Positions 1 to 64,000 of a stretch of DNA of 64,000 nt are shown piece by piece; position 1 is the first letter of the stretch, and each line of letters starts with the position of its first letter. The position numbers were made by a program, and so were the translations under genes. The notes below the pieces were generated by a model that saw only the letters and a program-made list of their open reading frames with translations, was not told where the DNA came from and ran no database searches. Source of the stretch: Deltaproteobacteria bacterium (GTDB lineage: Bacteria; Desulfobacterota; Desulfobacteria; Desulfobacterales; Desulfosarcinaceae); NCBI GenBank assembly GCA_021824175.1, contig JAKALP010000006.1:186001-250000 (forward strand). The letters run 5' to 3'.

Positions 1-1
1 G

Positions 2-3000
2 GCCGGCCTGGACCGCAAGCCGGAAAAAGGAGTGGTTCTGCGCATGTCGGCCCACGCCATGGTGCAGGAGTATTTGAACCTCAAGGAGCAGTTGTACGGC
101 CTGGTCACCAACGGCCGCCTGCTGCGGTTGCTGCGCGACAGCTCCCGGCTGGTCAAACTCTCCTACCTGGAGTTCGATTTGGAGCGTATCTTCGGCGACG
201 GCCTGTTCGCCGACTTTGCTATCCTGTTCCGTCTGCTGCACGCCTCGCGTCTGCCGGCCTCGGCCGATAGCGCCGCCGAATGCCTCATCGAACGCTTTCA
301 CCAGGATTCCTTGGATTCCGGGGCCCGCATCCGCGAAAAATTGAGCGGTGCCGTGGAAACGGCCATCCGTGATTTTGCCAACGGCTTTCTATCCCATCCG
401 GCCAATCAAACGCTGCGGCAAGAGGTGGCCTCGGGCAGCCTCAAGCCCGATGATTTTTATCAATATCTACTGCGCCTGATCTACCGCATCCTCTTTCTCA
501 TGGTCATCGAGGAGCGCGGTTTGATCTTCCCGCTGGGCGCCGATGCCCGGCAGCAGGAGATCTACCAGAGCTACTACAGCCTGCAACGCCTGCGCCGTCT
601 GGCGGAAAAGCGTTTTCTGGCCGACCGCCGCAAGTTTGACCTTTGGCTCTCCCTGCGGGGCACCTTCCGGCTTTTTGAGGCCGGCGGACCCGGACCCAAG
701 CTCGGCATCGCCCCCTTGGACGGCGATCTTTTCGATCCCAACGCCATCGGGGGCTGGCTCAAGCCACCCTGGGGAACGATGTGCTGCTGGGTTGCCTGCG
801 CGCCCTGGGACTTTACCAGCACCCCGACACCGGCCAGACCATCCGCGTCAACTACGCGGCCCTGAACGTGGAAGAGTTCGGATCGGTCTATGAAGGCCTG
901 CTGGAATACCGGCCCGTGTTTATGACCATTGAAGGCCGCACCCACTTCGATTTCGCCCAGGGCGGCCAGCGCGCCGCTACTGGCTCGCACTACACGCCCG
1001 ACGATCTGGTTCAACCTTTGATCAAACACTCCCTAAACCATCTGATCGCGGAAAAGCTTAAGGCGCCGGACCCTGAAAAGGCCCTGCTCGCCCTGCGCGT
1101 GGCCGACATCGCCTGCGGCTCGGGGCACATTCTGCTGGCCGCGGCCCGGCGCATCGCCACGGAACTGGCCATCGTGCGCAGCGGCGAGGAGCAGCCCGCG
1201 CCGCCGGCCATGCGCGCCGCCGTGCGCGACGTGATCCATGAATGCATTTTCGGCGTGGACATCAACCCCCTGGCCGTGGAGCTGTGCAAGGTGGCCCTCT
1301 GGCTGGAGGCCCACAATCCCGGCCAGCCGCTCAACTTCCTGGATCATCACATCCGGTGCGGCAACGCCATTGTGGGCTATGTGCGCCGCGAGGAGGTGGA
1401 GCAGGGGGTGCCCGATGAAGCCTTTGCTACTATGCCCGGCGATGACAAGAAGATCGCGGCCGGCTTGCGCCAGCAGAACAAGGAAGAGCGGCGGCCTCAC
1501 AAGCAGATGAAGATCGAGCTTGCCCCCGAAATCCAGAAGCAGCTTGACACCATTTTAGGCAAATGGCAGGCCATCGCGGCCCTGCCCGAGCGCTCGCCGG
1601 ACGACATCGCCGCTAAAAAGAAGCATTTCGTGGAGTTCAATAACAGCGGGGATGCTTGGGTATTGAACCAGATCGCCGCCATTCCCATTGCCCAGTTCTA
1701 TTTGCCCAAGACGGAAGAGAACCAGCCCCTTTTCATCACCGACGAGCAATTCCAGCGCTATTGGAAAGGCGAGCGCCGCCCCCAGGGTCAGGCCACGGCG
1801 GCGGCCTGGGCCATTTCATATGAGAAGCGCTTTTTCCACTGGTTCCTGGAATTTCCGGAGATCATGGAGAAAGGCGGTTTTGACTGCATTTTGGGTAATC
1901 CGCCCTACTTAGGCGGCCAGGCCCTCAGCGGCACCTATGGCCACTCGTTTTGCGGCTATGTAAAATGGCAGTATAAACCGATCGGCTTGAGCGACCTGGT
2001 CGTCTATTTTGTGCGTCGCATTTACTCCCTGCTCAAGCCCGGCGGATTTACCGCCATCATTACCACCAACTCCATCAAGGATGGCGATGTCCGCAAGGAT
2101 GGCCTGGAGCAGGTGTTGGCCCAGGGCGGGGCTATAAATTTCGCCGTTCGCGGCATTAAATGGCCGGGCTTGGCTAACCTGGTGGTTTCATTGGTGGCCG
2201 TTTATAAGGGGCAATGGCCTGGTCAGCGGGTACTCGATGGCCGCGAGGTACCGTTCATCAGCGCCTATTTCGAGGACCATGCGGATGCCGGCGAGCCCAA
2301 GCTCCTCAGAGAAAACGCCGACCGGATGTTCCAGGGCTCGATCTTTTTGGGCGATGGATTTCTTTTGACTCACGAAGAAGCGGGTCGGTTGATTGAAGCC
2401 GACCCGTGTAATCAAGACGTGATCTTCCCGGTCATCAACGGCCAGGAGGTGAACAGCAAACCCTGCCAAACCCCTGGGAGGTCCATCATCAACTTCTTCG
2501 ATTGGGAGATGGAGAAGGCCCAGGAGTATGAAGCACCATTCAAAATTATTAAAGAAAAGGTCAAGCCAGAACGTATAGCCAACAAGCGGATAGCCTTGCT
2601 GCCATGGTGGCTTTATGAAAGGGCTAGGATTGAAATTTATCGAAGCATAAAAATGCTAAATCATTGCTTCGTAGCGGCTGCAACAACTAAATACCTCAAT
2701 TTCTCCGCAGCTTCGTGCAACTATGTTTTTCTCAACACGCTCTACGTCTTCACCACCGACCGCTGGGACCTCTTCGCCGTGGTCCAGTCCACCCTGCATG
2801 AGGTGTGGGCGCGCAAGTACAGCGGCGCGCTCGAAACCCGGTTGCGCTATTCGCCCTCCGACTGCTTCGAAACCTTCCCCTTTCCCGAAGGGCTCTGGCG
2901 TTTCGACGACCCCAACCTGGCCCGCATCGGCGAGCAGTACCACGAACACCGCCGCGCCCTGATGCGCACCCTCCAACTGGGTTTGACCGACATCTACAAC

Positions 3001-3390
3001 CTGTTCCACACCCGTGAACTCACGCCGCAAAAAGTGGCCAGGACGAGCAAACAACCCGCCGCCCAAGCCGAGGAAGGCTTTCAGGGCATCCACGCCTTGC
3101 GCTGCCTGCACCGCGCCCTGGACATCGCCGTGCGCGACGCCTACGGCTGGTCCGACCTCGACCTGGGCCACGACTTCGTCGAAGTCGAAACCCTGCCCGA
3201 AAACGACCGCCTGCGCTACACCCTCAGCCCCACGGCCCGCAAGGAACTCCTGCGCCGCCTGCTGGCCCTCAACCTGCAACGCGCGGCGGAGGCCAAAGCG
3301 GGAAAAACGCCCGCCAAGAAACGCGCTCGAAAAACCAAACCCACCGATGATCGGCAGCTCGATCTTTTCAACGACACTTCCTGGTCATGA
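2..3390 (+). CDS. Type IIL/Eco57I-like adenine-specific DNA methyltransferase, 5'-truncated and frameshifted
   Basis: Large class I SAM-dependent DNA methyltransferase of a restriction-modification or related defence system. The frame is already open at base 2, so the N-terminus lies outside the window. Reading passes from frame 2 (to about 745-755) into frame 1 (869-codon open frame from 781): the frame-1 text GLAQATLGNDVLLGCLRALG begins where frame 2 loses family-like sequence, at a GGGGG run near 749-753. Frame 1 carries GSHYTP, SAM motif I (DIACGSGH, about 1105-1130), FGVDINPLAVELCK, catalytic NPPY (GNPPYLGG, about 1895-1920), a more AT-rich target-recognition region (about 2500-2730) and a Lys/Arg-rich tail. 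No nuclease motif is visible, but the N-terminus that would hold one is missing. A PglX or DISARM DrmMI methylase is the alternative. The frameshift may be real or a sequencing error. Confidence 0.82.
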
Positions 3391-3495
3391 TCAAAGCCTT
3401 TGGAACCGACGGCGAAGTACTGGAAAAGAGCCAATCTTGCAGGCTTCTGATGGATCTGTTTTGAAACCCGAAGCAAATTTGGAGATGATGATGAC

Positions 3496-4041
3496 TTATC
3501 GTTCCATCGTCTGGCCGATATCTTCCATGGCATCCACCACCATGCCGGTGCCCACGGCGATCATGAGAATATCCTGGGCCACGCGCACAAAGCGGTAGCC
3601 GGAGGGCGGGGGGCCGAGATGGACTTCCACCTCGGGCGGCAGGGGGTGATAGACCACTTCCCGCGGCAAGGGCTGGTGCATGTGCCATTTCCTGGCCTGG
3701 CCGGGTGGCCGGCAGCCATTGCCTTTCTTGGCCAGGCCGGGCGGGCATTTGCCTTTACTGAACCGGCCGGCGTAGTATTCGTCGATGGGGGCCCGGTTCA
3801 CATGGCCGAAATGCTCCTGATAGTCGTGACCGTGACCATGGCCGTGGTTGCCGGAGTGCTTGGATGGGGGGGCTTCTTGTCCACCATCATCATAATCCGA
3901 GTGCTTTTTATTATGGGAATGGTCGTCACCCTTGTGACCGCCGGCCCAGGGCGGCTTTTCGGCCAGGGCCGGAGCGGCCAGCCATATCATGACGGCCAAA
4001 AGCCCGACCGCCGTTGTCGTCATCATTCGCCATTGCTTCAT
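3496..4041 (-). CDS. CigR/RcnB-like secreted His-rich protein
   Basis: Predicted periplasmic protein of about 181 residues. The chosen ATG at 4041 follows a strong AAGGAG site; a longer reading from 4062 adds seven residues without a ribosome site. The N-terminus is a signal peptide (hydrophobic core VGLLAVMIWLAAPALA). A His/Asp/Lys-rich stretch with HGHGHGHD follows, then CPPGLAKKGNGCRPPGQA and a C-terminal GYRFVRVAQDILMIAVGTG segment. That C-terminal pattern is characteristic of CigR-type (anti-virulence regulator/RcnB-like) proteins. The His-rich segment suggests metal binding, which is inference. It converges on the methyltransferase gene and stands alone. Confidence 0.7.
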   Translation of the reverse strand: MKQWRMMTTTAVGLLAVMIWLAAPALAEKPPWAGGHKGDDHSHNKKHSDYDDGGQEAPPSKHSGNHGHGHGHDYQEHFGHVNRAPIDEYYAGRFSKGKCPPGLAKKGNGCRPPGQARKWHMHQPLPREVVYHPLPPEVEVHLGPPPSGYRFVRVAQDILMIAVGTGMVVDAMEDIGQTMER

Positions 4042-4226
4042 GTTCTTTCTTCTCCTTTGCATTGCGGTGGATCGATGCCTCGCAAGGGGACCACGCCGGC
4101 CGGCAGATCTAAACTACCCCTGCCGACACCGGACCTGTATCCTGTTTGGCGGCGGCGATAGTGCCTTGCTTTGATCCCTTTATCAAGAGCAAAGGTGAAC
4201 TCGGCATCCCGTAAGCCGCAATGCTG

Positions 4227-4463
4227 TTATTTACCTTTGATCTGGTCAAAGGGCTTGCCTTCATCTTTGCCCACGTACTTGACTACTCCGGTGGCCGTAT
4301 CAATGACGAAGATATCGGTGAAATTGCTTCGTTCCAAAACCGCCATTTGATAACGCCCGACGTTGGATTCTCCACCGGCGCCCGCCAGCACGAAAAGAGC
4401 CAGAAAGAAAAACACTCCAATTATCAACCAGAGTACGACCTTGGGTAGTGTAACGGATTGCAT
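4227..4463 (-). CDS. small single-pass membrane protein, unknown function
   Basis: Protein of 78 residues beginning MQSVTLPK. The ATG at 4463 has a very strong AAGGAGGTG site; a longer frame to 4520 has none. One transmembrane helix spans about residues 8-30 (VVLWLIIGVFFFLALFVLAG), followed by about 45 polar residues (GRYQMAVLER, FVIDTATGVVKYVG) that resemble one beta-hairpin repeat. No family is recognised. It lies just downstream of the amidohydrolase on the same strand and may be co-transcribed with it. Confidence 0.6.
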   Translation of the reverse strand: MQSVTLPKVVLWLIIGVFFFLALFVLAGAGGESNVGRYQMAVLERSNFTDIFVIDTATGVVKYVGKDEGKPFDQIKGK

Positions 4464-4516
4464 GATGCCACCTCCTTGGCAGGATAATAATTTACGCTCC
4501 TGCCTTTTATGGGGAT

Positions 4517-5350
4517 TCAATCAGTGGGGCAGCTTTCTTGGAGCAATCGCCTGCCGTTGCCATGGAAGACCAACCGGTAGAATTCTTCGGACAAATCAAG
4601 ACCGAGCAGGTAGTTGATCTCGCCTTCGCGGGGCAGGATCACATTGGGAAAATCAGAGCCGTAGAGAATGCGGTGGCGGTGCTTTTCCAGGTAGTCGGAG
4701 CTGAGATTGAAGGTGAAGGGCAGGCCGGGCCAGAAACTGTAGGCCGTGTCCAGATAGAGCCGGGGATGCTGGTCCAGCAGCTCCATGAAGGCTTTGAATT
4801 CGTAACCGCCCATGTGGGGAATGTTGGCCGGCAGATCGGGATAACGCTGCAGTACTTTTTTGAATTGATCAATGCCCACAAAGGCGTTGCCCATGGGGCC
4901 ATTGCCCACATGCAGCAGCAGGCGCTTGTTCTTCTCCATAATCATCTCATACATGGGGTACAAGCGCTCGTCGTGGGCAAAGAGTCTCTGCACCATGAAG
5001 TGCAGCTTGATGCCGGCCACGCGCGGGTGGGCCAACATACGGGCGGCATAGTCCAGAGCGTCGCCATCTTCCGGGTGATAGGCGGCAAAGCAGTAAAGGT
5101 TCGGATGTTGATCCAGCAGGGCCAGGTTCCATTCGTTCATGGGGCCGGCAACACCCTTCTTGTGCGCGTAGTTGGAATAAACAATGGTGCCCACGTCTTG
5201 GCCAGTCAGATAATCGATGCATTGGGGCGTGTAGTATTTGTAGCGCACCTCGGCGCCGTGGTTTTTGAAATAGGCCCAGATGGCATCGAAGCCCTTGTCG
5301 GGAAACAGATGCACGTGAAAATCGATGATGGCTGGCGGCAATTGCTTCAT
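4517..5350 (-). CDS. amidohydrolase family protein (Amidohydro_2, TIM-barrel)
   Basis: Protein of 277 residues with the layout of the amidohydrolase-2 group (ACMSD-like metal-dependent hydrolases or decarboxylases). Visible metal ligands are the N-terminal HxH (IDFHVHLFPD, residues 9-18), a strand-4-like GIKLHF, RLLLHVGN, IPHMGG and the C-terminal YGSDFP aspartate. Length is typical. A GGAG site lies 11 bases before the ATG, a somewhat long gap. Substrate cannot be told from sequence. A second member of the superfamily lies at 22934-23776; the two are clearly diverged. Confidence 0.85.
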   Translation of the reverse strand: MKQLPPAIIDFHVHLFPDKGFDAIWAYFKNHGAEVRYKYYTPQCIDYLTGQDVGTIVYSNYAHKKGVAGPMNEWNLALLDQHPNLYCFAAYHPEDGDALDYAARMLAHPRVAGIKLHFMVQRLFAHDERLYPMYEMIMEKNKRLLLHVGNGPMGNAFVGIDQFKKVLQRYPDLPANIPHMGGYEFKAFMELLDQHPRLYLDTAYSFWPGLPFTFNLSSDYLEKHRHRILYGSDFPNVILPREGEINYLLGLDLSEEFYRLVFHGNGRRLLQESCPTD

Positions 5351-5365
5351 GCTTGAATATTCTCC

Positions 5366-5405
5366 GGCCCCTCACCCCGCCCTCTCCCCAAAGAGGCGAG
5401 GGGAG
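5366..5405. repeat. CCCCTCACCCCG...GAGGCGAGGGG hairpin repeat
   Basis: GC-rich imperfect inverted repeat between the amidohydrolase and the RlaP-like gene. CCCCTC and CCTC arms face GAGGCGAGGGG across a short CCCAAA loop. Elements with this wording (CCCTCACCCC..CCTCTCCC) are seen between genes in many proteobacteria. Here it could also help end transcription of the gene at 5424-6401, although no T-run follows. Confidence 0.5.
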
Positions 5406-5423
5406 GCTGTTACGAGCCGCCCT

Positions 5424-6401
5424 TCAAAAATCGGGAGTTATAGCTTCGGCGCTGCGATCGCCAAAATGATGTTGAGCCACGGCATCACAGATAAAATCTT
5501 CCCAAAATTTGACTTCCACCTGTTCGAGCAGATTGCTGCGGTCCAGCAACTGCTTTACTTCTTCCATTAATGCTTCCAGGGCCGGCACCACCTGGGTGGC
5601 GTAGTCCAGCTGCCCGGTTTTGACCTGGATGAGAAAGGGCGCGTCGCGCAGGGGATAGTGGATGGCGCCTTGGGTGAGGATCTCCCGGATTTGAATGGCG
5701 GCCCGCAGGGCATGGGAGACGGCTTTCCAGTCGATATTTTCGTTGGCCGCGGCCTGCCGGGCCCGTTCGCCATAATCATTGTAGAACTTTTCCAGGATGG
5801 GAATCACGTAGCCTGCGCGCACCGATTCCTGGAAGGCCTTGCCGCACACCTGGTACAGCCGCATGCCGTTGGGGTCCAGGCCGATAAACTCACTGTGTTC
5901 GCCCGCTGGCAACTCTTGCCAAAGATCGGCAAGTTTTTTCTCCGGGCTGTGGCGTCTGAGCACTTGCAGCACTTTTGCCGCGGCATGCAGACGCGAACCC
6001 TTGATGCCGTATTTGGCGGCCTGGCGCTGGGCGTAAGCCACGAAGGTGTTCAGGCGCTTGGTGTAGAAACGCGCTCGTTGGGCCACGATGGCGCGCCACA
6101 GCGGGGTGTGCACGATCCAGAACGCTTCCGGGGCGTGCAGCATATCCAGGGCCACGGTCTGGCCCTCGGCCGCCAATTGGATGAAGTAGTGCAGGGAGTA
6201 GATCTCTTCGTCGATGTCGCCGGCCTTGTTTTTGGAACTACTGTCGCCGGTAGTAAAGTGACGGCACTTGGGAATGCGGCCCAGCAGGATCTGCCGCTTC
6301 TCGGGCATGAAGACCCCTTTGAAATCCTGGTCCGATTTCCCGGTGCTGGTCCCATAAAGCTGGGAGCCGAATTTCATTTTGACGATGAGGTCCATGGGGT
6401 C
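5424..6401 (-). CDS. RlaP-like nucleotidyltransferase (DNA polymerase beta superfamily)
   Basis: Protein of about 325 residues from MDLIVKMKFG. The N-terminus holds the Pol-beta-fold signature GSQLYGT...SDQD, with paired acidic residues followed by FKGVFMP, typical of the family that includes RlaP (RNA-repair-associated nucleotidyltransferase) and YcgL-like proteins. The rest is helical with no second recognised domain. The open frame continues upstream to 6524, but that extension is made of a GTTGGCCC tandem repeat, so ATG 6401 is preferred despite a weak ribosome site. Nucleotidyl transfer is inferred from the motif; the substrate is unknown, and no RNA ligase or other repair partner is nearby. 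Confidence 0.72.
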   Translation of the reverse strand, partial: DPMDLIVKMKFGSQLYGTSTGKSDQDFKGVFMPEKRQILLGRIPKCRHFTTGDSSSKNKAGDIDEEIYSLHYFIQLAAEGQTVALDMLHAPEAFWIVHTPLWRAIVAQRARFYTKRLNTFVAYAQRQAAKYGIKGSRLHAAAKVLQVLRRHSPEKKLADLWQELPAGEHSEFIGLDPNGMRLYQVCGKAFQESVRAGYVIPILEKFYNDYGERARQAAANENIDWKAVSHALRAAIQIREILTQGAIHYPLRDAPFLIQVKTGQLDYATQVVPALEALMEEVKQLLDRSNLLEQVEVKFWEDFICDAVAQHHFGDRSAEAITPDF

Positions 6402-6410
6402 CGTGTGTCC

Positions 6411-6450
6411 GTTTGCCCGTTGGCCCGTTGGCCCGTTGGCCCGTTGGGCG
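6411..6450. repeat. five-copy 8-bp tandem repeat (GTTGGCCC)
   Basis: Five head-to-tail 8-base units, GTTTGCCC then three exact GTTGGCCC and a degenerate GTTGGGCG. It sits about 10 bases before the preferred start codon of the RlaP-like gene and occupies the place of its ribosome site. It is one of the word-repeat families of this window. Confidence 0.85.
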
Positions 6451-6537
6451 TCAAGCGCCTTGATCTCGTCGGAGGCTCTGGAAAGGAGAGCGCACACGCA
6501 GCTTGCAGTCAATGAACCGGCCAAGGTTTTTAATTAT

Positions 6538-6573
6538 CTTTGTGCCTTTGCGCCTTTGTCACTTTGTGCCTTT
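6538..6573. repeat. word repeat, CTTTGTGCC family
   Basis: Reads CTTTGTGCC, TTTGCGCC, TTTGTCA, CTTTGTGCC: the same phrase with small changes. It lies between the leuD stop and the RlaP-like gene. The same phrase recurs at 40716-40927 and 43283-43335, within the thiamine operon. Confidence 0.75.
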
Positions 6574-6598
6574 ATGACTCCGCGGCAAGCAGCCAACC

Positions 6599-7228
6599 TT
6601 AATAAGGCGAATAACTCTTCTCAAAACGGGTGATATCCGCCTCATACTGCAAGGTGATGGCAATATCGTCCAATCCTTTGAGCAAACGCTGCTTGGCGCT
6701 GGATTCGATGTCGAAAGTAAAGGTGGTGGGATCGGGGCCGCGCAGGGTGAATTGCTGCTTTTCCAGGTCCACCGTGGCTTGCAAACCCGGATGGGCCGCC
6801 ACCTGGTTGAAAATGATCTGTACTTCATCTTCGGACAGCTCAATGGCCAGCATGCCGTTTTTAGTGGTGTTGTTCAAGAAGATATCGGCAAAGGCCGGCA
6901 AGCGCTTGCCGCCCAGCTCTTTCCAAGGGGCCACCACCACGCGATAGCCGTCCTGCACCAGGGCCCAGACCGCGTGCTCGCGGCTCGAACCACAGCCGAA
7001 ATTGTTGCGGGTCACGAGGATGGAACGGCCGTAGAAGCGGTGTTGATTAAGCTCGAAGGCGGGATTGGGGCTGCCGTCAGCATTATAGCGCCAGTCAAAA
7101 AAGGCGCTGGGCCCGTAGCCCGTGCGTTTGATGGATTTCAGGAACTGCTTGGGAATGATGGCGTCGGTGTCCACATTGGAACGGTCCAGGGTGGCGATGA
7201 TGCCGGTGTGGGTGGTGAAGGGCTGCAT
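6599..7228 (-). CDS. leuD: 3-isopropylmalate dehydratase small subunit
   Basis: Small (swivel-domain) subunit of isopropylmalate isomerase, which with LeuC converts 2- to 3-isopropylmalate in leucine synthesis. The 209 residues match the bacterial LeuD length. Signatures are DTDAIIP (20-26) and the substrate-recognition loop NFGCGSSREHAVWAL (about 76-90). ATG 7228 follows GAGGAAAC. It lies downstream of leuC on the same strand, 233 bases away, with a word repeat filling the gap, so co-transcription is likely but not tight. Confidence 0.96.
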   Translation of the reverse strand: MQPFTTHTGIIATLDRSNVDTDAIIPKQFLKSIKRTGYGPSAFFDWRYNADGSPNPAFELNQHRFYGRSILVTRNNFGCGSSREHAVWALVQDGYRVVVAPWKELGGKRLPAFADIFLNNTTKNGMLAIELSEDEVQIIFNQVAAHPGLQATVDLEKQQFTLRGPDPTTFTFDIESSAKQRLLKGLDDIAITLQYEADITRFEKSYSPY

Positions 7229-7300
7229 ATGTTTCCTCTAAGTTCACGGTTTTCTACTTATACCGCAATTCATTGTGATTCGCCGATGGGGCGGAAGATG

Positions 7301-7436
7301 AGTTTTAAGTCTAAAGTATCAAGTTTAAAGCGGTGGATTTTAGCCATTTGGATTATTTCATTGTCATAACACCACCAAAATTTTCAATCGCCGGAACACC
7401 TCAACTTAAAACTTTACACTTAAAACTTTAAACTTA
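7301..7436. repeat. facing inverted word repeat, AAACTTTAAACTT family (leuC-leuD gap)
   Basis: Left part 7301-7330 reads AGTTTTAAGT...AAGTTTAAAG. Right part 7403-7436 reads AACTTAAAACTTTACACTTA and onward, the inverted form of the same phrase. The spacer is about 70 bases. The same phrase in the same facing layout occurs between ilvB and ilvN (11631-11760), the other branched-chain amino acid locus here. Confidence 0.75.
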
Positions 7437-7461
7437 TTCCGTCCCGTCCCTCTTTCGATGT

Positions 7462-8871
7462 CTATCGATTCATAAAAGTCCGTATGTCAACGAACTTCCC
7501 CGCCACGGCCGCGGCCGCGGCCATTTCCGGGCTCACCAGATGGGTGCGCCCGCCCTTGCCCTGGCGGCCTTCGAAATTGCGGTTGGAGGTGGAGGCGCAG
7601 CGCTGCTGGGGCCTGAGCTGATCCGGGTTCATGCCCAGGCACATGCTGCAACCGGCGAAACGCCATTGGGCGCCGGCCGCCTTGAAAATTTGATCCAGCC
7701 CTTCGGCTTCGGCCTGGCGCCGCACCTGCATGGAGCCGGGCACCACCAGGGCCTGCACCTGGGGCGCCACTTTGCGGCCCTTGAAAACCGCGGCCGCCAG
7801 GCGCAGATCTTCGATGCGCGCATTGGTGCAACTGCCGATGAACACCACATCCACGGGCACATCGGTCAGGCGCGTGCCGGGGGTCAAGCCCATGTAGGCC
7901 AGGGCGTTTTCCACGTCCGTGCGGCTGTAGCCGGCGGCCTGGTCCGGTCCGGGCACGGTCTGGTCGATGTCGATCACCATGCCGGGATTGGTGCCCCAGG
8001 TGACCTGGGGTTTGAGCCGGCGGCAATCGATGGTGATGCTCTGGTCGAATTTGGCCCCGGCATCGCTGGGCAACGCGCGCCACATGGCCAGCGCCTGCTC
8101 CAGTTGTTTCCCCTTGGGCGCAAAGGGGCGGTCGGCGGCGGCAATATAGTTGAAGGTGGTTTCATCGGGTGCGATCAAACCGGCCCGGGCCCCGGCCTCG
8201 ATGCTCATATTACAGATGGTCATGCGCGCTTCCATGGAGAGGCCGCGAATGGTTTCGCCGCAGTACTCCAGCACATGGCCCGCGCCGCCAGCCGTGCCGA
8301 TGGTGCCGATGAGTTTGAGCACCATGTCCTTGGAAAAGATGTGAGGCGGCAGTTGGCCGGTGAACTCCACCTTATAAGTTTTGGGTTTGCGTTGCGCCAG
8401 GGTCTGGGTCACCAGCACATGTTCCACTTCCGAGGTGCCGATGCCAAAGGCCAGGGCCCCGAAAGCGCCGTGGGTGGAGGTGTGGGAGTCGCCGCACACG
8501 ATGGTCAGGCCGGGCAGGGTCAACCCCAGCTCGGGGCCGATCATGTGCACGATGCCCTGGCGGTCGTCACCCAGGTCATACATCTGAATGCCAAAATCCT
8601 TGCAGTTGCCGCGCATGGCCTCCACCTGGGCCTTGGAAATGGGGTCCTTGATCTCCATGCGGTCGTCGGTGGTGGGCACGTTGTGATCCATGGTGCCGAC
8701 CGAGAGATCGGGCCGGCGCACCTTGCGGCCCGCCAGGCGCAAGCCTTCAAAGGCCTGGGGGCTGGTCACTTCATGGACCAGGTGGCGGTCGATGTAAATC
8801 AAGGCCGAGCCATCAGGCAGCTCCCGCACCACATGTTTTTGCCAAATCTTTTCAAAGAGTGTCTTTGCCAT
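7462..8871 (-). CDS. leuC: 3-isopropylmalate dehydratase large subunit
   Basis: Aconitase-family catalytic subunit of isopropylmalate isomerase, 469 residues beginning [13 protein letters not shown] 8871 follows AGGAAGATC; the open frame runs back to 9132 only because a CGTACTC repeat there encodes (Val-Arg)n without stops. The three 4Fe-4S ligands are visible: Cys348 ([11 protein letters not shown]) and Cys408/Cys411 (GCSMCLGMN), very close to the E. coli positions. [20 protein letters not shown] and DHNVPT are also present. It is paired with leuD downstream and is divergent from the vapBC-type pair and ilvB. Confidence 0.97.
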
Positions 8872-8985
8872 CTGATCTTCCTGTTTGAGGTGATTTGATG
8901 ATCTTGCTTCGCAATGCTCCATAAAATGCATATATGCGACTGGAATGTCAATTCTCTCAGCTGCTGCACATCGGCGTTTTCCAGA

Positions 8986-9059
8986 TCGTACTCGTACTCG
9001 TACGCGTACTCGTACTCGAAATGGTTGCAAAAGCCCTTCGAGTACGCGTACGAGTACGA
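8986..9059. repeat. CGTACTC word repeat forming a large hairpin upstream of leuC
   Basis: The left arm (8986-9019) repeats TCGTACTCGTAC with a central GTACGCGTAC. The right arm (9038-9059) is the reverse complement over about 21 bases. The loop of 18 bases reads AATGGTTGCAAAAGCCCT. The structure lies in the leuC leader, about 115-185 bases before its start. Another copy without an inverted partner is at 21674-21697. Confidence 0.85.
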
Positions 9060-9153
9060 AAATATCCGCCTCGTTTCCGTGCCGCAAGCAATGGCCGTAC
9101 CTGCATTCATTGGGTTCTGGGGACCAGCCCAATTGACATCACCCCCCCGCTTG

Positions 9154-9192
9154 CCTTACCATGATATCAGTAAGGACAATTATAAAGTAAGG
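9154..9192 (+). promoter_or_regulatory. candidate operator of the 9.2-kb AbrB/PIN pair
   Basis: Perfect inverted half-sites CCTTAC (9154-9159) and GTAAGG (9170-9175) flank a 10-base spacer containing ATGATATC. A further GTAAGG at 9187-9192 overlaps the Shine-Dalgarno AAGGAGG of the antitoxin. AbrB-type antitoxins usually autoregulate at inverted repeats, so this is a natural binding site. The role is inferred. Confidence 0.45.
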
Positions 9193-9199
9193 AGGCGCC

Positions 9200-9445
9200 A
9201 TGATATCCGCCACCATCACCACCAAGGGCCAGGTCACCATTCCCAAAGCAGTACGCGATTCGCTCACGCTGCAACCAGGGGACAAGATCGAATTCATCCT
9301 TACCGACCAGCACGAAGCCCTCATCCGGCCGATCTCTAAAAAGGTCGATGATCTTTTCGGCATCCTGCAACAGCCAGGTCGTAAACCCGTTGCAGTGGCG
9401 GAGATGGATGCCGCCGTGCGCCGGAAAATGAAGGAGCGCTTGTAA
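9200..9445 (+). CDS. AbrB/MazE-type antitoxin (VapB-like)
   Basis: 81 residues. The N-terminal swapped-hairpin domain reads ATITTKGQVTIPKAVRDSLT..PGDKIEF, classic for AbrB/SpoVT DNA-binding antitoxins; the C-terminal half would bind the toxin. ATG 9200 follows AAGGAGGCGCC. Its stop overlaps the toxin start by one base (TAATG), so the two are translationally coupled. Expected role: neutralise the PIN RNase and repress the operon. Confidence 0.9.
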   Translation: MISATITTKGQVTIPKAVRDSLTLQPGDKIEFILTDQHEALIRPISKKVDDLFGILQQPGRKPVAVAEMDAAVRRKMKERL

Positions 9446-9867
9446 TGAAGGCTTTGGATACCAACGTGATTGTCCGGTTTCTGGTCAAAGACGACCCAAC
9501 CCAATCGGAGATCGTTTATCGCGCCTTCAAACAGGCCGAAGCTCAAAACAGCCTCTACTGGATTCCGCTATTGGTTGTTCTGGAGACATTATGGGTGCTC
9601 GAATCGGTGTATGAAATCCGCCGCGATAAAATTTTAGATGCTTTGAATGGGATGATACTTCTGCCGGTGTTGCGTTTCGAGGCCCAAGCAACCATTGAGA
9701 ATTTTCTGGCACGCGCCCGTGAAAGCAAAATCGACCTTGGCGATCTGCTGATTGCATCGGCCGCGCAACAATCCGGGTGTGAACAGGTGCTCACATTTGA
9801 CAAAAAGGCTTGCAGGTACGACCTTTTCAAACCCATTGAATCGTTTCTGACATCAAGTTCCAAATAA
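9445..9867 (+). CDS. PIN-domain toxin (VapC-like RNase)
   Basis: 140-residue PIN endoribonuclease. Acidic active-site residues are visible in order: ALDTNVIVRFL (Asp5), LVVLETLWVLE (Glu), DLGDLLIAS and the TFDKKA aspartate. Length is normal and the start is coupled to the antitoxin. It ends just before ilvB, which starts 10 bases after the toxin stop. Toxin activity on RNA is inferred from family. A PIN toxin of a different subfamily is at 38588-38992. Confidence 0.9.
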   Translation: MKALDTNVIVRFLVKDDPTQSEIVYRAFKQAEAQNSLYWIPLLVVLETLWVLESVYEIRRDKILDALNGMILLPVLRFEAQATIENFLARARESKIDLGDLLIASAAQQSGCEQVLTFDKKACRYDLFKPIESFLTSSSK

Positions 9868-9876
9868 GGATATCGA

Positions 9877-11637
9877 ATGAGGGATGCACCCATGATGACC
9901 GGCAAAGAATTGGTGATTAAGGCCCTGAAGGACAAGGGCGTGCAATATGTGTTCGGCTATACCGGCGGCGCCATCATGCCCATTTTCGATGAGATGGAGC
10001 GCCAGCAATGCTTTCAATTCATCATGTCCCGCCATGAACAGGGCGCGGCCTTCATGGCCCAGGGATTGTCGCGAGCCTCACAGACCACAGCGACCCCACA
10101 GGTGGGGGTCTGCATGGCCACTTCCGGTCCCGGCGCCATGAATCTGGTGACCGGCGTAGCCGATGCCATGATGGATTCGGTGCCAATGCTGGCGGTCACG
10201 GGCCAGGTCAGCACCGGCGTGATCGCCACCGACGCCTTTCAGGAAAGCGATGTGGTGGGCGTGATGATGCCCATTGTCAAGCAAACCTACATGCCGTTGT
10301 CCGCGGACAAAGTGGAGGAGACCATTCACGAAGCGCTTTATGTGGCCGCCACCGGCCGGGGCGGTCCGGTGGTCGTAGACATTCCCAAGGATATCCAGAC
10401 TCAGACCACACCAGAGGATTACTCCTTCGATCCGGCCGCCTATGAACCGGATCTGCCCGGTTTTTACTACTCGCCCGCGCCGGATCGCGATCTTTTCCGG
10501 CGCGCCATCGGCCTGATCAACAAGAGCGAGCGGCCCATCATCCTGTGCGGCCACGGCGTGGTCAGCCGCAATGCCGGGGCTGATCTGCGGCGCCTGGTGG
10601 AAAAAGCCCGCATCCCCATTGCCTTTACCCTGCATGGCCTTTCGGCCTTGCCCGTGGATCACCCCATGAGCCTGGGCATGGTGGGCATGCACGGCACCGT
10701 GGAAGCCAACCGCGCCCTGCTCCACGCGGATTTGATCCTGGCCCTGGGCATGCGCTTTGACGACCGGGTGACCGGCCGGCTGGACACCTTTGCCCGCAAC
10801 GCCACCGTGATCCATGTGGAGATCGACCCTTCGGAGATCGAAAAAAATGTGGCGACGCATGTGGCGCTCAATGCCGATGTGGGAGAAGTATTGAGGCTGC
10901 TGGCCAAAGATCCGGAGATCACGCCCAAGCCGCGCCGGGCTTGGTTTGAAAGCATTGAGAGTTACCGGCGGGAGATTGCCCAGGAAGTGGAAGAAGAGAT
11001 CGCCAAAGGGGTGGGCAAAGAGGGCAGCCTGCTGATGAAGACCATTGTGCGCTCCTTGTCGGAGGTCACCGGCGGCAAGGATCTGATTGTCTCCGATGTG
11101 GGCCAGCACCAGATGATGCTGGCCCGGTTCTACAATTTCCAAACGCCCAACAGCTGGTTTGCTTCGGGCGGCGCCGGCACCATGGGCTGCGCCCTGCCCA
11201 TGGCCGTGGGCGTGAAACTGGCCCGGCCCGATGAGCGGGTGTGGGCCGTGATGGGCGATGGCGGGTTTCAGATGAATCTGCAGGAGTTGGGCGCGGTGAT
11301 GGAGTATCAAAGCGACATTAAAATACTCCTGCTCAACAACGGCTACCTGGGCATGGTGCGGCAGTGGCAGACGCTATTTTATGATGGCCGTTATGCGGGC
11401 ACGCCGTTGAAGAATCCGGATTTCGGCCTCATTGCCCAGGCCTACGGCATCCCCTACCAGCGAGTGACGCAGAAGGAGAAGATCGCCGCGGCGCTCCAGC
11501 AGGCCGCCGACCACCGCGGCCCCATCATGGTGGAGTTCGCCTGCGATCCCAGCGAAATCGTGCTGCCCATGGTGCCTTCGGGCGGAGGGATTGGGGATAT
11601 GATTGTATCGAAGAAGCAGATAGGAAAAAGAGTGTAA
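9877..11637 (+). CDS. ilvB: acetolactate synthase large (catalytic) subunit
   Basis: ThDP-dependent enzyme that condenses pyruvate units, the first common step of valine, leucine and isoleucine synthesis. 586 residues with GYTGGAIMPIFDEM and the catalytic glutamate in RHEQGAAFMAQG at the N-terminus. The FAD-type middle domain has ALGMRFDDRVTGRLDTF, and the ThDP motif is GDGGFQMNLQELGAV...LLNNGYLGMVRQWQ. ATG 9877 follows AAGGA; in-frame ATGs at residues 6-7 are alternatives. It is separated from ilvN by 150 bases of word repeat. The ilvC gene that often follows is absent. Confidence 0.96.
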   Translation: MRDAPMMTGKELVIKALKDKGVQYVFGYTGGAIMPIFDEMERQQCFQFIMSRHEQGAAFMAQGLSRASQTTATPQVGVCMATSGPGAMNLVTGVADAMMDSVPMLAVTGQVSTGVIATDAFQESDVVGVMMPIVKQTYMPLSADKVEETIHEALYVAATGRGGPVVVDIPKDIQTQTTPEDYSFDPAAYEPDLPGFYYSPAPDRDLFRRAIGLINKSERPIILCGHGVVSRNAGADLRRLVEKARIPIAFTLHGLSALPVDHPMSLGMVGMHGTVEANRALLHADLILALGMRFDDRVTGRLDTFARNATVIHVEIDPSEIEKNVATHVALNADVGEVLRLLAKDPEITPKPRRAWFESIESYRREIAQEVEEEIAKGVGKEGSLLMKTIVRSLSEVTGGKDLIVSDVGQHQMMLARFYNFQTPNSWFASGGAGTMGCALPMAVGVKLARPDERVWAVMGDGGFQMNLQELGAVMEYQSDIKILLLNNGYLGMVRQWQTLFYDGRYAGTPLKNPDFGLIAQAYGIPYQRVTQKEKIAAALQQAADHRGPIMVEFACDPSEIVLPMVPSGGGIGDMIVSKKQIGKRV

Positions 11638-11760
11638 AGTTTAAAGTAGCCAAGTTTAAAGCAAAGGATAAGATTCATTTGCTTGTTCGATATCGATACC
11701 ATGCTCTAATTTATGCAGAGATACGATCTCTTTACACTTTACTACTTTAAACTTAAAACT
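11631..11760. repeat. facing inverted word repeat, AAACTTTAAACTT family (ilvB-ilvN gap)
   Basis: Left arm 11631-11662 (AGTGTAAAGTTTAAAGTAGC...) starts inside the last codons of ilvB and contains its stop. Right arm 11728-11760 (CTCTTTACACTTTACTACTT...) is its near reverse complement. The spacer of about 65 bases is unrelated sequence. In RNA this would form a long AU-rich hairpin between the two subunits of acetolactate synthase. Confidence 0.8.
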
Positions 11761-11787
11761 ATTAGGAACCAAAAATAGGAGCATTCC

Positions 11788-12276
11788 ATGTCCTTGCCCA
11801 CATTGCCCAAACGCCGCGCCATTCTGGCTTTTGTGCTCAACCGCGCCGGGGTTTTGAATAAGATCTCTTCACTGATCCGCCGCAAAATGTACAACGTGGA
11901 TACGCTGACGGTGTGCGCCACCAAAGACCCCAGCGTCAGTCGCATGACCTTGACGCTAAGAGAAGACAGCGATGCCAAGACCCTGCAAGTCGTCAAACAA
12001 CTGGAGAAAATGACGGAAGTGATTTCCGCCAAGGAGCTCGACACGAATCAAAGCTTCTGGCGGGAGGTGGCGGTGATCAAGTTCGAGGCGGACGAAGAAA
12101 AGGTGGCCGAGCTCGGCCGGCAATTTCCCATAGAGATCCTGGACCACCAAAACCAGGAGCTCTTCGTGATCCAGATCGCCGGCACCTCCCAGCGCATCGA
12201 TGACTTCATTGCGGCCGTGGGTAATGACAAGGTGTTTGAAGCGGCCCGTTCCGGATTCACGGCCTTGGAGAAGTAA
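11788..12276 (+). CDS. ilvN: acetolactate synthase small (regulatory) subunit
   Basis: Regulatory subunit that binds IlvB, activates it and usually confers valine feedback inhibition. 162 residues. The N-terminal ACT domain reads AILAFVLNRAGVLNKISSLI..MYNVDTLTV (about 11-85), followed by the ALS_ss C-terminal domain. ATG 11788 follows AGGAGC. It is probably expressed with ilvB from the same promoter; the hairpin at 12284-12317 closes the unit. Confidence 0.95.
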   Translation: MSLPTLPKRRAILAFVLNRAGVLNKISSLIRRKMYNVDTLTVCATKDPSVSRMTLTLREDSDAKTLQVVKQLEKMTEVISAKELDTNQSFWREVAVIKFEADEEKVAELGRQFPIEILDHQNQELFVIQIAGTSQRIDDFIAAVGNDKVFEAARSGFTALEK

Positions 12277-12317
12277 AATAAAACAGCCGGTCACCATGCG
12301 CGCAAAGTGACCGGCTG
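12271..12317 (-). terminator. intrinsic terminator for the TPR gene
   Basis: Perfect 11-bp stem (CAGCCGGTCAC / GTGACCGGCTG, 12284-12294 and 12307-12317) with a 12-base loop. On the minus strand it is followed by TGTTTTATTTTAC. It serves the minus-strand gene at 12346-12807; the plus side has no T-run but the hairpin also lies just after ilvN. Confidence 0.85.
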
Positions 12318-12345
12318 CATTAATGCATGATTTCTGAGCACCTAT

Positions 12346-12807
12346 CTAACGGGCTGAACCTTCCAAATATGCAATGGCATCCCGGTTGCCCAATTCCGCT
12401 GCCTTCTGAAACTCCGGATAGGCCTGATCGTTTTGTCCGGACAACATCAACACCCAGCCCCGGCCGTAATGGTACCGACCGCTTTCAGGCGACAGGCTGA
12501 TCGCCCGGTCGATGAGCACCAGCGCCTTCTGATGATCGCCCATATCCGCATACGCCACGCCCATATCGAAAATGGTTTCGGCATTGTTGGGCGCCAGCGC
12601 CAAGGCCTTTTCATAAGCCCGAATGGCAGCCTTGGGATTGCCATAAGTGGACAGCAATCCCCCCTGATCCAACCAGTAGGTCACACTGTTTTTGTCGGCA
12701 ATGGAGGTATTGTCATATTCGGCAAACGTTGGATTCGCACCGGTTAACATCAGCATTAGCCCGATGCCCAGCATTAATCCTATGGTGATTGATCGATATC
12801 TGGCCAT
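12346..12807 (-). CDS. secreted TPR-repeat protein
   Basis: 153 residues from MARYRSITIG, with a signal peptide (MLGIGLMLMLTGANPTFA). Two to three tetratricopeptide repeats follow: YGNPKAAIRAYEKALALAPN, AETIFDMGVAYADMGDHQKA and HYGRGWVLMLSGQNDQA. ATG 12807 follows AAAAGGAG; the frame back to 12966 is an unsupported extension. It is a likely periplasmic protein-interaction scaffold with no specific function recognised. A strong terminator follows. Confidence 0.8.
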   Translation of the reverse strand: MARYRSITIGLMLGIGLMLMLTGANPTFAEYDNTSIADKNSVTYWLDQGGLLSTYGNPKAAIRAYEKALALAPNNAETIFDMGVAYADMGDHQKALVLIDRAISLSPESGRYHYGRGWVLMLSGQNDQAYPEFQKAAELGNRDAIAYLEGSAR

Positions 12808-12916
12808 GGTAAGCTCCTTTTCCCCGTTGATCGCGCTTTGATCGCGCGCTGGCTGCCTTTTGGTTAACGTACTTATTTCACCATGGATGATAACAAATTG
12901 GCAATACCATTCTAAA

Positions 12917-13061
12917 TAGTGCATGACCGAAAATCCCCTATTTTCCCAATTTCTGCGTTGGGGCAAAATTTTAATCCTCGAAATACTCTGTGTATTCCTG
13001 CGGTTAAAATTTCGCCTCCGCCTTGAACTTGGAAAAATATGGGCTTATCGATCATGCACTA
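12917..13061. repeat. 145-bp imperfect palindrome (MITE- or REP-like element)
   Basis: The whole segment is a near-palindrome centred on 12989. Termini TAGTGCATGA (12917-12926) and TCATGCACTA (13052-13061) are exact inverts. Inner arms GGGGCAAAATTTTAA and TTAAAATTTCGCC match, and the core is AATAC-TCTGTGT-like-GTATT. It has no coding capacity. Size and layout fit a non-autonomous mobile element or a dispersed palindromic repeat. It lies 110 bases before the TPR gene. Confidence 0.75.
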
Positions 13062-13143
13062 AATAAAAAAGGGCGCATATAAATGCACCCAGTGGCAAAG
13101 GAGAACAACGGACCCTGAATCCTAATCCTGAGTAACTATTCGG

Positions 13144-13302
13144 TTACTTGAGCGCCAGGCCGGGCGATCGGCCCCAGACTATAAAACGCCGGACAAACGA
13201 AGCAAAAGCATAGGTAATACCGATGGTCACAAACGACAAACAGAAGAAGATCACGAACATCAGCGAAAGATACAATATGGCGGCTATGATGAAATCGATC
13301 AT
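13144..13302 (-). CDS. 52-residue membrane peptide, unknown function
   Basis: Small open frame MIDFIIAAILYLSLMFVIFF continuing to residue 52. ATG 13302 is preceded by GAAAGGAAATATCC, a good ribosome site. Residues 4-37 are strongly hydrophobic (one or two membrane passes) and a basic tail FVRRFIVWGRSPGLALK follows. Positive-inside charge and a good start argue for a real small membrane protein. Family unknown. It is isolated, between the palindromic element and trmL. Confidence 0.55.
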   Translation of the reverse strand: MIDFIIAAILYLSLMFVIFFCLSFVTIGITYAFASFVRRFIVWGRSPGLALK

Positions 13303-13505
13303 GGATATTTCCTTTCTTCGCGTTAAAATTACATGACCCTTACCAAAGCAATTTATCTGCCAAGAGACCGACCATTGGCAAAAATATCATTATCTATTTG
13401 ATATCAATCTAATAAACTGATGATTAAGAAAATATCCGGAATCGGGATAGGTCTCCCTTGGCCCTCAGAATGAGAGAAAAAAGAAAGAGTTCTAAGAAAA
13501 CAATT

Positions 13506-14024
13506 TCATATTGAGAGCTGGACCGCGGCTTGGCGCACGCTTTCATAAAGCACAATCCCCACGGCCGTGGAGAGGTTCAGGCTGCGGATCTCGCTGTGCA
13601 TGGGAATATGAAAGGTGCGGGTCATATAGGCTTCCAACAAGTCCGCCGGCAATCCCCTGGTTTCAGATCCGAAAACCAGAAACAGACGCCGGATAGCGGG
13701 TATTTGCCAGTAAGGGTGCACTCCGCGCTTGGACAGCAGCGCGATTTCATCTTCCCGGGGTTGCATACCGGCCAGGAAACTATCGAAATCCTCCCAGATC
13801 ATGAGCTGCACTTTGGGCCAGTAATCCAACCCGGCCCGCTTTACCTGGCGGCTTTCCAGTGAAAAGCCCAGCGGCCGCACCAGGTGCAGCCGGGCGCCGG
13901 CCCCCAGGCAGGTGCGGCCGATATTGCCGGTGTTCCAGTGGACTTCGGGCGCAACCAGGACCACATGACGTTCGCAGTTAGATAGAGACATCAGTGGCTT
14001 AGTCGCGGTGTCTATGTTGGACAT
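13506..14024 (-). CDS. trmL: tRNA (cytidine(34)-2'-O)-methyltransferase, SPOUT family
   Basis: SpoU-type knotted methyltransferase that 2'-O-methylates the wobble base of tRNA-Leu isoacceptors. About 172 residues from MSNIDTATKP. Motifs: VAPEVHWNTGNIGRTCLGAG, RPLGF, LVFGSETRGLP and IPMHSEIRSLNLSTAVGIVLYE, the SAM-binding trefoil knot. The open frame to 14123 includes an in-frame NQPINESTNQ stretch made by the GTTGATTC repeat, so a later start is chosen; 14024 and 13991 both have weak ribosome sites. It is last of three minus-strand genes. Confidence 0.9.
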   Translation of the reverse strand: MSNIDTATKPLMSLSNCERHVVLVAPEVHWNTGNIGRTCLGAGARLHLVRPLGFSLESRQVKRAGLDYWPKVQLMIWEDFDSFLAGMQPREDEIALLSKRGVHPYWQIPAIRRLFLVFGSETRGLPADLLEAYMTRTFHIPMHSEIRSLNLSTAVGIVLYESVRQAAVQLSI

Positions 14025-14038
14025 CTGTTTGGGTCTTT

Positions 14039-14078
14039 GTTGATTCGTGGATTCGTTGATTGGTTGATTCGTTGATTG
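14039..14078. repeat. word repeat, GTTGATTC family, upstream of trmL
   Basis: Reads GTTGATTCGTGGATTCGTTG and onward through GATTGGTTGATTCGTTGATTG. In the trmL direction it reads CAATCAACGAATCAACC. It ends about 15 bases from the preferred trmL start and encodes an in-frame Asn/Gln/Ser/Thr-rich extension. Same family as 47223-47356, 54376-54538 and 63329-63380. Confidence 0.85.
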
Positions 14079-14089
14079 CGGGTATTCCT

Positions 14090-14410
14090 TTATTGATGCG
14101 TCGACCGGCCGCAGCCTGGGCAATAGTCAAAGTCCGCCTGAATGCTTCGGCCGCAATGGCGGCAGCGCGGCGGCCCATCTTGAGGCCATCCCGACGGATG
14201 TTGTTCTTCCGTGCCCACCGGCTGCTGGCAGCGCAGGCAGTAAAGAAATGGCTGGCCGCGTTTGATGGGAATCAGGGGAATGAAGAAAAGACTTAAGTAA
14301 TGATCCACCTGCCGCAAGTAGGCTTGATACAGGCCGCAACGCGGACAGCGCCGGGCCGTGGTCTCGATGTTTCGGGTTTTGGGCTGCACGCCGGCAATGA
14401 AAAAGCACAT
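14090..14410 (-). CDS. zinc-ribbon protein
   Basis: 106 residues with four CxxC knuckles: CPRCGLYQAY, CLRCQQP, CRHCGRS and CPGCGRSTHQ, enough for two zinc ribbons. A hydrophobic stretch LSLFFIPLIPIKRGQPFLYC lies between the first two knuckles, as in membrane-associated zinc-ribbon proteins. ATG 14410 has a modest AAAGG site. It lies 37 bases after the pyruvate kinase-like gene, probably in one transcript with it and trmL. Function unknown. Confidence 0.72.
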   Translation of the reverse strand: MCFFIAGVQPKTRNIETTARRCPRCGLYQAYLRQVDHYLSLFFIPLIPIKRGQPFLYCLRCQQPVGTEEQHPSGWPQDGPPRCRHCGRSIQADFDYCPGCGRSTHQ

Positions 14411-14447
14411 TCGCTAAAAACCTTTGACGGGTAAGTGCTCGAACGCG

Positions 14448-14996
14448 TTAATAGCTTCGCGGTTTGCAAATGACTTCGCGAATTCTCAGATCGAAGAAAT
14501 CGGACTGATTGGCTGGTTTGATTACTACGGCCGCATCCGCGCCCCGGGCTGTTCCGCCAATGGCGATGATATCCTTGCCGCTGAGCACGCCGGCATCGGC
14601 CGCCATCACCGAAATTTCAACGGCCACTTTCACGCCCTGGCCGAACAGGCGTAATGTTTCCGCGATCAGCAGCGCTGGATAGATGCCGCTGAACTTCCGG
14701 GCTACGGCCCGCTCAATTCCCGAAAGAGCGTGGGTGGCCATCACCAGCGCCACACCTTTGGCCTCCAGCGCGGCCCGTTCTTCGAGGGTCATCACGGTTT
14801 GAAACGGCTCCTCAATACCACAGTGGTAAGTGACGGCTACAATTTTACAATCCTTGAAGAGCTCTTGGGCCCGAAGGGCGGTGGCTCCCGATGCAGAGGC
14901 CACCACGATCTCCTCTATTCCCAAAACCCGCGCCCGCTCAAAAGCGGCTTGCAGGGTCTGGAGTGTATTGGCAGGTCCGGGTTTGTCAAAAAGCAT
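14448..14996 (-). CDS. pyruvate kinase C-terminal-domain-like protein
   Basis: 182 residues resembling the stand-alone pyruvate kinase alpha/beta (C-terminal, regulatory) domain family found in archaea and anaerobes. Typical text: IEEIVVASASGATALRAQEL, KIVAVTYHCG, GKDIIAIGGTARGADAAVVIKPA. No pyruvate kinase catalytic barrel is present, so it is not a glycolytic kinase. ATG 14996 follows GGAGGTGAAGC. First gene of the unit with the zinc-ribbon protein and trmL. Biochemical role unknown. Confidence 0.75.
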   Translation of the reverse strand: MLFDKPGPANTLQTLQAAFERARVLGIEEIVVASASGATALRAQELFKDCKIVAVTYHCGIEEPFQTVMTLEERAALEAKGVALVMATHALSGIERAVARKFSGIYPALLIAETLRLFGQGVKVAVEISVMAADAGVLSGKDIIAIGGTARGADAAVVIKPANQSDFFDLRIREVICKPRSY

Positions 14997-15079
14997 GCTT
15001 CACCTCCATTGACGCCGCATGGATTGACGGCGCGATGTCTGGTTATGATCGAAAACAGAGCCAACGTCAAGAAGGCCCA

Positions 15080-15124
15080 AAAACCAGAAGGCGACGGGGG
15101 TTCCAGTATCCCCATCGCCTTCTG
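15080..15124 (-). terminator. intrinsic terminator of the PEP-CTERM gene
   Basis: A stem of CAGAAGGCGAxGGGG against its inverse (15085-15124, one mismatch) with a short loop is followed on the minus strand by GGTTTTTGGG. It lies downstream of the minus-strand PEP-CTERM gene and upstream of the pyruvate kinase-like gene. Confidence 0.7.
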
Positions 15125-15181
15125 TATTTATAATCGGGGCGCGGTTACTGCTATGTGGATCAAGCGCCCGGTGGTTGTGTG

Positions 15182-15976
15182 CTATTTTCGATTTTTAAGC
15201 TGTCTGCGCCCGAATCCCGCCAGCCCCAGCAGCCCAGTGCCCAGCAGCAGCATGGTGGCGGGCTCGGGTACGGGCGCGGTTTGGCCCGGAGCATAGGCCG
15301 CGGCATAGGCGGCGGTTCCGGCAAAGAGGTTGAAAAGGCTGCCCGCTTTCAGACCAGCCAGCGTGACCGTAAGGGTTTTCCAACCGGTGGTGGCGGAGTC
15401 ATCTCCAAAGCCGCCGGCCAGGCTCAGCCAATCCCCCGTGCTGTCTTCAGTGCCCAACTGATAGGCGCCCAGCATGGCGCCCGCGCCGGCCACCGAAAAT
15501 CCAGGCTCATTCCCGGAGATCTCGGCATCAAGGGCATATTTGATGCTGATTGTGAGATCCCCGCCAGTGGGCAGGTAGAATTGATAGGCGGAGACATAAG
15601 TTCCGGCAATGGCCCCTGAATATTGGCCGTATGTACCGCCGGCATTGGCTTCGGCTTCGGAAGTGCTCAGGCCATTGACCGTGGTGGCCTTGGCAAAGGC
15701 GTCACTGGTATAGGCCTCAGCCCAGTTATTCAACACATTCTGAAAGTAGAAATTCGAAAAACCGTCGGCACTCACCTGATTCTGATCCACGGCCATGGCG
15801 CTACCGCTGGAATAGACCCCCAGGGTTTTGGTGTACACCTTGGTGCCATTGCTTGAGTAAGATAGCGAGGTCAGATCGATGGTGGCGGCCCCATATCCAT
15901 ACTGCAAAGCACTGGCGGCGGATACGCTGAACAACAGCAATAGTATTGAAACTAGTCCTATATATATTCTCTTCAT
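15182..15976 (-). CDS. PEP-CTERM sorting-domain protein (exported)
   Basis: 264 residues from MKRIYIGLVS; the upstream in-frame ATG at 15988 has no properly spaced ribosome site, whereas 15976 has GGAG six bases away. Signal peptide ends near SAASALQYG. The middle is a Gly/Ser/Ala-rich beta-type extracellular domain. The C-terminus is a textbook PEP-CTERM: VPEPATMLLLGTGLLGLAGF followed by the basic cluster GRRQLKNRK. Such tails are processed by exosortase (EpsH), often with exopolysaccharide genes; none is in this window. Ligand unknown. Confidence 0.9.
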   Translation of the reverse strand: MKRIYIGLVSILLLLFSVSAASALQYGYGAATIDLTSLSYSSNGTKVYTKTLGVYSSGSAMAVDQNQVSADGFSNFYFQNVLNNWAEAYTSDAFAKATTVNGLSTSEAEANAGGTYGQYSGAIAGTYVSAYQFYLPTGGDLTISIKYALDAEISGNEPGFSVAGAGAMLGAYQLGTEDSTGDWLSLAGGFGDDSATTGWKTLTVTLAGLKAGSLFNLFAGTAAYAAAYAPGQTAPVPEPATMLLLGTGLLGLAGFGRRQLKNRK

Positions 15977-16133
15977 CGCTTGCTCCATTCTCCGTCATGC
16001 GGTCTATTGTTCTGGGAGGAACGTTGAACTTCTCTACAGCAAAAGCAGTGCCACAGGAGACAGATAGCCGCCATATATTTTTAATCACAATACTTTCAGG
16101 TTGTTATATATAATCTTAAGAAAACGACCACAG

Positions 16134-16158
16134 CAAAAAAGCCCTAATATCGAGGGTT
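16134..16158 (-). terminator. weak intrinsic terminator
   Basis: A 4-6 bp stem (AGCCCT / AGGGTT) with a 7-base loop is followed on the minus strand by a T6 run. It overlaps the end of the short open frame at 16144-16371 and would end any minus-strand transcript there. Confidence 0.5.
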
Positions 16159-16371
16159 CCCATGGAGTGATAAGTACTTCGTTCCACAGATATTATTTCT
16201 GATAGGTAGTATGTTACACATCTCAAAATGAGAGTAGCTCAATGCCATGCCCCTAATTTCTTCCCAATGGCCCAAGGGACGACCATCACAATCGACTGAA
16301 CAGCCGCGCGTCAGCCTCCATAAAGACGCCGACCCCGAGGGCAACACCCCCAGGGTCAGCATCGTGATCAT
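16144..16371 (-). CDS. possible short protein or small RNA gene, unrecognised
   Basis: An open frame of 75 codons from ATG 16371 (MITMLTLGVLPSGSASLWRL) with AGGGAG nine bases upstream. It ends inside the terminator at 16134-16158. There is no signal peptide, membrane helix or known family, and composition is not strongly protein-like. The segment contains hairpin-forming text (GACCC ... GGGGTC), so a small non-coding RNA ending at the terminator is an equal possibility. Confidence 0.25.
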   Translation of the reverse strand: MITMLTLGVLPSGSASLWRLTRGCSVDCDGRPLGHWEEIRGMALSYSHFEMCNILPIRNNICGTKYLSLHGNPRY

Positions 16372-16493
16372 CCCATTTTTCTCCCTAAAGCCTAACTTAT
16401 ATATTCTCACTTCCTCTCTCGTTTAGCCGAATGAAAGATCTAAACTCTCCACTTCTGATCAAGGCCATCAGCCAAATACTATCCCAATTCGGA

Positions 16494-17996
16494 TTACCAC
16501 AGGGCGTTTATGAAGCAACCGCCTCCACCACCTCCGCCGCCATCGCTGCTGCCGCTGCTGGAGCTGCTAGAGCTAGTACTACTGCTCGAAGTGCTGCTGG
16601 AGCTGCTGCTTCCATCGGCCGTGACTTGGATATCAAAGGCAGCCAAACTATTGCTGGCGTTGAGTTCATCGGTCACCGTGATCACAATATCATTATATGT
16701 ACCCTCGTCGGACGAGGTCGGCGCACCGGATAGAGCACCCGTTGAAGTATTAATAATGGCCCAGGCCGGCTTATTGGTGATGGAGAAGGTTTTAGTGCCG
16801 CAGCCATTGCTGACCGTGGGAGTAAAGCTATAATCATGACCGCTGGTGATGCTCTCGTCCGGAGTTCCTGAAATGATGGGGGCCACACAACCCGGCGTCA
16901 CTTGGATGTTGAAGCTATCCAATTCATCGTAATTGCTGTTCTGATCGGTGACACGGATCACAATACCACTCGCGGTGCCCACATTTGCCAGTGTGGGGGT
17001 GCCGGTTAGAGCGCCCGTGATTGCGCTGAAGGTGGCCCAAGCCGGTTTGTTGGTGATGGAGAAAGTCTTTGTGCCGCAGCCATCGCTGACCGTGGGAGTA
17101 AAGCTATAAGTGTTACCCGCCACGATGCTCACGGTCGGAGAACCGGAGAGCGTTGGAGCGGGCGGACAGACAACATCCAAGTCAAATGAGGTCAGAGAAG
17201 TACTATCACCGTAGCTGTCTGTAACACTGATTCCGATTCCCGTGTAGGCATTCACATCGGAAAACACAGGCGTGCCGGATAAGCGGCCATTGTCGGTGTT
17301 GAATCCGGCCCAGCCCGGCTGACCTGCAATGGAAAAAGTAAAAGGTCCGGCGCTACATACATCATCGAGGGTAGGTTGGAAGCTGTATGGTTGCCCTACA
17401 GGAGCGGTCCCATTGGGGATTCCGTTAATTAATGGCAAGCATATCAGGCTGGTATTGCCAGCTAAATTATCGCTCTCTGGCGAAAATAGGACTGCCTTTT
17501 CGTTGATATCATTAACGTATGTGTAATCCCCGTTTATATACCCATACCAAGCAATTTCAGCAGATCCTGTTTTATAAGCAGGAGAATTCAAGTTGAACGT
17601 GATACGTGCAAGGCGTATTATGGAGTTCGGCAGAATTTCCCCAGTTGCATCTGCTGGGGTAATTATTAATTGAATGCCCCCGGTGGTTGAATCAACTATA
17701 AATTGGTTGAGCTGCATCGCTTCATAATGTGAGTTACTATTAAAATCTGGATGCTCAAGAGACAGCGTCTGGTATGTAAGCGCATTGCTATTATACGTTA
17801 TCGCTAAGTGGGTAGTACCTAAGGCAAACTGCGTACTGCCATCACTGATAATATTGATGTCAATCGCATAAGAGAGCTTACCCGTGAAACCAACATCTTG
17901 GATTGTGCTCGTGGCCGTTGCAAACTCCTGGGCAACGGCATTGGTGGCGAATAAAAAAAACAATAGAGTTACAAGTAGTAGGGGGGGCTTTTTCAT
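16494..17996 (-). CDS. secreted protein with repeated Ig-like domains and Ser/Gly-Cys tail
   Basis: 500 residues. ATG 17996 follows TTGGAG with good spacing. Signal peptide KKPPLLLVTLLFFLFATNAVA. The first 190 residues resemble a cohesin-like carbohydrate/protein-binding domain (LAITYNSNALTYQTLSLEHP). Three putative-Ig repeats follow, each with YSFTPTVSDGCGTKTFSITN, a WA..TGALTGTP segment and a D.-rich end; two copies are nearly identical. The C-terminus is a poly-Ser linker, Gly8, then CFINALW. That Gly-Cys-Phe-Ile ending resembles C-terminal sorting tails of surface proteins in this group. Likely displayed at the cell surface; ligand unknown. Confidence 0.75.
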   Translation of the reverse strand: MKKPPLLLVTLLFFLFATNAVAQEFATATSTIQDVGFTGKLSYAIDINIISDGSTQFALGTTHLAITYNSNALTYQTLSLEHPDFNSNSHYEAMQLNQFIVDSTTGGIQLIITPADATGEILPNSIIRLARITFNLNSPAYKTGSAEIAWYGYINGDYTYVNDINEKAVLFSPESDNLAGNTSLICLPLINGIPNGTAPVGQPYSFQPTLDDVCSAGPFTFSIAGQPGWAGFNTDNGRLSGTPVFSDVNAYTGIGISVTDSYGDSTSLTSFDLDVVCPPAPTLSGSPTVSIVAGNTYSFTPTVSDGCGTKTFSITNKPAWATFSAITGALTGTPTLANVGTASGIVIRVTDQNSNYDELDSFNIQVTPGCVAPIISGTPDESITSGHDYSFTPTVSNGCGTKTFSITNKPAWAIINTSTGALSGAPTSSDEGTYNDIVITVTDELNASNSLAAFDIQVTADGSSSSSSTSSSSTSSSSSSSGSSDGGGGGGGGCFINALW

Positions 17997-18546
17997 TTTT
18001 TTCTCCAACTACGCGGGGAACATTCCGCGTTCAAATGGCGTCCCCTAGTGTTGCGGGGGATCGGGACGCGTTTGCCAGATCATTGCGGCCCTTTTGGGGG
18101 GACAAAAGGAAAACCGCCAAGCTCCGGTCAAGGATTCTTTCTGCAAATGGCATGCCCTTTTTCTATGACTTTGGCCTTACATTTTTATTTTTAAATTTAT
18201 TCCAATGAGTTATGCGCTTGGCGCGGAGCGAAAAACAAAGGCGACCAATGAATGGATAAGGTCAAAAGAGAAATATAAAGCAGGTAATTTGGGGCCGATT
18301 GGGTAATACGGTTCACATCAAATTAGATAGCCCTATTCCACAAAATGGCAATCATGTACCCAAGCCAGCGCACCCACCCGAAATGAATTTTCAGGCCCAA
18401 CGCGACGTCGCCAGGACTGCTGTGAAAGCGGTTTCCTGGAACTTAGTGCCTGCCTTCCCGCAGCCATGATCCCACTTTTTCGCTAAAGTTTTTCCAGCAA
18501 CCGCCGATATCTGAGAAGGGTAACCCCGGAAAGGATTAACGCGACT
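17997..18546. other. intergenic region, no gene recognised
   Basis: About 550 bases. An AT-rich patch near 18180-18205 (CTTACATTTTTATTTTTAAA) and a CCCCTAGTGTTGCGGGGG hairpin-like patch near 18041-18060 could hold the promoter and leader of the minus-strand Ig-repeat gene. No convincing -35/-10 pair or coding frame was found. Confidence 0.5.
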
Positions 18547-18720
18547 ATGGATATTGCACCGATCAACACCAACACCGCCTTGGCGGCGGTGGTCCGCATG
18601 GAAGGCGCCAACGCCGAGATGCAGACCAAGATGATGAAGCAGCAAGCCGACAGCCAGCAGCAATTGGCCGAGATGCTCCAGGCCATCGGGGTCGGGCAGA
18701 ATGTGGATATCAAGGCGTAA
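18547..18720 (+). CDS. YjfB-like small putative motility protein
   Basis: 57 residues beginning MDIAPINTNTALAAVVRMEG and ending GVGQNVDIKA. An N-terminal MDI, an amphipathic helical middle rich in Met/Gln/Ala, and a C-terminal G.G.NVDIKA match the layout of the YjfB family (putative motility protein, about 60 residues). An AAAGGA site lies about 11 bases before the ATG. No flagellar genes are nearby. The family call rests on pattern memory only. Confidence 0.6.
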   Translation: MDIAPINTNTALAAVVRMEGANAEMQTKMMKQQADSQQQLAEMLQAIGVGQNVDIKA

Positions 18721-18955
18721 CTCCAGCGCCTTAACCCAGCAGTCCCAAAAACGTATAGGCATGCCCCTTGGGTCGCAATCTTCACGGACTCTAAGGGGCA
18801 TTTTTTTCCCAAACAACAGCACCGATCCATCCAAATCAGGCGGGTGGATCTTTGACCATCCGCCCACTGCCGCGGGTTGCCTTTCATTTTTGGGGACTTA
18901 TCTTTGCGGATAATTCAAGCCACACCCACTGACCCAAAGCATAAAGGAGATCCCG

Positions 18956-19492
18956 ATGATTCCCGAAAAGTTGGCCAAAGCAATGAACGAGCAGATTAAA
19001 AACGAAATGGAGTCGGCCTATATTTATCTCTCCATGGCCGCCTATTTTCACGCCCAGAGCCTAGACGGCATGGCGCACTGGATGCGCTGCCAGGCCCATG
19101 AAGAGACCATCCATGCCATGAAATTCATGGATCATCTCGTTGACCGCAACATGACGGTCAAGCTGCTGGATCTGGCCCAACTCAAGACCCAATGGAAAAC
19201 GCCGCTGGAAGCCTGGCAAGATGCCTATGCCCACGAGCAGTTCATCACCTCCAAAATCAATGACCTGACCTCCATTGCCCGCGAGGTGCGCGATTACCAG
19301 TCCGAACCGATGCTGGCCTGGTTCACCAACGAGCAAATCGAAGAAGAGGCCACCACCAATAAAATCTCCGGTGAAATGGAAATGGTGGGCGACAGCAAAA
19401 CCGCCTTACTCATGCTGGATCGCGAACTGGGGGGCCGGGCATTTCCCGTTGGATCACCTTTTGATCCTACGGCCTATGCCCAGGCCACATAA
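18956..19492 (+). CDS. ftnA: ferritin (non-haem, bacterial FtnA type)
   Basis: Iron-storage four-helix-bundle protein, 178 residues. Ferroxidase ligands are visible: ESAYIYLSMAAYF (first glutamate, about residue 18), CQAHEETIHAMKF (Glu/His, about 50-54) and TNEQIEEEATTNKI (later helix glutamates). ATG 18956 follows AAAGGAGATCCC. Monocistronic. Expected to oxidise Fe(II) and store it, also buffering oxidative stress in an anaerobe. Confidence 0.93.
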   Translation: MIPEKLAKAMNEQIKNEMESAYIYLSMAAYFHAQSLDGMAHWMRCQAHEETIHAMKFMDHLVDRNMTVKLLDLAQLKTQWKTPLEAWQDAYAHEQFITSKINDLTSIAREVRDYQSEPMLAWFTNEQIEEEATTNKISGEMEMVGDSKTALLMLDRELGGRAFPVGSPFDPTAYAQAT

Positions 19493-19797
19493 ATCGTTAA
19501 TACGATTTCAAGCCTTTCTCGTGGCGCCACGTGGCAGAGTGCATTGCAAGCACCGGCGCATGGTGTGCACGGTGCACCCTGCCCATGGTACGCCCATCTT
19601 AAGCCTCCAAAGTAACGCCGCGACCGCGGTGCGGCGGGCCATTGTCGTTTGATTCGGATAGGGCGGGTTTCGCCATTGCAGCCTGGCATAGAGAGACCGG
19701 CGCCGGATCGAAAATTCTACCCAAAAAATCCTACCCTTTTCTAAAGTTTATCATATCGCCCGTCGATACTACCCAATGAGTAGACCTTAAAATAGGG
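19493..19797. other. intergenic region ferritin-FapA
   Basis: About 305 bases rich in GC palindromes, e.g. GTGGCGCCACGTGG near 19524 and CGCCGCGACCGCGGTGCGGCG near 19616. These may end the ferritin transcript, although no T-run follows. A sigma-54-like TGGCAG..TTGCAA near 19531 has the wrong spacing. Confidence 0.4.
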
Positions 19798-21639
19798 ATG
19801 CCAATGTCCGATGTTGAGCAAATAGACAAGCTTTTTGGCGAGATCGCCATTGAAAAGCAAATCGTTACCAAGGACAAGCTCGAACGCGCCTTGGTGATCC
19901 AGCGTTGCATCAATAATCGGACCCAGGTGTTCATGCCCATTGGCGCCGTACTTCAGAAGATGGGGGTGCTGACCAAAGAGCAGGTGGATTCGATTCTGGC
20001 GGTTCAAGCTGGCGGTGCTGCGCCCCAGCCGGTCGCTGGTGCCCTGGATGGCTGGACCGATGCGGTGCCGCTGGCCTCCGGGACCGGAAAACAGGTCCGC
20101 CTTGAGGTGGCGCCGGACAAACTGAGCGCCACCATCGCTCCGACCCAAGATCTTCAACCCCCGCCCTCAATGGAAAAGATCAAGGCCCTGCTGCTGGAAA
20201 ACAATATCTCGTACGGTGTGATCAGCGATAAACTGCTGTCCGCCTATCTGGCGCAAAACCCCATGCCCATGGATCCTTTTGTGGTGGCGCGCGGGGTGGA
20301 GCCGGTGCCGGGCAAGCCGCCGGAGATTCAGTACTTCTTTGATACCAATCCCATGCGCATTGGCACCCTGCTGGAAGACGGCACCATGGATTGGAAGAAC
20401 CGCGGCGAGATTCCCCAAGTAGCGGCCGACACGCTCCTGGCTGAAAAGGTGGGCGGTGATCCCGGCAAGCCGGGCACTGATGTGTTTGGGCAGGAGATTC
20501 CTGTGCCGCGCATCAAGGACCCATCCCTGAAATTCTCCAAGGGCGTGACCCGCTCCGAAGACGGCCGGCAGCTTATCGCCAAAATCGGCGGCACCCCCCG
20601 GCTGGGACCGGATGGACGCGTCACGGTCTGGGCCGTCCTGCCCATTGATTCCAATGTCGGCATCGAAACCGGCAATGTGATCTTCGAGGGCCACGTCGAA
20701 GTCAACGGCGGCATCGAAAGCGGCTATATGGTCAAGGCCGGCAGCCTCGAAACCCGCGAAATCCAGAGCGCCACCATTGATATCAGCGGGGACATGGCAG
20801 TCCATACCGGCATATACAGCACCACCGGCAAGGTGGGCGGCCACCTCAAGGCCAGCCACATCCACAACAGCACTTTGGAGGTGCTGGGCGATCTGGTGGT
20901 GGAAAAGGAAATCTTCGGCTGCACCATTGAGATCAACGGCCGCTGCCTTGTGGACAGCGGCAAAATCATCAGCTCCAAAATCAGCGCCAAAAAGGGCATC
21001 CAGGTCAAGGATATCGGCACTTCGGCCGCCAAGCCCAGCGAATTGACCGTGGGCGTGGACTACAAATATGAACGGGAGATGAAGGCCTGCAAGGATGCCT
21101 TGGCCGATCAGGAGCGCAAAAAGACTGAAACGGAGACCACGGTCACCAACCTGAAAAAGCGCATCGATGAGCTGGATGCCGAGCTGGGTCAGGTGGCTCA
21201 GGAACAAGACGGCTGCATGGTTCAAAAGCGCCAGCTGGAAGAACGGCTCAAGGAACCGGCCATTGCTAAAAATAAGGAGAAAATCAGCCTGCTTCAGGAG
21301 CTAATCAGCGACTTGGGCGCCAAATACGAGCTGCTGGATAAAAAGGTGCAGGCCATCATGGCCCAGGATGACCAGGTGCGCGCCCAAATTGCCCACTACA
21401 CCCAAGAGGCCGCCAACTTTGACAAGCAGATCGCGGAGATCAAAGAGAAGATTCAAATCCTCGAAGAATCCGCCAAGATAGATCCCGGCAACCCGGTGAT
21501 CAAAGCCAGCGGAACCGTGTTTGCCAAAACCCTGGTGATCTGTCCCCACCGTCGCTTGCTGATCCCCAATGAGACCAAGAATGTGCGCATCAGCGAAATT
21601 TTAGAAGACGGCAAGCAGTACTCCATCAAAATCGCCTAA
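19798..21639 (+). CDS. FapA/DUF342 family protein with N-terminal MshEN-like domain
   Basis: 613 residues. Residues about 8-70 contain two 24-residue LxGexL..xxx(I/V)(T)..xL..AL..Q units (GEIAIEKQIVTKDKLERAL; IGAVLQKMGVLTKEQVDSIL), which resemble the GspE/MshE N-terminal domain. The FapA N-terminal domain and the DUF342 beta-helix follow (about 150-390; GGIESGYMVKAGSLETREIQ, GDLVVEKEIFG). A long coiled coil spans about 420-545 (KKRIDELDAELGQVAQEQDG) and a short beta domain closes it. DUF342 proteins are polymeric right-handed helices of unknown or regulatory role. ATG 19798 or 19804 are equally possible. Confidence 0.85.
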   Translation: MPMSDVEQIDKLFGEIAIEKQIVTKDKLERALVIQRCINNRTQVFMPIGAVLQKMGVLTKEQVDSILAVQAGGAAPQPVAGALDGWTDAVPLASGTGKQVRLEVAPDKLSATIAPTQDLQPPPSMEKIKALLLENNISYGVISDKLLSAYLAQNPMPMDPFVVARGVEPVPGKPPEIQYFFDTNPMRIGTLLEDGTMDWKNRGEIPQVAADTLLAEKVGGDPGKPGTDVFGQEIPVPRIKDPSLKFSKGVTRSEDGRQLIAKIGGTPRLGPDGRVTVWAVLPIDSNVGIETGNVIFEGHVEVNGGIESGYMVKAGSLETREIQSATIDISGDMAVHTGIYSTTGKVGGHLKASHIHNSTLEVLGDLVVEKEIFGCTIEINGRCLVDSGKIISSKISAKKGIQVKDIGTSAAKPSELTVGVDYKYEREMKACKDALADQERKKTETETTVTNLKKRIDELDAELGQVAQEQDGCMVQKRQLEERLKEPAIAKNKEKISLLQELISDLGAKYELLDKKVQAIMAQDDQVRAQIAHYTQEAANFDKQIAEIKEKIQILEESAKIDPGNPVIKASGTVFAKTLVICPHRRLLIPNETKNVRISEILEDGKQYSIKIA

Positions 21640-21673
21640 GTATTCCTGGTTATAATTGCCCTGACATATCGGT

Positions 21674-21697
21674 TCGTACTCGTACTCGTACGCGTAC
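21674..21697. repeat. word repeat, CGTACTC family
   Basis: TCGTACTCGTACTCGTACGC followed by GTAC, the same phrase as the left arm of the hairpin upstream of leuC. No facing copy nearby. Just downstream of fapA. Confidence 0.75.
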
Positions 21698-21828
21698 AAC
21701 TTGTAATGAAACCGAAATGCAACAGCCTGGACTTTCGCTATGGTGCAGGGCGATTGCATGAAAAATTCAAATTCGAATTATCCAAAAATTAAATAAATGA
21801 GGGGTCGGGGAGTTATTGGTTTAGCGGC

Positions 21829-21906
21829 CCGTCATTCCCGCGAAGGCGGGAATCCAGATTCAAAGGATGCCATAACGCTGGATGCCCGCCTGCGCGGGCA
21901 TGACGG
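21829..21906. repeat. dRS3-like inverted repeat (CCGTCATTCCCGCGAA...)
   Basis: 78-bp element with exact terminal inverts CCGTCAT / ATGACGG. Each end carries an internal hairpin: ATTCCCGCGAAGGCGGGAAT and GCCCGCCTGCGCGGGC. ATTCCCGC..GCGGGAAT units are well known as dispersed repeats in Neisseria (dRS3) and many other proteobacteria. Confidence 0.85.
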
Positions 21907-21931
21907 AAGAAACACCCCGAGTCCTGAAATA

Positions 21932-22014
21932 GATATCGAATATCGAACAAGGAACAGTAAAATATCGAAGGAAAACTTTATGATTCGATATTTGTTGTTC
22001 GATATTCGATATTC
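21932..22014. repeat. facing inverted word repeat, GATATTCGATA family
   Basis: Left arm (21932-21971) GATATCGAATATCGAACAAG ... AAAATATCGAAGG. Right arm (21984-22014) TTCGATATTTGTTGTTCGAT ... ATTCGATATTCA, its inverse. A short spacer separates them. The right arm creates a false frame reading FDIRYS. Confidence 0.8.
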
Positions 22015-22107
22015 ATTATTTTGGATGGAGTGTGGTGTTTGTGGCAGCTCAATGGGCTACATGCGATGCCCTGCCCTCTGGCGCCCCCCATTTGACCATT
22101 GCCCCCA

Positions 22108-22902
22108 ATGGCGTTAATAGAAGCCATGATCATTGTGGCCGACAATCTCCATGTGATTCAACCCGCCATTGCCAAAGCGGTGCAGACACTCGACCCGGCG
22201 CCGATCCGGGAACTGGCGCTGCGCTGTATTCAGGCCGGCGCCCAGGCCCTGGATATTAACTCCGGGCCCTTGAGCAAAATGCCCCAGGAGCGAATGCGCT
22301 TTCTGGTTGAAAGCGTCCAGACCGTCACTGATCTGCCTCTGATTCTGGACACCACCAATGCCACGGCCATGGCCGCCGGGTTGGAAGCGTGCCGCGGTCG
22401 CGCCACCATCAATGGATTTTCCCTAGAGCCGGCCAAGATCGAACGCATGCTGCCGTTGGCGAGGCAGTTTGATGCCGACATCATCGGCTATCTCTTGGGT
22501 GCCAACAGCCAGGTGCCGGTGGAAGCCGACGAGATGATGGCCGTGGCCGTGGCGCTCTTTGAGCAATACACCCAAGCTGGGCTGGACCCGGCACGACTGA
22601 TCATTGATCCCGTGATCGCGCCTCTTTCCTGGCAAGAAGGGGCCCGGCACAACCAGGCCGTGTTGAAGGTGATCGCGGGGCTGCCCGATCTGCTGGGAAC
22701 TCCGGTGCGCACCATTGCCGGGCTTTCCAACCTGGCCACGGGCCGCCTGCCTTTAGAACGCAAAATCACTTTGGAGCAAACTTTTCTACCCATGCTGGCC
22801 GCCGCGGGTTTGGATATGGTGTTGACCAATGTACTGCACGCGCCAACCCTTCAAACCGCCCGGCTCTGCGACCAGTTGTTGGGAGACCGGATCTTTGCCT
22901 GA
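22108..22902 (+). CDS. MtrH/AcsE-like methyltetrahydrofolate (pterin) methyltransferase
   Basis: About 264 residues of the dihydropteroate-synthase-fold family that includes AcsE (methyl-H4folate:corrinoid iron-sulfur protein methyltransferase) and MtrH. Visible signatures: GAQALDINSGP (pterin-binding Asp/Asn), PLILDTTNATAMAAGLEACR, TINGFSLEPAKIERMLPLA and LIIDPVIAPLSW. Expected to move a methyl group between a folate and a corrinoid protein in acetyl-CoA pathway or C1 metabolism. No corrinoid protein gene is adjacent. ATG 22108 or 22126 (MIIVADNLHV); neither has a strong ribosome site. Followed by an amidohydrolase 31 bases away. Confidence 0.82.
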   Translation: MALIEAMIIVADNLHVIQPAIAKAVQTLDPAPIRELALRCIQAGAQALDINSGPLSKMPQERMRFLVESVQTVTDLPLILDTTNATAMAAGLEACRGRATINGFSLEPAKIERMLPLARQFDADIIGYLLGANSQVPVEADEMMAVAVALFEQYTQAGLDPARLIIDPVIAPLSWQEGARHNQAVLKVIAGLPDLLGTPVRTIAGLSNLATGRLPLERKITLEQTFLPMLAAAGLDMVLTNVLHAPTLQTARLCDQLLGDRIFA

Positions 22903-22933
22903 ATTTCAGAAATATTCTACCTAAGGAGATAGC

Positions 22934-23776
22934 ATGCGGATTGATTTTCATACTCATATCTTCCCTAAAGCCATCCGGGAGCAGCGCGAGCGTTATCTGC
23001 CCGGTGAGCCGGCCTTTGAGCTGCTCTATGCTTCGGTCAATTCAAGGATGGTGGGCGCGAATGAATTAGTGGCGGCCATGGACCAGCACGGGGTGGACAA
23101 GGCGGTCACCTTCGGCTTTCCCTGGCAATCCATGCAGACCGCCCGGCGCCACAATGACTATATCCTGGAGTCGGTGCAGCGCCACCCCCAACGTCTCATT
23201 GGTTTTTGCTGCGTGGATGCCGGCCAGCCCCAGGCCCCGGCCGAAGTGGAGCGCTGCCTGAAAGCAGGACTGGCCGGCGTGGGCGAACTGGCCTTTTACT
23301 GCGATGACTTCGCCTGCCGCCTGGACACCATGGATGAAATCATGGCGTTGGCCCGCAACTTCGATTGCCCGGTAATGCTCCACACCAACGAGCCGGTGGG
23401 CCATCAGTACCCCGGTAAGACCAACAACACCCTGGCTCAGATCTACGCGCTGGTGAAACGCTTCCCCGGCAACCGCATCGTGCTGGCCCACTGGGGCGGC
23501 GGCCTCTTCTGGTACACCCTCATGAAGAAAGAGGTGACCGAAGTATTGGCCAACGTGTGGGTGGATACCGCCGCTTCGCCCTTTCTCTACAAGCCCGCCA
23601 TTTACTCCATGGCCATGAGCCTGGCTGGAGAAGACAAAGTGCTTTTCGGCACCGATTACCCGTTGCTGGCCGCCCCGCGCTACCTCAAAGAGATGGCCCA
23701 GGCTGGGCTGAGCGACTCCCAAATACAGAAGATCTGCTCCAGCAACGCAGTCAATCTCCTAAAACTCAAATTGTAA
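22934..23776 (+). CDS. amidohydrolase family protein (Amidohydro_2)
   Basis: 280 residues. Metal-site motifs: N-terminal HxH in RIDFHTHIFPK, GVGELAFYCDDF, PVMLHTNEPVGH, IVLAHWGGG and FGTDYPLLA. ATG 22934 follows CTAAGGAGATAGC. It probably forms an operon with the upstream pterin methyltransferase-like gene. Substrate unknown. Its stop codon lies inside the palindromic terminator it shares with the convergent gene. Confidence 0.87.
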   Translation: MRIDFHTHIFPKAIREQRERYLPGEPAFELLYASVNSRMVGANELVAAMDQHGVDKAVTFGFPWQSMQTARRHNDYILESVQRHPQRLIGFCCVDAGQPQAPAEVERCLKAGLAGVGELAFYCDDFACRLDTMDEIMALARNFDCPVMLHTNEPVGHQYPGKTNNTLAQIYALVKRFPGNRIVLAHWGGGLFWYTLMKKEVTEVLANVWVDTAASPFLYKPAIYSMAMSLAGEDKVLFGTDYPLLAAPRYLKEMAQAGLSDSQIQKICSSNAVNLLKLKL

Positions 23777-23819
23777 TTTTTTTGAGGGGCGGGCGTACGC
23801 CCGCCCCTCAAAAAAATTA
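23774..23819. terminator. 46-bp perfect palindrome, bidirectional terminator
   Basis: Perfect palindrome centred at 23796/23797: T(A)ATT..TTTGAGGGGCGGGCGT and its exact inverse. A 13-bp GC-rich stem is flanked by T6-7 in both directions. It contains the TAA of the plus-strand amidohydrolase (23774-23776) and the TAA of the minus-strand gene (23817-23819), so both convergent genes end in its outermost bases. Confidence 0.95.
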
Positions 23820-24713
23820 TTGGTATTTGTTTTTCAGAGCCGCCAGCCGCGACAGATAGCGCTGCCTGTAAAGCAACCCCTTCTGATTGCTGATGTCATA
23901 GAAAAGATAATCAAGATGGGGTCGGATATCGAGGCCGTAAGAATTGAGCTTGGCGTCATTGGCCTGATCCAGGGCCAGCAAGGCGTAGTAATTGATCAGC
24001 ATGCGCAATTTGCTGTCCCGGCGCAGAAGATAGCTGCGGCCGCCCAGGGTGTTGAGGAAGAAAGCGGAATATTGGTAAAGGGTTCCCAGCCGGGATGAGG
24101 TTTTGACCGTCTGGTTGCCCGTGTCGCAAACGATCAACCAGCTATAAAGAACCGCCATGGCCGGCTCCACCACGGCGGATTCACTTTTAAGTATCTCTTT
24201 GATCAAACTGACGCGATCCTTGCCCAAGACCCGGTAGAGATGGGTGACGTTATGCATCAAATTGGTTAAATTCTCCATCTCCCCTACATCCGCCGGCGGA
24301 TTGGCGGCCAATTTCTGGTACATCTCTTCAAATAACTCTTCGGCCCGGGAGTTGATGCCCGCTCCGGCCAGATAGCCCTTGCTGTCCAGATAACGGAAAA
24401 AGGCCACGGCTTGGGCCGTGATCTTCTGGCAATCCACGCTTTCGGCCTGCAGCGCCGTCATGGGCTTATCGGAACCAAAAGCGCTTTCCAGGTCCGGCCC
24501 CGTGGCCGTGGACCGACCTCCGGCGCCTTCACCTTCGCTCAAATCGTGCAGATCGGATTCCAACTGGGCCATGCGTTTGGCGCACGCCGCGATTTCCCGG
24601 TCCACCGCATGTTCTACGGCTTGGGTATGCCACTGCTTGATCAGGTAAAATCCCAGCAAACCGAGGCCCACCACGGCAAAAAGGATCACCAATATTTTGA
24701 CTGTCTTGTCCAT
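23817..24713 (-). CDS. membrane-anchored hypothetical protein
   Basis: 298 residues. An N-terminal signal anchor (VKILVILFAVVGLGLLGFYL) precedes a short coiled-coil-like segment (EIAACAKRMAQLESDLHDL) and an all-helical remainder (KITAQAVAFFRYLDSKGYLA; NLMHNVTHLYRVLGKDR; LINYYALLALDQANDAKL). No catalytic motif or known family is recognised. Expected location is the periplasmic face of the inner membrane. Monocistronic, convergent with the amidohydrolase. Confidence 0.7.
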   Translation of the reverse strand: MDKTVKILVILFAVVGLGLLGFYLIKQWHTQAVEHAVDREIAACAKRMAQLESDLHDLSEGEGAGGRSTATGPDLESAFGSDKPMTALQAESVDCQKITAQAVAFFRYLDSKGYLAGAGINSRAEELFEEMYQKLAANPPADVGEMENLTNLMHNVTHLYRVLGKDRVSLIKEILKSESAVVEPAMAVLYSWLIVCDTGNQTVKTSSRLGTLYQYSAFFLNTLGGRSYLLRRDSKLRMLINYYALLALDQANDAKLNSYGLDIRPHLDYLFYDISNQKGLLYRQRYLSRLAALKNKYQ

Positions 24714-24933
24714 GGTCGTTAACCGTTTGTGCGTTTAAACATATGCCATGAATGGCTTTTGGAGTCCGCTCAGGCGCCTCGCCGCAGTATGACGCCATCC
24801 GCATTGGCCGAATGGATGATCAAAGATGGCTTACCTTACGCCCTCAAAAATTGGTTTGCAAGGAGAACATGGGGTGTCCGCAGACTATACGCCATGTAAA
24901 ACCTATTGACATCCTTAAAGGAGGGCTTCAAGA

Positions 24934-25082
24934 ATGAATCGGGTGGGCCTTGCTTTGGCGCGACCCGTTGGCCGAGGAGTCATGGCGTGAGGCTTGCATT
25001 GTTGTGCCCAGACGACATGCACTGTGTCCATGAGGGTGCCACCAACCCGAGGACCTGGGACATGATGATCAGGATGATATAA
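24934..25082 (+). promoter_or_regulatory. possible leader with two tiny overlapping ORFs before the sensor kinase
   Basis: An 18-codon frame (MNRVGLALARPVGRGVMA, 24934-24990) has a strong AAAGGAGGG site. Its TGA overlaps a GTG that opens a 31-codon frame ending at 25082, three bases before the kinase ATG, which itself has only AGGAT. The chain of overlaps suggests translational coupling or a leader. The rest of 24714-24933 shows nothing recognisable. Low certainty. Confidence 0.3.
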
Positions 25083-25085
25083 ACC

Positions 25086-26555
25086 ATGTGGAAAAAACTC
25101 AACTTGCGGGCGCGCATTGATTTGCTTCTGGCGGCCTTGGTGGTGGTCGCCCTCTCCGGGGGCAGCGTCATGGTATGGTACACCTACCGGATTCAAAATC
25201 TCTTCGCCCAAATTATTGATCAGAACCTGGCCTGCTATGCTTCGGCCGCGGCCCTTGAAACCGCGCTGGTCAACCAGAAGGGGTATGTCACTTACTACTA
25301 CCTGGATGGCGACCCAACCTGGCTGGAGAAGTTCGAAGAGCAACGCAAATTGTTTGATGAAGAGCTGCGCAGAGCCCAGCATCTGGCTCATAAACATGAT
25401 CAGGTTGAGCGGATGAAGCAAATCTCCGACCTGTATACCCAATACATCGCCCAGAAGACGCAGGTTATCGAATACTATCAAACGGGCCGGCGCGCCGAAG
25501 GGGCCGAGTTGCACAAGACCGTGCGCGGTCTATTTTTTGAAATCATGGACCTTTGCGAAAAGTATAAAATGGAACACTTCGAGGAGATTCAACAAGCCCA
25601 AGCCAAGGTGGGCGGCGAAGCCAGTCGTCTGAGGCTGGCGGGCATCGGCTCCATCCTTGTGCATATGCTGATAGTCATCGGTCTGGGTGTGTTTGTGGTG
25701 CATCAAATTCTTGTGCCGGTGGCCACCATGCTCAAAGATGCCGGCGGCGACTCCGAGCTCAACCCTTCGGGCAATATCGTCACTGCTTTGAGCCAAAGTG
25801 TCAGCACCTTATTGAAGAATGTGGACCAGGCCCAACATGAGCTGGAAAAAAGCCGCGAGAATTTACTGCAATCCGAAAAGATGGCCATGGTGGGACGACT
25901 GGCGGCCAGCATGGCCCACAGCATCCGCAATCCATTTACTTCGGTGAAGATGCGGCTTTTCTCCTTGAGCCGCTCCTTGAAACTGGACGAGGCCCAGCAG
26001 GAAGATTTCCAGGTCATCTCCCAGGAGATCCGCCACATCGATACCATTGTCCAGAATTTCCTGGAGTTCTCGCGGCCGCCCAAGCTGGTGATGCAGGCCA
26101 TCAGCCCTTCCGCCGTTGTGGACAACACCCTGCAGCTGCTCTCCCATCGGCTGGATTCTTATGGCGTGGCCGTGGAAGTCAAACGCCAGCAGCCACTGCC
26201 CGAGGTCCTGGCGGATCCCGAACAGCTCAAGGAAGTGCTGGTCAACCTGATCATCAACGCCTGCGAGGAGATGAAGAGCGGCGGGGCCATCGTGATCACC
26301 GAATCGGTCCGCACCAAGGCCGGACGCCCGCAGGCCGTGCTGCATGTCGCTGACAACGGCCCCGGTGTACCGTCGGCCAATGCCGAGAAGATCTTCCAGC
26401 CCTTTTTCACTACCAAGGATGAGGGCACGGGGCTGGGCTTGAGCATCGCCCACCGCATCGTCACCGAACATAACGGCAATCTGCGGCTCGATCCCACCCA
26501 CGCCAAAGGCGCGGCTTTTGTGATTTGCCTGCCGGTAAAGGAGAACAAGGCATGA
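25086..26555 (+). CDS. membrane sensor histidine kinase, NtrB-like
   Basis: 489 residues. TM1 (about 11-33), a helical periplasmic sensor (about 35-180) and TM2 (about 183-205) precede a coiled-coil linker. HisKA reads MVGRLAASMAHSIRNPFTSV; HATPase_c has the N-box NLIINACEEM, DNGPGVP and GTGLGLSIAHRIV. The residue after the phospho-accepting His is Ser where Glu or Asp is usual (HSIRN instead of HEIRN), which might alter kinase/phosphatase balance. Its TGA overlaps the ATG of the sigma-54 regulator (ATGA), so the two form one two-component system. Signal unknown. Confidence 0.92.
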   Translation: MWKKLNLRARIDLLLAALVVVALSGGSVMVWYTYRIQNLFAQIIDQNLACYASAAALETALVNQKGYVTYYYLDGDPTWLEKFEEQRKLFDEELRRAQHLAHKHDQVERMKQISDLYTQYIAQKTQVIEYYQTGRRAEGAELHKTVRGLFFEIMDLCEKYKMEHFEEIQQAQAKVGGEASRLRLAGIGSILVHMLIVIGLGVFVVHQILVPVATMLKDAGGDSELNPSGNIVTALSQSVSTLLKNVDQAQHELEKSRENLLQSEKMAMVGRLAASMAHSIRNPFTSVKMRLFSLSRSLKLDEAQQEDFQVISQEIRHIDTIVQNFLEFSRPPKLVMQAISPSAVVDNTLQLLSHRLDSYGVAVEVKRQQPLPEVLADPEQLKEVLVNLIINACEEMKSGGAIVITESVRTKAGRPQAVLHVADNGPGVPSANAEKIFQPFFTTKDEGTGLGLSIAHRIVTEHNGNLRLDPTHAKGAAFVICLPVKENKA

Positions 26556-27997
26556 ATACCATCCTGGTCATTGACGACGACGACCAACTGCGCAAAAGCT
26601 TTGAAAAACTGCTCAGCCAGGAGGGCTACACCGTACGCAGCGCGGCTTCCGGCGAAGCCGGCATTCAGGCCGTGCAGGAGAGCTGTCCCGACCTGGTGAT
26701 TCTGGATGTGCGCCTGCCGGGCATGAACGGTCTGGCGGTTTTCGAACGGCTGCATGAAAAGGAACCTAAGCTGCCGGTGATCATCATGACCGCCTTCGGC
26801 ACCACCGATACGGCCATCAAGGCCACCAAGATGGGCGCCTTTGATTATATCCTCAAGCCCTTTGACATTCCCGACATGCTCAACACCATCAATAAAGCGC
26901 TCAGCGCCGGCCGATTCATGCGCACGCCGGTGCAGCTCAACAGCCTGCCGGACAGCGCCGGCCGGGACGCCATGATCGGCAAGAGCCCGGCCATGCAGGA
27001 GGTGTACAAAGCCATCGGCCGCGTGGCCGCCACGGACGCCACGGTGCTGATCCGGGGCGAGTCGGGCACCGGCAAGGAGCTGGCGGCCCGGGCCATCTAT
27101 CAGCACAGCCAGCGCGCCAACCGGCCCTTTCTGGTGATCAACTGCGTGGCCATTCCCGACACCCTGCTGGAAAGCGAACTCTTCGGCTATGAAAAAGGGG
27201 CCTTTACCGGCGCGGCCCACCGCCGCATCGGCAAGATCGAACAGGCCAACGGCGGCACCATCTTCCTGGATGAAATCGGCGACATGCCCATCAATTTGCA
27301 AGCCAAAATTCTGCGGTTGCTCCAGGAGCGCTGCATCGAGCGCCTGGGTGGCAGGGAGACCATCGGCGTGGATGTGCGCATCGTGGCCGCCACCAATCGC
27401 AATCTGGAACAAATGATCACAACGGGTGAATTCCGCGAAGATCTTTACTACCGCCTCAAAGTAGTCACCATCTGGCTGCCAACCCTCAGCCAACGGGTGG
27501 AAGATATCCTGTCCCTGGCCAACTACCTGATGGCCAAGCACGCGGCCGAGCTTGGGCTGGAGGTGCCGCCCATTACCAAGGAGGCCCTGGCTACCCTGAA
27601 GCAGTTGCCCTGGCCGGGCAATGTGCGCGAACTTTCCAACACGCTGCAAAAGGCGCTGATCTTCAACCGCGGGGCCCCCTTGCGGCCCGAAGATATTCTG
27701 AGCATCGTGCGCGAAGATCAGGGCCGCAGCGCGCCCAGCGATTCCGAAAGCTATGAGGAAGGATTGCGCCAGTGGGTGCGCGACGAGCTGCGCAACAACC
27801 AAAACGAGCATCTGTTTGAATCGGCCACTGACCGCTTCGCCGCCTTCCTGATCAAGGAGGCGCTGATCTTTACCGACGGCAATCGTTCCAAGGCCGCCAA
27901 ACTGCTGGGCATCACCCGGCCCACCCTGCACGCCAAGATCGATAAGTACCGCCTGACATTTAAGACGGCCATCGATCATTTCAATGATGGGCCCTGA
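26552..27997 (+). CDS. sigma-54-dependent response regulator, NtrC family
   Basis: 481 residues in three domains. Receiver (1-120): acidic pocket DDDD at 8-11, phosphorylation Asp52 (VILDVRLPG), Lys in ILKPFD. AAA+ domain (about 145-385): Walker A GESGTGKE, sigma-54 contact loop GAFTGA (about 217), Walker B IFLDEIGD, and the second GAFTGA-region arginines. The C-terminal Fis-type helix-turn-helix reads NRSKAAKLLGITRPTLHAKI. ATG 26552 follows AAGGAG and overlaps the kinase stop. Activates sigma-54 promoters when phosphorylated by the upstream kinase; targets unknown. Confidence 0.95.
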   Translation: MNTILVIDDDDQLRKSFEKLLSQEGYTVRSAASGEAGIQAVQESCPDLVILDVRLPGMNGLAVFERLHEKEPKLPVIIMTAFGTTDTAIKATKMGAFDYILKPFDIPDMLNTINKALSAGRFMRTPVQLNSLPDSAGRDAMIGKSPAMQEVYKAIGRVAATDATVLIRGESGTGKELAARAIYQHSQRANRPFLVINCVAIPDTLLESELFGYEKGAFTGAAHRRIGKIEQANGGTIFLDEIGDMPINLQAKILRLLQERCIERLGGRETIGVDVRIVAATNRNLEQMITTGEFREDLYYRLKVVTIWLPTLSQRVEDILSLANYLMAKHAAELGLEVPPITKEALATLKQLPWPGNVRELSNTLQKALIFNRGAPLRPEDILSIVREDQGRSAPSDSESYEEGLRQWVRDELRNNQNEHLFESATDRFAAFLIKEALIFTDGNRSKAAKLLGITRPTLHAKIDKYRLTFKTAIDHFNDGP

Positions 27998-28415
27998 CCT
28001 CGGAGCAATGGATTGACATTTTGTTAAAGGGTTGGACACCGGGGAATTCCGAACGGATGACCAACCGTGGCCGGCGCCATCGGCCCCACCAAGGTCAATG
28101 GTAACGCGCCGCAGGACAGCATGGCGATCGCCTGAAATCCGCCTCCACCCTAACTGCTTATATTTAAGGCTAATTATTTATTCTGGAACGATATCCAGGC
28201 AACGCACGCGCTGGCTTCAGATCTATGCTCGGACCAAATGCCTGCCTTGAGTTTGAATTTAAATGGAACGGCGAATTTTGGCATATCCATTGCTCACTGA
28301 TGAATTATGGCCAGCTCCGTCTCTGTACACGGGCCGTGCCGCCACCGTTACCGGTCGTGGTCTGGAATCAAACCCAATTTCGTTCACATCCGACCGCGAT
28401 AGCACAGATAATGGA
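27998..28415. other. intergenic region, nothing firm recognised
   Basis: About 418 bases between the NtrC-type gene and the lone receiver. A TTGACA at 28013 lacks a properly spaced -10. No repeat, hairpin with T-run or coding frame with a ribosome site stands out. Confidence 0.4.
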
Positions 28416-28829
28416 ATGCAGAAGAAGATGATGGCGCCCCAATCGATCATACTCATCGCCGACCGCAATCCGCGCATCCGCGAATTCATTCAGCGGGAGC
28501 TCAAGGCCCAATCCCATCAGGTCATTATGGTGGAGAACGCCGAGCAGCTCGGCGAGCTCATGGAACGGGCCGGCCGGGTGGATGTGCTGGTGATCGACCC
28601 GGACATGCCGGGTCTTAATGGTGCGACCCATTTAAACCGGGTTTTGCTGCGGCGCCCGACGCTGCCGGTCATCTTCCACTGCTTGGCCTCGGACTACTGC
28701 ACCTTGGCCACCCCCGAAAGGGAGGTGGTCTTCGTGGAAAAAAGCGGCCAAAGCGTTGATGCCCTCAAACAGCAGATCTGGTTTCTGCTCATGCGGCGCC
28801 AGTCGCCCGACCAGGGCGCTGTTGTTTGA
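28416..28829 (+). CDS. stand-alone response-regulator receiver domain
   Basis: 137 residues from MQKKMMAPQS (ATG 28416; 28428 and 28431 also possible). Receiver fold with phospho-acceptor Asp61 in VLVIDPDMPGLNG and conserved Lys in VFVEKSG. The usual double acidic pair near the N-terminus is reduced (LIADRNPRI), so metal binding may be weaker. No output domain. Could shuttle phosphate or act by protein contact; its kinase may be the one at 25.1 kb. Confidence 0.72.
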   Translation: MQKKMMAPQSIILIADRNPRIREFIQRELKAQSHQVIMVENAEQLGELMERAGRVDVLVIDPDMPGLNGATHLNRVLLRRPTLPVIFHCLASDYCTLATPEREVVFVEKSGQSVDALKQQIWFLLMRRQSPDQGAVV

Positions 28830-29016
28830 ACCCTTCAGCGTCTTTTCTTCCCCGCCACCCTTTCCAACCGCCACGGCATGCTTACAATCCCTGATCCGCC
28901 GGCCTTGATCTGCTTTTGGGTTGCATTGGCCCTGTTTTCATGAACAATGAACGGCTTGCGGCGCGAAATCCATATTCAAACCGCCTTCGCCAACCATCTC
29001 CAAGAAAGGGTTTCCC

Positions 29017-31494
29017 ATGAGCACCATCCATCCCCTGCGCTATGCCCTACACATCGTTCCGGACCTGACACATTGGACCTTCAAGGGCCAGGTGACCATC
29101 GAACTGGAAGCCGGCGCAGCCGCGGACACCATCGATTTGAACCTGCTGGAGCTGGCGGTGTGGCGCTGCCGGCTGCGCAGCGGCGAGGTCTGGCAGGATC
29201 TGACCTTCACGGTGGAACCGGCCAAAGAGAGCCTCACCATCCGTCTGCCCCAGGCCCAAAGAGGCCGCATCGAGCTGCAAATCGACTACCAGGGGATCAT
29301 CAACGATAAAATGGCCGGCTTCTACCGCAGTCAGGCCACCGTCGACGGCCGCCATTATCAAATGGCCGTGACCCAATTCCAGGAGAGTTCGGCGCGCCAG
29401 GCCTTTCCGTGCCTGGATCATCCCTTGCACAAGGCGACCATCGACTTGACCATGATCGTTTCCAAAGAACAGACGGTCATTGCCAACACCTTGCCCGTCC
29501 ACGAAGAGATGGTGGATGACACCCACAGGAAGGTGGTCTTTGGCACTACTCCCAAAATGTCCACCTATCTGCTGTTCTTTGGCGTGGGACCTTTTGAGTT
29601 GGTCCAGGACAGTCAGGACCGGCGCGTGCGTCTGGCCCATTTGCCAGGCCAGGGCCATACCACGGCCTTGGGTCTGGAGTTTGGCCGCAAGGCCCTGGCC
29701 TATTGCGAGAAGTACTACGACATCGCCTACCCGCTGCCTAAGTTGGATCTCATCGCCGTGCCCGACTTTGCCTTCGGCGCCATGGAGAATTGGGGCGCCA
29801 TCACTTTCCGGGAGAATTTACTGCTGCACTTTGCGGGCCTGACTTCCCAGTCCGGCGTGCAACGGATCTGCGAAGTAATTGCCCACGAGATCGCCCACCA
29901 GTGGTTCGGCAACCTGGTCACGCCCTCGGACTGGAAGTATTTGTGGCTCAACGAAAGCTTTGCCACCTACTTCGGCTTTGGCGTGGTGGCCCACTACCAT
30001 CCGGATTGGGGCATCTGGGATCAGTTCCTGCACACTGAAACCGCCACGGCCCTGGTGCGCGACGGTCTGCGCGATACCATCGCCATCGAGATTCCCGGCG
30101 GCGAACACGTGGTGATCAACTCCAGCACCGCACCTATCATCTACAACAAGGGCGGAAGTATTTTGCGCATGATCCAGGGGTTTATCGGTCCGGAAGCCTA
30201 TCAGCAAGGCGTACGCGGCTACCTGCGCCAGCATCAGTACGCCTGTGCCGAAAGCCGCCATTTGTGGGAAGCCTTTGAAGAAGCATCGGCCCAGCCCATA
30301 TCCGCCATGATGCAAAACTGGATCGGCCAGGCCGGCCATCCCCTGGTCAGCGTAGACCGCCGCGGCGACCGGCTCACCCTCAGCCAGCAGCGCTTTACTT
30401 ATTTGGAACTGGATAGCGAGCAGACCTGGCAAATCCCCCTGACCCTGACCACCTGGGGCGCCGACGGCCAGGCCCGCGAACAGGCCCTGATGATGCAAGG
30501 GCCAAACGCCGAAGTGGCGCTGCCGCCCAAAACCCAGGCCTACAAAATCAACAATTGCCAGACCGGCTTTTACCGCGTGGCCTATCAAGACGATAAGAAT
30601 CTGGCTGCTCTGGGCCAGCGCATCCAGGATCAGACCCTGGGCGCCGAAGACCGCTGGGGGCTGCAAAACGATCTCTATGCCCTGGTGCGCCGGGGGAGTG
30701 TAACGCTGGAAACCTATCTGGACTTTTTGAATTACTACCAGAATGAATCGGCCTTTTTGCCGTTGATCAGCATCTGCGGCCATCTGTTCCAGGCCATGCT
30801 GTGCGTGACCGGAGCCCGCGCTGAATCCGTAAAGGCCAAAGGCCGGGCCCTGGCCGGCCAAGCCTTGGACCGCATCGGCCTGCAGCCCAAGGAGAGCGAG
30901 CCCCAGACCACGGCCATTTTGCGCGACCAACTGCTCTGGCAGGCAACGGTGTGGGGCGTGGCGGAGGCCGCCGACTTTGCCGCCGACCAGTTCCAGCGGC
31001 TCACGGCCGGTCAAAGCGTGCATCCCGATATCGCCAAGGCCGTGATGCAAACCGGCGCCTGGACCCAGGGCCGGCCGGCCTTGGAATTTCTCCGTGGGCG
31101 CTATGCCCAATCCCCCAGTGAACATGAACGCATGAACATTCTGGCGGCCTTTGGCGCCTTCAAGGAATGGGACCTCACCCAGGAGGCCCTTACTTTTTCC
31201 CTGGAAAAAGTGCCGCCCCGCAACCGCTTCATGCCCATTGTGGCCGTAAGCGCCAACCCCACGGCCCAGGCGCAGCTATGGGCCTGGTACCAGGCCAATC
31301 GACAAACCCTGGAGACCTTCCACCCGCTGCTCTACGAGCGGGTCATCACGGCCATCGTGCCCTACGGCGGTTTGGGCCGGGAAGAAGAGGTCCGCCGCTT
31401 TGCGGCGGCGTACACCCAGAAGCATCCCAATTTGGTTGATGCCGTCCGTCTGGCATTGGAACATCTGGAAATCAACGCCCGCATGCGTCGCTGA
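29017..31494 (+). CDS. M1-family aminopeptidase (aminopeptidase N-like)
   Basis: 825 residues. Zinc site HEIAHQWFGN (His290, Glu291, His294) with the distal Glu in LWLNESFATYFG, and the substrate-binding GAMENWGAIT (about 253-262). N-terminal beta-saddle domain and C-terminal helical ERAP1-like domain (FYRVAYQD onward) are present, close to the usual length for this branch. ATG 29017 follows a modest AAGAAAGGG site. Cytosolic removal of N-terminal residues from peptides. Confidence 0.95.
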   Translation: MSTIHPLRYALHIVPDLTHWTFKGQVTIELEAGAAADTIDLNLLELAVWRCRLRSGEVWQDLTFTVEPAKESLTIRLPQAQRGRIELQIDYQGIINDKMAGFYRSQATVDGRHYQMAVTQFQESSARQAFPCLDHPLHKATIDLTMIVSKEQTVIANTLPVHEEMVDDTHRKVVFGTTPKMSTYLLFFGVGPFELVQDSQDRRVRLAHLPGQGHTTALGLEFGRKALAYCEKYYDIAYPLPKLDLIAVPDFAFGAMENWGAITFRENLLLHFAGLTSQSGVQRICEVIAHEIAHQWFGNLVTPSDWKYLWLNESFATYFGFGVVAHYHPDWGIWDQFLHTETATALVRDGLRDTIAIEIPGGEHVVINSSTAPIIYNKGGSILRMIQGFIGPEAYQQGVRGYLRQHQYACAESRHLWEAFEEASAQPISAMMQNWIGQAGHPLVSVDRRGDRLTLSQQRFTYLELDSEQTWQIPLTLTTWGADGQAREQALMMQGPNAEVALPPKTQAYKINNCQTGFYRVAYQDDKNLAALGQRIQDQTLGAEDRWGLQNDLYALVRRGSVTLETYLDFLNYYQNESAFLPLISICGHLFQAMLCVTGARAESVKAKGRALAGQALDRIGLQPKESEPQTTAILRDQLLWQATVWGVAEAADFAADQFQRLTAGQSVHPDIAKAVMQTGAWTQGRPALEFLRGRYAQSPSEHERMNILAAFGAFKEWDLTQEALTFSLEKVPPRNRFMPIVAVSANPTAQAQLWAWYQANRQTLETFHPLLYERVITAIVPYGGLGREEEVRRFAAAYTQKHPNLVDAVRLALEHLEINARMRR

Positions 31495-31538
31495 GCCGTA
31501 TCCGCGGAAGTATGTGGGCGCCCGCATAGGAGGAGAAC

Positions 31539-32311
31539 ATGCGTCCGCATTATAAGCATACCTATTGGCTGTTCCTTTTAATCGCCGGCTGGCTCTTGGC
31601 CTGCGGTGAGAATTCTCACCCATCCGGTAGCGCTGCCCCGGCTCCTGCCCCGACGCAACCCGCCGGCGGCGCAGGGGTTGCCGTAACACTGGAGCCGGCC
31701 TTTGCCAGCTTGAGCTTCTCTCAACCCACGGCCCTGGTGCAGCATCCCAGCGATCCACAACGCTGGTATGTATTGGAAAAAAGCGGCGTGATCAGAACCT
31801 TTGCAGGGGATTCGGCCACCAGTGATGCGGTTTTGCTGGATATCACCGGCCGCGTCGCACCTCCTGGCGAGGGGGGCTTGCTCAATATGGTCTTTGATCC
31901 GGACTTCAGCGCCAGCGGCGCCATTTACATTTACTACACCGGAACAGGATCGCCCTTGACGTCCTATCTTTGGAAGGCAACCATTGCTACAATGTCGCCA
32001 CTTGCGATTCTGCCGGGCTGACGCCGCCCGCCGCCGAATACGACCATAGCGTGGGCGAGGCCATCACCGGCGGTTATATCTACAGGGGAAATCGCATCAG
32101 CGGCCTGTTCGGCGACTACATCTACGGCGACTTTATCTCCGGCCGTATCTGGCGCATGATTGATGCCGCCAATGGCGGCCGGCAAACCGAGCTGCTGCTC
32201 GATACGGGCCTGAGTATTTCAACCTTTGCCCAGGACCGCGATGGAGAAATCTATATCGTGGATTACGGCGCCGGTCGCATTTATCGACTGGCGGCCGCGG
32301 ATGGGCCATAG
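31539..32311 (+). pseudogene. decayed PQQ-type glucose/sorbosone dehydrogenase lipoprotein
   Basis: The 5' part (31539-about 31965, AGGAGGAGAAC site) encodes a lipoprotein signal (LLIAGWLLAC) and the first beta-propeller blade: ALVQHPSDPQRWYVLEKSGV, PGEGGLLNMVFDPDF, IYIYYTG. The 3' part (about 31970-32311) is in another frame and encodes the end of the propeller: EGNHCYNVATCDSAGLTPP, GGYIYRG, YIYGDFISGRIWRM. Full homologues are much longer; the middle is missing and the frames disagree. A large internal deletion plus frame disruption explains both pieces. Confidence 0.82.
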
Positions 32312-32469
32312 AACCGTCAAAGATTGGCGGCCCAGCGAACGCACCCTTATATCGATAGCTATTCAGTTACGCTGAAGCGGATCAATTTCAGTTAAGCCTG
32401 TGTATTCCACACTTAAGCTCAAGAAGCCTCCGGCCGATAACCATTTCATCACGCACAGAGTTGTTGGCC

Positions 32470-33303
32470 ATGGGGCATTTCATGTTCAAACCATTTTACG
32501 GGTTGATGATCCTTATGACGTTATGTTCTATTTCCGCCGGTTCATCTGCTTTGGCGGCCACACAGGCCGCGCAAATTTCTTCCTTGGCGGCCCAAACCTA
32601 TGTGCTGGAAAAGTTGCGCCACAACGATCTGGTCTTCATGGGCACCACCCACAAGCAGCCGACCATCCTGGCCTTGATGGCCGAACTGCTGCCGCAACTC
32701 AAAGCGGCTGGGGTTACCCATCTGGCGCTGGAGATTGCTTCGGACCAGCAGAACAATATCGATCGATACTTGAACAGGCAGGCCGGTCCGGAAAAGATCG
32801 TTCTCCATCAGGCCATTGATTGCTCGGAGTATCGCCACCTGCTGCAAATTCTGGCGACTCTGCCACAAGATCAAAGGCCCCAGGTGCGGGCCGTGGACCT
32901 GCCGCCGGACCGATACAACGGCCCCGCGGACCGCGACCATTGGATGGCGGATGGACTGCTGCGGATCTTTCAGGAAAATCCGCATGCTAAAATCCTGGCG
33001 GAGATGGGAAGTCTGCACGTGTTGCGTGAGCTGCGCTGGCTGCCGCGCATCGCGGCGCTGCATCGCTCCATTCAAAGTCTGGTGCGCGCCCAACGGCCCG
33101 ATCTTCTGATATTCGCCATTGCCAATATCATCCCCGCGGCCGACCCCTCATGTGACTTCGGCCGCCTGCTCGGCCCTTTACCGGGCATCACGGCCCTGGA
33201 TGTGGATCGCCGCTTTACCGGCTGGAATCTGGGGCTGACCGATTGCATGGCCATTGAGCCGGCCGAGCCGTATGAATTGGTGGATGGCGTAATAGTTTAC
33301 TGA
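32470..33303 (+). CDS. secreted ChaN/Tiki-like protein
   Basis: About 277 residues with a signal peptide (MILMTLCSISAGSSALAA). VFMGTTHKQPTILALMAELL, GVTHLALEIASDQ and AKILAEMGSLHVLRE resemble the ChaN/TraB-Tiki hydrolase-like superfamily, with conserved T/H-x-Q and E positions. Similarity is modest. ATG 32470 or 32482; neither has a good ribosome site. Possible periplasmic haem-binding or protease-like role. It stands after the dehydrogenase pseudogene. Confidence 0.5.
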   Translation: MGHFMFKPFYGLMILMTLCSISAGSSALAATQAAQISSLAAQTYVLEKLRHNDLVFMGTTHKQPTILALMAELLPQLKAAGVTHLALEIASDQQNNIDRYLNRQAGPEKIVLHQAIDCSEYRHLLQILATLPQDQRPQVRAVDLPPDRYNGPADRDHWMADGLLRIFQENPHAKILAEMGSLHVLRELRWLPRIAALHRSIQSLVRAQRPDLLIFAIANIIPAADPSCDFGRLLGPLPGITALDVDRRFTGWNLGLTDCMAIEPAEPYELVDGVIVY

Positions 33304-33626
33304 TCGCCGATTGCCCGCCGACAAAATTCTTCTGCTTTTTATCTCTTCCACCAAGCCATGCGGACCCAAAGAGATTTGATTAAACGCCCATCGGGAAATG
33401 GCCAATTTGCCTGCTTCCGGGGCGAACACCAACTGTTATTTCTTTTGGCCGGTGTCGAAAATGTCGGTGGTCGAGAAGCCGAAAAAAAGTCGGTATAAAG
33501 CATTGCATGTATTTGCGATCTACAAAGAGTGTTATTTTGAAAGTAGGGAATGAAATTCTTCTCCTGGCCTAAGTCGATTTAAAACTTAAAACGATAAGGT
33601 TGCGAGACTGCTCCGATGAGGTGAAA
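33304..33626. other. leader and upstream region of the GEMM riboswitch
   Basis: About 320 bases with no coding frame. The AT-rich stretch 33575-33600 (GATTTAAAACTTAAAACGAT) just before the aptamer is the likely promoter-proximal leader, but no clean -35/-10 pair was found. Confidence 0.35.
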
Positions 33627-33712
33627 AAAGCAAACCATTCCGAAAGGGTGGGACGCAAAGCCGCTGGCCTAAATCATTTCCGGATAGGAAATGACAAGGT
33701 AGCAGGGCTGCC
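33627..33712 (+). ncRNA. GEMM-I riboswitch (c-di-GMP or cGAMP class)
   Basis: All conserved GEMM-I blocks appear in order: GCAAACC (33631-33637), a CCGAAAGG GNRA tetraloop hairpin, GGGACGCAAA (33651-33660), GGCCTAAA, a variable P3 hairpin (CATTTCC GGATA GGAAATG) and GGTAGC..GGGCTGCC (33699-33712). The base before GCAAACC is A, in a run of A, where the Vibrio Vc2 aptamer has G, so 3',3'-cGAMP selectivity as in Geobacter should be considered. Downstream CTACCTT (33734-33740) can pair with AAGGTAG (33696-33702) of the aptamer, a possible switch between two folds. It precedes a small helix-turn-helix frame. Confidence 0.87.
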
Positions 33713-33724
33713 GCCAAATCACAC

Positions 33725-33901
33725 TTGCGCTATCTACCTTTGCTGACCGTGAGCGAAGCGGCCAAACATATGGGCGTCGGCAAAAAAATCATTTATCAGC
33801 TCATCGAATTCGATGAAATCCGAGCGGTCAGTCAACGAGGAGCGATCCTTGTGGAGAAAAAAAGCCTGGATGAGTTTCGCGCCAGCGGCAAATTGACTTG
33901 A
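33725..33901 (+). CDS. small MerR/excisionase-type helix-turn-helix protein behind the riboswitch
   Basis: 58 codons if read from TTG 33725; no ATG is suitably placed. LLTVSEAAKHMGVGKKIIYQ is the standard excisionase/MerR-like DNA-binding core and ILVEKKSLDEFRASGKL its wing-to-end segment, so the product is nearly a bare DNA-binding domain. TTG 33740 or GTG 33749 are alternatives; none has a ribosome site, as expected if translation depends on riboswitch folding, or if the gene is degenerate. The frame is open back through the aptamer. Confidence 0.6.
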   Translation: MRYLPLLTVSEAAKHMGVGKKIIYQLIEFDEIRAVSQRGAILVEKKSLDEFRASGKLT

Positions 33902-34031
33902 ACCCGATTGCGCCGGCGCACAACTCATCAACTCATCGGCCCGATGCCCTGAATGAAGCACGAAAACGCCTGTTTAATCGCACAAAATCCCGCCTAATCG
34001 AAAGGCTGAACAACCCAATCGCTCTCATCAT

Positions 34032-34556
34032 TCAATTGCCGTTCCGGTTGCGCCAGCGCGTCAGCCACTGTTGAAAAGACTGGGTCGTGCGATGCCACGA
34101 GCGGGCGCCTTTTTCTTTCCAGTCGGACAGCAATTCGTTGGGCCTTATCCGGGAACCATCCCAAATTTGTCCCAGTCTGCCGATTGCTTCTTCAATCTCC
34201 TGCTTGACTGCTTTGGAAGCCCGATCGATGGATTCCGGGAGAATATCGCCGGCCTTGCGCAAGTCGGCGGTGGCCTTGGCCAGGGCCTGCCTGACCGTTT
34301 CCGCATTGATGGTTTCCTCCGCTTTTTCCAATAACCGCTGCACTTCCATTCGGATACGATGATAGGCCGAGAAGGCCTGCTCCTCTTGTTCCAGACGGCA
34401 TTTGGCGGCCAGAGCATCGTGGAGTTCAGCTTCGGCACTGAGCCAATCCGCCACCGGATCGCCTTCAAAGTCCCGCTGGCGGGACTTCAAAAATGCGGCC
34501 TCGGCGATCATTTTAAGCTTTTCTTCCTCGGACAATGGACATTTGTCTATAATCAT
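34032..34556 (-). CDS. DUF2934-domain protein with helical C-terminus
   Basis: 174 residues from MIIDKCPLSEEEK. ATG 34556 follows GGAGGTCTGGCT; the frame to 34667 has no such site. Residues about 10-50 match DUF2934 (KMIAEAAFLKSRQRDFEGDP VADWLSAEAEL). The remainder is charged and helical (LEKAEETINAETVRQAL; VKQEIEEAIGRLGQIWDG), probably coiled coil. DUF2934 has no established function. Confidence 0.75.
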   Translation of the reverse strand: MIIDKCPLSEEEKLKMIAEAAFLKSRQRDFEGDPVADWLSAEAELHDALAAKCRLEQEEQAFSAYHRIRMEVQRLLEKAEETINAETVRQALAKATADLRKAGDILPESIDRASKAVKQEIEEAIGRLGQIWDGSRIRPNELLSDWKEKGARSWHRTTQSFQQWLTRWRNRNGN

Positions 34557-34914
34557 AGCCAGACCTCCAATCAAAAGCCTTGTCAGGCCATCGTTTATTG
34601 ATTCTCTATGTGAAAAGATAGAGCATGCACCGGTCAGTTTCAAGCCGATCGCCAACCTTCGCGCCATTTACAGATCCAGACGACGGACCCGGACTCACCT
34701 ACGGCGGCGCGGCAACCATCAGCGAGCTGCAACGCAAAATGACCTTCACCTTGTGATTCACGCGCAGAAATGCTAAAAAATTTTCCCCCCTCACAATTAG
34801 CGTTAAAGCGGGAAATTAACAGGCCCCCAAGCCCTGCCACGCGCCGAGTGGAGTTGCCTCGTCCATGTTTAGGCCATTTAGCGGCTTGAGGCCAAACCAA
34901 GGCTTCAGGTATTT
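34557..34914. other. intergenic region, nothing recognised
   Basis: About 358 bases between divergent genes. Sequence becomes more AT-rich toward the glycosyltransferase (CTAAAAAATTTTCCCCCCTC, 34773-34792). Presumably holds both promoters; none is clear. Confidence 0.35.
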
Positions 34915-36903
34915 ATGATGACGAAAAGGCTCCCTTTGCTTCTGGTTTTTTTAATAGCCCTTATGCCGATAATTTCTTTTACGGTCGACGATGCCTATAT
35001 CAATTTCCGGTATAGCGAGAATCTAGTGGCGGGGCATGGGCTGGTATACAATCCGGGGGAAAGAGTTGAAGGTTATACCAACTTCTTGTGGGTTATCCTT
35101 TTAGCGCCATTTTCGCTGCTGCCGATTCCCATTGAGGCAATCGCAAAAACACTTGGCATTCTCTTCTCCATGTTGACACTTGTCTATGTATGGAAACTTT
35201 CAAACAGAATTGGAAGTTTGAAAAAATTTGCTTATTTAAATCAAATTGCACCTATTGCCATAATCCTTTCGATCACATTCGATCTCTATACTTCAGCCGG
35301 ACTGGAAACGCCGCTATTTTCGTTTTTTGTGGTATTAAGCGTTTATCTTGTTTTTTGCGAAGAGCAACGAGGCAACTATTTTCTGTCCTCCATTTTCTTG
35401 CTTCTATCCGCCCTGACGAGGCCAGAGGGCGTTCTGATATTCTGCATCACATGCGGATACATCGTTATCAGAACCTTCTCCATTCAAAAAAAATCAATAC
35501 TTTTGAATAAAAACCTGCTCCTCTGGATATCCATATTTGTCTTGCCAGGCTTGATTTACTTTGTGCTCAGATATTTATATTTTCGTCAATTGCTTCCCAA
35601 CACCTTTAGCGCAAAAACCGGAAGCGGTCTAAAGCAGCTGTATGACGGCTTTAATTATGTAAAAGAGTATTTTCTGAGTACCCCGGTCTATACATCATTT
35701 TCGGTCTTTATGATTTTCATATTTTTCCTGAACATCAAAAAGGAAAAGCCCTTTTTTATCTATGTTGCTTCAATTATTGGATGCTATACCGTCTATATTT
35801 GCACGGTAGGCGGCGACTGGATGAAATTCTATAGATTTCTTCATCCAATAATTCCCCTTTGGGCATTATTGTTTCAAGAAGGATGCAAAGAATTTATCAA
35901 GCGCTTTATCGTCCCCCTAAAAAATAAGACGGTAAGAAAATTGTGTTTTCAAACCCTGCTGTTTTTGATTTTTATTGCGCTTCCCGTGTCATCCTTATAC
36001 GCCTATGTGCAAGGCGTTTTTACTACCAAGGTAGAACAAGCGTTCTGGGAATCCGCCGCGAGACGGATGGGTTATTGGTTAAGGGCGAATGGAAAACCTC
36101 ATTCAACCATTGCCATGGGAGACATTGGAGAGATTGGGTACCGAACGAATTTCAAAGTGATTGACATGCTGGGTCTGGTGACGCCTTACATCAGCCATCT
36201 TGAGGGCGGATACACCACCAAAGACCCCAAGCAGATCGCTGAGTATGTCATGGACAGGATGCCTGAATATATTCTTTTTGTCACAAACGAACCGACCCGA
36301 AACAACATGCCCAGACCACATCATGAATGCTCGGAGCAAATCGTCAAAACACCCGAATTCAGTGAAAAGTATCGTACCTTTTTTCAGCTCAGGGTTTCAA
36401 ACCCATTTTGTTATTGGATAATCATGGCTCAGAAGGATAAAACCGCCGAATACGGCCTTGGCGACGGAATATCGCATAATTTTGAAAATGGTTTGGCCTC
36501 AGGCTGGAAATCCAATACCCTTGTTTTTGATCAGTCTGCTCCGCTGAGCCCCACAGGGGTAAGTGAATTGGAAAACATTTATAATGTATGGGGTTTTGAA
36601 GGTGAATATGCGCTAAATGTCAATTCTGCCATGGAGATTACTTCCGAACCATTTTTAATTACGAAAAGGTATCTAACTTTCATCTCTGCCAGCAATGTTG
36701 CATCCGAAGATAATGTCATCGAATTGATCATAGATCAAAAGGTGATTAAAAAGGAACATCCACCGATCTCGAAAAGCAGTGAAATCACTAAGTGGGACCT
36801 TAACGATTGGATAAACGCCCATGCGTATATCAAATTATCCTCATCCGCAAAGACTCAGGATGATTATTTTATTGTGGATTATTTCAAGCAAACGAATAAC
36901 TAA
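34915..36903 (+). CDS. GT-C-fold membrane glycosyltransferase (ArnT/PMT-like), AT-rich
   Basis: 662 residues. The first extracellular loop carries the catalytic-type acidic pair and family text FTVDDAYINFRYSENL, GLVYNPGERVEGYTNFLWV, seen in polyprenyl-phosphate-sugar-dependent GT-C transferases. About ten hydrophobic helices span residues 5-385. A soluble periplasmic C-terminal region (about 390-662) includes GDIGEIGYRTNFKVIDMLGL and a beta-rich end. Base and codon use are clearly more AT-rich than both neighbours, a sign of transfer. ATG 34915 or 34918. Likely glycosylates lipid, polysaccharide or protein outside the membrane; acceptor unknown. Confidence 0.78.
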   Translation: MMTKRLPLLLVFLIALMPIISFTVDDAYINFRYSENLVAGHGLVYNPGERVEGYTNFLWVILLAPFSLLPIPIEAIAKTLGILFSMLTLVYVWKLSNRIGSLKKFAYLNQIAPIAIILSITFDLYTSAGLETPLFSFFVVLSVYLVFCEEQRGNYFLSSIFLLLSALTRPEGVLIFCITCGYIVIRTFSIQKKSILLNKNLLLWISIFVLPGLIYFVLRYLYFRQLLPNTFSAKTGSGLKQLYDGFNYVKEYFLSTPVYTSFSVFMIFIFFLNIKKEKPFFIYVASIIGCYTVYICTVGGDWMKFYRFLHPIIPLWALLFQEGCKEFIKRFIVPLKNKTVRKLCFQTLLFLIFIALPVSSLYAYVQGVFTTKVEQAFWESAARRMGYWLRANGKPHSTIAMGDIGEIGYRTNFKVIDMLGLVTPYISHLEGGYTTKDPKQIAEYVMDRMPEYILFVTNEPTRNNMPRPHHECSEQIVKTPEFSEKYRTFFQLRVSNPFCYWIIMAQKDKTAEYGLGDGISHNFENGLASGWKSNTLVFDQSAPLSPTGVSELENIYNVWGFEGEYALNVNSAMEITSEPFLITKRYLTFISASNVASEDNVIELIIDQKVIKKEHPPISKSSEITKWDLNDWINAHAYIKLSSSAKTQDDYFIVDYFKQTNN

Positions 36904-37031
36904 AAAGTGTCAACCATAACCAAGAGGAGAGATAATTATTTATCTCTGAGTTTTCTATTCTCTCTGTGGTGGCTATTTGCACAAATACTTCCGACGTTAT
37001 CTATAATTGCAAATCTTTTTCGCAAAACCCG

Positions 37032-38519
37032 TCAGGTCCGCTTCATTTCAAGGCTTTGGACGATCCGCCCATACTCCACCAGGGCCGCCATGGCGCGGGC
37101 CGCGCGTTCGGGGGAGGGCAGAATGGGAATCTTGTGGGCCAGCAGGTTTCGGATGGGCGACTGCTCCGGGCTTTGGTAGGTAAAGCCCACCACTGGTTTG
37201 GCGCTGGCCTGAACCACTTTCTCCAGCTTGGCGGCCACATCGTCGGCCATGGCATCGGCGAACTTGGTGATCTCTTCATCGGAGATACCCTCCACCTGCA
37301 TCATGCGCTGCATATTCTTGCGAGGCGTAAAGCAGTAGAGCAGCATACCGTCGGCGCCGAGTTCGTCCAGCAGTACTTCCGGAATACTCTTGAAGTATTC
37401 GATGGGGTTGCGCGAAAAGGTCAGATCCACGGGATTGTTCATGCTGCCGGTGTGGGGGATCATGGGCCGCAGCCGCTCCAGCGTCCGGGCCGACAAGAGC
37501 GGCAATTCCAGCCCCTCGCGGCCGCAGGCATCGGCTGCCGCCGCGCCCGGCCCGCCCGAGTGGGTTTGAACGATCATCCGATTGCCTTGGGCAGGGGTGC
37601 AACGCCCCAGCACCCAGCACAGATCAAACAACTCGGTCAACGAGGCTGCCCGGATCACGCCGCTCTGGCGGAATATACCGTCATAGAGCCGGTCCGGCCC
37701 GGCCATTGCGCCAGTGTGCGAAAAGGCGGCCCGCCGGCCCGCTTCCGACCCGCCGGCATAAAATGCCACGATGGGCTTGTGCGGCGCAATACGCCGGGCG
37801 GTTTCGATGAATTCCCGGCCGCGACGGATAGATTCGATGTACAGGCCGATCACCTTAGTGTGGGGGCAGGTTTCAAGGTACTGCATGCAGTCCACAAGAT
37901 CCAGCACCGCTTCATTGCCCACGCTGAGGCCCGTGGAAAAGCCGATGTGAAATTGCTCTAAATAGGCGAACATCTGCGTCAGCAGGCTGCCGCTCTGGGA
38001 GGCCAGGCCGATGAAGCCGGGCCGGCCCTCGAAATTGGCGAAGGTGACATTAAACAGATGGTGGGGATTGACCACCCCCAGACAGTTGGGGCCTAAAAAA
38101 CGAATGCCATGGCGCTGGGCGATCTTCACCAACTCCGCTTCCAAGGCCACGCCTTCGCCGCCCACTTCCTTGAATCCGCCCGAAACGATGACGGCGTGTT
38201 TGATGCCTTTGCGGCCGCAGGCATCCAGAGTATCGGCCACGATGCGGGTGGGCAGCACCAGCACCGCCAGGTCCGGCACTTCCGGCAGATCGGCCACGTC
38301 GGCATAGGCGGTCAAGCCCAGCACCGTTTTTTCGGTGGGATGAATGGGATATATCTGTCCCTTGAAACCCAGCTCCAGCACTGAAGTAAGCTGGTTGGTG
38401 CCCATGGCCGTGTAGCGGTTGGAGGCGCCGAAAAAGGCGATGCTGCGCGGGTTGATCAATGGGTAGAGCGGGTGAAGGTCATCGGATGTTTTTGGTTGTC
38501 GCTTGATCGAATGGTTCAT
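37032..38519 (-). CDS. ADP-forming acyl-CoA synthetase, alpha-type subunit
   Basis: 495 residues. CoA-binding Rossmann domain (about 20-145: INPRSIAFFGASNRYTAMGT, FLGPNCLGVVNP); succinyl-CoA-ligase-like domain with the phospho-histidine loop AAFSHTGAMAG; second ligase-CoA domain (NRMIVQTHSGGPGAAAADAC, NPVDLTF). The ATP-grasp beta part is not present in this gene or beside it, so it must be encoded elsewhere. Family converts acyl-CoA, ADP and phosphate to acid, CoA and ATP, conserving energy in anaerobes. Substrate unknown. Start ATG 38519, AGGAACC upstream. Confidence 0.85.
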   Translation of the reverse strand: MNHSIKRQPKTSDDLHPLYPLINPRSIAFFGASNRYTAMGTNQLTSVLELGFKGQIYPIHPTEKTVLGLTAYADVADLPEVPDLAVLVLPTRIVADTLDACGRKGIKHAVIVSGGFKEVGGEGVALEAELVKIAQRHGIRFLGPNCLGVVNPHHLFNVTFANFEGRPGFIGLASQSGSLLTQMFAYLEQFHIGFSTGLSVGNEAVLDLVDCMQYLETCPHTKVIGLYIESIRRGREFIETARRIAPHKPIVAFYAGGSEAGRRAAFSHTGAMAGPDRLYDGIFRQSGVIRAASLTELFDLCWVLGRCTPAQGNRMIVQTHSGGPGAAAADACGREGLELPLLSARTLERLRPMIPHTGSMNNPVDLTFSRNPIEYFKSIPEVLLDELGADGMLLYCFTPRKNMQRMMQVEGISDEEITKFADAMADDVAAKLEKVVQASAKPVVGFTYQSPEQSPIRNLLAHKIPILPSPERAARAMAALVEYGRIVQSLEMKRT

Positions 38520-38587
38520 TAGTTCGGTTCCTGTATATTCACTCGATGAGCACGGCTGAATCTATTCAGCTGCGTCATGGTTGGCAG

Positions 38588-38992
38588 CTATTTTATATAG
38601 AGCTCTACGAATTGCCTGGGCTTTAACACAGTGATTCCTTGATAACCAGACAATTTCAACAAATGCTTGTCGCCGCTGACAATGATCTTGGTACTGCTGG
38701 CGCTGGCGCATTCAATAAACTTGTCGTCATCCGGATCATCACATACTTGCAGATTGAAATTGTCGGCGCTAATTAATGGGCAGTGGATGGCCAGAAGTTC
38801 AAGTATCGGCAAAATGTCGATATTGGGGAATTCTTCCGTTAATGCTTCAGCGACCCGTTTGTACTCCTCGAAAATCTGCTTTGTGAGAACAATTTGAAAC
38901 CGGGAATTTTTCCAGGCCTTGAGAATCTCGAAAGGCGGCCCGCTGAAAAATATGCCGGAGATAAAAACATTGGTGTCCAGAACAATGTTCAT
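38588..38992 (-). CDS. PIN-domain toxin (COG1569-type)
   Basis: 134 residues. PIN motifs: MNIVLDTNVFISGIFF (Asp6), an internal Glu in FEEYKRVAEAL, DDPDDDKFIECASAS and the ISGDKHLLK-type end (VSGDKHLLKL). This is the 'putative toxin component, PIN family' layout, different from the VapC at 9.4 kb. ATGA overlap with the upstream antitoxin. RNase activity is inferred. Confidence 0.88.
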   Translation of the reverse strand: MNIVLDTNVFISGIFFSGPPFEILKAWKNSRFQIVLTKQIFEEYKRVAEALTEEFPNIDILPILELLAIHCPLISADNFNLQVCDDPDDDKFIECASASSTKIIVSGDKHLLKLSGYQGITVLKPRQFVELYIK

Positions 38993-39255
38993 TTTCTTTT
39001 GCCGCGAACTTTGGATATGACCTTTTTGATGTCATCCTTTTTAATTCCGGCTTCTTTGGCTTTTTTTCGAACATTCATAATCAACGCATCAAATTCCTCA
39101 ATGCTGGGTGGTGAAATGTTCTTCAGGATCACCACATCTTTTTCGCCTACAACAACGAACTGGGTCCCTGCTTTTAGATGAAGTTGCCTGCGAATAGCTT
39201 CAGGAATCACCACTTGCCCTTTTGAAGACATCTTGGTTGTTGAGATATTTGCCAT
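38989..39255 (-). CDS. AbrB-family antitoxin
   Basis: 88 residues with the N-terminal AbrB hairpin TTKMSSKGQVVIPEAIRRQL..AGTQFVV and a Lys-rich C-terminal helix that would cover the toxin. Its stop overlaps the PIN toxin start by four bases. An inverted repeat with the same CTTAC/GTAAG core as the first pair lies 20-42 bases upstream. Confidence 0.88.
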   Translation of the reverse strand: MANISTTKMSSKGQVVIPEAIRRQLHLKAGTQFVVVGEKDVVILKNISPPSIEEFDALIMNVRKKAKEAGIKKDDIKKVISKVRGKRK

Positions 39256-39274
39256 ATGATTGCCTCCGCGCGTT

Positions 39275-39297
39275 TATGTCTTACCAGTAAGAACATA
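39275..39297 (-). promoter_or_regulatory. candidate operator of the 39-kb AbrB/PIN pair
   Basis: Inverted repeat TATGTCTTAC-CA-GTAAGAACATA with one inserted base, 20-42 bases before the antitoxin start. Core half-sites CTTAC/GTAAG equal those at 9154-9175. Confidence 0.5.
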
Positions 39298-39404
39298 GGG
39301 CAACTCAAGATCGAAATCAACCACGATTTTGAAAGTCATTATTTCGTACAACGCCTTCGGTCGGCCAGCCTCGACCGATTCACGATTTAGCTGATCAACG
39401 AAAC

Positions 39405-40691
39405 TCACCGTCCTTCCAACACCTTGCGGCTGCGCTTGACCGCGCACAGGTCGCCGCACATGGTGCACACCTCGCCGTCCTTGGGCAGGGAGGATTGGCG
39501 ATAGGCTTTGGCTTTCTCGGGGTCCATGGCCAGCTCCAGCATGCGCGGCCAATCGAGCTCCTTGCGGGCGTGACTCATGGCGTGATCCCACGCCAGGGCG
39601 CCGGGAATGCCCTTGGCGATGTCAGCGGCGTGGGCCGCGATGCGCGCCGCGATGATGCCTTCTTTCATGTCGCTGAGATCAGGCAGGCGCAGATGCTCGG
39701 CCGGCGTGACATAGCAGAGGAAATCAGCGCCGCTGGCCGCAGCCAGTGCCCCGCCGATGGCGGAAGTAATGTGATCGTAGCCCGGCGCCACATCGGTGAC
39801 GATGGGTCCCAGCACATAAAACGGGGCGCCGTGACACAATTTCTTCTCGATCTGCATATTGGCGGCCACCTCGTTGAGAGGTACATGCCCAGGGCCTTCG
39901 ATCATCACCTGCACGTCGGCCTGCCAGGCGCGCCGGGTCAATTCGCCCAGGATGATCAGCTCCTGAATCTGGGCCGCGTCCGTGGCATCGTGCAATGATC
40001 CGGGCCGCAGGCCGTCGCCCAGACTGATGGTGACATCGTGCTGCCGGCAGATCTCCAGGAGACGGTCGAAGTATTCAAAAAATGGATTCTCGCGATCATT
40101 GGCCGTCATCCAGTGAAGTAAAATGGAGCCGCCCCGGCTGACCACGTGGGTCAGGCGCGGGCTTTGGCGCAAACGCGCCACGGCCGTGCGGTTGAGGCCG
40201 GCATGGATGGTGATGAAATCCACGCCGTCTCTGGCATGCAATTCTACGGTATCGAAGAAGTCATCCACGGTGATGTTGGGCACCTCTTTGCCGTAGCGCG
40301 CCACGGCGTCGTAGACCGGCACCGTGCCGATCATCACCGGGCTCAGGTCAATGATGCGGCGCCGGAAAGCCTGGGTATTGCCGAAAGTACTCAAATCCAT
40401 GATGGCGTCGGCCTTGAGCTCAATGGAGCGGCGCACCTTGTCCAGCTCCAGATCGAGGTTGCAGCAATCCTCTGAAACGCCGAGATTGACGTTGATCTTG
40501 GTGCTCAGGCCCTGGCCAATGCCCTTGGCGACCAGATTAGTATGGTGATGGTTGGCGGGAATTACGATGCGGCCGTCGGCCACGCGCGCCAGGAGATCTT
40601 CCCGCGAAATCTTCTCAACCGCCAGCACCTGTTCCATCTGGGGAGTGAAAACCCCTTTGCGGGCCGCGGCCATTTGGGTGTTATGCGACAT
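39405..40691 (-). CDS. thiC: phosphomethylpyrimidine synthase ThiC (short, anaerobe type)
   Basis: Radical-SAM enzyme that rearranges aminoimidazole ribotide to hydroxymethylpyrimidine phosphate, the pyrimidine half of thiamine. 428 residues, the short class lacking the N-terminal extension of E. coli ThiC. Motifs: [51 protein letters not shown], and the C-terminal cluster CTMCGDLC (CxxCxxxC as read). ATG 40691 follows AAAGGAGAATC. Last gene of the TPP-controlled operon. The ThiC paralogue BzaF (hydroxybenzimidazole synthase) is the alternative; operon context favours ThiC. Confidence 0.93.
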
Positions 40692-40715
40692 TTTGATTCT
40701 CCTTTATTTGCTATT

Positions 40716-40927
40716 CAAAGGGGCAAAGGCACAGAGGCACAAAGGCACAGAGGGACGGAGGGATTTCTTCTCCTCGTTCCCACGCTCTGGAGAACCTCTG
40801 TGTGCCTCCGCGCTCTCTGCGACCTCTGCGTTGAGTCATTAGCATACCCCATTGCTGTTCAGGTCAACCTGGGGGCGAAGAACCCTTTGCCCCTCTGTGC
40901 CTTTGCCCCTTTGTGCCTCAGTCCCTT
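40716..40927. repeat. composite facing word repeat, GGCACAGAGG/CTTTGTGCC family (thiE-thiC gap)
   Basis: Left block 40716-40763 (GGGGCAAAGGCACAGAGGCA...). Middle block 40795-40835 (CCTCTGTGTGCCTCCGCG..). Right block 40883-40927 (CCCTTTGCCCCTCTGTGCCT...), the inverse of the left. A CCTCGTTCCCACGCTCTGG phrase sits at 40771-40789. The right block runs into the last codons of thiE. In the thi transcript the outer blocks would pair. Confidence 0.8.
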
Positions 40928-41580
40928 AAACCCATCTTCCCACTCAACTCCCTCACCCTCCCCGCAATATCTACCGCCCCCACAATCTCCGTCAGCATGC
41001 AGACGGTTTTCGCGCCGCGTCGCACTACTTCTTCAATGTTATGCGCCTTGATGCCGCCGATGGCCGCTAGAGGCAAAGGGACATGCCGTACCACGTATTC
41101 CAGATAGGTCAAGCCCACCGGAGCGACCACATCTTCCTTGGTCTGGGTGGCAAATATTGGCCCCACGCCGATGTAGTCCGCACCCAGCGTCTTGGCCTCC
41201 TGGGCCTGCTCGGGCCGATGGGTGGACAGCCCGATGAGCTTGTGCGGTCCGATCAATCGGCGCACCTCGGGCACCGGCAGATCATCCTGGCCCACGTGCA
41301 CGCCGTCGGCTTCGCATAGCATGGCAATATCCACATAGTCGTTGACAATGAACAGCACGCCGGCGGCGCGGGTCATGGCGCGGATCTGGCGGCACTCGTC
41401 GAACATCTGGCGATGGCTTTTGTAGGGCCGCTTCTCCCGGTATTGGATAATTTTTACTCCGCCCTCGATCATGTCCCGCGCCACTTCCAGATTGGTGCGG
41501 CCCAGGGAGAATTTTTCGGCCGTGATGCCATAAACGCCGGCGGGTAACCGCGGCTTTGATTTACTTTGGGTTGCGTTCAT
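40918..41580 (-). CDS. thiE: thiamine-phosphate synthase
   Basis: TIM-barrel enzyme joining the pyrimidine pyrophosphate and the thiazole phosphate. 220 residues from MNATQSKSKP. Motifs: IIQYREK, VLFIVNDYVDIAM, ADGVHVGQDDLP, LIGLSTH, ADYIGVGPIFATQTK, LAAIGGI. ATG 41580 follows GGAGGG and lies 20 bases inside the thiF end. Its own 3' end is built from the CTTTGTGCC repeat. Confidence 0.94.
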   Translation of the reverse strand: MNATQSKSKPRLPAGVYGITAEKFSLGRTNLEVARDMIEGGVKIIQYREKRPYKSHRQMFDECRQIRAMTRAAGVLFIVNDYVDIAMLCEADGVHVGQDDLPVPEVRRLIGPHKLIGLSTHRPEQAQEAKTLGADYIGVGPIFATQTKEDVVAPVGLTYLEYVVRHVPLPLAAIGGIKAHNIEEVVRRGAKTVCMLTEIVGAVDIAGRVRELSGKMGLRD

Positions 41581-42109
41581 AAAACCCTCCTTTTTCCAGG
41601 ATCTCATGGGCCATCAGGGCAGCCACTATCGCCACTTTGGGCGCATAGACCGGCTCAGTGCTCACATCGGTAGTAAAATCACCGATGATGGTGCACGACC
41701 CCATCCTGCGCGTCTGGATGTGGTCCAGGCCAATGCCGGCCACGCCCGAGGCCGAGACAATCATTTGACCCGAAGAGGCCAATGCTTCCAGCAGCATTTT
41801 CTTCTCAGCCCGGCCGTCAAAACCTTCCACCACCGCATCGCAGTCTTTAAAAACCGTTGCGATATTGGCGGCATTCAAGCGCAATACTGCAGGTTCAAGT
41901 TGGGCATCGGGCGCGATGCGGGCCAGGTTTTCGGCCAGCAGTTCGGCTTTGTAGCGGCCGAGCTGGTCGTGGAAGTAAAACTGGCGGTTGAGATTGCTTG
42001 GCTCCAGGCAATCGAAATCCACCAGCTTGAGCCACCGCACGCCGCTGCGTACGAGATGGACGGCCACATTGGAGCCGATGCCGCCGGTGCCTGCAATGCC
42101 GATTTTCAT
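41561..42109 (-). CDS. thiF: ThiF-family adenylyltransferase (short form)
   Basis: E1-like enzyme expected to adenylate the C-terminal glycine of ThiS before sulfur loading. 182 residues. Nucleotide-binding loop GIAGTGGIGSNVAVHLVRSG, the LVDFDCLEPSNLNRQFY strand and the AEKK..LE segment are typical of short ThiF proteins encoded beside thiH. No CxxC zinc site is seen. ATG 42109 overlaps the thiH stop (ATGA). Confidence 0.9.
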   Translation of the reverse strand: MKIGIAGTGGIGSNVAVHLVRSGVRWLKLVDFDCLEPSNLNRQFYFHDQLGRYKAELLAENLARIAPDAQLEPAVLRLNAANIATVFKDCDAVVEGFDGRAEKKMLLEALASSGQMIVSASGVAGIGLDHIQTRRMGSCTIIGDFTTDVSTEPVYAPKVAIVAALMAHEILEKGGFYERNPK

Positions 42110-43215
42110 GCGAGGTGGTCCCAATCCTTGTAAATCGGTTGATACCCCTGGGCGCTGACCGCCTGGGCCACCTGGGCCACGCTGCGCGTATCGGCGATCT
42201 CAAACTGCGGCGCGTTGCGCAGGCCCGGCCGGGCATAGCCGCCCACGCCCGTGCATGAGCCGGCCGACAGCCGCGTAACCCCCAGGGCCATGAGGCGGTC
42301 CCTGAACTGGGCCCGCTCCCGGGTGGAGACGGTCAGGGCCGCCCTGGGCATGAACAGGCGCAGGGCCAGCAAATACTGCACAAACTCGCGGTCCGTGGCC
42401 GGGCAGGGCGGTTGAAAATCGCCTTCGGCCGGATTGAAGCGCGGCAGCGAAAGCCCCACTTCAGTGGCCAGATAGCGGTCATCGAGGTAGCGGGCGTGCA
42501 GGCCGGCAAAGAAGACTTCGCGGCGTTTTTCTCCCAACCCGATGAGCGGTCCGATATTGATGGCCCTGAAGCCCGCCCGGGCGCCGCGTTCGGGCGCATC
42601 CAGGCGGAAGCGATAGTCCCGCTTGGGTCCGGCCAGATGCACCTCGCCATAGATCTTCTGGTCGTACGTCTCCTGGTAGAGGGTCAAACCATCCACGCCC
42701 GCCGCTTTCAAGCGCCGATAGGCCTCTTCTTCCATGGGAAACATCTCGATGGCCACCGACGCGAAGTACTGCTTGAGCAACCGCACGCCCGATTCGATAT
42801 AGGCCATGGGCGTGATCTCGGGCGCTTCGCCGGTGAGCAGCAGCACATGGCGCATGCCGGTGCTGCGAATGGCCTGGGCTTCGGCTTCGATCTCTTCCAG
42901 GCTCAACTTGGCGCGCCCAATGGCGTGGGCCCGGTTGAAGCCGCAGTAAGCGCACTGGTTGCCGCAATAATTGGAGATGTATAAGGGAATGAAGAGCTGG
43001 ATGGTACGGCCGAAGTACTGCACGGTCAGCTGCTGGGCCTTACGGGCCATGGGCTCCAAAAACGAGGCGGCCCGGGGGCTGAGCAAGCGCAAAAAGTCCA
43101 GCGGCTCCAACTTCTTCTTGGCCAAAATGCTTTCGATCTCTCCAGCCGTCACCCGCTCGAAGAAACCATCAAAATCGAAATCTTTATACTGCTCTATCAC
43201 ATTGAAAAAGGACAT
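42106..43215 (-). CDS. thiH: 2-iminoacetate synthase (radical SAM tyrosine lyase)
   Basis: Splits tyrosine to give dehydroglycine for the thiazole, the route used by anaerobes instead of ThiO. 369 residues. Radical-SAM cluster CGNQCAYCGF (CxxxCxxC), then RHVLLLTGEAP, IEMFPMEEEAYRRL, GLTLYQETYD, INIGPLIGLG and SAGSCTGVGGY. ATG 43215 has no strong ribosome site; translation may follow from upstream thiG despite a 115-base gap with a word repeat. Confidence 0.95.
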   Translation of the reverse strand: MSFFNVIEQYKDFDFDGFFERVTAGEIESILAKKKLEPLDFLRLLSPRAASFLEPMARKAQQLTVQYFGRTIQLFIPLYISNYCGNQCAYCGFNRAHAIGRAKLSLEEIEAEAQAIRSTGMRHVLLLTGEAPEITPMAYIESGVRLLKQYFASVAIEMFPMEEEAYRRLKAAGVDGLTLYQETYDQKIYGEVHLAGPKRDYRFRLDAPERGARAGFRAINIGPLIGLGEKRREVFFAGLHARYLDDRYLATEVGLSLPRFNPAEGDFQPPCPATDREFVQYLLALRLFMPRAALTVSTRERAQFRDRLMALGVTRLSAGSCTGVGGYARPGLRNAPQFEIADTRSVAQVAQAVSAQGYQPIYKDWDHLA

Positions 43216-43282
43216 CTACTTTGCCTGAAATAGTTAATGTTGAAAAAAGACAAAGCCGGATCTTATCTACCCCACCCAATAA

Positions 43283-43335
43283 CTTTGTGCCTTTGTGCCT
43301 CAGTCCCTTTGTCCCTCAGTCCCTCAGTCCCTAAT
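43283..43335. repeat. word repeat, CTTTGTGCCT / CAGTCCCT family (thiG-thiH gap)
   Basis: CTTTGTGCCTTTGTGCCTCA then repeated GTCCCTTTGTCCCTCAGTCC units, running into the last codon of thiG. Same phrase as the thiE-thiC composite and 6538-6573. Confidence 0.8.
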
Positions 43336-44107
43336 CACCCCCCAAAAACCCCGTCAACGGCGACGAAGCCCGGGCCAGCGAACTCTGCTCGGCCAGCTCG
43401 GCCAGATAGGCCATGCGGCCGGCCTGGACCGCCAAAGCAAAGGCCCGGCCCATGGCCACCGGGTCCTGGGCCGTGGCAATGGCAGTGTTGACCAGCACGG
43501 CATCAGCCCCCATCTCCATGGCCGCGGCTGCCTGGGAGGGCCGCCCGATGCCCGCATCCACGATCACCGGCACCCGCCGGGTTTCGATAAGCAGGGCAAT
43601 GAGAGCGGCGGTTTCCAGCCCGCGGTTGGAGCCGATGGGCGCGCCCAGAGGCATGACGGCCGCGGCCCCGGCATCTTCCAACCGCTTGGCCAGGGTCAAG
43701 TCGGGCAGCACATAGGGCAGCACCACGAAACCCTCCTTGGCCAGGAGCTCGGTGGCTTTCAAGGTTTCGTAGTTATCGGGCATCAAGTACTTGCTGTCGG
43801 TGATCACCTCGATTTTAATGAATTCGCCGCAGCCCGCTTCCCGGGCGATGCGCGCGATGCGCACCGCTTCCTGGGCCGTGCGGGCACCGGAGGTGTTTGG
43901 CAGCAGGGTCACCGATTTGGGAATATAATTGAGAATATTCTCTTCCTGAGCAGCCAAGTCGACCCGCCGCAGGGCCACGGTGATCATCTGGGAACCGCTG
44001 CCCTCCAGCATCTGGGGGATCAACGCATTATTCGCGAACTTGCCAGTGCCAGTGAACAGCCGATTGGTGAATCGCCGGTTGCCCAGTTGCAGAACATCGT
44101 TTTCCAT
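43331..44107 (-). CDS. thiG: thiazole synthase
   Basis: TIM-barrel that builds the thiazole phosphate from deoxyxylulose phosphate, dehydroglycine and ThiS thiocarboxylate. 258 residues: [38 protein letters not shown] (Schiff-base Lys region), [35 protein letters not shown] and [14 protein letters not shown]. Start ATG 44107 lies four bases after thiS and uses GGAGGC inside thiS. Confidence 0.96.
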
Positions 44108-44111
44108 CTAT

Positions 44112-44309
44112 TCAGCCTCCACCCACGAAACTCAGCAGCTCCAGGGTATCGCCTTCCCGCAACGCGATGCCCGACCATAATGCCTGCTGGATGATTTTCA
44201 GGTTGTGCTCCACCACCAGGGCTTCGGGTTTAAGCCCCCTTTGCCGCACCAGTGTTTCAATGGTGCAGGGCGCGAGCTGTTCCACACGCCCATTAATTTT
44301 GACTTGCAT
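44112..44309 (-). CDS. thiS: sulfur carrier protein ThiS
   Basis: 65-residue ubiquitin-like protein ending in SFVGGG, the Gly-Gly tail adenylated by ThiF and loaded with sulfur for ThiG. MQVKINGRVE start and DTLELLS near the end are typical. ATG 44309 follows TGGAGGATT. First gene of the operon behind the riboswitch. Confidence 0.95.
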   Translation of the reverse strand: MQVKINGRVEQLAPCTIETLVRQRGLKPEALVVEHNLKIIQQALWSGIALREGDTLELLSFVGGG

Positions 44310-44341
44310 GAATCCTCCAAGGCCAAAAACGCCTTTGACCC

Positions 44342-44381
44342 AAAAATAAAAGCCGCTAACCCGATCATGGGCAGCGGCTTT
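44342..44381 (-). terminator. riboswitch-controlled intrinsic terminator
   Basis: A 9-bp stem (AAAGCCGCT / AGCGGCTTT, 44349-44357 and 44373-44381) is followed on the minus strand by TTTTATTTTTG. Its upstream arm AGCCGCT can instead pair with AGCGGCT at the 3' edge of the TPP aptamer. Confidence 0.9.
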
Positions 44382-44406
44382 CCAAAAATTTCAATTTGTC
44401 TTTTTG

Positions 44407-44489
44407 AGCCGCTTCCCTTCGCCGGTATTACCCGGATCAGGTTCTAAGGGTTGGATGAGCTCCTCTCAGCGTGGATCGCACCCCTAGCG
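44407..44489 (-). ncRNA. TPP riboswitch (THI element)
   Basis: On the minus strand: GGGGTGC, CTGAGAGGAG, ACCCTTAGAACCTGATCCGG, GTAATACCGGCG and AAGGGAAGCGGCTC, the complete THI-box. P1 is formed by CGCT and AGCG at the two ends. It sits about 100 bases before thiS and is joined to a terminator, so TPP should stop transcription of thiSGHFEC. Confidence 0.97.
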
Positions 44490-44539
44490 TTTATGAATTC
44501 TACCTATAGATAAGCACCTCGCGCTTGTCAATCGTTGCC

Positions 44540-45307
44540 TTACTCTCCCTTGAACACCGGCTCGCGCTTTTCAAAGAAGGCGGTCATGCCTTCCATGGCA
44601 TCCTTGCTCTTGCCCAGGCGGCCCGACCACTCGCGGTCCACGCGCAAGCCTTCGTGCAAGCCCTTTTCCAGTCCAATGTGCATGCCTTCCAGCACGGCCT
44701 GGACAGCCAAGGGGGGCCGTTTGGTCAGGGCCACAGCCAGCTCACGGGCCTCTTTCATCAGATCAGCGGCCGGCACCACGCGATCCACCAGGCCAGCGGC
44801 CAAGGCTTCCTGGGGCGCGAGGCGCTGGCTGAAAAGGATCATCTCCAGGGCCTTGGATTTACCCACCACTTTGGGCAAGCGCTGGATGCCGCCCCAGCCG
44901 GGGGTGATGCCCAGGTTCACTTCGGGCAAGCCCATGATGCTGCGGGCATTGTCGCCGATGATGCGGAAATGGCACACCAGGGCCAGCTCACAGCCGCCGC
45001 CCAGGGCATAGCCGTTGATGGCGGCAATCACCGGTTTGGACAGACGCTCAATGCGGTTAAAGACGTCGTTGCCATTGGGCCCTTTGTTGATATTGGCCAG
45101 ATCCGATACATCCATGCCCGCGCAGAACCCCTTTTCACCGGCGCCGGAGATGATGACCACCCGCGTTTCCCGGCTCTTTTCCAATTCGCTGATGGCAAAA
45201 TCCAGCTCCTCACGGATGCCCAAGTTGACTGAGTTGGTGGGGGGACGATTCAGAGTGATGGTGGTGATAAACTCCTGGGTGTTGACTAAAATATTTTTGT
45301 ACTCCAT
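44540..45307 (-). CDS. enoyl-CoA hydratase/isomerase (crotonase) family protein
   Basis: 255 residues. Oxyanion-hole segments GAGEKGFCAGMDVSDL (about 55-70) and NGYALGGGCELALVCHFRI. Both usual catalytic glutamates appear to be kept, in GGGCELAL and LPEVNLGITPGWGGIQRL. ATG 45307 follows GGAGGTTTGGC. Likely hydrates 2-enoyl-CoA in fatty or aromatic acid degradation; the exact acyl group is not deducible. No beta-oxidation partner adjacent. Confidence 0.92.
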   Translation of the reverse strand: MEYKNILVNTQEFITTITLNRPPTNSVNLGIREELDFAISELEKSRETRVVIISGAGEKGFCAGMDVSDLANINKGPNGNDVFNRIERLSKPVIAAINGYALGGGCELALVCHFRIIGDNARSIMGLPEVNLGITPGWGGIQRLPKVVGKSKALEMILFSQRLAPQEALAAGLVDRVVPAADLMKEARELAVALTKRPPLAVQAVLEGMHIGLEKGLHEGLRVDREWSGRLGKSKDAMEGMTAFFEKREPVFKGE

Positions 45308-45477
45308 GCCAAACCTCCGTGAAAAATGAATGGTTCAAAAAAGTGGATTGCCAAAAGCAGGCGCCGGTTTTTAAACCGGTATGATCTATTGTGGATGGTT
45401 GATGTCCGTACACGTGACGATGGCGGGCACTATTTCACGGCTGTTGCGGCGATGTCAAGCTTGCTGAATCCCAACAA

Positions 45478-45504
45478 GGGCGGTCCTCATCAGCAGGACC
45501 GCCC
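45478..45504. terminator. perfect 10-bp hairpin downstream of dodecin
   Basis: GGGCGGTCCT / AGGACCGCCC with a 7-base loop. It lies 45 bases after the dodecin stop. No T-run follows on either strand, so it may be a weak or factor-assisted terminator or an RNA 3' stabiliser. Confidence 0.5.
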
Positions 45505-45548
45505 CGACCTGTGCGGAAAAACGGTTTTCATGATGAACCCGTTACGCT

Positions 45549-45761
45549 TTACTCGGCGCTATACTTGAACGATAACTTGACCCTGGCGCGGAAAGCCACC
45601 GCCCGACCATCTTCCACCTTCAGGTCCAGCTGGCCCACCTCGGCGATCCTCAGATCCCTGAGGCTTTGGCCCGCTATCTCAACAGCGTTGCGGGCAGCAT
45701 CTTCCCAGGATTTGGGACTGGTACCTACCAACTCGATGACTTTGTACACACTATCGGCCAT
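45549..45761 (-). CDS. dodecin (flavin-binding dodecamer)
   Basis: 70 residues from MADSVYKVIELVG; ATG 45761 follows AAAGGAGGAGCCC, while the frame back to 45815 lacks a site. Family text: YKVIELVGTSPKSWEDAARN, LRDLRIAEVGQLDLKVEDG and FRARVKLSFKY. Dodecins store or sequester flavins (or CoA) in a hollow dodecamer. Monocistronic. Confidence 0.92.
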   Translation of the reverse strand: MADSVYKVIELVGTSPKSWEDAARNAVEIAGQSLRDLRIAEVGQLDLKVEDGRAVAFRARVKLSFKYSAE

Positions 45762-46242
45762 GGGCTCCTCCTTTGGTTGGGGGTTTGGGAAACGGCCCCG
45801 GTGATGGCTGGACATGGACCAGGGCCGGCTTAAGGAACGGTTCTATGCCTGAAGCGCTGCCGGCAAATGATCAACCGCCGGGCAGGGCCGTGTCGCCACT
45901 ACCATGTGTGGACCGCTTCAATCCCAAGAGATAATGTTGTCGAACGGAAACCGGAGCACAGTCAATGTGTTCATGCCAATGGATTTGAGTCAGAATCTAC
46001 GGATTTCAACGAGAGGATTCATCAACTTCAGAGTGTAACGCGAGTAGATCACCTTTGCCCGGCGCTGTCAATTGGCAACTGCCTCCGCTCCAGAACACCA
46101 TTTCAGCGCACCCTTGACAAGTGGAAACGACTTTCCTAACTTACCCATCGGTTTTTGGTTTCTGTGTTATTCCTACCGCCTGCCCCCAGCTATCGCCATG
46201 GCAGGCCTTTATCCTACCTGGCGTGAAAGGAGCGATTATCAC
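45762..46242. other. intergenic region before the MoxR-Bat operon
   Basis: About 480 bases shared by divergent dodecin and moxR. No repeat or clear promoter hexamers; short frames here lack ribosome sites. It must contain the promoter for the seven-gene operon. Confidence 0.4.
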
Positions 46243-47217
46243 GTGGAAGAACTCACCCGCCAAATCCAGGAGCAGCATGCTCTGGTGAACCATATTCGAG
46301 CCGAAATCGGCAAAGTGCTTGTTGGCCAGCAGGAGTTGATCGAAGGGTTGCTCATCGGGCTGTTCACCAAGGGACACATCCTCATAGAAGGCGTGCCGGG
46401 CCTGGCCAAGACCAGCGCGGTCAAGGCTTTGGCCGATACGGTGCAGGCCGACTTCAAACGCATTCAGTTCACTCCGGACCTGCTGCCCGCCGATCTGATC
46501 GGCACCGAGGTGTACCGGCCCAAAACAGGGGACTTTGTCATTAAAAAGGGACCGCTGTTCAACAACATCATCCTGGCCGATGAGATCAACCGGGCCCCTT
46601 CCAAAGTACAATCGGCCCTGCTGGAAGCCATGCAGGAGCGCCAGGTGACCATCGGCGACGCCACTTTCAAATTGGCCGACCCGTTTCTGGTGCTGGCCAC
46701 CCAGAACCCCATCGAGCAGGAGGGCACCTATCCACTGCCCGAAGCCCAGGTGGACCGCTTCATGCTCAAACTGCTCATCGGCTATCCCAGCCGCCAGGAA
46801 GAGAAGCAGATCATGCAGCGCATCGGTTTTGAGGCCCCGGCCCTGGTCCAGGCCGTACTGACACCGGCTCAAATTGACGCCGTGGGTCGCCTGATCAATT
46901 CGATTTACATGGACGACAAGCTGCGCGACTATATTGTGGCCCTGGTGTTCGCCACCCGCGAACCCGAGAAACTGGATGCCGATATTGCCGGCTATATCCA
47001 ATACGGCGCCTCGCCCCGGGCCACCATCTTCTTGAGCCTGGCGGCCAGAGCCTACGCTTTTCTAAACGGCCGGGCCTATGTCACGCCCCAGGATGTCAAG
47101 ACCATCGCGCCCCTGGTACTGCGCCACCGCATCATCCCGACCTACGAAGCCGAAGCCGAAGATATTACTACCGACCAGATCATCAGCCGGATTTTTGATT
47201 CGGTACCTGTTCCTTAG
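46243..47217 (+). CDS. MoxR-family AAA+ ATPase
   Basis: 324 residues if read from GTG 46243, which follows AAAGGAGCG; the ATG at 46198 has no ribosome site. Walker A GVPGLAKTS, Walker B IILADEINRAPSK, sensor FLVLATQNPIEQEGTYPLPEAQVDRF and the C-terminal lid are all present. MoxR ATPases act with VWA proteins as chaperone-like assembly or metal-insertion systems. First gene of the Bat operon. Confidence 0.93.
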   Translation: MEELTRQIQEQHALVNHIRAEIGKVLVGQQELIEGLLIGLFTKGHILIEGVPGLAKTSAVKALADTVQADFKRIQFTPDLLPADLIGTEVYRPKTGDFVIKKGPLFNNIILADEINRAPSKVQSALLEAMQERQVTIGDATFKLADPFLVLATQNPIEQEGTYPLPEAQVDRFMLKLLIGYPSRQEEKQIMQRIGFEAPALVQAVLTPAQIDAVGRLINSIYMDDKLRDYIVALVFATREPEKLDADIAGYIQYGASPRATIFLSLAARAYAFLNGRAYVTPQDVKTIAPLVLRHRIIPTYEAEAEDITTDQIISRIFDSVPVP

Positions 47218-47222
47218 TTTAT

Positions 47223-47356
47223 TTGGTTGATAGGTTGATGGTTGATTCGTGAAGTGCTTGAGTAGTTGTAGGTAGAATTTGATCTTCGCAGATCATTGGA
47301 GTGGGGTAAAATATGCGCACCCGAATAAGCGAATCAACCAATAACGAATCAACGAC
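47223..47356. repeat. facing inverted word repeat, GTTGATTC family (moxR-DUF58)
   Basis: Left copy 47223-47254 (TTGGTTGATAGGTTGATGGT...). Right copy 47323-47356 (GAATAAGCGAATCAACCAAT...), the inverse. The right copy lies inside the first codons of the DUF58 gene and encodes ESTNNESTT. Confidence 0.8.
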
Positions 47357-48242
47357 GATCCCTCCTGACCTCATCCAAAAAATCAAAAAGATCCACATCC
47401 GCACCGGCCGGACCGTGAATACGCTCATGGCCGGGCAGTATAAATCGGTCTTTCGCGGCGCGGGCATAGAATTTGAAGAGGTGCGCGATTACTCCCCCGG
47501 TGATGATGTCAAGTCCATTGACTGGAAAGTCTCGGCCCGGCTGGGCCGGCCTTTTATCAAGCGTTTCCGCGAAGAACGCGAGTTGATCGTCATGCTGCTG
47601 GTGGACCTCAGTGCTTCGGGCCGCTTTGGCACCCGCCAGAGCACCAAACAGGAGATCGCCGCTGAAACCGCGGCCATCCTGGCCTTCAATGCCATCCGCA
47701 ACAACGACAAGGTCGGCGCCATTCTCTTCACCGACCAGGTGGAGCATTATATCCCGCCCAAGAAAGGCAGCGGTCATGTGTGGCGCGTGATCAAGGAGAT
47801 CTTCGCCCATACGCCCCAGCACACGGGCACGGACATCTCAGGGGCCGTGGGTTTTCTGGGGCGGGTGTGCCGCAAACGCTCGGTGGCCTTCGTGATCTCT
47901 GATTTTATTCTACCCGCCGGGCCGGTGGTGGACCGCCAGATGCGCGCCGTGAGCGGCAAGCACGAGTTGATCCAGGTGCGCGTCAGCGATCCGGGAGAAT
48001 TCGAGCTGCCCGAGGCCGGCATCATTCTGGTCCAGGATCTGGAGAGCGGGCGGTTGATGCACCTGGATGCTTCCCATGCGCGCACGCGGCTCCGCTATGT
48101 CGAACAGATGACGGCCGCCTATCAATCCGTCAGCGAGCAGTTCAAATCCGCGGGCCTGGATTGCATCGACATTCGCACCACGCAATCCGCGGCCGATACC
48201 TTGACGCGTTATTTTCGGATGCGGGAGAAAAGAAAACGGTGA
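47313..48242 (+). CDS. DUF58 (VWA-like) protein
   Basis: 309 residues. Core DUF58 text FRGAGIEFEEVRDYSPGDDV KSIDWKVSARLG, then RPFIKRFREERELIVMLLVD and a VWA-like fold with DLSASGRFG. The N-terminal 15 residues come from a GTTGATTC-type repeat, so the native start may lie a little downstream (first natural-looking residues PPDLIQKIKK); no better start codon is available. DUF58 proteins always accompany MoxR and probably bind its client. Confidence 0.88.
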   Translation: MRTRISESTNNESTTIPPDLIQKIKKIHIRTGRTVNTLMAGQYKSVFRGAGIEFEEVRDYSPGDDVKSIDWKVSARLGRPFIKRFREERELIVMLLVDLSASGRFGTRQSTKQEIAAETAAILAFNAIRNNDKVGAILFTDQVEHYIPPKKGSGHVWRVIKEIFAHTPQHTGTDISGAVGFLGRVCRKRSVAFVISDFILPAGPVVDRQMRAVSGKHELIQVRVSDPGEFELPEAGIILVQDLESGRLMHLDASHARTRLRYVEQMTAAYQSVSEQFKSAGLDCIDIRTTQSAADTLTRYFRMREKRKR

Positions 48243-48288
48243 GGAGAATCAAACTCTTTAAAAGAATTCTGAGTACTGATACAAGACC

Positions 48289-49005
48289 ATGTCAAGCACG
48301 CTTTCAAATTTGATTCTGGCAGCAACTTACGCCGATACTGGCAGTAATTCCCCCGCGCCGGTGCCAGCGCCATCGCCCATGACCGACATACATGACATCA
48401 AGCCGGCCTTGGTTATGGGCCTGGACTGGAGCTGGTGGCCGTGGGCCGCGGCGGCCCTGGCAGTAATCGCCGCTGTTCTTCTGGCCTGGTGGCTCTGGCG
48501 CCGCCGAAAGAAATCTACGGAACCGTTGCTCACGCCGGTACTGTCGCCCGAAGCAGAAGCCTACGCCCTACTGGATGCGCTGGCTGCCGACAATCTGAAC
48601 GACGGTAAGCTTTACTACTTCCGGCTTTCAGCCATTCTGCGCGGCTACGTGGAGCGGCGATTCGAATTTCCGGCCGCGGAGATGACCCTGGAAGAGTTGC
48701 TGCCGCGCCTGGCCCAAGTATCACTGCCCAAAGAATTGGATCAGCCGTTCATCGATTTTTGTCGCCGGGCCGAGCCCATTAAATTTGCTGGTTTGGCCGC
48801 TGATGCCGGCCGCCGCGGCCTGGACCTGATGTTTGCCCGCGATTTTGTTCAGCGCACTACACCCAGCGCCATGGAGCCGACCGTACCCACGGAAGACACC
48901 TCCAGCCAGCGCTGGGCAGACCGGATACCCTTGGCCCAAAAGGCTGTATCGCAATCTTCCCAGCGCCTGATTGCCGCAGAAAGTAAAACAGTAAAAGAGG
49001 ATTAA
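48289..49005 (+). CDS. DUF4381-like membrane protein
   Basis: 238 residues. Pro-rich N-terminus, one TM helix (WPWAAAALAVIAAVLLAWWLW, about 50-70) and a cytoplasmic helical region with YALLDALAADNLNDGKLYYF RLSAILRGYVERRFEFPAAE MTLEELL. This matches the DUF4381 protein usually found between DUF58 and BatA. The C-terminal 40 residues are polar and variable. ATG 48289 lacks a strong ribosome site. Confidence 0.75.
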   Translation: MSSTLSNLILAATYADTGSNSPAPVPAPSPMTDIHDIKPALVMGLDWSWWPWAAAALAVIAAVLLAWWLWRRRKKSTEPLLTPVLSPEAEAYALLDALAADNLNDGKLYYFRLSAILRGYVERRFEFPAAEMTLEELLPRLAQVSLPKELDQPFIDFCRRAEPIKFAGLAADAGRRGLDLMFARDFVQRTTPSAMEPTVPTEDTSSQRWADRIPLAQKAVSQSSQRLIAAESKTVKED

Positions 49006-49015
49006 CGGTACCCCC

Positions 49016-50011
49016 ATGTTCCGCTTTGCGTCCCCATATGCTTTTCTTTTACTGCTGCTGATTCCCGTGATCGTCTGGTACCGCCGCCGTCAACGGCCCG
49101 CGACTCTGGCAGCCACGGCGGTACATTCGCTGAAGGAGATCGGTCCCTCACCGGCGCTGACGCTGCACCGCCTGCTGCCAGGAATTTACTACCTGGTGAT
49201 CATTCTGCTGATTCTGGCCCTGGCCCGGCCCCAATGGGGCACCCGGCGCCTGCCCCAGGAGAGCGAAGGCATTAACATCATTCTGGCGTTGGACCTTTCG
49301 GGCAGCATGGGGGCCATCGACTTCTCCCACGGCGGCCAGATCCTCAACCGGTTGCAAGCCGTCAAACTGGTGGTGCGCCAATTCATCGCCGAGCGCAGCG
49401 GCGACCGCATCGGCGTCGTGGTCTTCGGCAGCCAGGCCTACACCCAGCTTCCCTTGACGCGCGATTATCAGACCATTGCCGCCATTCTGGACCGCCTGGA
49501 AATCGGCATGGCCGGCCCCAACACCGCCATTGGCGATGCCATCGGCATCAGCATAAAACGCATCACCGATGTCAAAAGCCGCTCCAATGTCATTATTCTT
49601 CTCAGCGACGGCAGCAGCAACAGCGGCGAACTGGAACCGCAAACCGCCACCGAAATCGCAAAGGAGAAGGGCGTCAAGATCTACACTATCGGCGTGGGCA
49701 CCACCGGCCGCGCCCCCTTTTTGATCAACGACCCGATCTTTGGCCAACGCGAAATCTACCAGCAGGTGGAAATCGATGAAAAGACGTTGAAATCCATTGC
49801 CGATACCACTGGCGGGAGCTATTTTCACGCCAGGGATCTGGAAGGTTTAAAACAGATTTACGCCACCATCGATGCCATGGAGAAGACCAAGGTGGAGGTT
49901 CAAAGTTACGCCGATTATAACGAACTCTACCTTTATTTGCTGCTGCCGGCCTTTGGATTGCTGGCGGTGTGGATCTTGTTGAAGAATACACGATTCCTGG
50001 AAATACCATAA
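49016..50011 (+). CDS. batA: BatA-type VWA membrane protein
   Basis: 331 residues. TM helices at both ends (YAFLLLLLIPVIVWYRR; LYLLLPAFGLLAVWILLK). The periplasmic VWA domain carries an intact MIDAS: LDLSGSMGAID, LTRDYQT and LLSDGSSNSG. Part of the aerotolerance/stress operon first described in Bacteroides; metal-dependent protein contact is inferred. Confidence 0.9.
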   Translation: MFRFASPYAFLLLLLIPVIVWYRRRQRPATLAATAVHSLKEIGPSPALTLHRLLPGIYYLVIILLILALARPQWGTRRLPQESEGINIILALDLSGSMGAIDFSHGGQILNRLQAVKLVVRQFIAERSGDRIGVVVFGSQAYTQLPLTRDYQTIAAILDRLEIGMAGPNTAIGDAIGISIKRITDVKSRSNVIILLSDGSSNSGELEPQTATEIAKEKGVKIYTIGVGTTGRAPFLINDPIFGQREIYQQVEIDEKTLKSIADTTGGSYFHARDLEGLKQIYATIDAMEKTKVEVQSYADYNELYLYLLLPAFGLLAVWILLKNTRFLEIP

Positions 50012-50015
50012 GCCT

Positions 50016-51845
50016 ATGTCCTTCAGCCATATTCAACTCCTTTTTCTCTTCTGGGCCGTGCCCTTGCTGGCGCTGGTTTACTTCTACGGCTGGCGACGGA
50101 GACGGCGTATTCTGCATCGTTTCGCCGATTCGCGCGCCTTGGCGGGCCTGATTCCCCAAGGGTTGGCAGCGCGCCGGCGTCTGGGCGCCGTTCTTGTGCT
50201 GGGGGCCGCTCTGCTGTTGGTGGCGGCCATGGCCGGCCCCCAGCATGGGTTTCAATGGCAGAAGGTCGAGCAGCGCGGCGTGGATCTAATCATTGCCCTG
50301 GATTGCTCGCGCAGCATGCTGGCCACGGATATCCAGCCCACGCGCCTGGAGCGGGCCAAGCGCAAGATCATCGATCTGCTGGGCGAGCTGCGGGGCGACC
50401 GCGTGGGATTGGTGGCCTTCAGCGGCACGGCCTTTTTGCAATGCCCGCTGACCTTGGATTACAGCGCCTTTGACCTGTTCCTCAAAGTGCTGACCCCCGA
50501 TTACCTGCCCGTGGGCGGCACGGACCTGGCGGCCGCCGTGCGGACCTCCCTTTCCGCCTTTGACCCCAAAAGCGCCGCCGACAAAGCCATTATTCTGATC
50601 ACCGACGGCGAAAACACCGGTCCGGGCGATCCCGAAGCCGCGGCCAATGAAGCGCAAAAGGCGGGCATCAAACTTTTTTGCATCGGCGTGGGCGCGGCCC
50701 AAGGCGTACCAGTGCCGGCCGAATCCGGCGGTTTTAAAAAAGATGCCCAGGGCCAGATCGTGCTCTCCCGCCTGGATGAACCCTTGCTCACCCGCATGGC
50801 CGTGGCCACCGGCGGCACCTATGTGCGCTCGGTGGCTGGCGATATGGATCTGGACCTCATCTATCGGGACCAGATCCATGGCACGATGAAGGGCGCCACA
50901 ATAGAGGGCGGCCGCCGCAAACTCTGGGCTGATCGGTACCAATGGCCCCTGGCCGCGGCCATTTTACTGCTTGCCGCGGCCCAGGCAGTGCCGGTGGTGA
51001 GGAAAGTGCTCACCATCTGGCTCTTCATCGGGTTGTTGCTCCCCCAGGGGCAGGCCGAGGCCGGTCCGCTTCAAGAAGGTTACCGCGCCTATGAGAAAGG
51101 CCAGTACGATCAGGCCTTGGAAAAGTTCGTCCAGGGGCAGCTCCAAAAACCCGATGATCCCCAGGTGTTGTACAATCTGGGCAATGCCTATTATAAAACC
51201 GGCAAATTCGATGAGGCCAAATCCAATTACGGCCAGGCCCTTTCCCAAGCGCCGCCGGATCTCAAGCCCAAATTGCTTTACAACCTGGGCAATACCGCCT
51301 TTCGTCAAAAGGATTTTCAAACGGCCATCAACAACTACAAGGCCGCCTTGGATCTGACGCCCAATGACACCGAGGCCAAGGAGAATCTGGCCCTGGCCGA
51401 ACAGATGTTGCAGCAACAAAAGCAGCAGCAAAACCAGCAGAATCAACAAAACCAACAGAATCCCCAAAAAGAGTCCGGGCAGCAGTCATCGGAAAAGGAC
51501 CAGGCGCAGGATAAAGGAAAATCTGAACCCAAGCCGGAGCAACAACAGCAGTCCCAGCCCGACCAGGCCAAACAGCAAGAGCAGCCCCAGCAACAATCGG
51601 CTGAATCCCAAAAGGATCAGAAAAAGGACTTGGAAAACAAAAGCGCCCAACCCCAAGGGGCTGAGCCGCAAAAACCCGAAGGCGCTCAGCCCCAGCAAGC
51701 CCAGAACAGCGCCGGGGAGCCCAAAGGCGACCAACGGCCAACCGATGCTTCGGCCGCGGCCCAGATGCTCAACCGGCTCAAGGATGAGCCGGGCCGGGCG
51801 CTGATGCCCAAATATCAGAAGTTGCCGGTGGAAAAGGATTGGTGA
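50016..51845 (+). CDS. BatB-BatC fusion: VWA domain plus TPR repeats and Gln/Lys-rich tail
   Basis: 609 residues. N-terminal TM pair, then a VWA domain (about 85-290) with MIDAS IALDCSRSMLATD and ITDGENTG; a TM near 310-335; TPR repeats (YRAYEKGQYDQALEKFVQGQ; VLYNLGNAYYKTGKFDEAKS; LLYNLGNTAFRQKDFQTAIN) and a low-complexity Gln/Pro/Lys/Glu tail (about 465-590). In many bacteria BatB and BatC are separate; here VWA and TPR parts are one chain. Starts five bases after batA. Confidence 0.9.
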   Translation: MSFSHIQLLFLFWAVPLLALVYFYGWRRRRRILHRFADSRALAGLIPQGLAARRRLGAVLVLGAALLLVAAMAGPQHGFQWQKVEQRGVDLIIALDCSRSMLATDIQPTRLERAKRKIIDLLGELRGDRVGLVAFSGTAFLQCPLTLDYSAFDLFLKVLTPDYLPVGGTDLAAAVRTSLSAFDPKSAADKAIILITDGENTGPGDPEAAANEAQKAGIKLFCIGVGAAQGVPVPAESGGFKKDAQGQIVLSRLDEPLLTRMAVATGGTYVRSVAGDMDLDLIYRDQIHGTMKGATIEGGRRKLWADRYQWPLAAAILLLAAAQAVPVVRKVLTIWLFIGLLLPQGQAEAGPLQEGYRAYEKGQYDQALEKFVQGQLQKPDDPQVLYNLGNAYYKTGKFDEAKSNYGQALSQAPPDLKPKLLYNLGNTAFRQKDFQTAINNYKAALDLTPNDTEAKENLALAEQMLQQQKQQQNQQNQQNQQNPQKESGQQSSEKDQAQDKGKSEPKPEQQQQSQPDQAKQQEQPQQQSAESQKDQKKDLENKSAQPQGAEPQKPEGAQPQQAQNSAGEPKGDQRPTDASAAAQMLNRLKDEPGRALMPKYQKLPVEKDW

Positions 51846-53593
51846 TGAAAGCGTGGATCTTATGGATAGGCCTTTGCCTTGCGCTCTTGCCGGGGATGGC
51901 CGGCGCCGGCGGCGATGTCCAGGTCAGCGCCCAGGTCGATCGCACCCACATAGAGCCGGGCGAATCTTTGCAGCTCCGCATCGTGGTCCGCAATGGCCAG
52001 GGTGATGTGGATCTGGCGTCCCTGCCTGATTTCAGGGTGATTTCCCAGGGCACCAGCAGCAGCATGCAGGTCGTCAACGGCAATGTCTCCCAGGAGACCA
52101 CCTCCAATTATCTGTTGATTCCCAAGCGCCAAGGCCAATTGACCATTCCGGCCTTGGATGTGTCCGTGGGCGGCCGGGTGTACAAAACCGACCCAATTAC
52201 GATCCAAGTGGCGGCCCAAAGCAGCTCCCGGCCGGAAGAGCGCGTCCGGGACGTGTGGGTCCAGGCCGATGTCTCGGAAACCCGGCCCTATGCCGGTCAG
52301 CAAGTGCGTTACACCTTTACGCTCTTCCAGGCGGTGCAGGTTACCGACGCCACCTTTAACCCCCCGGATTTCAAAGGCTTCACCACCAAAGAGCTGAAAG
52401 AGCGGCCCTCCTACAACAAAATCATCAATGGCCGGGATTACCGCCTCACCCAAATCGTCTACATCCTGACCCCGTTGCAAGCCGGCCGCGCCACCATTGA
52501 GCCTGGCACGTTGCAACTGAGTATGATCCGTCTCGACACCCGCCGCCCGCGATCACCATTTGATGATTTCTTCAATGCTCCCTTCTTTAACCGGCGCCAA
52601 TTGGAGCCCAAGGTTCTGCAAAGCCAGCCCCTGGAGATAGATGTCCAGCCGTTGCCGCTGTTGCCGGCCAATGAAACTTTTTCAGGGCTGGTGGGCCGGT
52701 TCAATATGACCGCCGAGGTGGACAAGACCCAGTTGGCGGTGGGGGATTCGACCACCCTGGCCATTACGCTGGCGGGGCAAGGCAACATCAGCGATGCCCA
52801 AGCCCCGGCCCTGAAGTTGCCCGAAGTCCTTAAGACCTATGCCGATGCGCCTGAAGAAAAGATCGATTTGACTCCCCAGGGCTACAACGGCCAAAAAGTA
52901 TTCCGCACAGCCCTGGTGCCGGTGCAACCAGGTGAGGTGGCGTTGCCGGCGGTGCGTGTCACCTATTTCGACATCGAACAAAAAGCCTATCGCACGTTAA
53001 CGGCCACGCTGCCCGCTTTGAAAGTACAAGCCGGCAGTGAGGCGGCGGCCGCGCCGGTTACCGTCAGCCCCGAGGGTGTTCAACCGCACAAGCAAACCGT
53101 GACCTTTACGGGCCGCGACATTCTACCGCTTAAAGAGGGTTTGGATGCCCTGCAAACGGTGCATCCGCTGGGATGGCCGGTTTTTCTGCTCTGGATTCTA
53201 TCGCCGGCGCTGCTCTTCGGCCTGTTGGTGGCAGCGCAACGCCTGGGACGCCAGGACCTGCGGCCCAGTGCCCGCATGCGCGCCAAAGCCGAGCAAGCCC
53301 TTAAGAGCGCCCGGCCCTCGGCAGATGCCCCCCAGACCTTTTTAACCGCCCTGTATCAAGCCCTGACCGCCGCCATCCTGGCCCGGGCCGGTCGCGGCGG
53401 CGAAGCGCTCACCTGGCGTGAGGCCGAGGAGATGCTGATCGCCCGCGGTGAGGAGGGCGAGAACGCCAAGCAGGCGGCCCAACTGTTGACCACCATTGAA
53501 TCCGCCAAATTCAGCGGCGCGCACCTGACATTGGAGCAGCAGACCGATCTGCTCCGGCGCACCCGCGAAATGGTTACGAGGTTAGCGCCATGA
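51845..53593 (+). CDS. batD: BatD family protein (oxygen-tolerance, periplasmic beta domains)
   Basis: 582 residues from MKAWILWIGL, with signal peptide ending near GMAGAGG. Several Ig-like BatD modules: VDRTHIEPGESLQLRIVVRN, TSSSMQVVNGNVSQET, PYAGQQVRYTFTLFQAVQV, DKTQLAVGDSTTLAITLAGQ. A C-terminal TM helix (WPVFLLWILSPALLFGLLVA, about 455-475) and cytosolic helical end follow. TGATG overlap with the upstream gene; stop overlaps the next ATG (ATGA). Confidence 0.9.
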   Translation: MKAWILWIGLCLALLPGMAGAGGDVQVSAQVDRTHIEPGESLQLRIVVRNGQGDVDLASLPDFRVISQGTSSSMQVVNGNVSQETTSNYLLIPKRQGQLTIPALDVSVGGRVYKTDPITIQVAAQSSSRPEERVRDVWVQADVSETRPYAGQQVRYTFTLFQAVQVTDATFNPPDFKGFTTKELKERPSYNKIINGRDYRLTQIVYILTPLQAGRATIEPGTLQLSMIRLDTRRPRSPFDDFFNAPFFNRRQLEPKVLQSQPLEIDVQPLPLLPANETFSGLVGRFNMTAEVDKTQLAVGDSTTLAITLAGQGNISDAQAPALKLPEVLKTYADAPEEKIDLTPQGYNGQKVFRTALVPVQPGEVALPAVRVTYFDIEQKAYRTLTATLPALKVQAGSEAAAAPVTVSPEGVQPHKQTVTFTGRDILPLKEGLDALQTVHPLGWPVFLLWILSPALLFGLLVAAQRLGRQDLRPSARMRAKAEQALKSARPSADAPQTFLTALYQALTAAILARAGRGGEALTWREAEEMLIARGEEGENAKQAAQLLTTIESAKFSGAHLTLEQQTDLLRRTREMVTRLAP

Positions 53594-54372
53594 ATCAGAA
53601 ACCCATTGTCAGAAATCGCCCAAAAAGCCTTAAATTCTTGTTCGTTCTATTCATCTGTCTGGCGAGCACTGCCACGCCCTGCGCGGCCTCGGATCAGACC
53701 CGGCAGTTTCTGGCCGGGGTAGAGGCGTATGAAAAAGGCGATTACCGAGGCGCCATTGAAAAATTTGATGCCATAGCCCAAAGCGGGGTGGCCAGCGGCA
53801 AGCTTTTTTACAACCTGGGCAATGCCCACCTGAAAATCAATGATCTGGGCGCCGCTATTCTTTGGTATGAACGAGCGCACCTGCTGTTGCCCAATGATCC
53901 CGACCTGCGCTTCAACCTCGATTATGCCCGCTCCCTGACCAAGGATGCGCCCGAAGAGGCGGTCTCCCCCCTGGTGCGCATCGCTTTTTTCTGGAACTAC
54001 CAGTTCAGCCACCGCACCCTCAACATCGCCGCCATCAGCACCAACCTCTTCTGCTGGCTTTTGCTGGGACTTTGGCGTTTGACCCGCCGCCGGGGATGGC
54101 TGCGGGCCGCCTGGGTCGTGGGGGTGCCGGCCCTGATTCTGGTCCTGACCGCGGCTTTCAATTTTTATGGCTTGGCCCAGCGCCATCAGGCCATTGTCTT
54201 GCCCGCGCAAATCGCCGTACGCTCCGGGCTGGAGCAGACCTCCACCCAGCTCTTTGTGCTGCACGCCGGCGCCAAAGTGAGCGTGGTCAAGCAGCTCAAG
54301 GATCATTACCAGATCCGCTTTTCCGAAGATAAAATCGGGTGGGTGGACAGGGAGACGGTGGGGGTGATTTAG
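53590..54372 (+). CDS. BatE-like TPR and SH3 protein
   Basis: 260 residues. Signal peptide (FLFVLFICLASTATPCAA); TPR pair (GVEAYEKGDYRGAIEKFDAI; LFYNLGNAHLKINDLGAAIL); two TM helices (ISTNLFCWLLLGLW; WVVGVPALILVLTAAFNFYG); C-terminal SH3-like domain (VLHAGAKVSVVKQLKDHYQI RFSEDKIGWV). Last gene of the operon, coupled to batD. Confidence 0.87.
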   Translation: MNQKPIVRNRPKSLKFLFVLFICLASTATPCAASDQTRQFLAGVEAYEKGDYRGAIEKFDAIAQSGVASGKLFYNLGNAHLKINDLGAAILWYERAHLLLPNDPDLRFNLDYARSLTKDAPEEAVSPLVRIAFFWNYQFSHRTLNIAAISTNLFCWLLLGLWRLTRRRGWLRAAWVVGVPALILVLTAAFNFYGLAQRHQAIVLPAQIAVRSGLEQTSTQLFVLHAGAKVSVVKQLKDHYQIRFSEDKIGWVDRETVGVI

Positions 54373-54375
54373 GGC

Positions 54376-54538
54376 TTGGTTGATTGGTTGATTCGTTGAT
54401 TGGTTGAGCCATGAAGTGATTCTGTGGTGATACAAATCGAGCCAAAAGATTATTCATCTGATAGCCGAGGAATATTAAATTTTGGCATCTTCCCTCCCTC
54501 CACCCAATTGACCAATCAACGAATAAACCAATCAACGC
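54376..54538. repeat. facing inverted word repeat, GTTGATTC family (bat-toxin gap)
   Basis: Left copy 54376-54408 (TTGGTTGATTGGTTGATTCG...) begins four bases after the batE-like stop. Right copy 54503-54538 (CCCAATTGACCAATCAACGA...) is its inverse. The spacer is about 95 bases. The pair could end the Bat transcript as an AU-rich hairpin and precedes the toxin-antitoxin promoter. Confidence 0.85.
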
Positions 54539-54614
54539 TAAGGTACATGCCCCCTTGACAATCGCGCTGCCTTGAGCTACTTTTGTAGCAAAAAGCAGCA
54601 AACGGAGGTGTATC

Positions 54615-55016
54615 ATGGCAAATCCCTTGAGACTCAATCCGGAACTGATATCCGCGGCCGAGCGCGCGGGCATGGTGCAGAAACGTTCGGTGCCCAAGCA
54701 GATTGAATTTTGGGCCTCTTTGGGCAAGGCGGTGGAAAATGTGCTGGACTATTCCGACATTTTCGCCATCATGCAGGGCTTGAAAAAGATCAATGTCGAG
54801 CCTGTGACCTCTTCCGCTGCCGCGCCCCAGCAGGTATTCGCCGCTCTGGAGCAGAGCCGCTCCCAAGGAACCTTGGGCGAAAAAACCACCAAAGCCATTA
54901 TCTACTATGAGGCCAGCCGCACCCATCCCGGCCTCATCGACCAGGTCAACAGCGCCACCAGCAAACGCGTGACCGGCCGTTTCAGCAACGGCGAATTCAA
55001 GGCCACGCAAGGATGA
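54615..55016 (+). CDS. ParD-like antitoxin
   Basis: 133 residues. N-terminal SLGKAVENVLDYSDIFAIMQ and RSVPKQIEFWASLGKA text matches the ParD-like antitoxin family (PF11903 type, ribbon-helix-helix-like). The C-terminal third (SATSKRVTGRFSNGEFKA) is extended and may fold on the toxin. ATG 54615 follows ACGGAGGTGTATC. ATGA overlap with the zeta gene defines the pair. Confidence 0.75.
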   Translation: MANPLRLNPELISAAERAGMVQKRSVPKQIEFWASLGKAVENVLDYSDIFAIMQGLKKINVEPVTSSAAAPQQVFAALEQSRSQGTLGEKTTKAIIYYEASRTHPGLIDQVNSATSKRVTGRFSNGEFKATQG

Positions 55017-55612
55017 ATACCCCCGCGCCTGGTTCGTCCAAACAGCTCTGGGTCTTGGCCGGCGGCAATGGCGCCGGCAAATCCACCTTCCATCAGATCG
55101 CTTTGGCCCCGTGGGGCGTCAAGCTGATCAATGCTGATTTAATCGCCAAAATCATCAATCCCGAAGATCCCGAAACCGTCAGCTATGAAGCGGCCGGCAT
55201 TGCCGAACGCATCCGCGAAGCGCTGCTGCGCCAGGGAACCAGTTTCTGTTTTGAAACGGTTTTTTCCCATCCCTCAAAAATCGATTTCATCGCCATGGCC
55301 AAAGGCTTGGGCTATGAAGTGATCCTGGTCTACATCCATTTGAGCGCCCCGGAACTCAACGAGGCCCGCGTGTACCAGCGCGTGAGCGAAGGCGGTCACA
55401 ACGTGCCGGTCGAGAAAATTCACGAGCGCCTGCCGCGCACCATGCGCTATGTGGCCGCGGCCTTGCCTCTGGTGGATGAAGCCCGGTTGTTGGATAACTC
55501 GTCACGGAGCGATCCCTATCAGCAAGTGGCGGTCATTCAAAGGGGACGGCTGGTGTGGAACATCGAGCCGCTGCCCAGATGGGCGCGCCAAATCTGCGCG
55601 GCGGCTGAGTAG
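55013..55612 (+). CDS. zeta-toxin family kinase
   Basis: 199 residues. P-loop VLAGGNGAGKSTFHQ (about 15-29), INADLIAKII (substrate Asp), SFCFETVFSHPSKID and the helical RVSEGGHNVPVEKIHERLPR arginine segment. Zeta toxins phosphorylate UDP-N-acetylglucosamine or similar and are normally held by an epsilon-type antitoxin; here the partner is ParD-like. Kinase activity is inferred. Confidence 0.87.
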   Translation: MNTPAPGSSKQLWVLAGGNGAGKSTFHQIALAPWGVKLINADLIAKIINPEDPETVSYEAAGIAERIREALLRQGTSFCFETVFSHPSKIDFIAMAKGLGYEVILVYIHLSAPELNEARVYQRVSEGGHNVPVEKIHERLPRTMRYVAAALPLVDEARLLDNSSRSDPYQQVAVIQRGRLVWNIEPLPRWARQICAAAE

Positions 55613-55628
55613 TGTACTAAATAGTTAA

Positions 55629-55657
55629 TTGACAAAATTGTACATTTTCGATCTAAT
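55629..55657 (+). promoter_or_regulatory. sigma-70-type promoter of the GGDEF gene
   Basis: TTGACA (55629-55634), 17-base spacer, TCTAAT (55652-55657): consensus -35 and five of six -10 bases. The start codon is 36 bases downstream. Inverted TGTAC/GTACA (55613-55617, 55640-55644) flank the -35 and may be a repressor site. Confidence 0.7.
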
Positions 55658-55693
55658 TTCCCTAAGATTTTGTTAATAAAGGAAATCAATCAC

Positions 55694-56836
55694 ATGGAAC
55701 GGAGCGGGCGGACGCATGGGGAACCGGACTTGGATGAAATCGAAACGCCAGACAAGCCAATGAGGAAAAAAGACCAGGAAACCTGCGCTCAACCCAGACA
55801 GATCGACCCCCTATCCGCGGATCTCAACGATCTCAGTCTGGCGCAGTTGCGCGCCTGCGTCGATGTGAGCAAAGCCATCACGGCCGAACTGAATCCGGAT
55901 CGGCTCATTCCCACCATTATGGAGAAAGTCTCCAAACTACTGCCTTCGGAAAACTGGTCTCTTTTTCTTCTGGATGAAGCCAGCCAGACGCTCAAATTTG
56001 AAATCAGCGTAGACATCGACATCGAGACCGTGAAGAATTTCCGCCTGGCCCTGGGCCAGGGCGTGGCTGGCCACGCCGCCCTGACCAAGAAGGTATTGGT
56101 CATCGAAGATGTGTCCCAATGCGATTTCTTCTTTGATCAAGTGGACAGTGTAACCGGCCGCCGCACTACTTCGCTGATCTGCGTGCCCATTCTCTATGCC
56201 GGCCGCACCATGGGCGTGCTGGAAGTGGTCAACCCCAAGCGCATGGATGCCGCAGTATTAGCCCTGCTCAACCTGCTATCCGATTATCTGGCCATTGCCA
56301 TTGAGAACACGCGCCGCTACAAACTGGTGGAAGAGATGGCGGTGCGCGACAGCCTCACCGGTTTATACAACCAGCGCTATCTCTACCCCGCCCTGCAACG
56401 CCATTTGTCGGCTTGCCGGCGCAACGGCCGTCCACTTTCTCTGGTTTTCGCGGACATGGATGACTTCAAAGATGTGGTGGACCGGCTGGGACATCTCAAT
56501 GGCAGTCGCGCCCTGAGCGAAGTAGCCCAACGCATTGCCGCCTGCGTGAGCGAACCGGCCTGCGCGGTGGCCTATGGCGGCGATGAATTTCTCCTGATTC
56601 TACCCGAGACCGATCGCGCCCAAGCCTTGGCCGTGGCCGACCACGTGCGCGAGGCCATCCAGGCCACGCCGTACCTCGCCCAATGGGGCCACCAGGTGAA
56701 ACTCACGGCCAGCTTCGGCGTGGCCACCTTCCCCGATGATGCCGAAGACATCGCCGCGTTGCTCGCGTTAGCGGATAAAGCCATGTTTGGCGTCAAGACC
56801 TCCGGCAAGAACCGGGTGGATGCCAACCAGCCATAG
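55694..56836 (+). CDS. GAF-GGDEF protein, probable diguanylate cyclase
   Basis: 380 residues from MERSGRTHGE; ATG 55694 follows AAAGGAAAT, better than the upstream TTG. A GAF domain (about 60-205: NWSLFLLDEA, LGQGVAGHAALTKKVLVIED, LICVPILYAGRTMGVLEVVN) precedes GGDEF (about 210-375): DSLTGLYNQRYL, FADMDDFKDVVD and an intact active-site YGGDEF. No RxxD inhibition site precedes GGDEF, so product inhibition may be absent. Makes c-di-GMP, or a hybrid dinucleotide, in response to the GAF ligand. Confidence 0.9.
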   Translation: MERSGRTHGEPDLDEIETPDKPMRKKDQETCAQPRQIDPLSADLNDLSLAQLRACVDVSKAITAELNPDRLIPTIMEKVSKLLPSENWSLFLLDEASQTLKFEISVDIDIETVKNFRLALGQGVAGHAALTKKVLVIEDVSQCDFFFDQVDSVTGRRTTSLICVPILYAGRTMGVLEVVNPKRMDAAVLALLNLLSDYLAIAIENTRRYKLVEEMAVRDSLTGLYNQRYLYPALQRHLSACRRNGRPLSLVFADMDDFKDVVDRLGHLNGSRALSEVAQRIAACVSEPACAVAYGGDEFLLILPETDRAQALAVADHVREAIQATPYLAQWGHQVKLTASFGVATFPDDAEDIAALLALADKAMFGVKTSGKNRVDANQP

Positions 56837-56910
56837 TCGCTGATGTGGGCGCACAACCCGCCTGCATTCTGCTTTCTTATCCCATCATCTTCCAAGAGAA
56901 GAAAAAGAAA

Positions 56911-59418
56911 TCATTTAAATTTTACTTCAAAGGGCTTGAACATGAGAATCAGCTTGGGCAGCAGCATCAATGCCCCGGCCAGGGCGATCACCATGGCCAA
57001 GCTGGTGAAGGTGCCGAAATAGATGGTCGGCCAAAAATTGGAAGTTGTCAAAATCGAAAATCCGATGACGATGGCCACGGAGGTGTAATACATGGCATTG
57101 CCGATGCTGCCATGACATCGATGCAATGTTTGGGAGTAATCACCATCGACCTGGATCTCTTCCCGAAAGCGGCAGATGTAGTGAATGGTGTCATCCACCG
57201 CGATGCCCAGGCTGATGGAAGCAATCGTAATGGTCATCATGTCCAGTGGAATATTAAACCACCCCATGGCCGCCAGCACCGCGCCGGCCGAAAGCATATT
57301 GGGAAACAAAGCGATCAGCGCCAGCAGCACCGAGCGAAAGAGAACCAGAAACATCAGGAACAACGCCAAAACCGTCACGCCCATGGTTTTGATCTGGGAA
57401 GAAAAAAGACTCTGCAACATATTGTTGTAGAGCACCATGGTGCCGGTCAGGTGGACCCGCTGGGCCGGGATATTGAGTTTTGCAGTTAATTCGTGGGTGA
57501 TTTGCTTCAGCAGCGGCGCGCGTTGCAGTAATTTCAATGAATCCTTGATGCGCACCCAGAAGCGGGCTTCGTTGTGCTTGACGGAGATGTAGGGGGTCAG
57601 GATCAAATTGCGGTATTTTTCGGGCAATTTGGTGTAGAGCACCGCCATCTCAATGCTCTGAATGGGTTTATCATCGTTGAGGGTGCGGCCGATTTTCAAC
57701 AAGGTGGCCAGGGATAATACTTTACCGGTTTCAGGCAGCCCATTCAAGTAGTCATGGACCTGTTCAATGGTCTTCAAGCGGTCATCGAAAAACCAATAGC
57801 GCTCGTAGTCCCCCGCTTGCTTTGGCCCGTACATATTGCCGAAGGGATCTTCTTCTTCGTTTTCGCTCTGGGCAAATTGCTTCAAATCCACATTTTCAAA
57901 TTGAGCAATGACATCCAGCGGCGTGGTGCCGCCCAATTTTTCATCGATAAGTTTCATGCCGCGGTAGATTTCCGTGGAATGTTTGAAGTAGTCAATGAAG
58001 CTGTTCTCCACCCGCAGCCGGGCGATGCCCAGGACCGTGAGCACACACAACACACCCGTAACCGCCAGGATCACCCCCCCGTGCCGTTCAGTGAAGTTTC
58101 CCAAATAGGTGGACAAAGCAAAACCGCCATGCGCCGTTTGGGCTTTGAGGGTACGCTTTTTCATCAGGACAACGGTGGCCGGGAAGAGAATGAAGGTCAA
58201 TATGATGGAGAGCACCAGACCGGCGCTCATCATCAGGCCGAAGTTGATCACCGGTTTGATGTCGCAAAAGACCAGGGAGCTGAAACCGGCGATGGTCGTC
58301 AACGTGGCATACAGGCAGGGGATGAACATCGAGCGCACCGTGTCATGCACCAGGGTGCGCTGGTCCATTTGGGCGTCGGCGCGGTGGTACTCGCGGTAGC
58401 GCACGATCAAATGGATAACGATGGACATGGTGATGATCAGTTGCAGTGAAACGAAATTGGAGGAGATCACCGTCACCTCCCAACCGCATAGGGTCAGGAT
58501 GCCCATCATGGAGAGCACCGACAAGAAGCAGCACAGCATGGGCAACGCGACCCAAAGCAGACGCCGGAAAATCACACCCATGGTCAGGACCAACAGTAAA
58601 AAAACTCCGATGCCGAACAGCTTCAGATCATTGCGCACAAAGGAGATCATGTCGTCCTGGACCATGCTGATGCCGCCCAGGTGAATGTCGGCGCTGCCGC
58701 GGTAGTGATCCAAAATGGCGCGTATGGCGATAATGTTGCGATGCTGTTCCGCTGCCAGCCGCTGGATCTGTTTTTTGATTTCCTGCTTGACGGCATCAAA
58801 GGCGGCGGTATCGGCGGCCGTGAGCGGACCATCGGCTTTTTTGTCCAGGTAACTGTTGCGCTCACGGATCAGTTCCTGATAGCGCGCGTCGAGCTTCAGA
58901 TTGAGCAAAATGGCTGTGGTCTTAAAGTCCCGGCTGACGATCAGATCCTGGTAGAATGGGCTGTCCCGCAATTCCATGGCCGCCAGCGTCTTATCCGTTT
59001 CCGGCGATTCCAGGGTGCGGATGCCCGTGGAGACTTCGGCGTAGGATACGGGCGGGCTGTCAAACAGCGGCACATCCAGCAAAGTGACCACTGACTCGGT
59101 CTGGGGCAGGTTTTTCAACTCATTCCTGAGTTTTCCAATGGCTTCCAGGTTGGCGTCCGAAAGCATCTGGCCGTCGCTGGGAGTATAGGCGATGATCAAA
59201 ATATCGTTGACCCCATAACGGCTTAAAATCTGGCGCGAGTAGCGCAGATCCTTATCGTTTTCCAACAGGATCGATTCGGCCGAGGCGTCAATCCTGAAAT
59301 CCCTGGCCTCGTATCCCAGAAAACCAATGATCACTCCCAACACCAGAATGACCAGGGCTGGATGATCCAGCACCAATTTGGTGTACCAGTATAGTGCTTT
59401 TTCAGCGGCCTTCTTCAT
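56911..59418 (-). CDS. RND-superfamily (MMPL/HpnN-like) exporter
   Basis: 835 residues from MKKAAEKALY; ATG 59418 follows GGAGCGCC. Classic pseudo-twofold RND layout: TM1 (VILVLGVIIGFLGYEA), a large periplasmic loop (about 45-240), TM2-6 (about 245-415), TM7 with a second loop (about 440-660) and TM8-12. GISLGIAVDDTIHYICRFRE in the second half is the conserved charged helix. Proteins of this branch move lipids such as hopanoids or are SSD-like; no accessory genes are adjacent, so substrate is open. Confidence 0.87.
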   Translation of the reverse strand: MKKAAEKALYWYTKLVLDHPALVILVLGVIIGFLGYEARDFRIDASAESILLENDKDLRYSRQILSRYGVNDILIIAYTPSDGQMLSDANLEAIGKLRNELKNLPQTESVVTLLDVPLFDSPPVSYAEVSTGIRTLESPETDKTLAAMELRDSPFYQDLIVSRDFKTTAILLNLKLDARYQELIRERNSYLDKKADGPLTAADTAAFDAVKQEIKKQIQRLAAEQHRNIIAIRAILDHYRGSADIHLGGISMVQDDMISFVRNDLKLFGIGVFLLLVLTMGVIFRRLLWVALPMLCCFLSVLSMMGILTLCGWEVTVISSNFVSLQLIITMSIVIHLIVRYREYHRADAQMDQRTLVHDTVRSMFIPCLYATLTTIAGFSSLVFCDIKPVINFGLMMSAGLVLSIILTFILFPATVVLMKKRTLKAQTAHGGFALSTYLGNFTERHGGVILAVTGVLCVLTVLGIARLRVENSFIDYFKHSTEIYRGMKLIDEKLGGTTPLDVIAQFENVDLKQFAQSENEEEDPFGNMYGPKQAGDYERYWFFDDRLKTIEQVHDYLNGLPETGKVLSLATLLKIGRTLNDDKPIQSIEMAVLYTKLPEKYRNLILTPYISVKHNEARFWVRIKDSLKLLQRAPLLKQITHELTAKLNIPAQRVHLTGTMVLYNNMLQSLFSSQIKTMGVTVLALFLMFLVLFRSVLLALIALFPNMLSAGAVLAAMGWFNIPLDMMTITIASISLGIAVDDTIHYICRFREEIQVDGDYSQTLHRCHGSIGNAMYYTSVAIVIGFSILTTSNFWPTIYFGTFTSLAMVIALAGALMLLPKLILMFKPFEVKFK

Positions 59419-59493
59419 GGCGCTCCATTTGCGCGCGGCGCGAAGAAGAGAAAGCACTTCTTCGCGCCCTTGATCAAACCATCAGGTGAACTC

Positions 59494-60435
59494 TTATTTG
59501 CTCTGGCCGTCCAAATACTTCTCCAAACTCTTCTGGTCAGAGACATTGTGCACGGCGACTTCGGCGCCGGCGGGCAGAATCTTTTTCAGCAGGCCGGTAA
59601 GCACCTTGCCGGGACCGATCTCCACGTATTCCTGCACCCCTTCCTTGACCATCTTGAGCATCGAATCGTACCAGCGTACCGGGCTGCACAACTGCCGGGC
59701 CATGAGGGCTTTGATCTGCTCGGGATCGGACAGGGTGTCGGCCGTGACATTGTGGATGACCGGGCATTGGGGCGTCTTGAATGGGATTTGATTGAGGAAA
59801 GCGCGAAACTCTTCTTCGGCGCCCTGGATCAAGGGGCTGTGCCAGGCGCCACTGACTTTCAGGGCGATGGCGCGGCCGCCCTGGGCCGTGGCGGCATGGC
59901 CCGCCGCTTCCACGGCCGCGGGAGCGCCGGTGATCACGATCTGGTCGGCGCTGTTGTGGTTGGCTACAGCCACCACGCCTTGGCCCGAGACCTCCTTAAC
60001 GACGAGGTTGACCTCCTCGATGGCCAACCCCACAATGGCGCTCATGGCGCCCTGGTGCCGGGTGGCTTCACGGTGCATCAACTCGCCGCGTTTGTGGACC
60101 AGCCTCATGCAATCGGCGGCCGTCACCACGCCGGCGGCATACAAGGCGCTGTATTCGCCCAGGCTGTGGCCGGCACACACCGTCGGGCGGATGCCCCGGC
60201 TCTGGATGATGGACAGACACGCCAGATTGACGGCCGTGATGGCCGGCTGCAGGTTGACGGTCTGGGTCAACTCTTCCATGGGGCCTTCAAAGCAAAGCTT
60301 GGAAATGGGCAGGCCCGTGGCCGTGTCCGCGGCCTTGAAAATCTCTTTGACACCGTCAAAGGACTGGAACAGATCTTGTCCCATGCCCACTTTTTGCGAT
60401 CCTTGTCCTGGAAATAAAAATGCGATCTTTTTCAA
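59494..60435 (-). CDS. fabD: malonyl-CoA:ACP transacylase
   Basis: 313 residues. Loads malonyl onto acyl carrier protein for fatty acid synthesis. Motifs: FLFPGQGSQKVGMG, nucleophile Ser91 in GHSLGEYSAL, catalytic His in SGAWHSPLIQG, and QLCSPVRW. The start codon is TTG 60435, after a strong GGAGGGAGAAG site. Other fab genes are absent; it is 77 bases downstream of hemA. Confidence 0.95.
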   Translation of the reverse strand: MKKIAFLFPGQGSQKVGMGQDLFQSFDGVKEIFKAADTATGLPISKLCFEGPMEELTQTVNLQPAITAVNLACLSIIQSRGIRPTVCAGHSLGEYSALYAAGVVTAADCMRLVHKRGELMHREATRHQGAMSAIVGLAIEEVNLVVKEVSGQGVVAVANHNSADQIVITGAPAAVEAAGHAATAQGGRAIALKVSGAWHSPLIQGAEEEFRAFLNQIPFKTPQCPVIHNVTADTLSDPEQIKALMARQLCSPVRWYDSMLKMVKEGVQEYVEIGPGKVLTGLLKKILPAGAEVAVHNVSDQKSLEKYLDGQSK

Positions 60436-60512
60436 CTTCTCCCTCCTCTTTTGCTTGGCCGAAGGCTTTGCCTGGCCGTAAGATCCTTACTCTCCTGCCG
60501 GGAAGTAAATTG

Positions 60513-61781
60513 TTATTCGTCGAGCCCAAATATCTTTCGCACCAGATCCAATGGCACCGCCCGATCCCCCTGGCAGCTGCTGTTTTTGATATATTGGGTC
60601 GGGTGGTGCAAGATCTTATTCACCATGGCTTCGGTCATGCGTTCAATGGCCTTCTGGTCATCCGCGGTCAAATGGGCCAGCTGCCCCAAAGTCTTCTGCA
60701 CCTCCAGCTGGGCCTGGGACCTGATTTTGGCATGCAGGGCCTTGATGGTGGGCACCACGTCCAGGGCCTCAAACCATTGGCGGAATTTGATCACCGCCTC
60801 GTCGATGATCCGTTCGGCTTTCACGGCCTCACGGCGCCGGTCTTCGATATTTTCGTCCACCACCTCGTTGAGATCGTCGATGTCGTAGACATAGGCATTG
60901 TTGATATCATTGATCTTGGGATCAATATCCCTGGGCACGGCAATGTCGATGAAGAACAGGGGCCGGTTGCGGCGGTGGCGCATTACTCCTTTGACGTCGA
61001 CGGGTTGCACCACATAGCCGGGCGCGCCGGTGGAGGAGATGATGATATCCACCCGGTCGAGATGGGCGGCGATCTCTTCCATGCGGATGGCCGTGCCGTT
61101 AAACCGGGCGGCCAGGGCCACGCCGCGTTCAAAGGTGCGGTTGGCCACAAACACCTGGCCGGCGCGGTTGCGGATCAAATGCTCCACGGCCAGTTCGGCC
61201 ATCTCGCCCGCGCCAATGAGCAGTACTTCCTTGCCCTCCAGGGTGCCGAAGATCTTGCGGGCCAGCTCGATGGCGGCATAACTGATGCTCACGGCGCTGT
61301 CGCCGATGCCGGTTTCGGTACGAATGCGCTTGGCCACGCTGAACGTATTGTGCAGCAGGCGGTTGAGGATCACGCCCGAGCTCTTCTGCTCGGTGGCCAG
61401 GCGGTAGGCGGTCTTGACCTGACCCAGGATTTGGGGTTCGCCCAGCACCATGGAGTCCAGACTGGCGGCCACCCGGAAGAGATGGCGCACGGCCGCATCC
61501 CCATGGTGTTGATAAAGCGCAGCTTCAAAATCCGCCAGGGGGATCTGTTTGCTCTGGGAAAAAAAGCCCTTGGCCGCCACTACGGCCTGTTGAATATCTT
61601 TGACGCACAGTAGTAATTCCACCCGGTTGCAGGTGGAGGTGAGCAGGGCCTCTTCGATGGCGGGCTGGCCGCACAACCGCGTCAGGGCCTGCCGGCAATC
61701 CTCTTCGGTAAAGGCAAAGCACTCCCGGATCTCCACTGGAGCGGTCTTGTGGTTGAGCCCTATGAGAAGAATGCGATCCAT
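60513..61781 (-). CDS. hemA: glutamyl-tRNA reductase
   Basis: First committed enzyme of the C5 route to 5-aminolevulinate, NADPH-dependent. 422 residues: catalytic Cys51 in STCNRVELLLC, VLGEPQILGQVK, VLLIGAGEMAELAVEHL (NADPH site), ISSTGAPGYVV, FIDIAVPRDIDP and the C-terminal dimerisation helices. ATG 61781 follows GGAGAGGC, 12 bases after ccsA. The order precorrin-2 dehydrogenase, ccsA/hemX, hemA is typical of this lineage. Confidence 0.96.
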   Translation of the reverse strand: MDRILLIGLNHKTAPVEIRECFAFTEEDCRQALTRLCGQPAIEEALLTSTCNRVELLLCVKDIQQAVVAAKGFFSQSKQIPLADFEAALYQHHGDAAVRHLFRVAASLDSMVLGEPQILGQVKTAYRLATEQKSSGVILNRLLHNTFSVAKRIRTETGIGDSAVSISYAAIELARKIFGTLEGKEVLLIGAGEMAELAVEHLIRNRAGQVFVANRTFERGVALAARFNGTAIRMEEIAAHLDRVDIIISSTGAPGYVVQPVDVKGVMRHRRNRPLFFIDIAVPRDIDPKINDINNAYVYDIDDLNEVVDENIEDRRREAVKAERIIDEAVIKFRQWFEALDVVPTIKALHAKIRSQAQLEVQKTLGQLAHLTADDQKAIERMTEAMVNKILHHPTQYIKNSSCQGDRAVPLDLVRKIFGLDE

Positions 61782-61793
61782 GCCTCTCCGAGA

Positions 61794-62615
61794 TCAGAAA
61801 CGCGTAAAGGGCGCATGATGCCCCTTGAGCAGCAAATTGACGCCCAGGAATGTAAACAGCATCACGCCAAAGCCCAAAATGGCCATGATCGCGGCCCTGC
61901 GGCCGCGCCAGCCCACGGCCAGGCGTTCATGCAGCAAGACCGCGTAGAAAATCCAGGTCACGGCGGACCACACCTCCTTGACATCCCACTGCCAAAAATG
62001 GCCCCAAATGATCTTGGCGTAAATCATGCCGCTGATCAGGCCCATGGTGAGCAAGGCAAAACCGCTCACGATGCAGGCATAGCCCGTGGTGTCGAGCAGA
62101 TCCAGCGAAGGCAATCGTTTGAAGAAAAAGCCCCGGCTTTTGGATTTGATGCTGCGCTCCTGGATAAGATAGAGCAGGCCGCAGCCGGCGGCCAGGGCCA
62201 GCATGGCATCCCCGGTAAATATGGTGAAGATATGAATCACCAGCCAGGCGCCCTTGAGCAGGTTATCCGGCTGCAAAGGCTCGGACGGCAGCTGGCCGGC
62301 GGCCAGAACGATGAAAAGGGCCAGCGGGGAAGCATAGATCCCCAATATCTTGAGACGGAACTTGAAATTAAGCGCCAGAAAGGCGCCCACCAGGGCCCAG
62401 GCCGTCATGGAAAGGGTTTCATGCAGATTGTTCACCGGCATGTGGCCGGTGGTCGCAAAGGCCACGAGAATATCAATGGTCTGAACGCTGAACCCGGCCA
62501 CAAGCAGAATGCAGCCGATCTTTTGCAGCAGGTCGCGCTGCAGAAAGAGGTAAGCAAAATAGGTGACCGTGCTGATCATGTAAAACAAAACGGCGGCGGC
62601 GAACACAATCTGCAT
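61794..62615 (-). CDS. CcsA/HemX-like cytochrome c assembly membrane protein
   Basis: 273 residues with about eight TM helices. The haem-handling WWD-like loop reads WGHFWQWDVKEVWSAVTWIF; histidines in ATTGHMPVNNLHETLSM and LVIHIFTIF are placed as expected. CcsA delivers haem for cytochrome c maturation; HemX-type relatives tune HemA. Lying directly before hemA, either role fits. ATG 62615 follows AAAGGGATC. Confidence 0.9.
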   Translation of the reverse strand: MQIVFAAAVLFYMISTVTYFAYLFLQRDLLQKIGCILLVAGFSVQTIDILVAFATTGHMPVNNLHETLSMTAWALVGAFLALNFKFRLKILGIYASPLALFIVLAAGQLPSEPLQPDNLLKGAWLVIHIFTIFTGDAMLALAAGCGLLYLIQERSIKSKSRGFFFKRLPSLDLLDTTGYACIVSGFALLTMGLISGMIYAKIIWGHFWQWDVKEVWSAVTWIFYAVLLHERLAVGWRGRRAAIMAILGFGVMLFTFLGVNLLLKGHHAPFTRF

Positions 62616-62630
62616 GGTAGCTGATCCCTT

Positions 62631-63320
62631 TCAGCTTGGCTTGGCGATGGGGGCCCGCGAGGCCTCGTCCATCAAGGATTGATAGGTGAAACCGGGTCCG
62701 AGCACCTGGGACAAAAGCGCATCGATGCGGCCGCTGTCATTGGCGCGGATCATCTCCAGCAGTCCTTTGGCGATCAGCTGCTCAAACAGCGGTTTGTGTG
62801 CTTCCGGCGCATGCGCCTGCTGCAACAATCTGTCCCGCGCGGCTCCCATCAAGTCCAGAAAGCGGCCATACTCCGGCCCGAACTGGTTTTGGAGCTGCTG
62901 GCGCAAATGCTTGGCAAAGGCTGGACTCTTGCCGGCCGTGGAAATAGCGATCATCAAATCACCTTGCTGGATGACGGCTGGCAGGATGAAATTGCAATGC
63001 TCGGGCTGGTCGGCGATGTTGCACAGGCGGCCGGTTTGCTCGGCATCGGCATGGATGCGGCTGTTCAGGGCCTGATCATCGGTGGCTCCGATGACCAGGA
63101 AGGTGCCCTGCTGGTCCGTGGCGCGGTAAGCCCGGCGCTTCAACTGGATTTGACCCTGCGCGGCCAGGGCGGACAACGCCTGGGTGACTTCGGGACTGAT
63201 CACGGTCACCCTGGCGCCGCACTCCAGCAGTGTCAGGACCTTGCGGGTGCCCACCTGGCCGCCGCCCACCACCAGGCAAGGGCGATTTTTGATATCCAGG
63301 CATATGGGATAGTAGCGCAT
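62631..63320 (-). CDS. precorrin-2 dehydrogenase / sirohydrochlorin ferrochelatase (CysG N-terminal-like)
   Basis: 229 residues from MRYYPICLDIKNR. NAD-binding CLVVGGGQVGTRKVLTLLEC, FLVIGATDDQALNSRIHADA, LCNIADQPEHCNFILPAV and LMIAISTAGKSPAFAKHLRQ are diagnostic. Oxidises precorrin-2 to sirohydrochlorin for sirohaem or alternative haem synthesis. ATG 63320 is chosen because the frame to 63377 is a GTTGATTC-type repeat that merely encodes INESTNQRIN. Followed by ccsA 15 bases on. Confidence 0.93.
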   Translation of the reverse strand: MRYYPICLDIKNRPCLVVGGGQVGTRKVLTLLECGARVTVISPEVTQALSALAAQGQIQLKRRAYRATDQQGTFLVIGATDDQALNSRIHADAEQTGRLCNIADQPEHCNFILPAVIQQGDLMIAISTAGKSPAFAKHLRQQLQNQFGPEYGRFLDLMGAARDRLLQQAHAPEAHKPLFEQLIAKGLLEMIRANDSGRIDALLSQVLGPGFTYQSLMDEASRAPIAKPS

Positions 63321-63328
63321 GTTGTACT

Positions 63329-63380
63329 CGTTGATTCGTTGATTGGTTGATTCGTTGATTGGTCGTCTGCCAATCAACCC
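63329..63380. repeat. word repeat, GTTGATTC family, at the precorrin-2 dehydrogenase start
   Basis: Main copy 63329-63362 (CGTTGATTCGTTGATTGGTT...) ends eight bases from the preferred start. A short facing copy CCAATCAACCC lies at 63370-63380. In the gene direction the layout is GGGTTGATTGG, 7-base spacer, then CCAATCAACGAATCAACC repeats, then ATG. Confidence 0.85.
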
Positions 63381-64000
63381 TTAACGAAGAACAAACGACA
63401 TCAAATCCTCGGCCACGATTACCGGCCCTTTATACGTGCGGGCCGCTTGTTTGGCAATATCCACCTCGTCGCAAGGCGGGTAGAGATGGGTCAGCACCAG
63501 GCGCCGGGCCTGGGCCTGGGCAGCGGCCTGGCCGGCCAAGGAGGGGGTCAGGTGACCAGGGACTTTCGAATCATCGGGCATGGCTGATTCACAGATGAAA
63601 AGATCGGCCAGGTGCGCCACTTCCGCCAGGGCTGAGCAGGGATCAGTATCGCCGGAATAGGCCATGGCAATACCATTCCGGCTCTGAAGGCGCACCGCCA
63701 GACTCTCTGGGCGATGGGAAACCGGTCGGGCTGTCAGGGAAAAAGTGTCAAAGGCCAACTCCATGCTCGACGATGGGCCCAGCTCCTGAACATTCAACAC
63801 CCCATCGGGCAAGACAATCCAATTCCCATGAACGCCGCACAGAGCCTCGAAAAATGCGGCCAGCCCAGGTCCGCCAATGAGATGCAAGGGCCGTTGGCGC
63901 CGAGACTGATCCGGGTATTTGGTGGCGAACAGCAGGGGCACCAGTTCGGCGCTGTGATCGGGATGAAAATGGCTCAAAAAAATGTGGGAGAGATCAAAGA
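63381..64000 (-). CDS. metallo-beta-lactamase-fold hydrolase (RNase Z/ElaC-like), 5' end outside window
   Basis: The frame runs unbroken off the right edge (DLSHIFLSHFHPDHSAEL at the boundary), so the start is missing; at least 206 codons remain. The metal motif HFHPDH is intact, followed by VSHRPESLAVRL, MAYSGDTDPC (Asp ligand), FICESAMPDD and LVLTHLYPPCD (final His). Gly/Pro-poor exosite-like insert LGPSSSMEL. It belongs to the RNase Z-like branch; tRNA processing is possible, but many relatives have other roles. Ends 61 bases before the precorrin-2 dehydrogenase start. Confidence 0.85.
   Translation of the reverse strand, partial: FDLSHIFLSHFHPDHSAELVPLLFATKYPDQSRRQRPLHLIGGPGLAAFFEALCGVHGNWIVLPDGVLNVQELGPSSSMELAFDTFSLTARPVSHRPESLAVRLQSRNGIAMAYSGDTDPCSALAEVAHLADLFICESAMPDDSKVPGHLTPSLAGQAAAQAQARRLVLTHLYPPCDEVDIAKQAARTYKGPVIVAEDLMSFVLR

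What the first reader, a model, noticed from the sequence alone, without database searches (positions are those of the whole stretch)
6411..63380. A dispersed system of unrelated 'word repeats' with a common facing architecture
Six different short words (GTTGATTC/GATTGGTT; CGTACTC; AAACTTTAAACTT; CTTTGTGCC/GGCACAGAGG; GATATTCGATA; GTTGGCCC) occur at about fourteen intergenic sites. Each site repeats one word with small variation, and most have the same word inverted on the other side of a 7-130 base spacer (7301-7436, 8986-9059, 11631-11760, 21932-22014, 40716-40927, 47223-47356, 54376-54538, 63329-63380). Different words share one architecture, which points to a common generating mechanism rather than one mobile family. 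They are not CRISPR (no spacers) and not ordinary REP elements. Similar phrases are familiar to me as spurious protein text in environmental genomes, but I know of no accepted name or function.
Basis: partly seen in the sequence, partly recalled or inferred. Interest (0 to 1): 0.75.

Follow-up and report, generated by a model that had tools for sequence, protein, structure and literature searches.

The report
Miniature insertions ending in word arrays
Gaps between genes in this bacterium hold many small inserted DNA pieces whose two ends are the same short word repeated and pointing inward; pieces with at least one of the same words occur in many distant bacterial phyla, and what moves them is unknown.

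Summary
In 1.264 Mb of this genome (about 21%) a scan found 192 arrays of 5-10-nt words, 177 outside genes, against 2 in shuffled sequence. For seven word families, neighbouring arms within 400 bp face inward 108 times, outward never, and 15 run in the same direction. Orthologous gaps show whole word-spacer-word segments to be insertions: at 8 of 8 readable gaps (of 13 tried) at least one congener has a shorter gap without the array. Families are patchy: one word has 324 hits here and none in ten congeners, yet recurs in many phyla, inward 21, outward 2. F1, F5, F9 and part of F4 are copies with conserved ends and decayed centres; F2 and F3 have good arms but mostly unrelated spacers. Best reading: families of small non-autonomous insertion elements with word-array ends. 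The enzyme is unknown: Y1 genes are not flanked by arrays, RVT_1 does not track the words, no target duplication was found. Closest in print: a convergent heptamer family in Xanthomonas.

The parts
6398..6447 (+). F3 array (word GTTGGCCC), one arm only
6538..6579 (-). F4 array (CTTTGTGCC on +; word AGGCACAA on -), one arm only
7301..7435 (.). F5 facing element (AAGTTTA heptamer), 135 bp; congener gap 6 bp (G010) and 23 bp (G006) against 233 here
8986..9059 (.). F1 facing element (TCGTAC/GCGTAC hexamer), arms 33 and 21 nt, 20-nt loop; G010 gap 178 bp against 328 here
11631..11764 (.). F5 facing element after a gene with thiamine-pyrophosphate enzyme domains; congener gap 7 bp (G010) and 9 bp (G006) against 150 here
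14036..14078 (+). F2 array (GTTGATTS octamer), one arm
21674..21697 (+). F1 array, one arm
21928..22021 (.). F8 facing element (ATATCGA heptamer)
40716..40927 (.). F4 facing element; by eye the spacer holds CTCTG-type nonamers, perhaps an older nested element
43283..43332 (-). F4 array at a stop codon, one arm
47226..47353 (.). F2 facing element between a MoxR-type AAA gene and the next gene; the right arm lies in the first codons of ORF 47313-48242; short or different-word gaps in congeners
54376..54537 (.). F2 facing element, 3 bp after a called stop codon
63328..63378 (.). F2 array with a short inverted arm after a 6-nt spacer

Best explanation
The sites are several coexisting families of small (about 50-570 bp) non-autonomous insertion elements. 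Each is bounded by two arrays of one 6-9-nt degenerate word placed as an inverted pair, with the word pointing inward. Shown here: whole word-spacer-word segments are insertions relative to congeners, often into very short gaps (36 of 74 elements end within 15 bp of a called gene); orientation is invariant in the part of this genome that was read; some families are copies by descent whose ends stay alike while centres decay; families differ sharply between congeners, and one word recurs across phyla. Inferred: the arrays are the ends that an unidentified trans-acting enzyme recognises, tandem words giving several binding sites per end, as subterminal repeats do in some eukaryotic transposons (recalled, not tested). 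Also inferred: selection keeps mainly insertions between genes, and gaps already hit tolerate further hits, giving nested and successive words.
For: Orientation 108 inward, 0 outward within 400 bp over seven words; 68 of the 68 elements that could be assigned to a family have the same word sense on the left, 6 unassigned. Insertions: 13 sites were tried, congener gaps could be read at 8, and at all 8 at least one congener has a shorter gap without the array, e.g. 19 bp in two species against 424 here, 7 against 150, 24 against 201. Base-level empty sites for one F2 element (G001, G008) and one F3 element (G008, G010). The same gap holds other words in other species at three gaps. An F4 element interrupts a small repeat whose uninterrupted relative is elsewhere in the genome (72% identity over 102 joined-flank bases). 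Copies by descent: F5 elements cluster at 117-136 bp (13 of 17) and F9 at 63-73 bp (16 of 16); F5 identity is 0.84-0.89 at the ends and 0.34-0.39 in the centre; four F4 elements share spacers. Ends are phase-locked for F1 (outer 40 of 56, inner 51 of 56), F5 (outer 21 of 34), F7 (outer 11 of 18) and F9 (inner 29 of 32). Patchiness: F4 324 hits here, 0 in ten congeners; F5 0 to 353 across the genus. Gap types match the background: 53 of 74 co-directional against 452 of 655.
Against: No target-site duplication (F3 and F4 not tested). No autonomous version: only 3 facing pairs 400-5000 bp apart in 1.264 Mb, none with an evident transposase between, by eye. No F2, F3 or F7 pair passed the whole-element copy test, although F2 and F3 arms are good; F2-F4 end phases are loose. 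62 of 177 arrays have no inverted partner at score 14, and in the NPL-UPA2 bin 83 of 90 have none. Two F4 arrays in other phyla have the partner on the outward side. 15 same-direction neighbours exist here, many perhaps split arrays. G009 has F2-type words in one of the gaps where this genome has F2, so not every gap differs by word. Congener identities next to the gaps are about 66-86%, so breakpoints are uncertain.
Confidence: 0.55

Rival explanations
1. REPIN-like elements moved by Y1 (HUH) transposases, i.e. a RAYT-REPIN system with unusually periodic stems.
For: Paired inverted arms with variable loops and no target duplication. Y1_Tnp has no hit in G006, G008 and G010, which also have no hit of the F2, F4 and F5 patterns. 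20 of 23 F4-bearing genomes (24 of the 80 loci given) have Y1_Tnp.
Against: Y1 genes are not flanked by arrays: 2 arrays within 500 bp of 21 Y1 ORFs, 0.10/kb, against 0.15/kb further away; of the 7 Y1 loci of this genome 2 have an array within 2 kb. Y1 presence hardly discriminates: 50 of 60 genomes, own included, have it. G004 has 6 Y1 hits and few or no hits of these words. G006, without a Y1 hit, has a facing heptamer segment in one gap by eye.
Confidence: 0.13
2. RNA or DNA hairpins selected in place as terminators or mRNA regulators; the facing arms matter because they pair.
For: Arms can pair; F9 arms agree with their own partner more than with others (1 of 5000 permutations, 16 elements). 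32 of 74 elements end within 15 bp of a called stop codon and 8 within 15 bp of a start.
Against: In the other six families own-partner identity is not clearly better than cross-partner: 432, 742, 1796, 1928, 1648 and 4890 of 5000 permutations reach it for F1, F2, F3, F4, F5, F7. An earlier score-based test with fewer elements gave F2 55, F3 21, F4 203, F1 2000, F5 1871 and F9 1066 of 2000, so the two tests agree only in part. No bias to convergent gaps: 8 of 74 against 86 of 655.
Confidence: 0.1
3. In-place tandem expansion by polymerase slippage, made symmetrical by template switching at imperfect palindromes.
For: Unit number varies among F4 copies with homologous spacers; heptamers are told to be over-represented among long bacterial simple repeats (introduction passages of PMC4692102; introduction of PMC4679880).
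Against: Does not explain the inward rule, the inserted spacers or one word across phyla. Two shared G002/G007 elements are stable. Arms of one element are mostly not copies of each other.
Confidence: 0.1
4. Words are written onto broken DNA ends by a word-templating polymerase (telomerase-like); facing arrays are two capped ends later joined.
For: Inward orientation, mostly unrelated spacers in F2/F3, little arm covariation. The word strand is G-rich in F2, F4, F5, F7 (none of 57 elements negative) and in facing elements of other genomes (F4-like 23 positive, 2 negative of 27; other words 19 positive, 6 negative of 25). One-sided runs of several C-poor words in the NPL-UPA2 bin.
Against: Skew is negative in F1 (28 of 28), F9 (12 of 16) and F3 (6 of 8), and the rule fails in the NPL-UPA2 bin. 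F1, F5, F9 and part of F4 are copies by descent. RVT_1 has no hit in G003 and G009, which are rich in F5, nor in G001 and G005, and has hits in G006, G008, G010 without the words; it also has hits in word-rich G000, G002, G007.
Confidence: 0.05

Closest known systems
Convergent GGGAATC heptamer repeats of Xanthomonas (Rehm et al. 2015, PMC4692102; section 10 read in full, other parts as passages)
   Same: Degenerate 7-nt words, mostly intergenic, dispersed; 70 and 75 cases of two arrays in convergent orientation; close to the 5' neighbouring gene; gaps differ between relatives.
   Different: One word family was studied there, read as quadruplex-forming and generally not found with mobile elements. 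Here many words of 6-9 nt coexist, most without a run of three G, with empty gaps in congeners and one word shared across phyla.
REPINs / REP elements with RAYT (PMC3116915, start of abstract seen in a search listing)
   Same: Short inverted pairs in intergenic space with variable loop (definition recalled).
   Different: Arms here are tandem word arrays; Y1 genes are not flanked by them.
MITEs (definition recalled)
   Same: Small, non-autonomous, terminal inverted repeats; copies by descent for F1, F5, F9 and part of F4.
   Different: Ends are iterated words; no target duplication seen; F2/F3 spacers mostly unrelated; no parent transposon found.
TAACTGA direct repeats of Beggiatoaceae, Cyanobacteria, Bacteroidetes (MacGregor 2015, PMC4679880; abstract and introduction read)
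   Same: Intergenic heptamer arrays spread patchily across phyla.
   Different: [quoted passage not shown] no facing architecture described in what I read.

Membership tests
MITE | short non-autonomous element with terminal inverted repeats | tested here: met
   109 facing pairs with spacing under 600 bp; lengths 51-574 bp
MITE | target-site duplication | tested here: not met
   no excess of matching flanks at k=4-5 in F1, F2, F5, F7, F9, apart from one F9 match; F3, F4 not tested; boundaries uncertain by 1-2 bases
MITE | copies share internal sequence | tested here: inconclusive
   met for F1, F5, F9 and four F4 elements; no whole-element pair for F2, F3, F7
MITE | related autonomous transposon with the same ends | tested here: not met
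   3 far facing pairs in 1.264 Mb, no evident transposase between, by eye; 79% of the genome unread
REPIN/RAYT | two inverted repeat copies with variable spacer | tested here: met
   108 inward, 0 outward
REPIN/RAYT | cognate RAYT gene flanked by the repeats | tested here: not met
   0.10/kb near against 0.15/kb away, 20 regions, 21 Y1 ORFs; 21 of 31 genus hits looked at, one (G005 C541) with arrays on both sides
Simple sequence repeat / VNTR | copy number differs between close relatives | tested here: not met
   2 of 2 strong shared F5 elements in G002/G007 unchanged or nearly so; only two examined
CRISPR | direct repeats with regular unique spacers | tested here: not met
   units are contiguous
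G-quadruplex convergent heptamers (Rehm 2015) | run of three or more G in each of four or more units | tested here: not met
   unit matrices of F1, F2, F5, F7, F9 hold no GGG on either strand; F3 has it on the opposite strand and F4 in part

The most novel reading that the evidence does not exclude
A word-writing activity, not a transposase, makes the octamer class: a polymerase with a short internal or RNA template adds a genome-specific vocabulary of words to broken DNA ends, and facing arrays are the scars of two such ends joined around filler DNA. If it is a reverse transcriptase, it is not one that Pfam RVT_1 detects, since G003 and G009 have many words and no RVT_1 hit.
Probability: 0.05. 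Interest if true: 0.95.

Novelty: new variant of a known kind. Interest (0 to 1): 0.57.

Why it matters
If these word arrays are the ends of an insertion-element class found in many phyla, they are a hidden mobile fraction of bacterial genomes: in this genome 322 arms of seven families in 21% of the sequence. It also poses a sharp question: which enzyme reads tandem words in one orientation in such distant bacteria.

Tried and rejected
Rfam on the window gave only TPP and c-di-GMP-I riboswitches away from the sites. A seeded word matrix with a low threshold drifted and was replaced. RAYT hypothesis: looked promising from counts, failed on flanks. Reverse transcriptase: does not track the words. 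Arm covariation: two tests that agree only in part. Target duplications: none found. Empty paralogous sites by joined flanks: 1 spanning hit for 109 elements. G-rich word strand as a universal rule: fails for F1, F3, F9 and the NPL-UPA2 bin. Purine skew: no rule. A paper search for five of the words gave 279 papers, of which the 20 listed are unrelated by title. That I found no paper describing the multi-word, cross-phylum class rests in an open-access library, where for most of them only the top of the list was seen; subscription papers are missing.
Full report
WHAT IS THERE. The 64-kb window holds 13 sites with arrays of short degenerate words, eight of them facing. The window is part of a 6.07-Mb, 61-contig genome, 99.5% complete; I did not establish its name. 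The word GTTGATTS in tandem has 443 hits there with up to one mismatch, its reversed control 1. I read 1.264 Mb of this genome for the census (window plus 60 stretches) and called genes with a simple codon-based caller of my own, so gene edges are approximate.

CENSUS. A lag-match scan for periods of 5-10 found 192 arrays, 177 of them mostly outside genes, against 2 in all in a first-order shuffle; called genes cover 82%. At score 14, 115 of the 177 have an inverted partner within 700 bp, against 0 for shuffled neighbourhoods and 18 with a direct copy. Words seen: F1 TCGTAC/GCGTAC (6 nt), F2 GTTGATTS (8), F3 GTTGGCCC (8), F4 AGGSACWR (8), F5 AAGTTTA (7), F6 ATCGGN (6), F7 AGAAGTC (7), F8 ATATCGA (7), F9 ATCCGTGTA (9), and rarer ones. 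With matrices for seven of them, 322 arms remain after overlaps are resolved by score.

THE ORIENTATION RULE. Among consecutive same-family arms less than 400 bp apart, 108 pairs point inward (F1 28, F2 22, F3 7, F4 9, F5 17, F7 9, F9 16), none outward, and 15 run in the same direction. In the separate set of 74 facing elements, 68 could be assigned to a family and all 68 have the same sense of the word on the left; six were unassigned. Element positions follow the background of gap types: ++28, --25, -+13, +-8 against 210, 242, 117, 86 for all gaps of 60 bp or more. That argues against a terminator or promoter role that would choose gap types. 36 of the 74 end within 15 bp of a called gene, 32 of a stop and 8 of a start.

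THEY ARE INSERTIONS. I compared orthologous gaps in the ten other genomes of the genus. Thirteen sites were submitted; five gave no congener gap, seven gave usable gaps, and the eighth (47226) was mis-anchored there and is read. At all eight, at least one congener has a shorter gap without the array found here: 6 bp against 233 (window 7301), 7 against 150 (window 11631), 178 against 328 (window 8986), 23 against 149 by aligned coordinates (window 47226), and in the C14 stretch 11 against 118, 22 against 104, 24 against 201, 19 against 424. An F3 site adds gaps of 9 and 10 bp in two species against 226 here (coordinates, sequence). Base-level alignments show an F2 segment absent between stop codon and the region before the next start in G001 and G008, and the F3 segment absent in G008 and G010. 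At three gaps congeners hold other words, by eye: F3-type words in G009 and a remnant in G001 at the MoxR gap; a TTGGGTTTR nonamer in G001 and heptamers in G002, G005, G006 or G007 at two C14 gaps. Against a strict species rule, G009 has F2-type words in one gap where this genome has F2, and a 457-bp gap in G009 shows none in the 260 bases printed.

FAMILIES AND COPIES. F5 elements are mostly 117-136 bp (13 of 17) and F9 63-73 bp (16 of 16), while F2 spans 55-441 and F3 63-574. In an alignment of 13 F5 elements, pairwise identity is 0.84-0.89 at both ends and 0.34-0.39 in the middle; F1 and F9 also dip in the middle, to 0.43 and 0.64. Four F4 elements share spacers at about 75-85%. 19 of 39 spacers of 40 bp or more have some other match in the 1.264 Mb, part of it through nested arrays or other repeats. 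One F4 element sits inside a small repeat whose uninterrupted relative lies elsewhere in the genome. For F2, F3 and F7 no pair of elements aligned over 80% of the length, although 10 of 91 F2 and 2 of 15 F3 spacer pairs exceed the best shuffled score. So F1, F5, F9 and part of F4 are copies by descent, and the rest of the octamer class is not explained as simply.

STABILITY. In the close pair G002/G007 (93.5% identity over 47 kb), two strong F5 elements are shared with 0 and 2 gap positions in about 730. That speaks against rapid change of unit number, from only two examples.

SPREAD. F5 pattern hits are 81 here, 113, 353, 122 and 280 in G002, G003, G007 and G009, 3 in G005 and 0 in the other five congeners. 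F4 pattern hits are 324 here, 0 in all ten congeners, and 1 to 17 in 6 of the other 49 relatives. Of 85 F4 arrays in those loci, 21 have an inverted partner on the inward side, 2 on the outward side, the rest none; shuffles 0. Two loci were counted from both arms, so 19 separate inward elements. Most titles are metagenome bins, so single assignments may be wrong. Two bins titled Desulfobacteraceae and Firmicutes share a spacer by eye. A 431-kb sample of an NPL-UPA2 bin has 90 intergenic arrays, shuffles 0, but only 7 with partners, and runs of different words side by side. Facing is therefore not universal.

WHAT MOVES THEM. Y1_Tnp: 7 hits here, 0 in G006, G008 (64% complete) and G010; 50 of 60 genomes, own included; 20 of 23 F4-bearing genomes of other groups. 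All 13 genomes with ten or more hits of the F2, F4 or F5 patterns have a Y1 hit, which a rate of 50 in 60 would often give by chance. Arrays do not cluster at Y1 genes; in G005 one Y1 gene does have arrays on both sides within 300 bp. RVT_1 has no hit in G001, G003, G005, G009 and hits in G000, G002, G004, G006, G007, G008, G010, so it does not track the words. No target duplication was seen, which fits non-duplicating enzymes but proves nothing.

ARMS. Within an element the two arms are not clearly more alike than arms of different elements, except F9. An earlier score-based version with fewer elements gave 55 and 21 of 2000 for F2 and F3 and nothing for F9, so the tests agree only in part. 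Pairing of the two arms is probably not what keeps most words alike; recognition of each array is more likely (inference).

VERDICT. Several families of miniature insertion elements with word-array ends: shown as to insertion, orientation and, for some families, copying; inferred as to enzyme and recognition. The nearest published case is the convergent GGGAATC family in Xanthomonas (PMC4692102), read there as quadruplex-forming and generally not found with mobile elements. I found no paper on the multi-word set, the empty sites or the cross-phylum orientation.

Noticed in passing
window 12910-13068: About 155-bp palindromic repeat with some 20 further copies at 86-94% in this genome and copies in G001, G006, G008, G010: an ordinary MITE-like family, useful as contrast.
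   Followed up: partly
window 44397-44495 and 33619-33715: TPP riboswitch (minus strand) and c-di-GMP-I riboswitch (plus strand), both above Rfam gathering score.
   Followed up: no
window 9200-9867: Two small adjacent ORFs that look by eye like an AbrB-type antitoxin and a PIN-type toxin (not searched); a ParD-like protein is at 54615-55016 (Pfam PF11903).
   Followed up: no
window 23774-23819: Perfect 23-bp palindrome without loop between two called genes, terminator-like by eye.
   Followed up: no
G000 C10, in loci L031-L046: A repeat of about 28-29 nt whose 12-mers occur 45 times; CRISPR-like by eye, spacers not checked.
   Followed up: no
L340 4850-5340 and 13750-13890 (NPL-UPA2 bin): Runs of several different C-poor words side by side, including GTTTAGG, without a facing counterpart.
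   Followed up: partly
L314 (G005 C541) 1-1165: A Y1_Tnp ORF with a nonamer array 144 bp upstream and F2-like arrays from 295 bp downstream, the only such case among the 21 Y1 loci looked at.
   Followed up: partly
window 47313-47360: The right F2 arm lies in the first codons of ORF 47313-48242 and is absent from the congener sequences: an insertion that may have changed a protein start.
   Followed up: no
L189 5097-5340: An F4 array with its inverted partner on the outward side, one of two such cases among 85.
   Followed up: no
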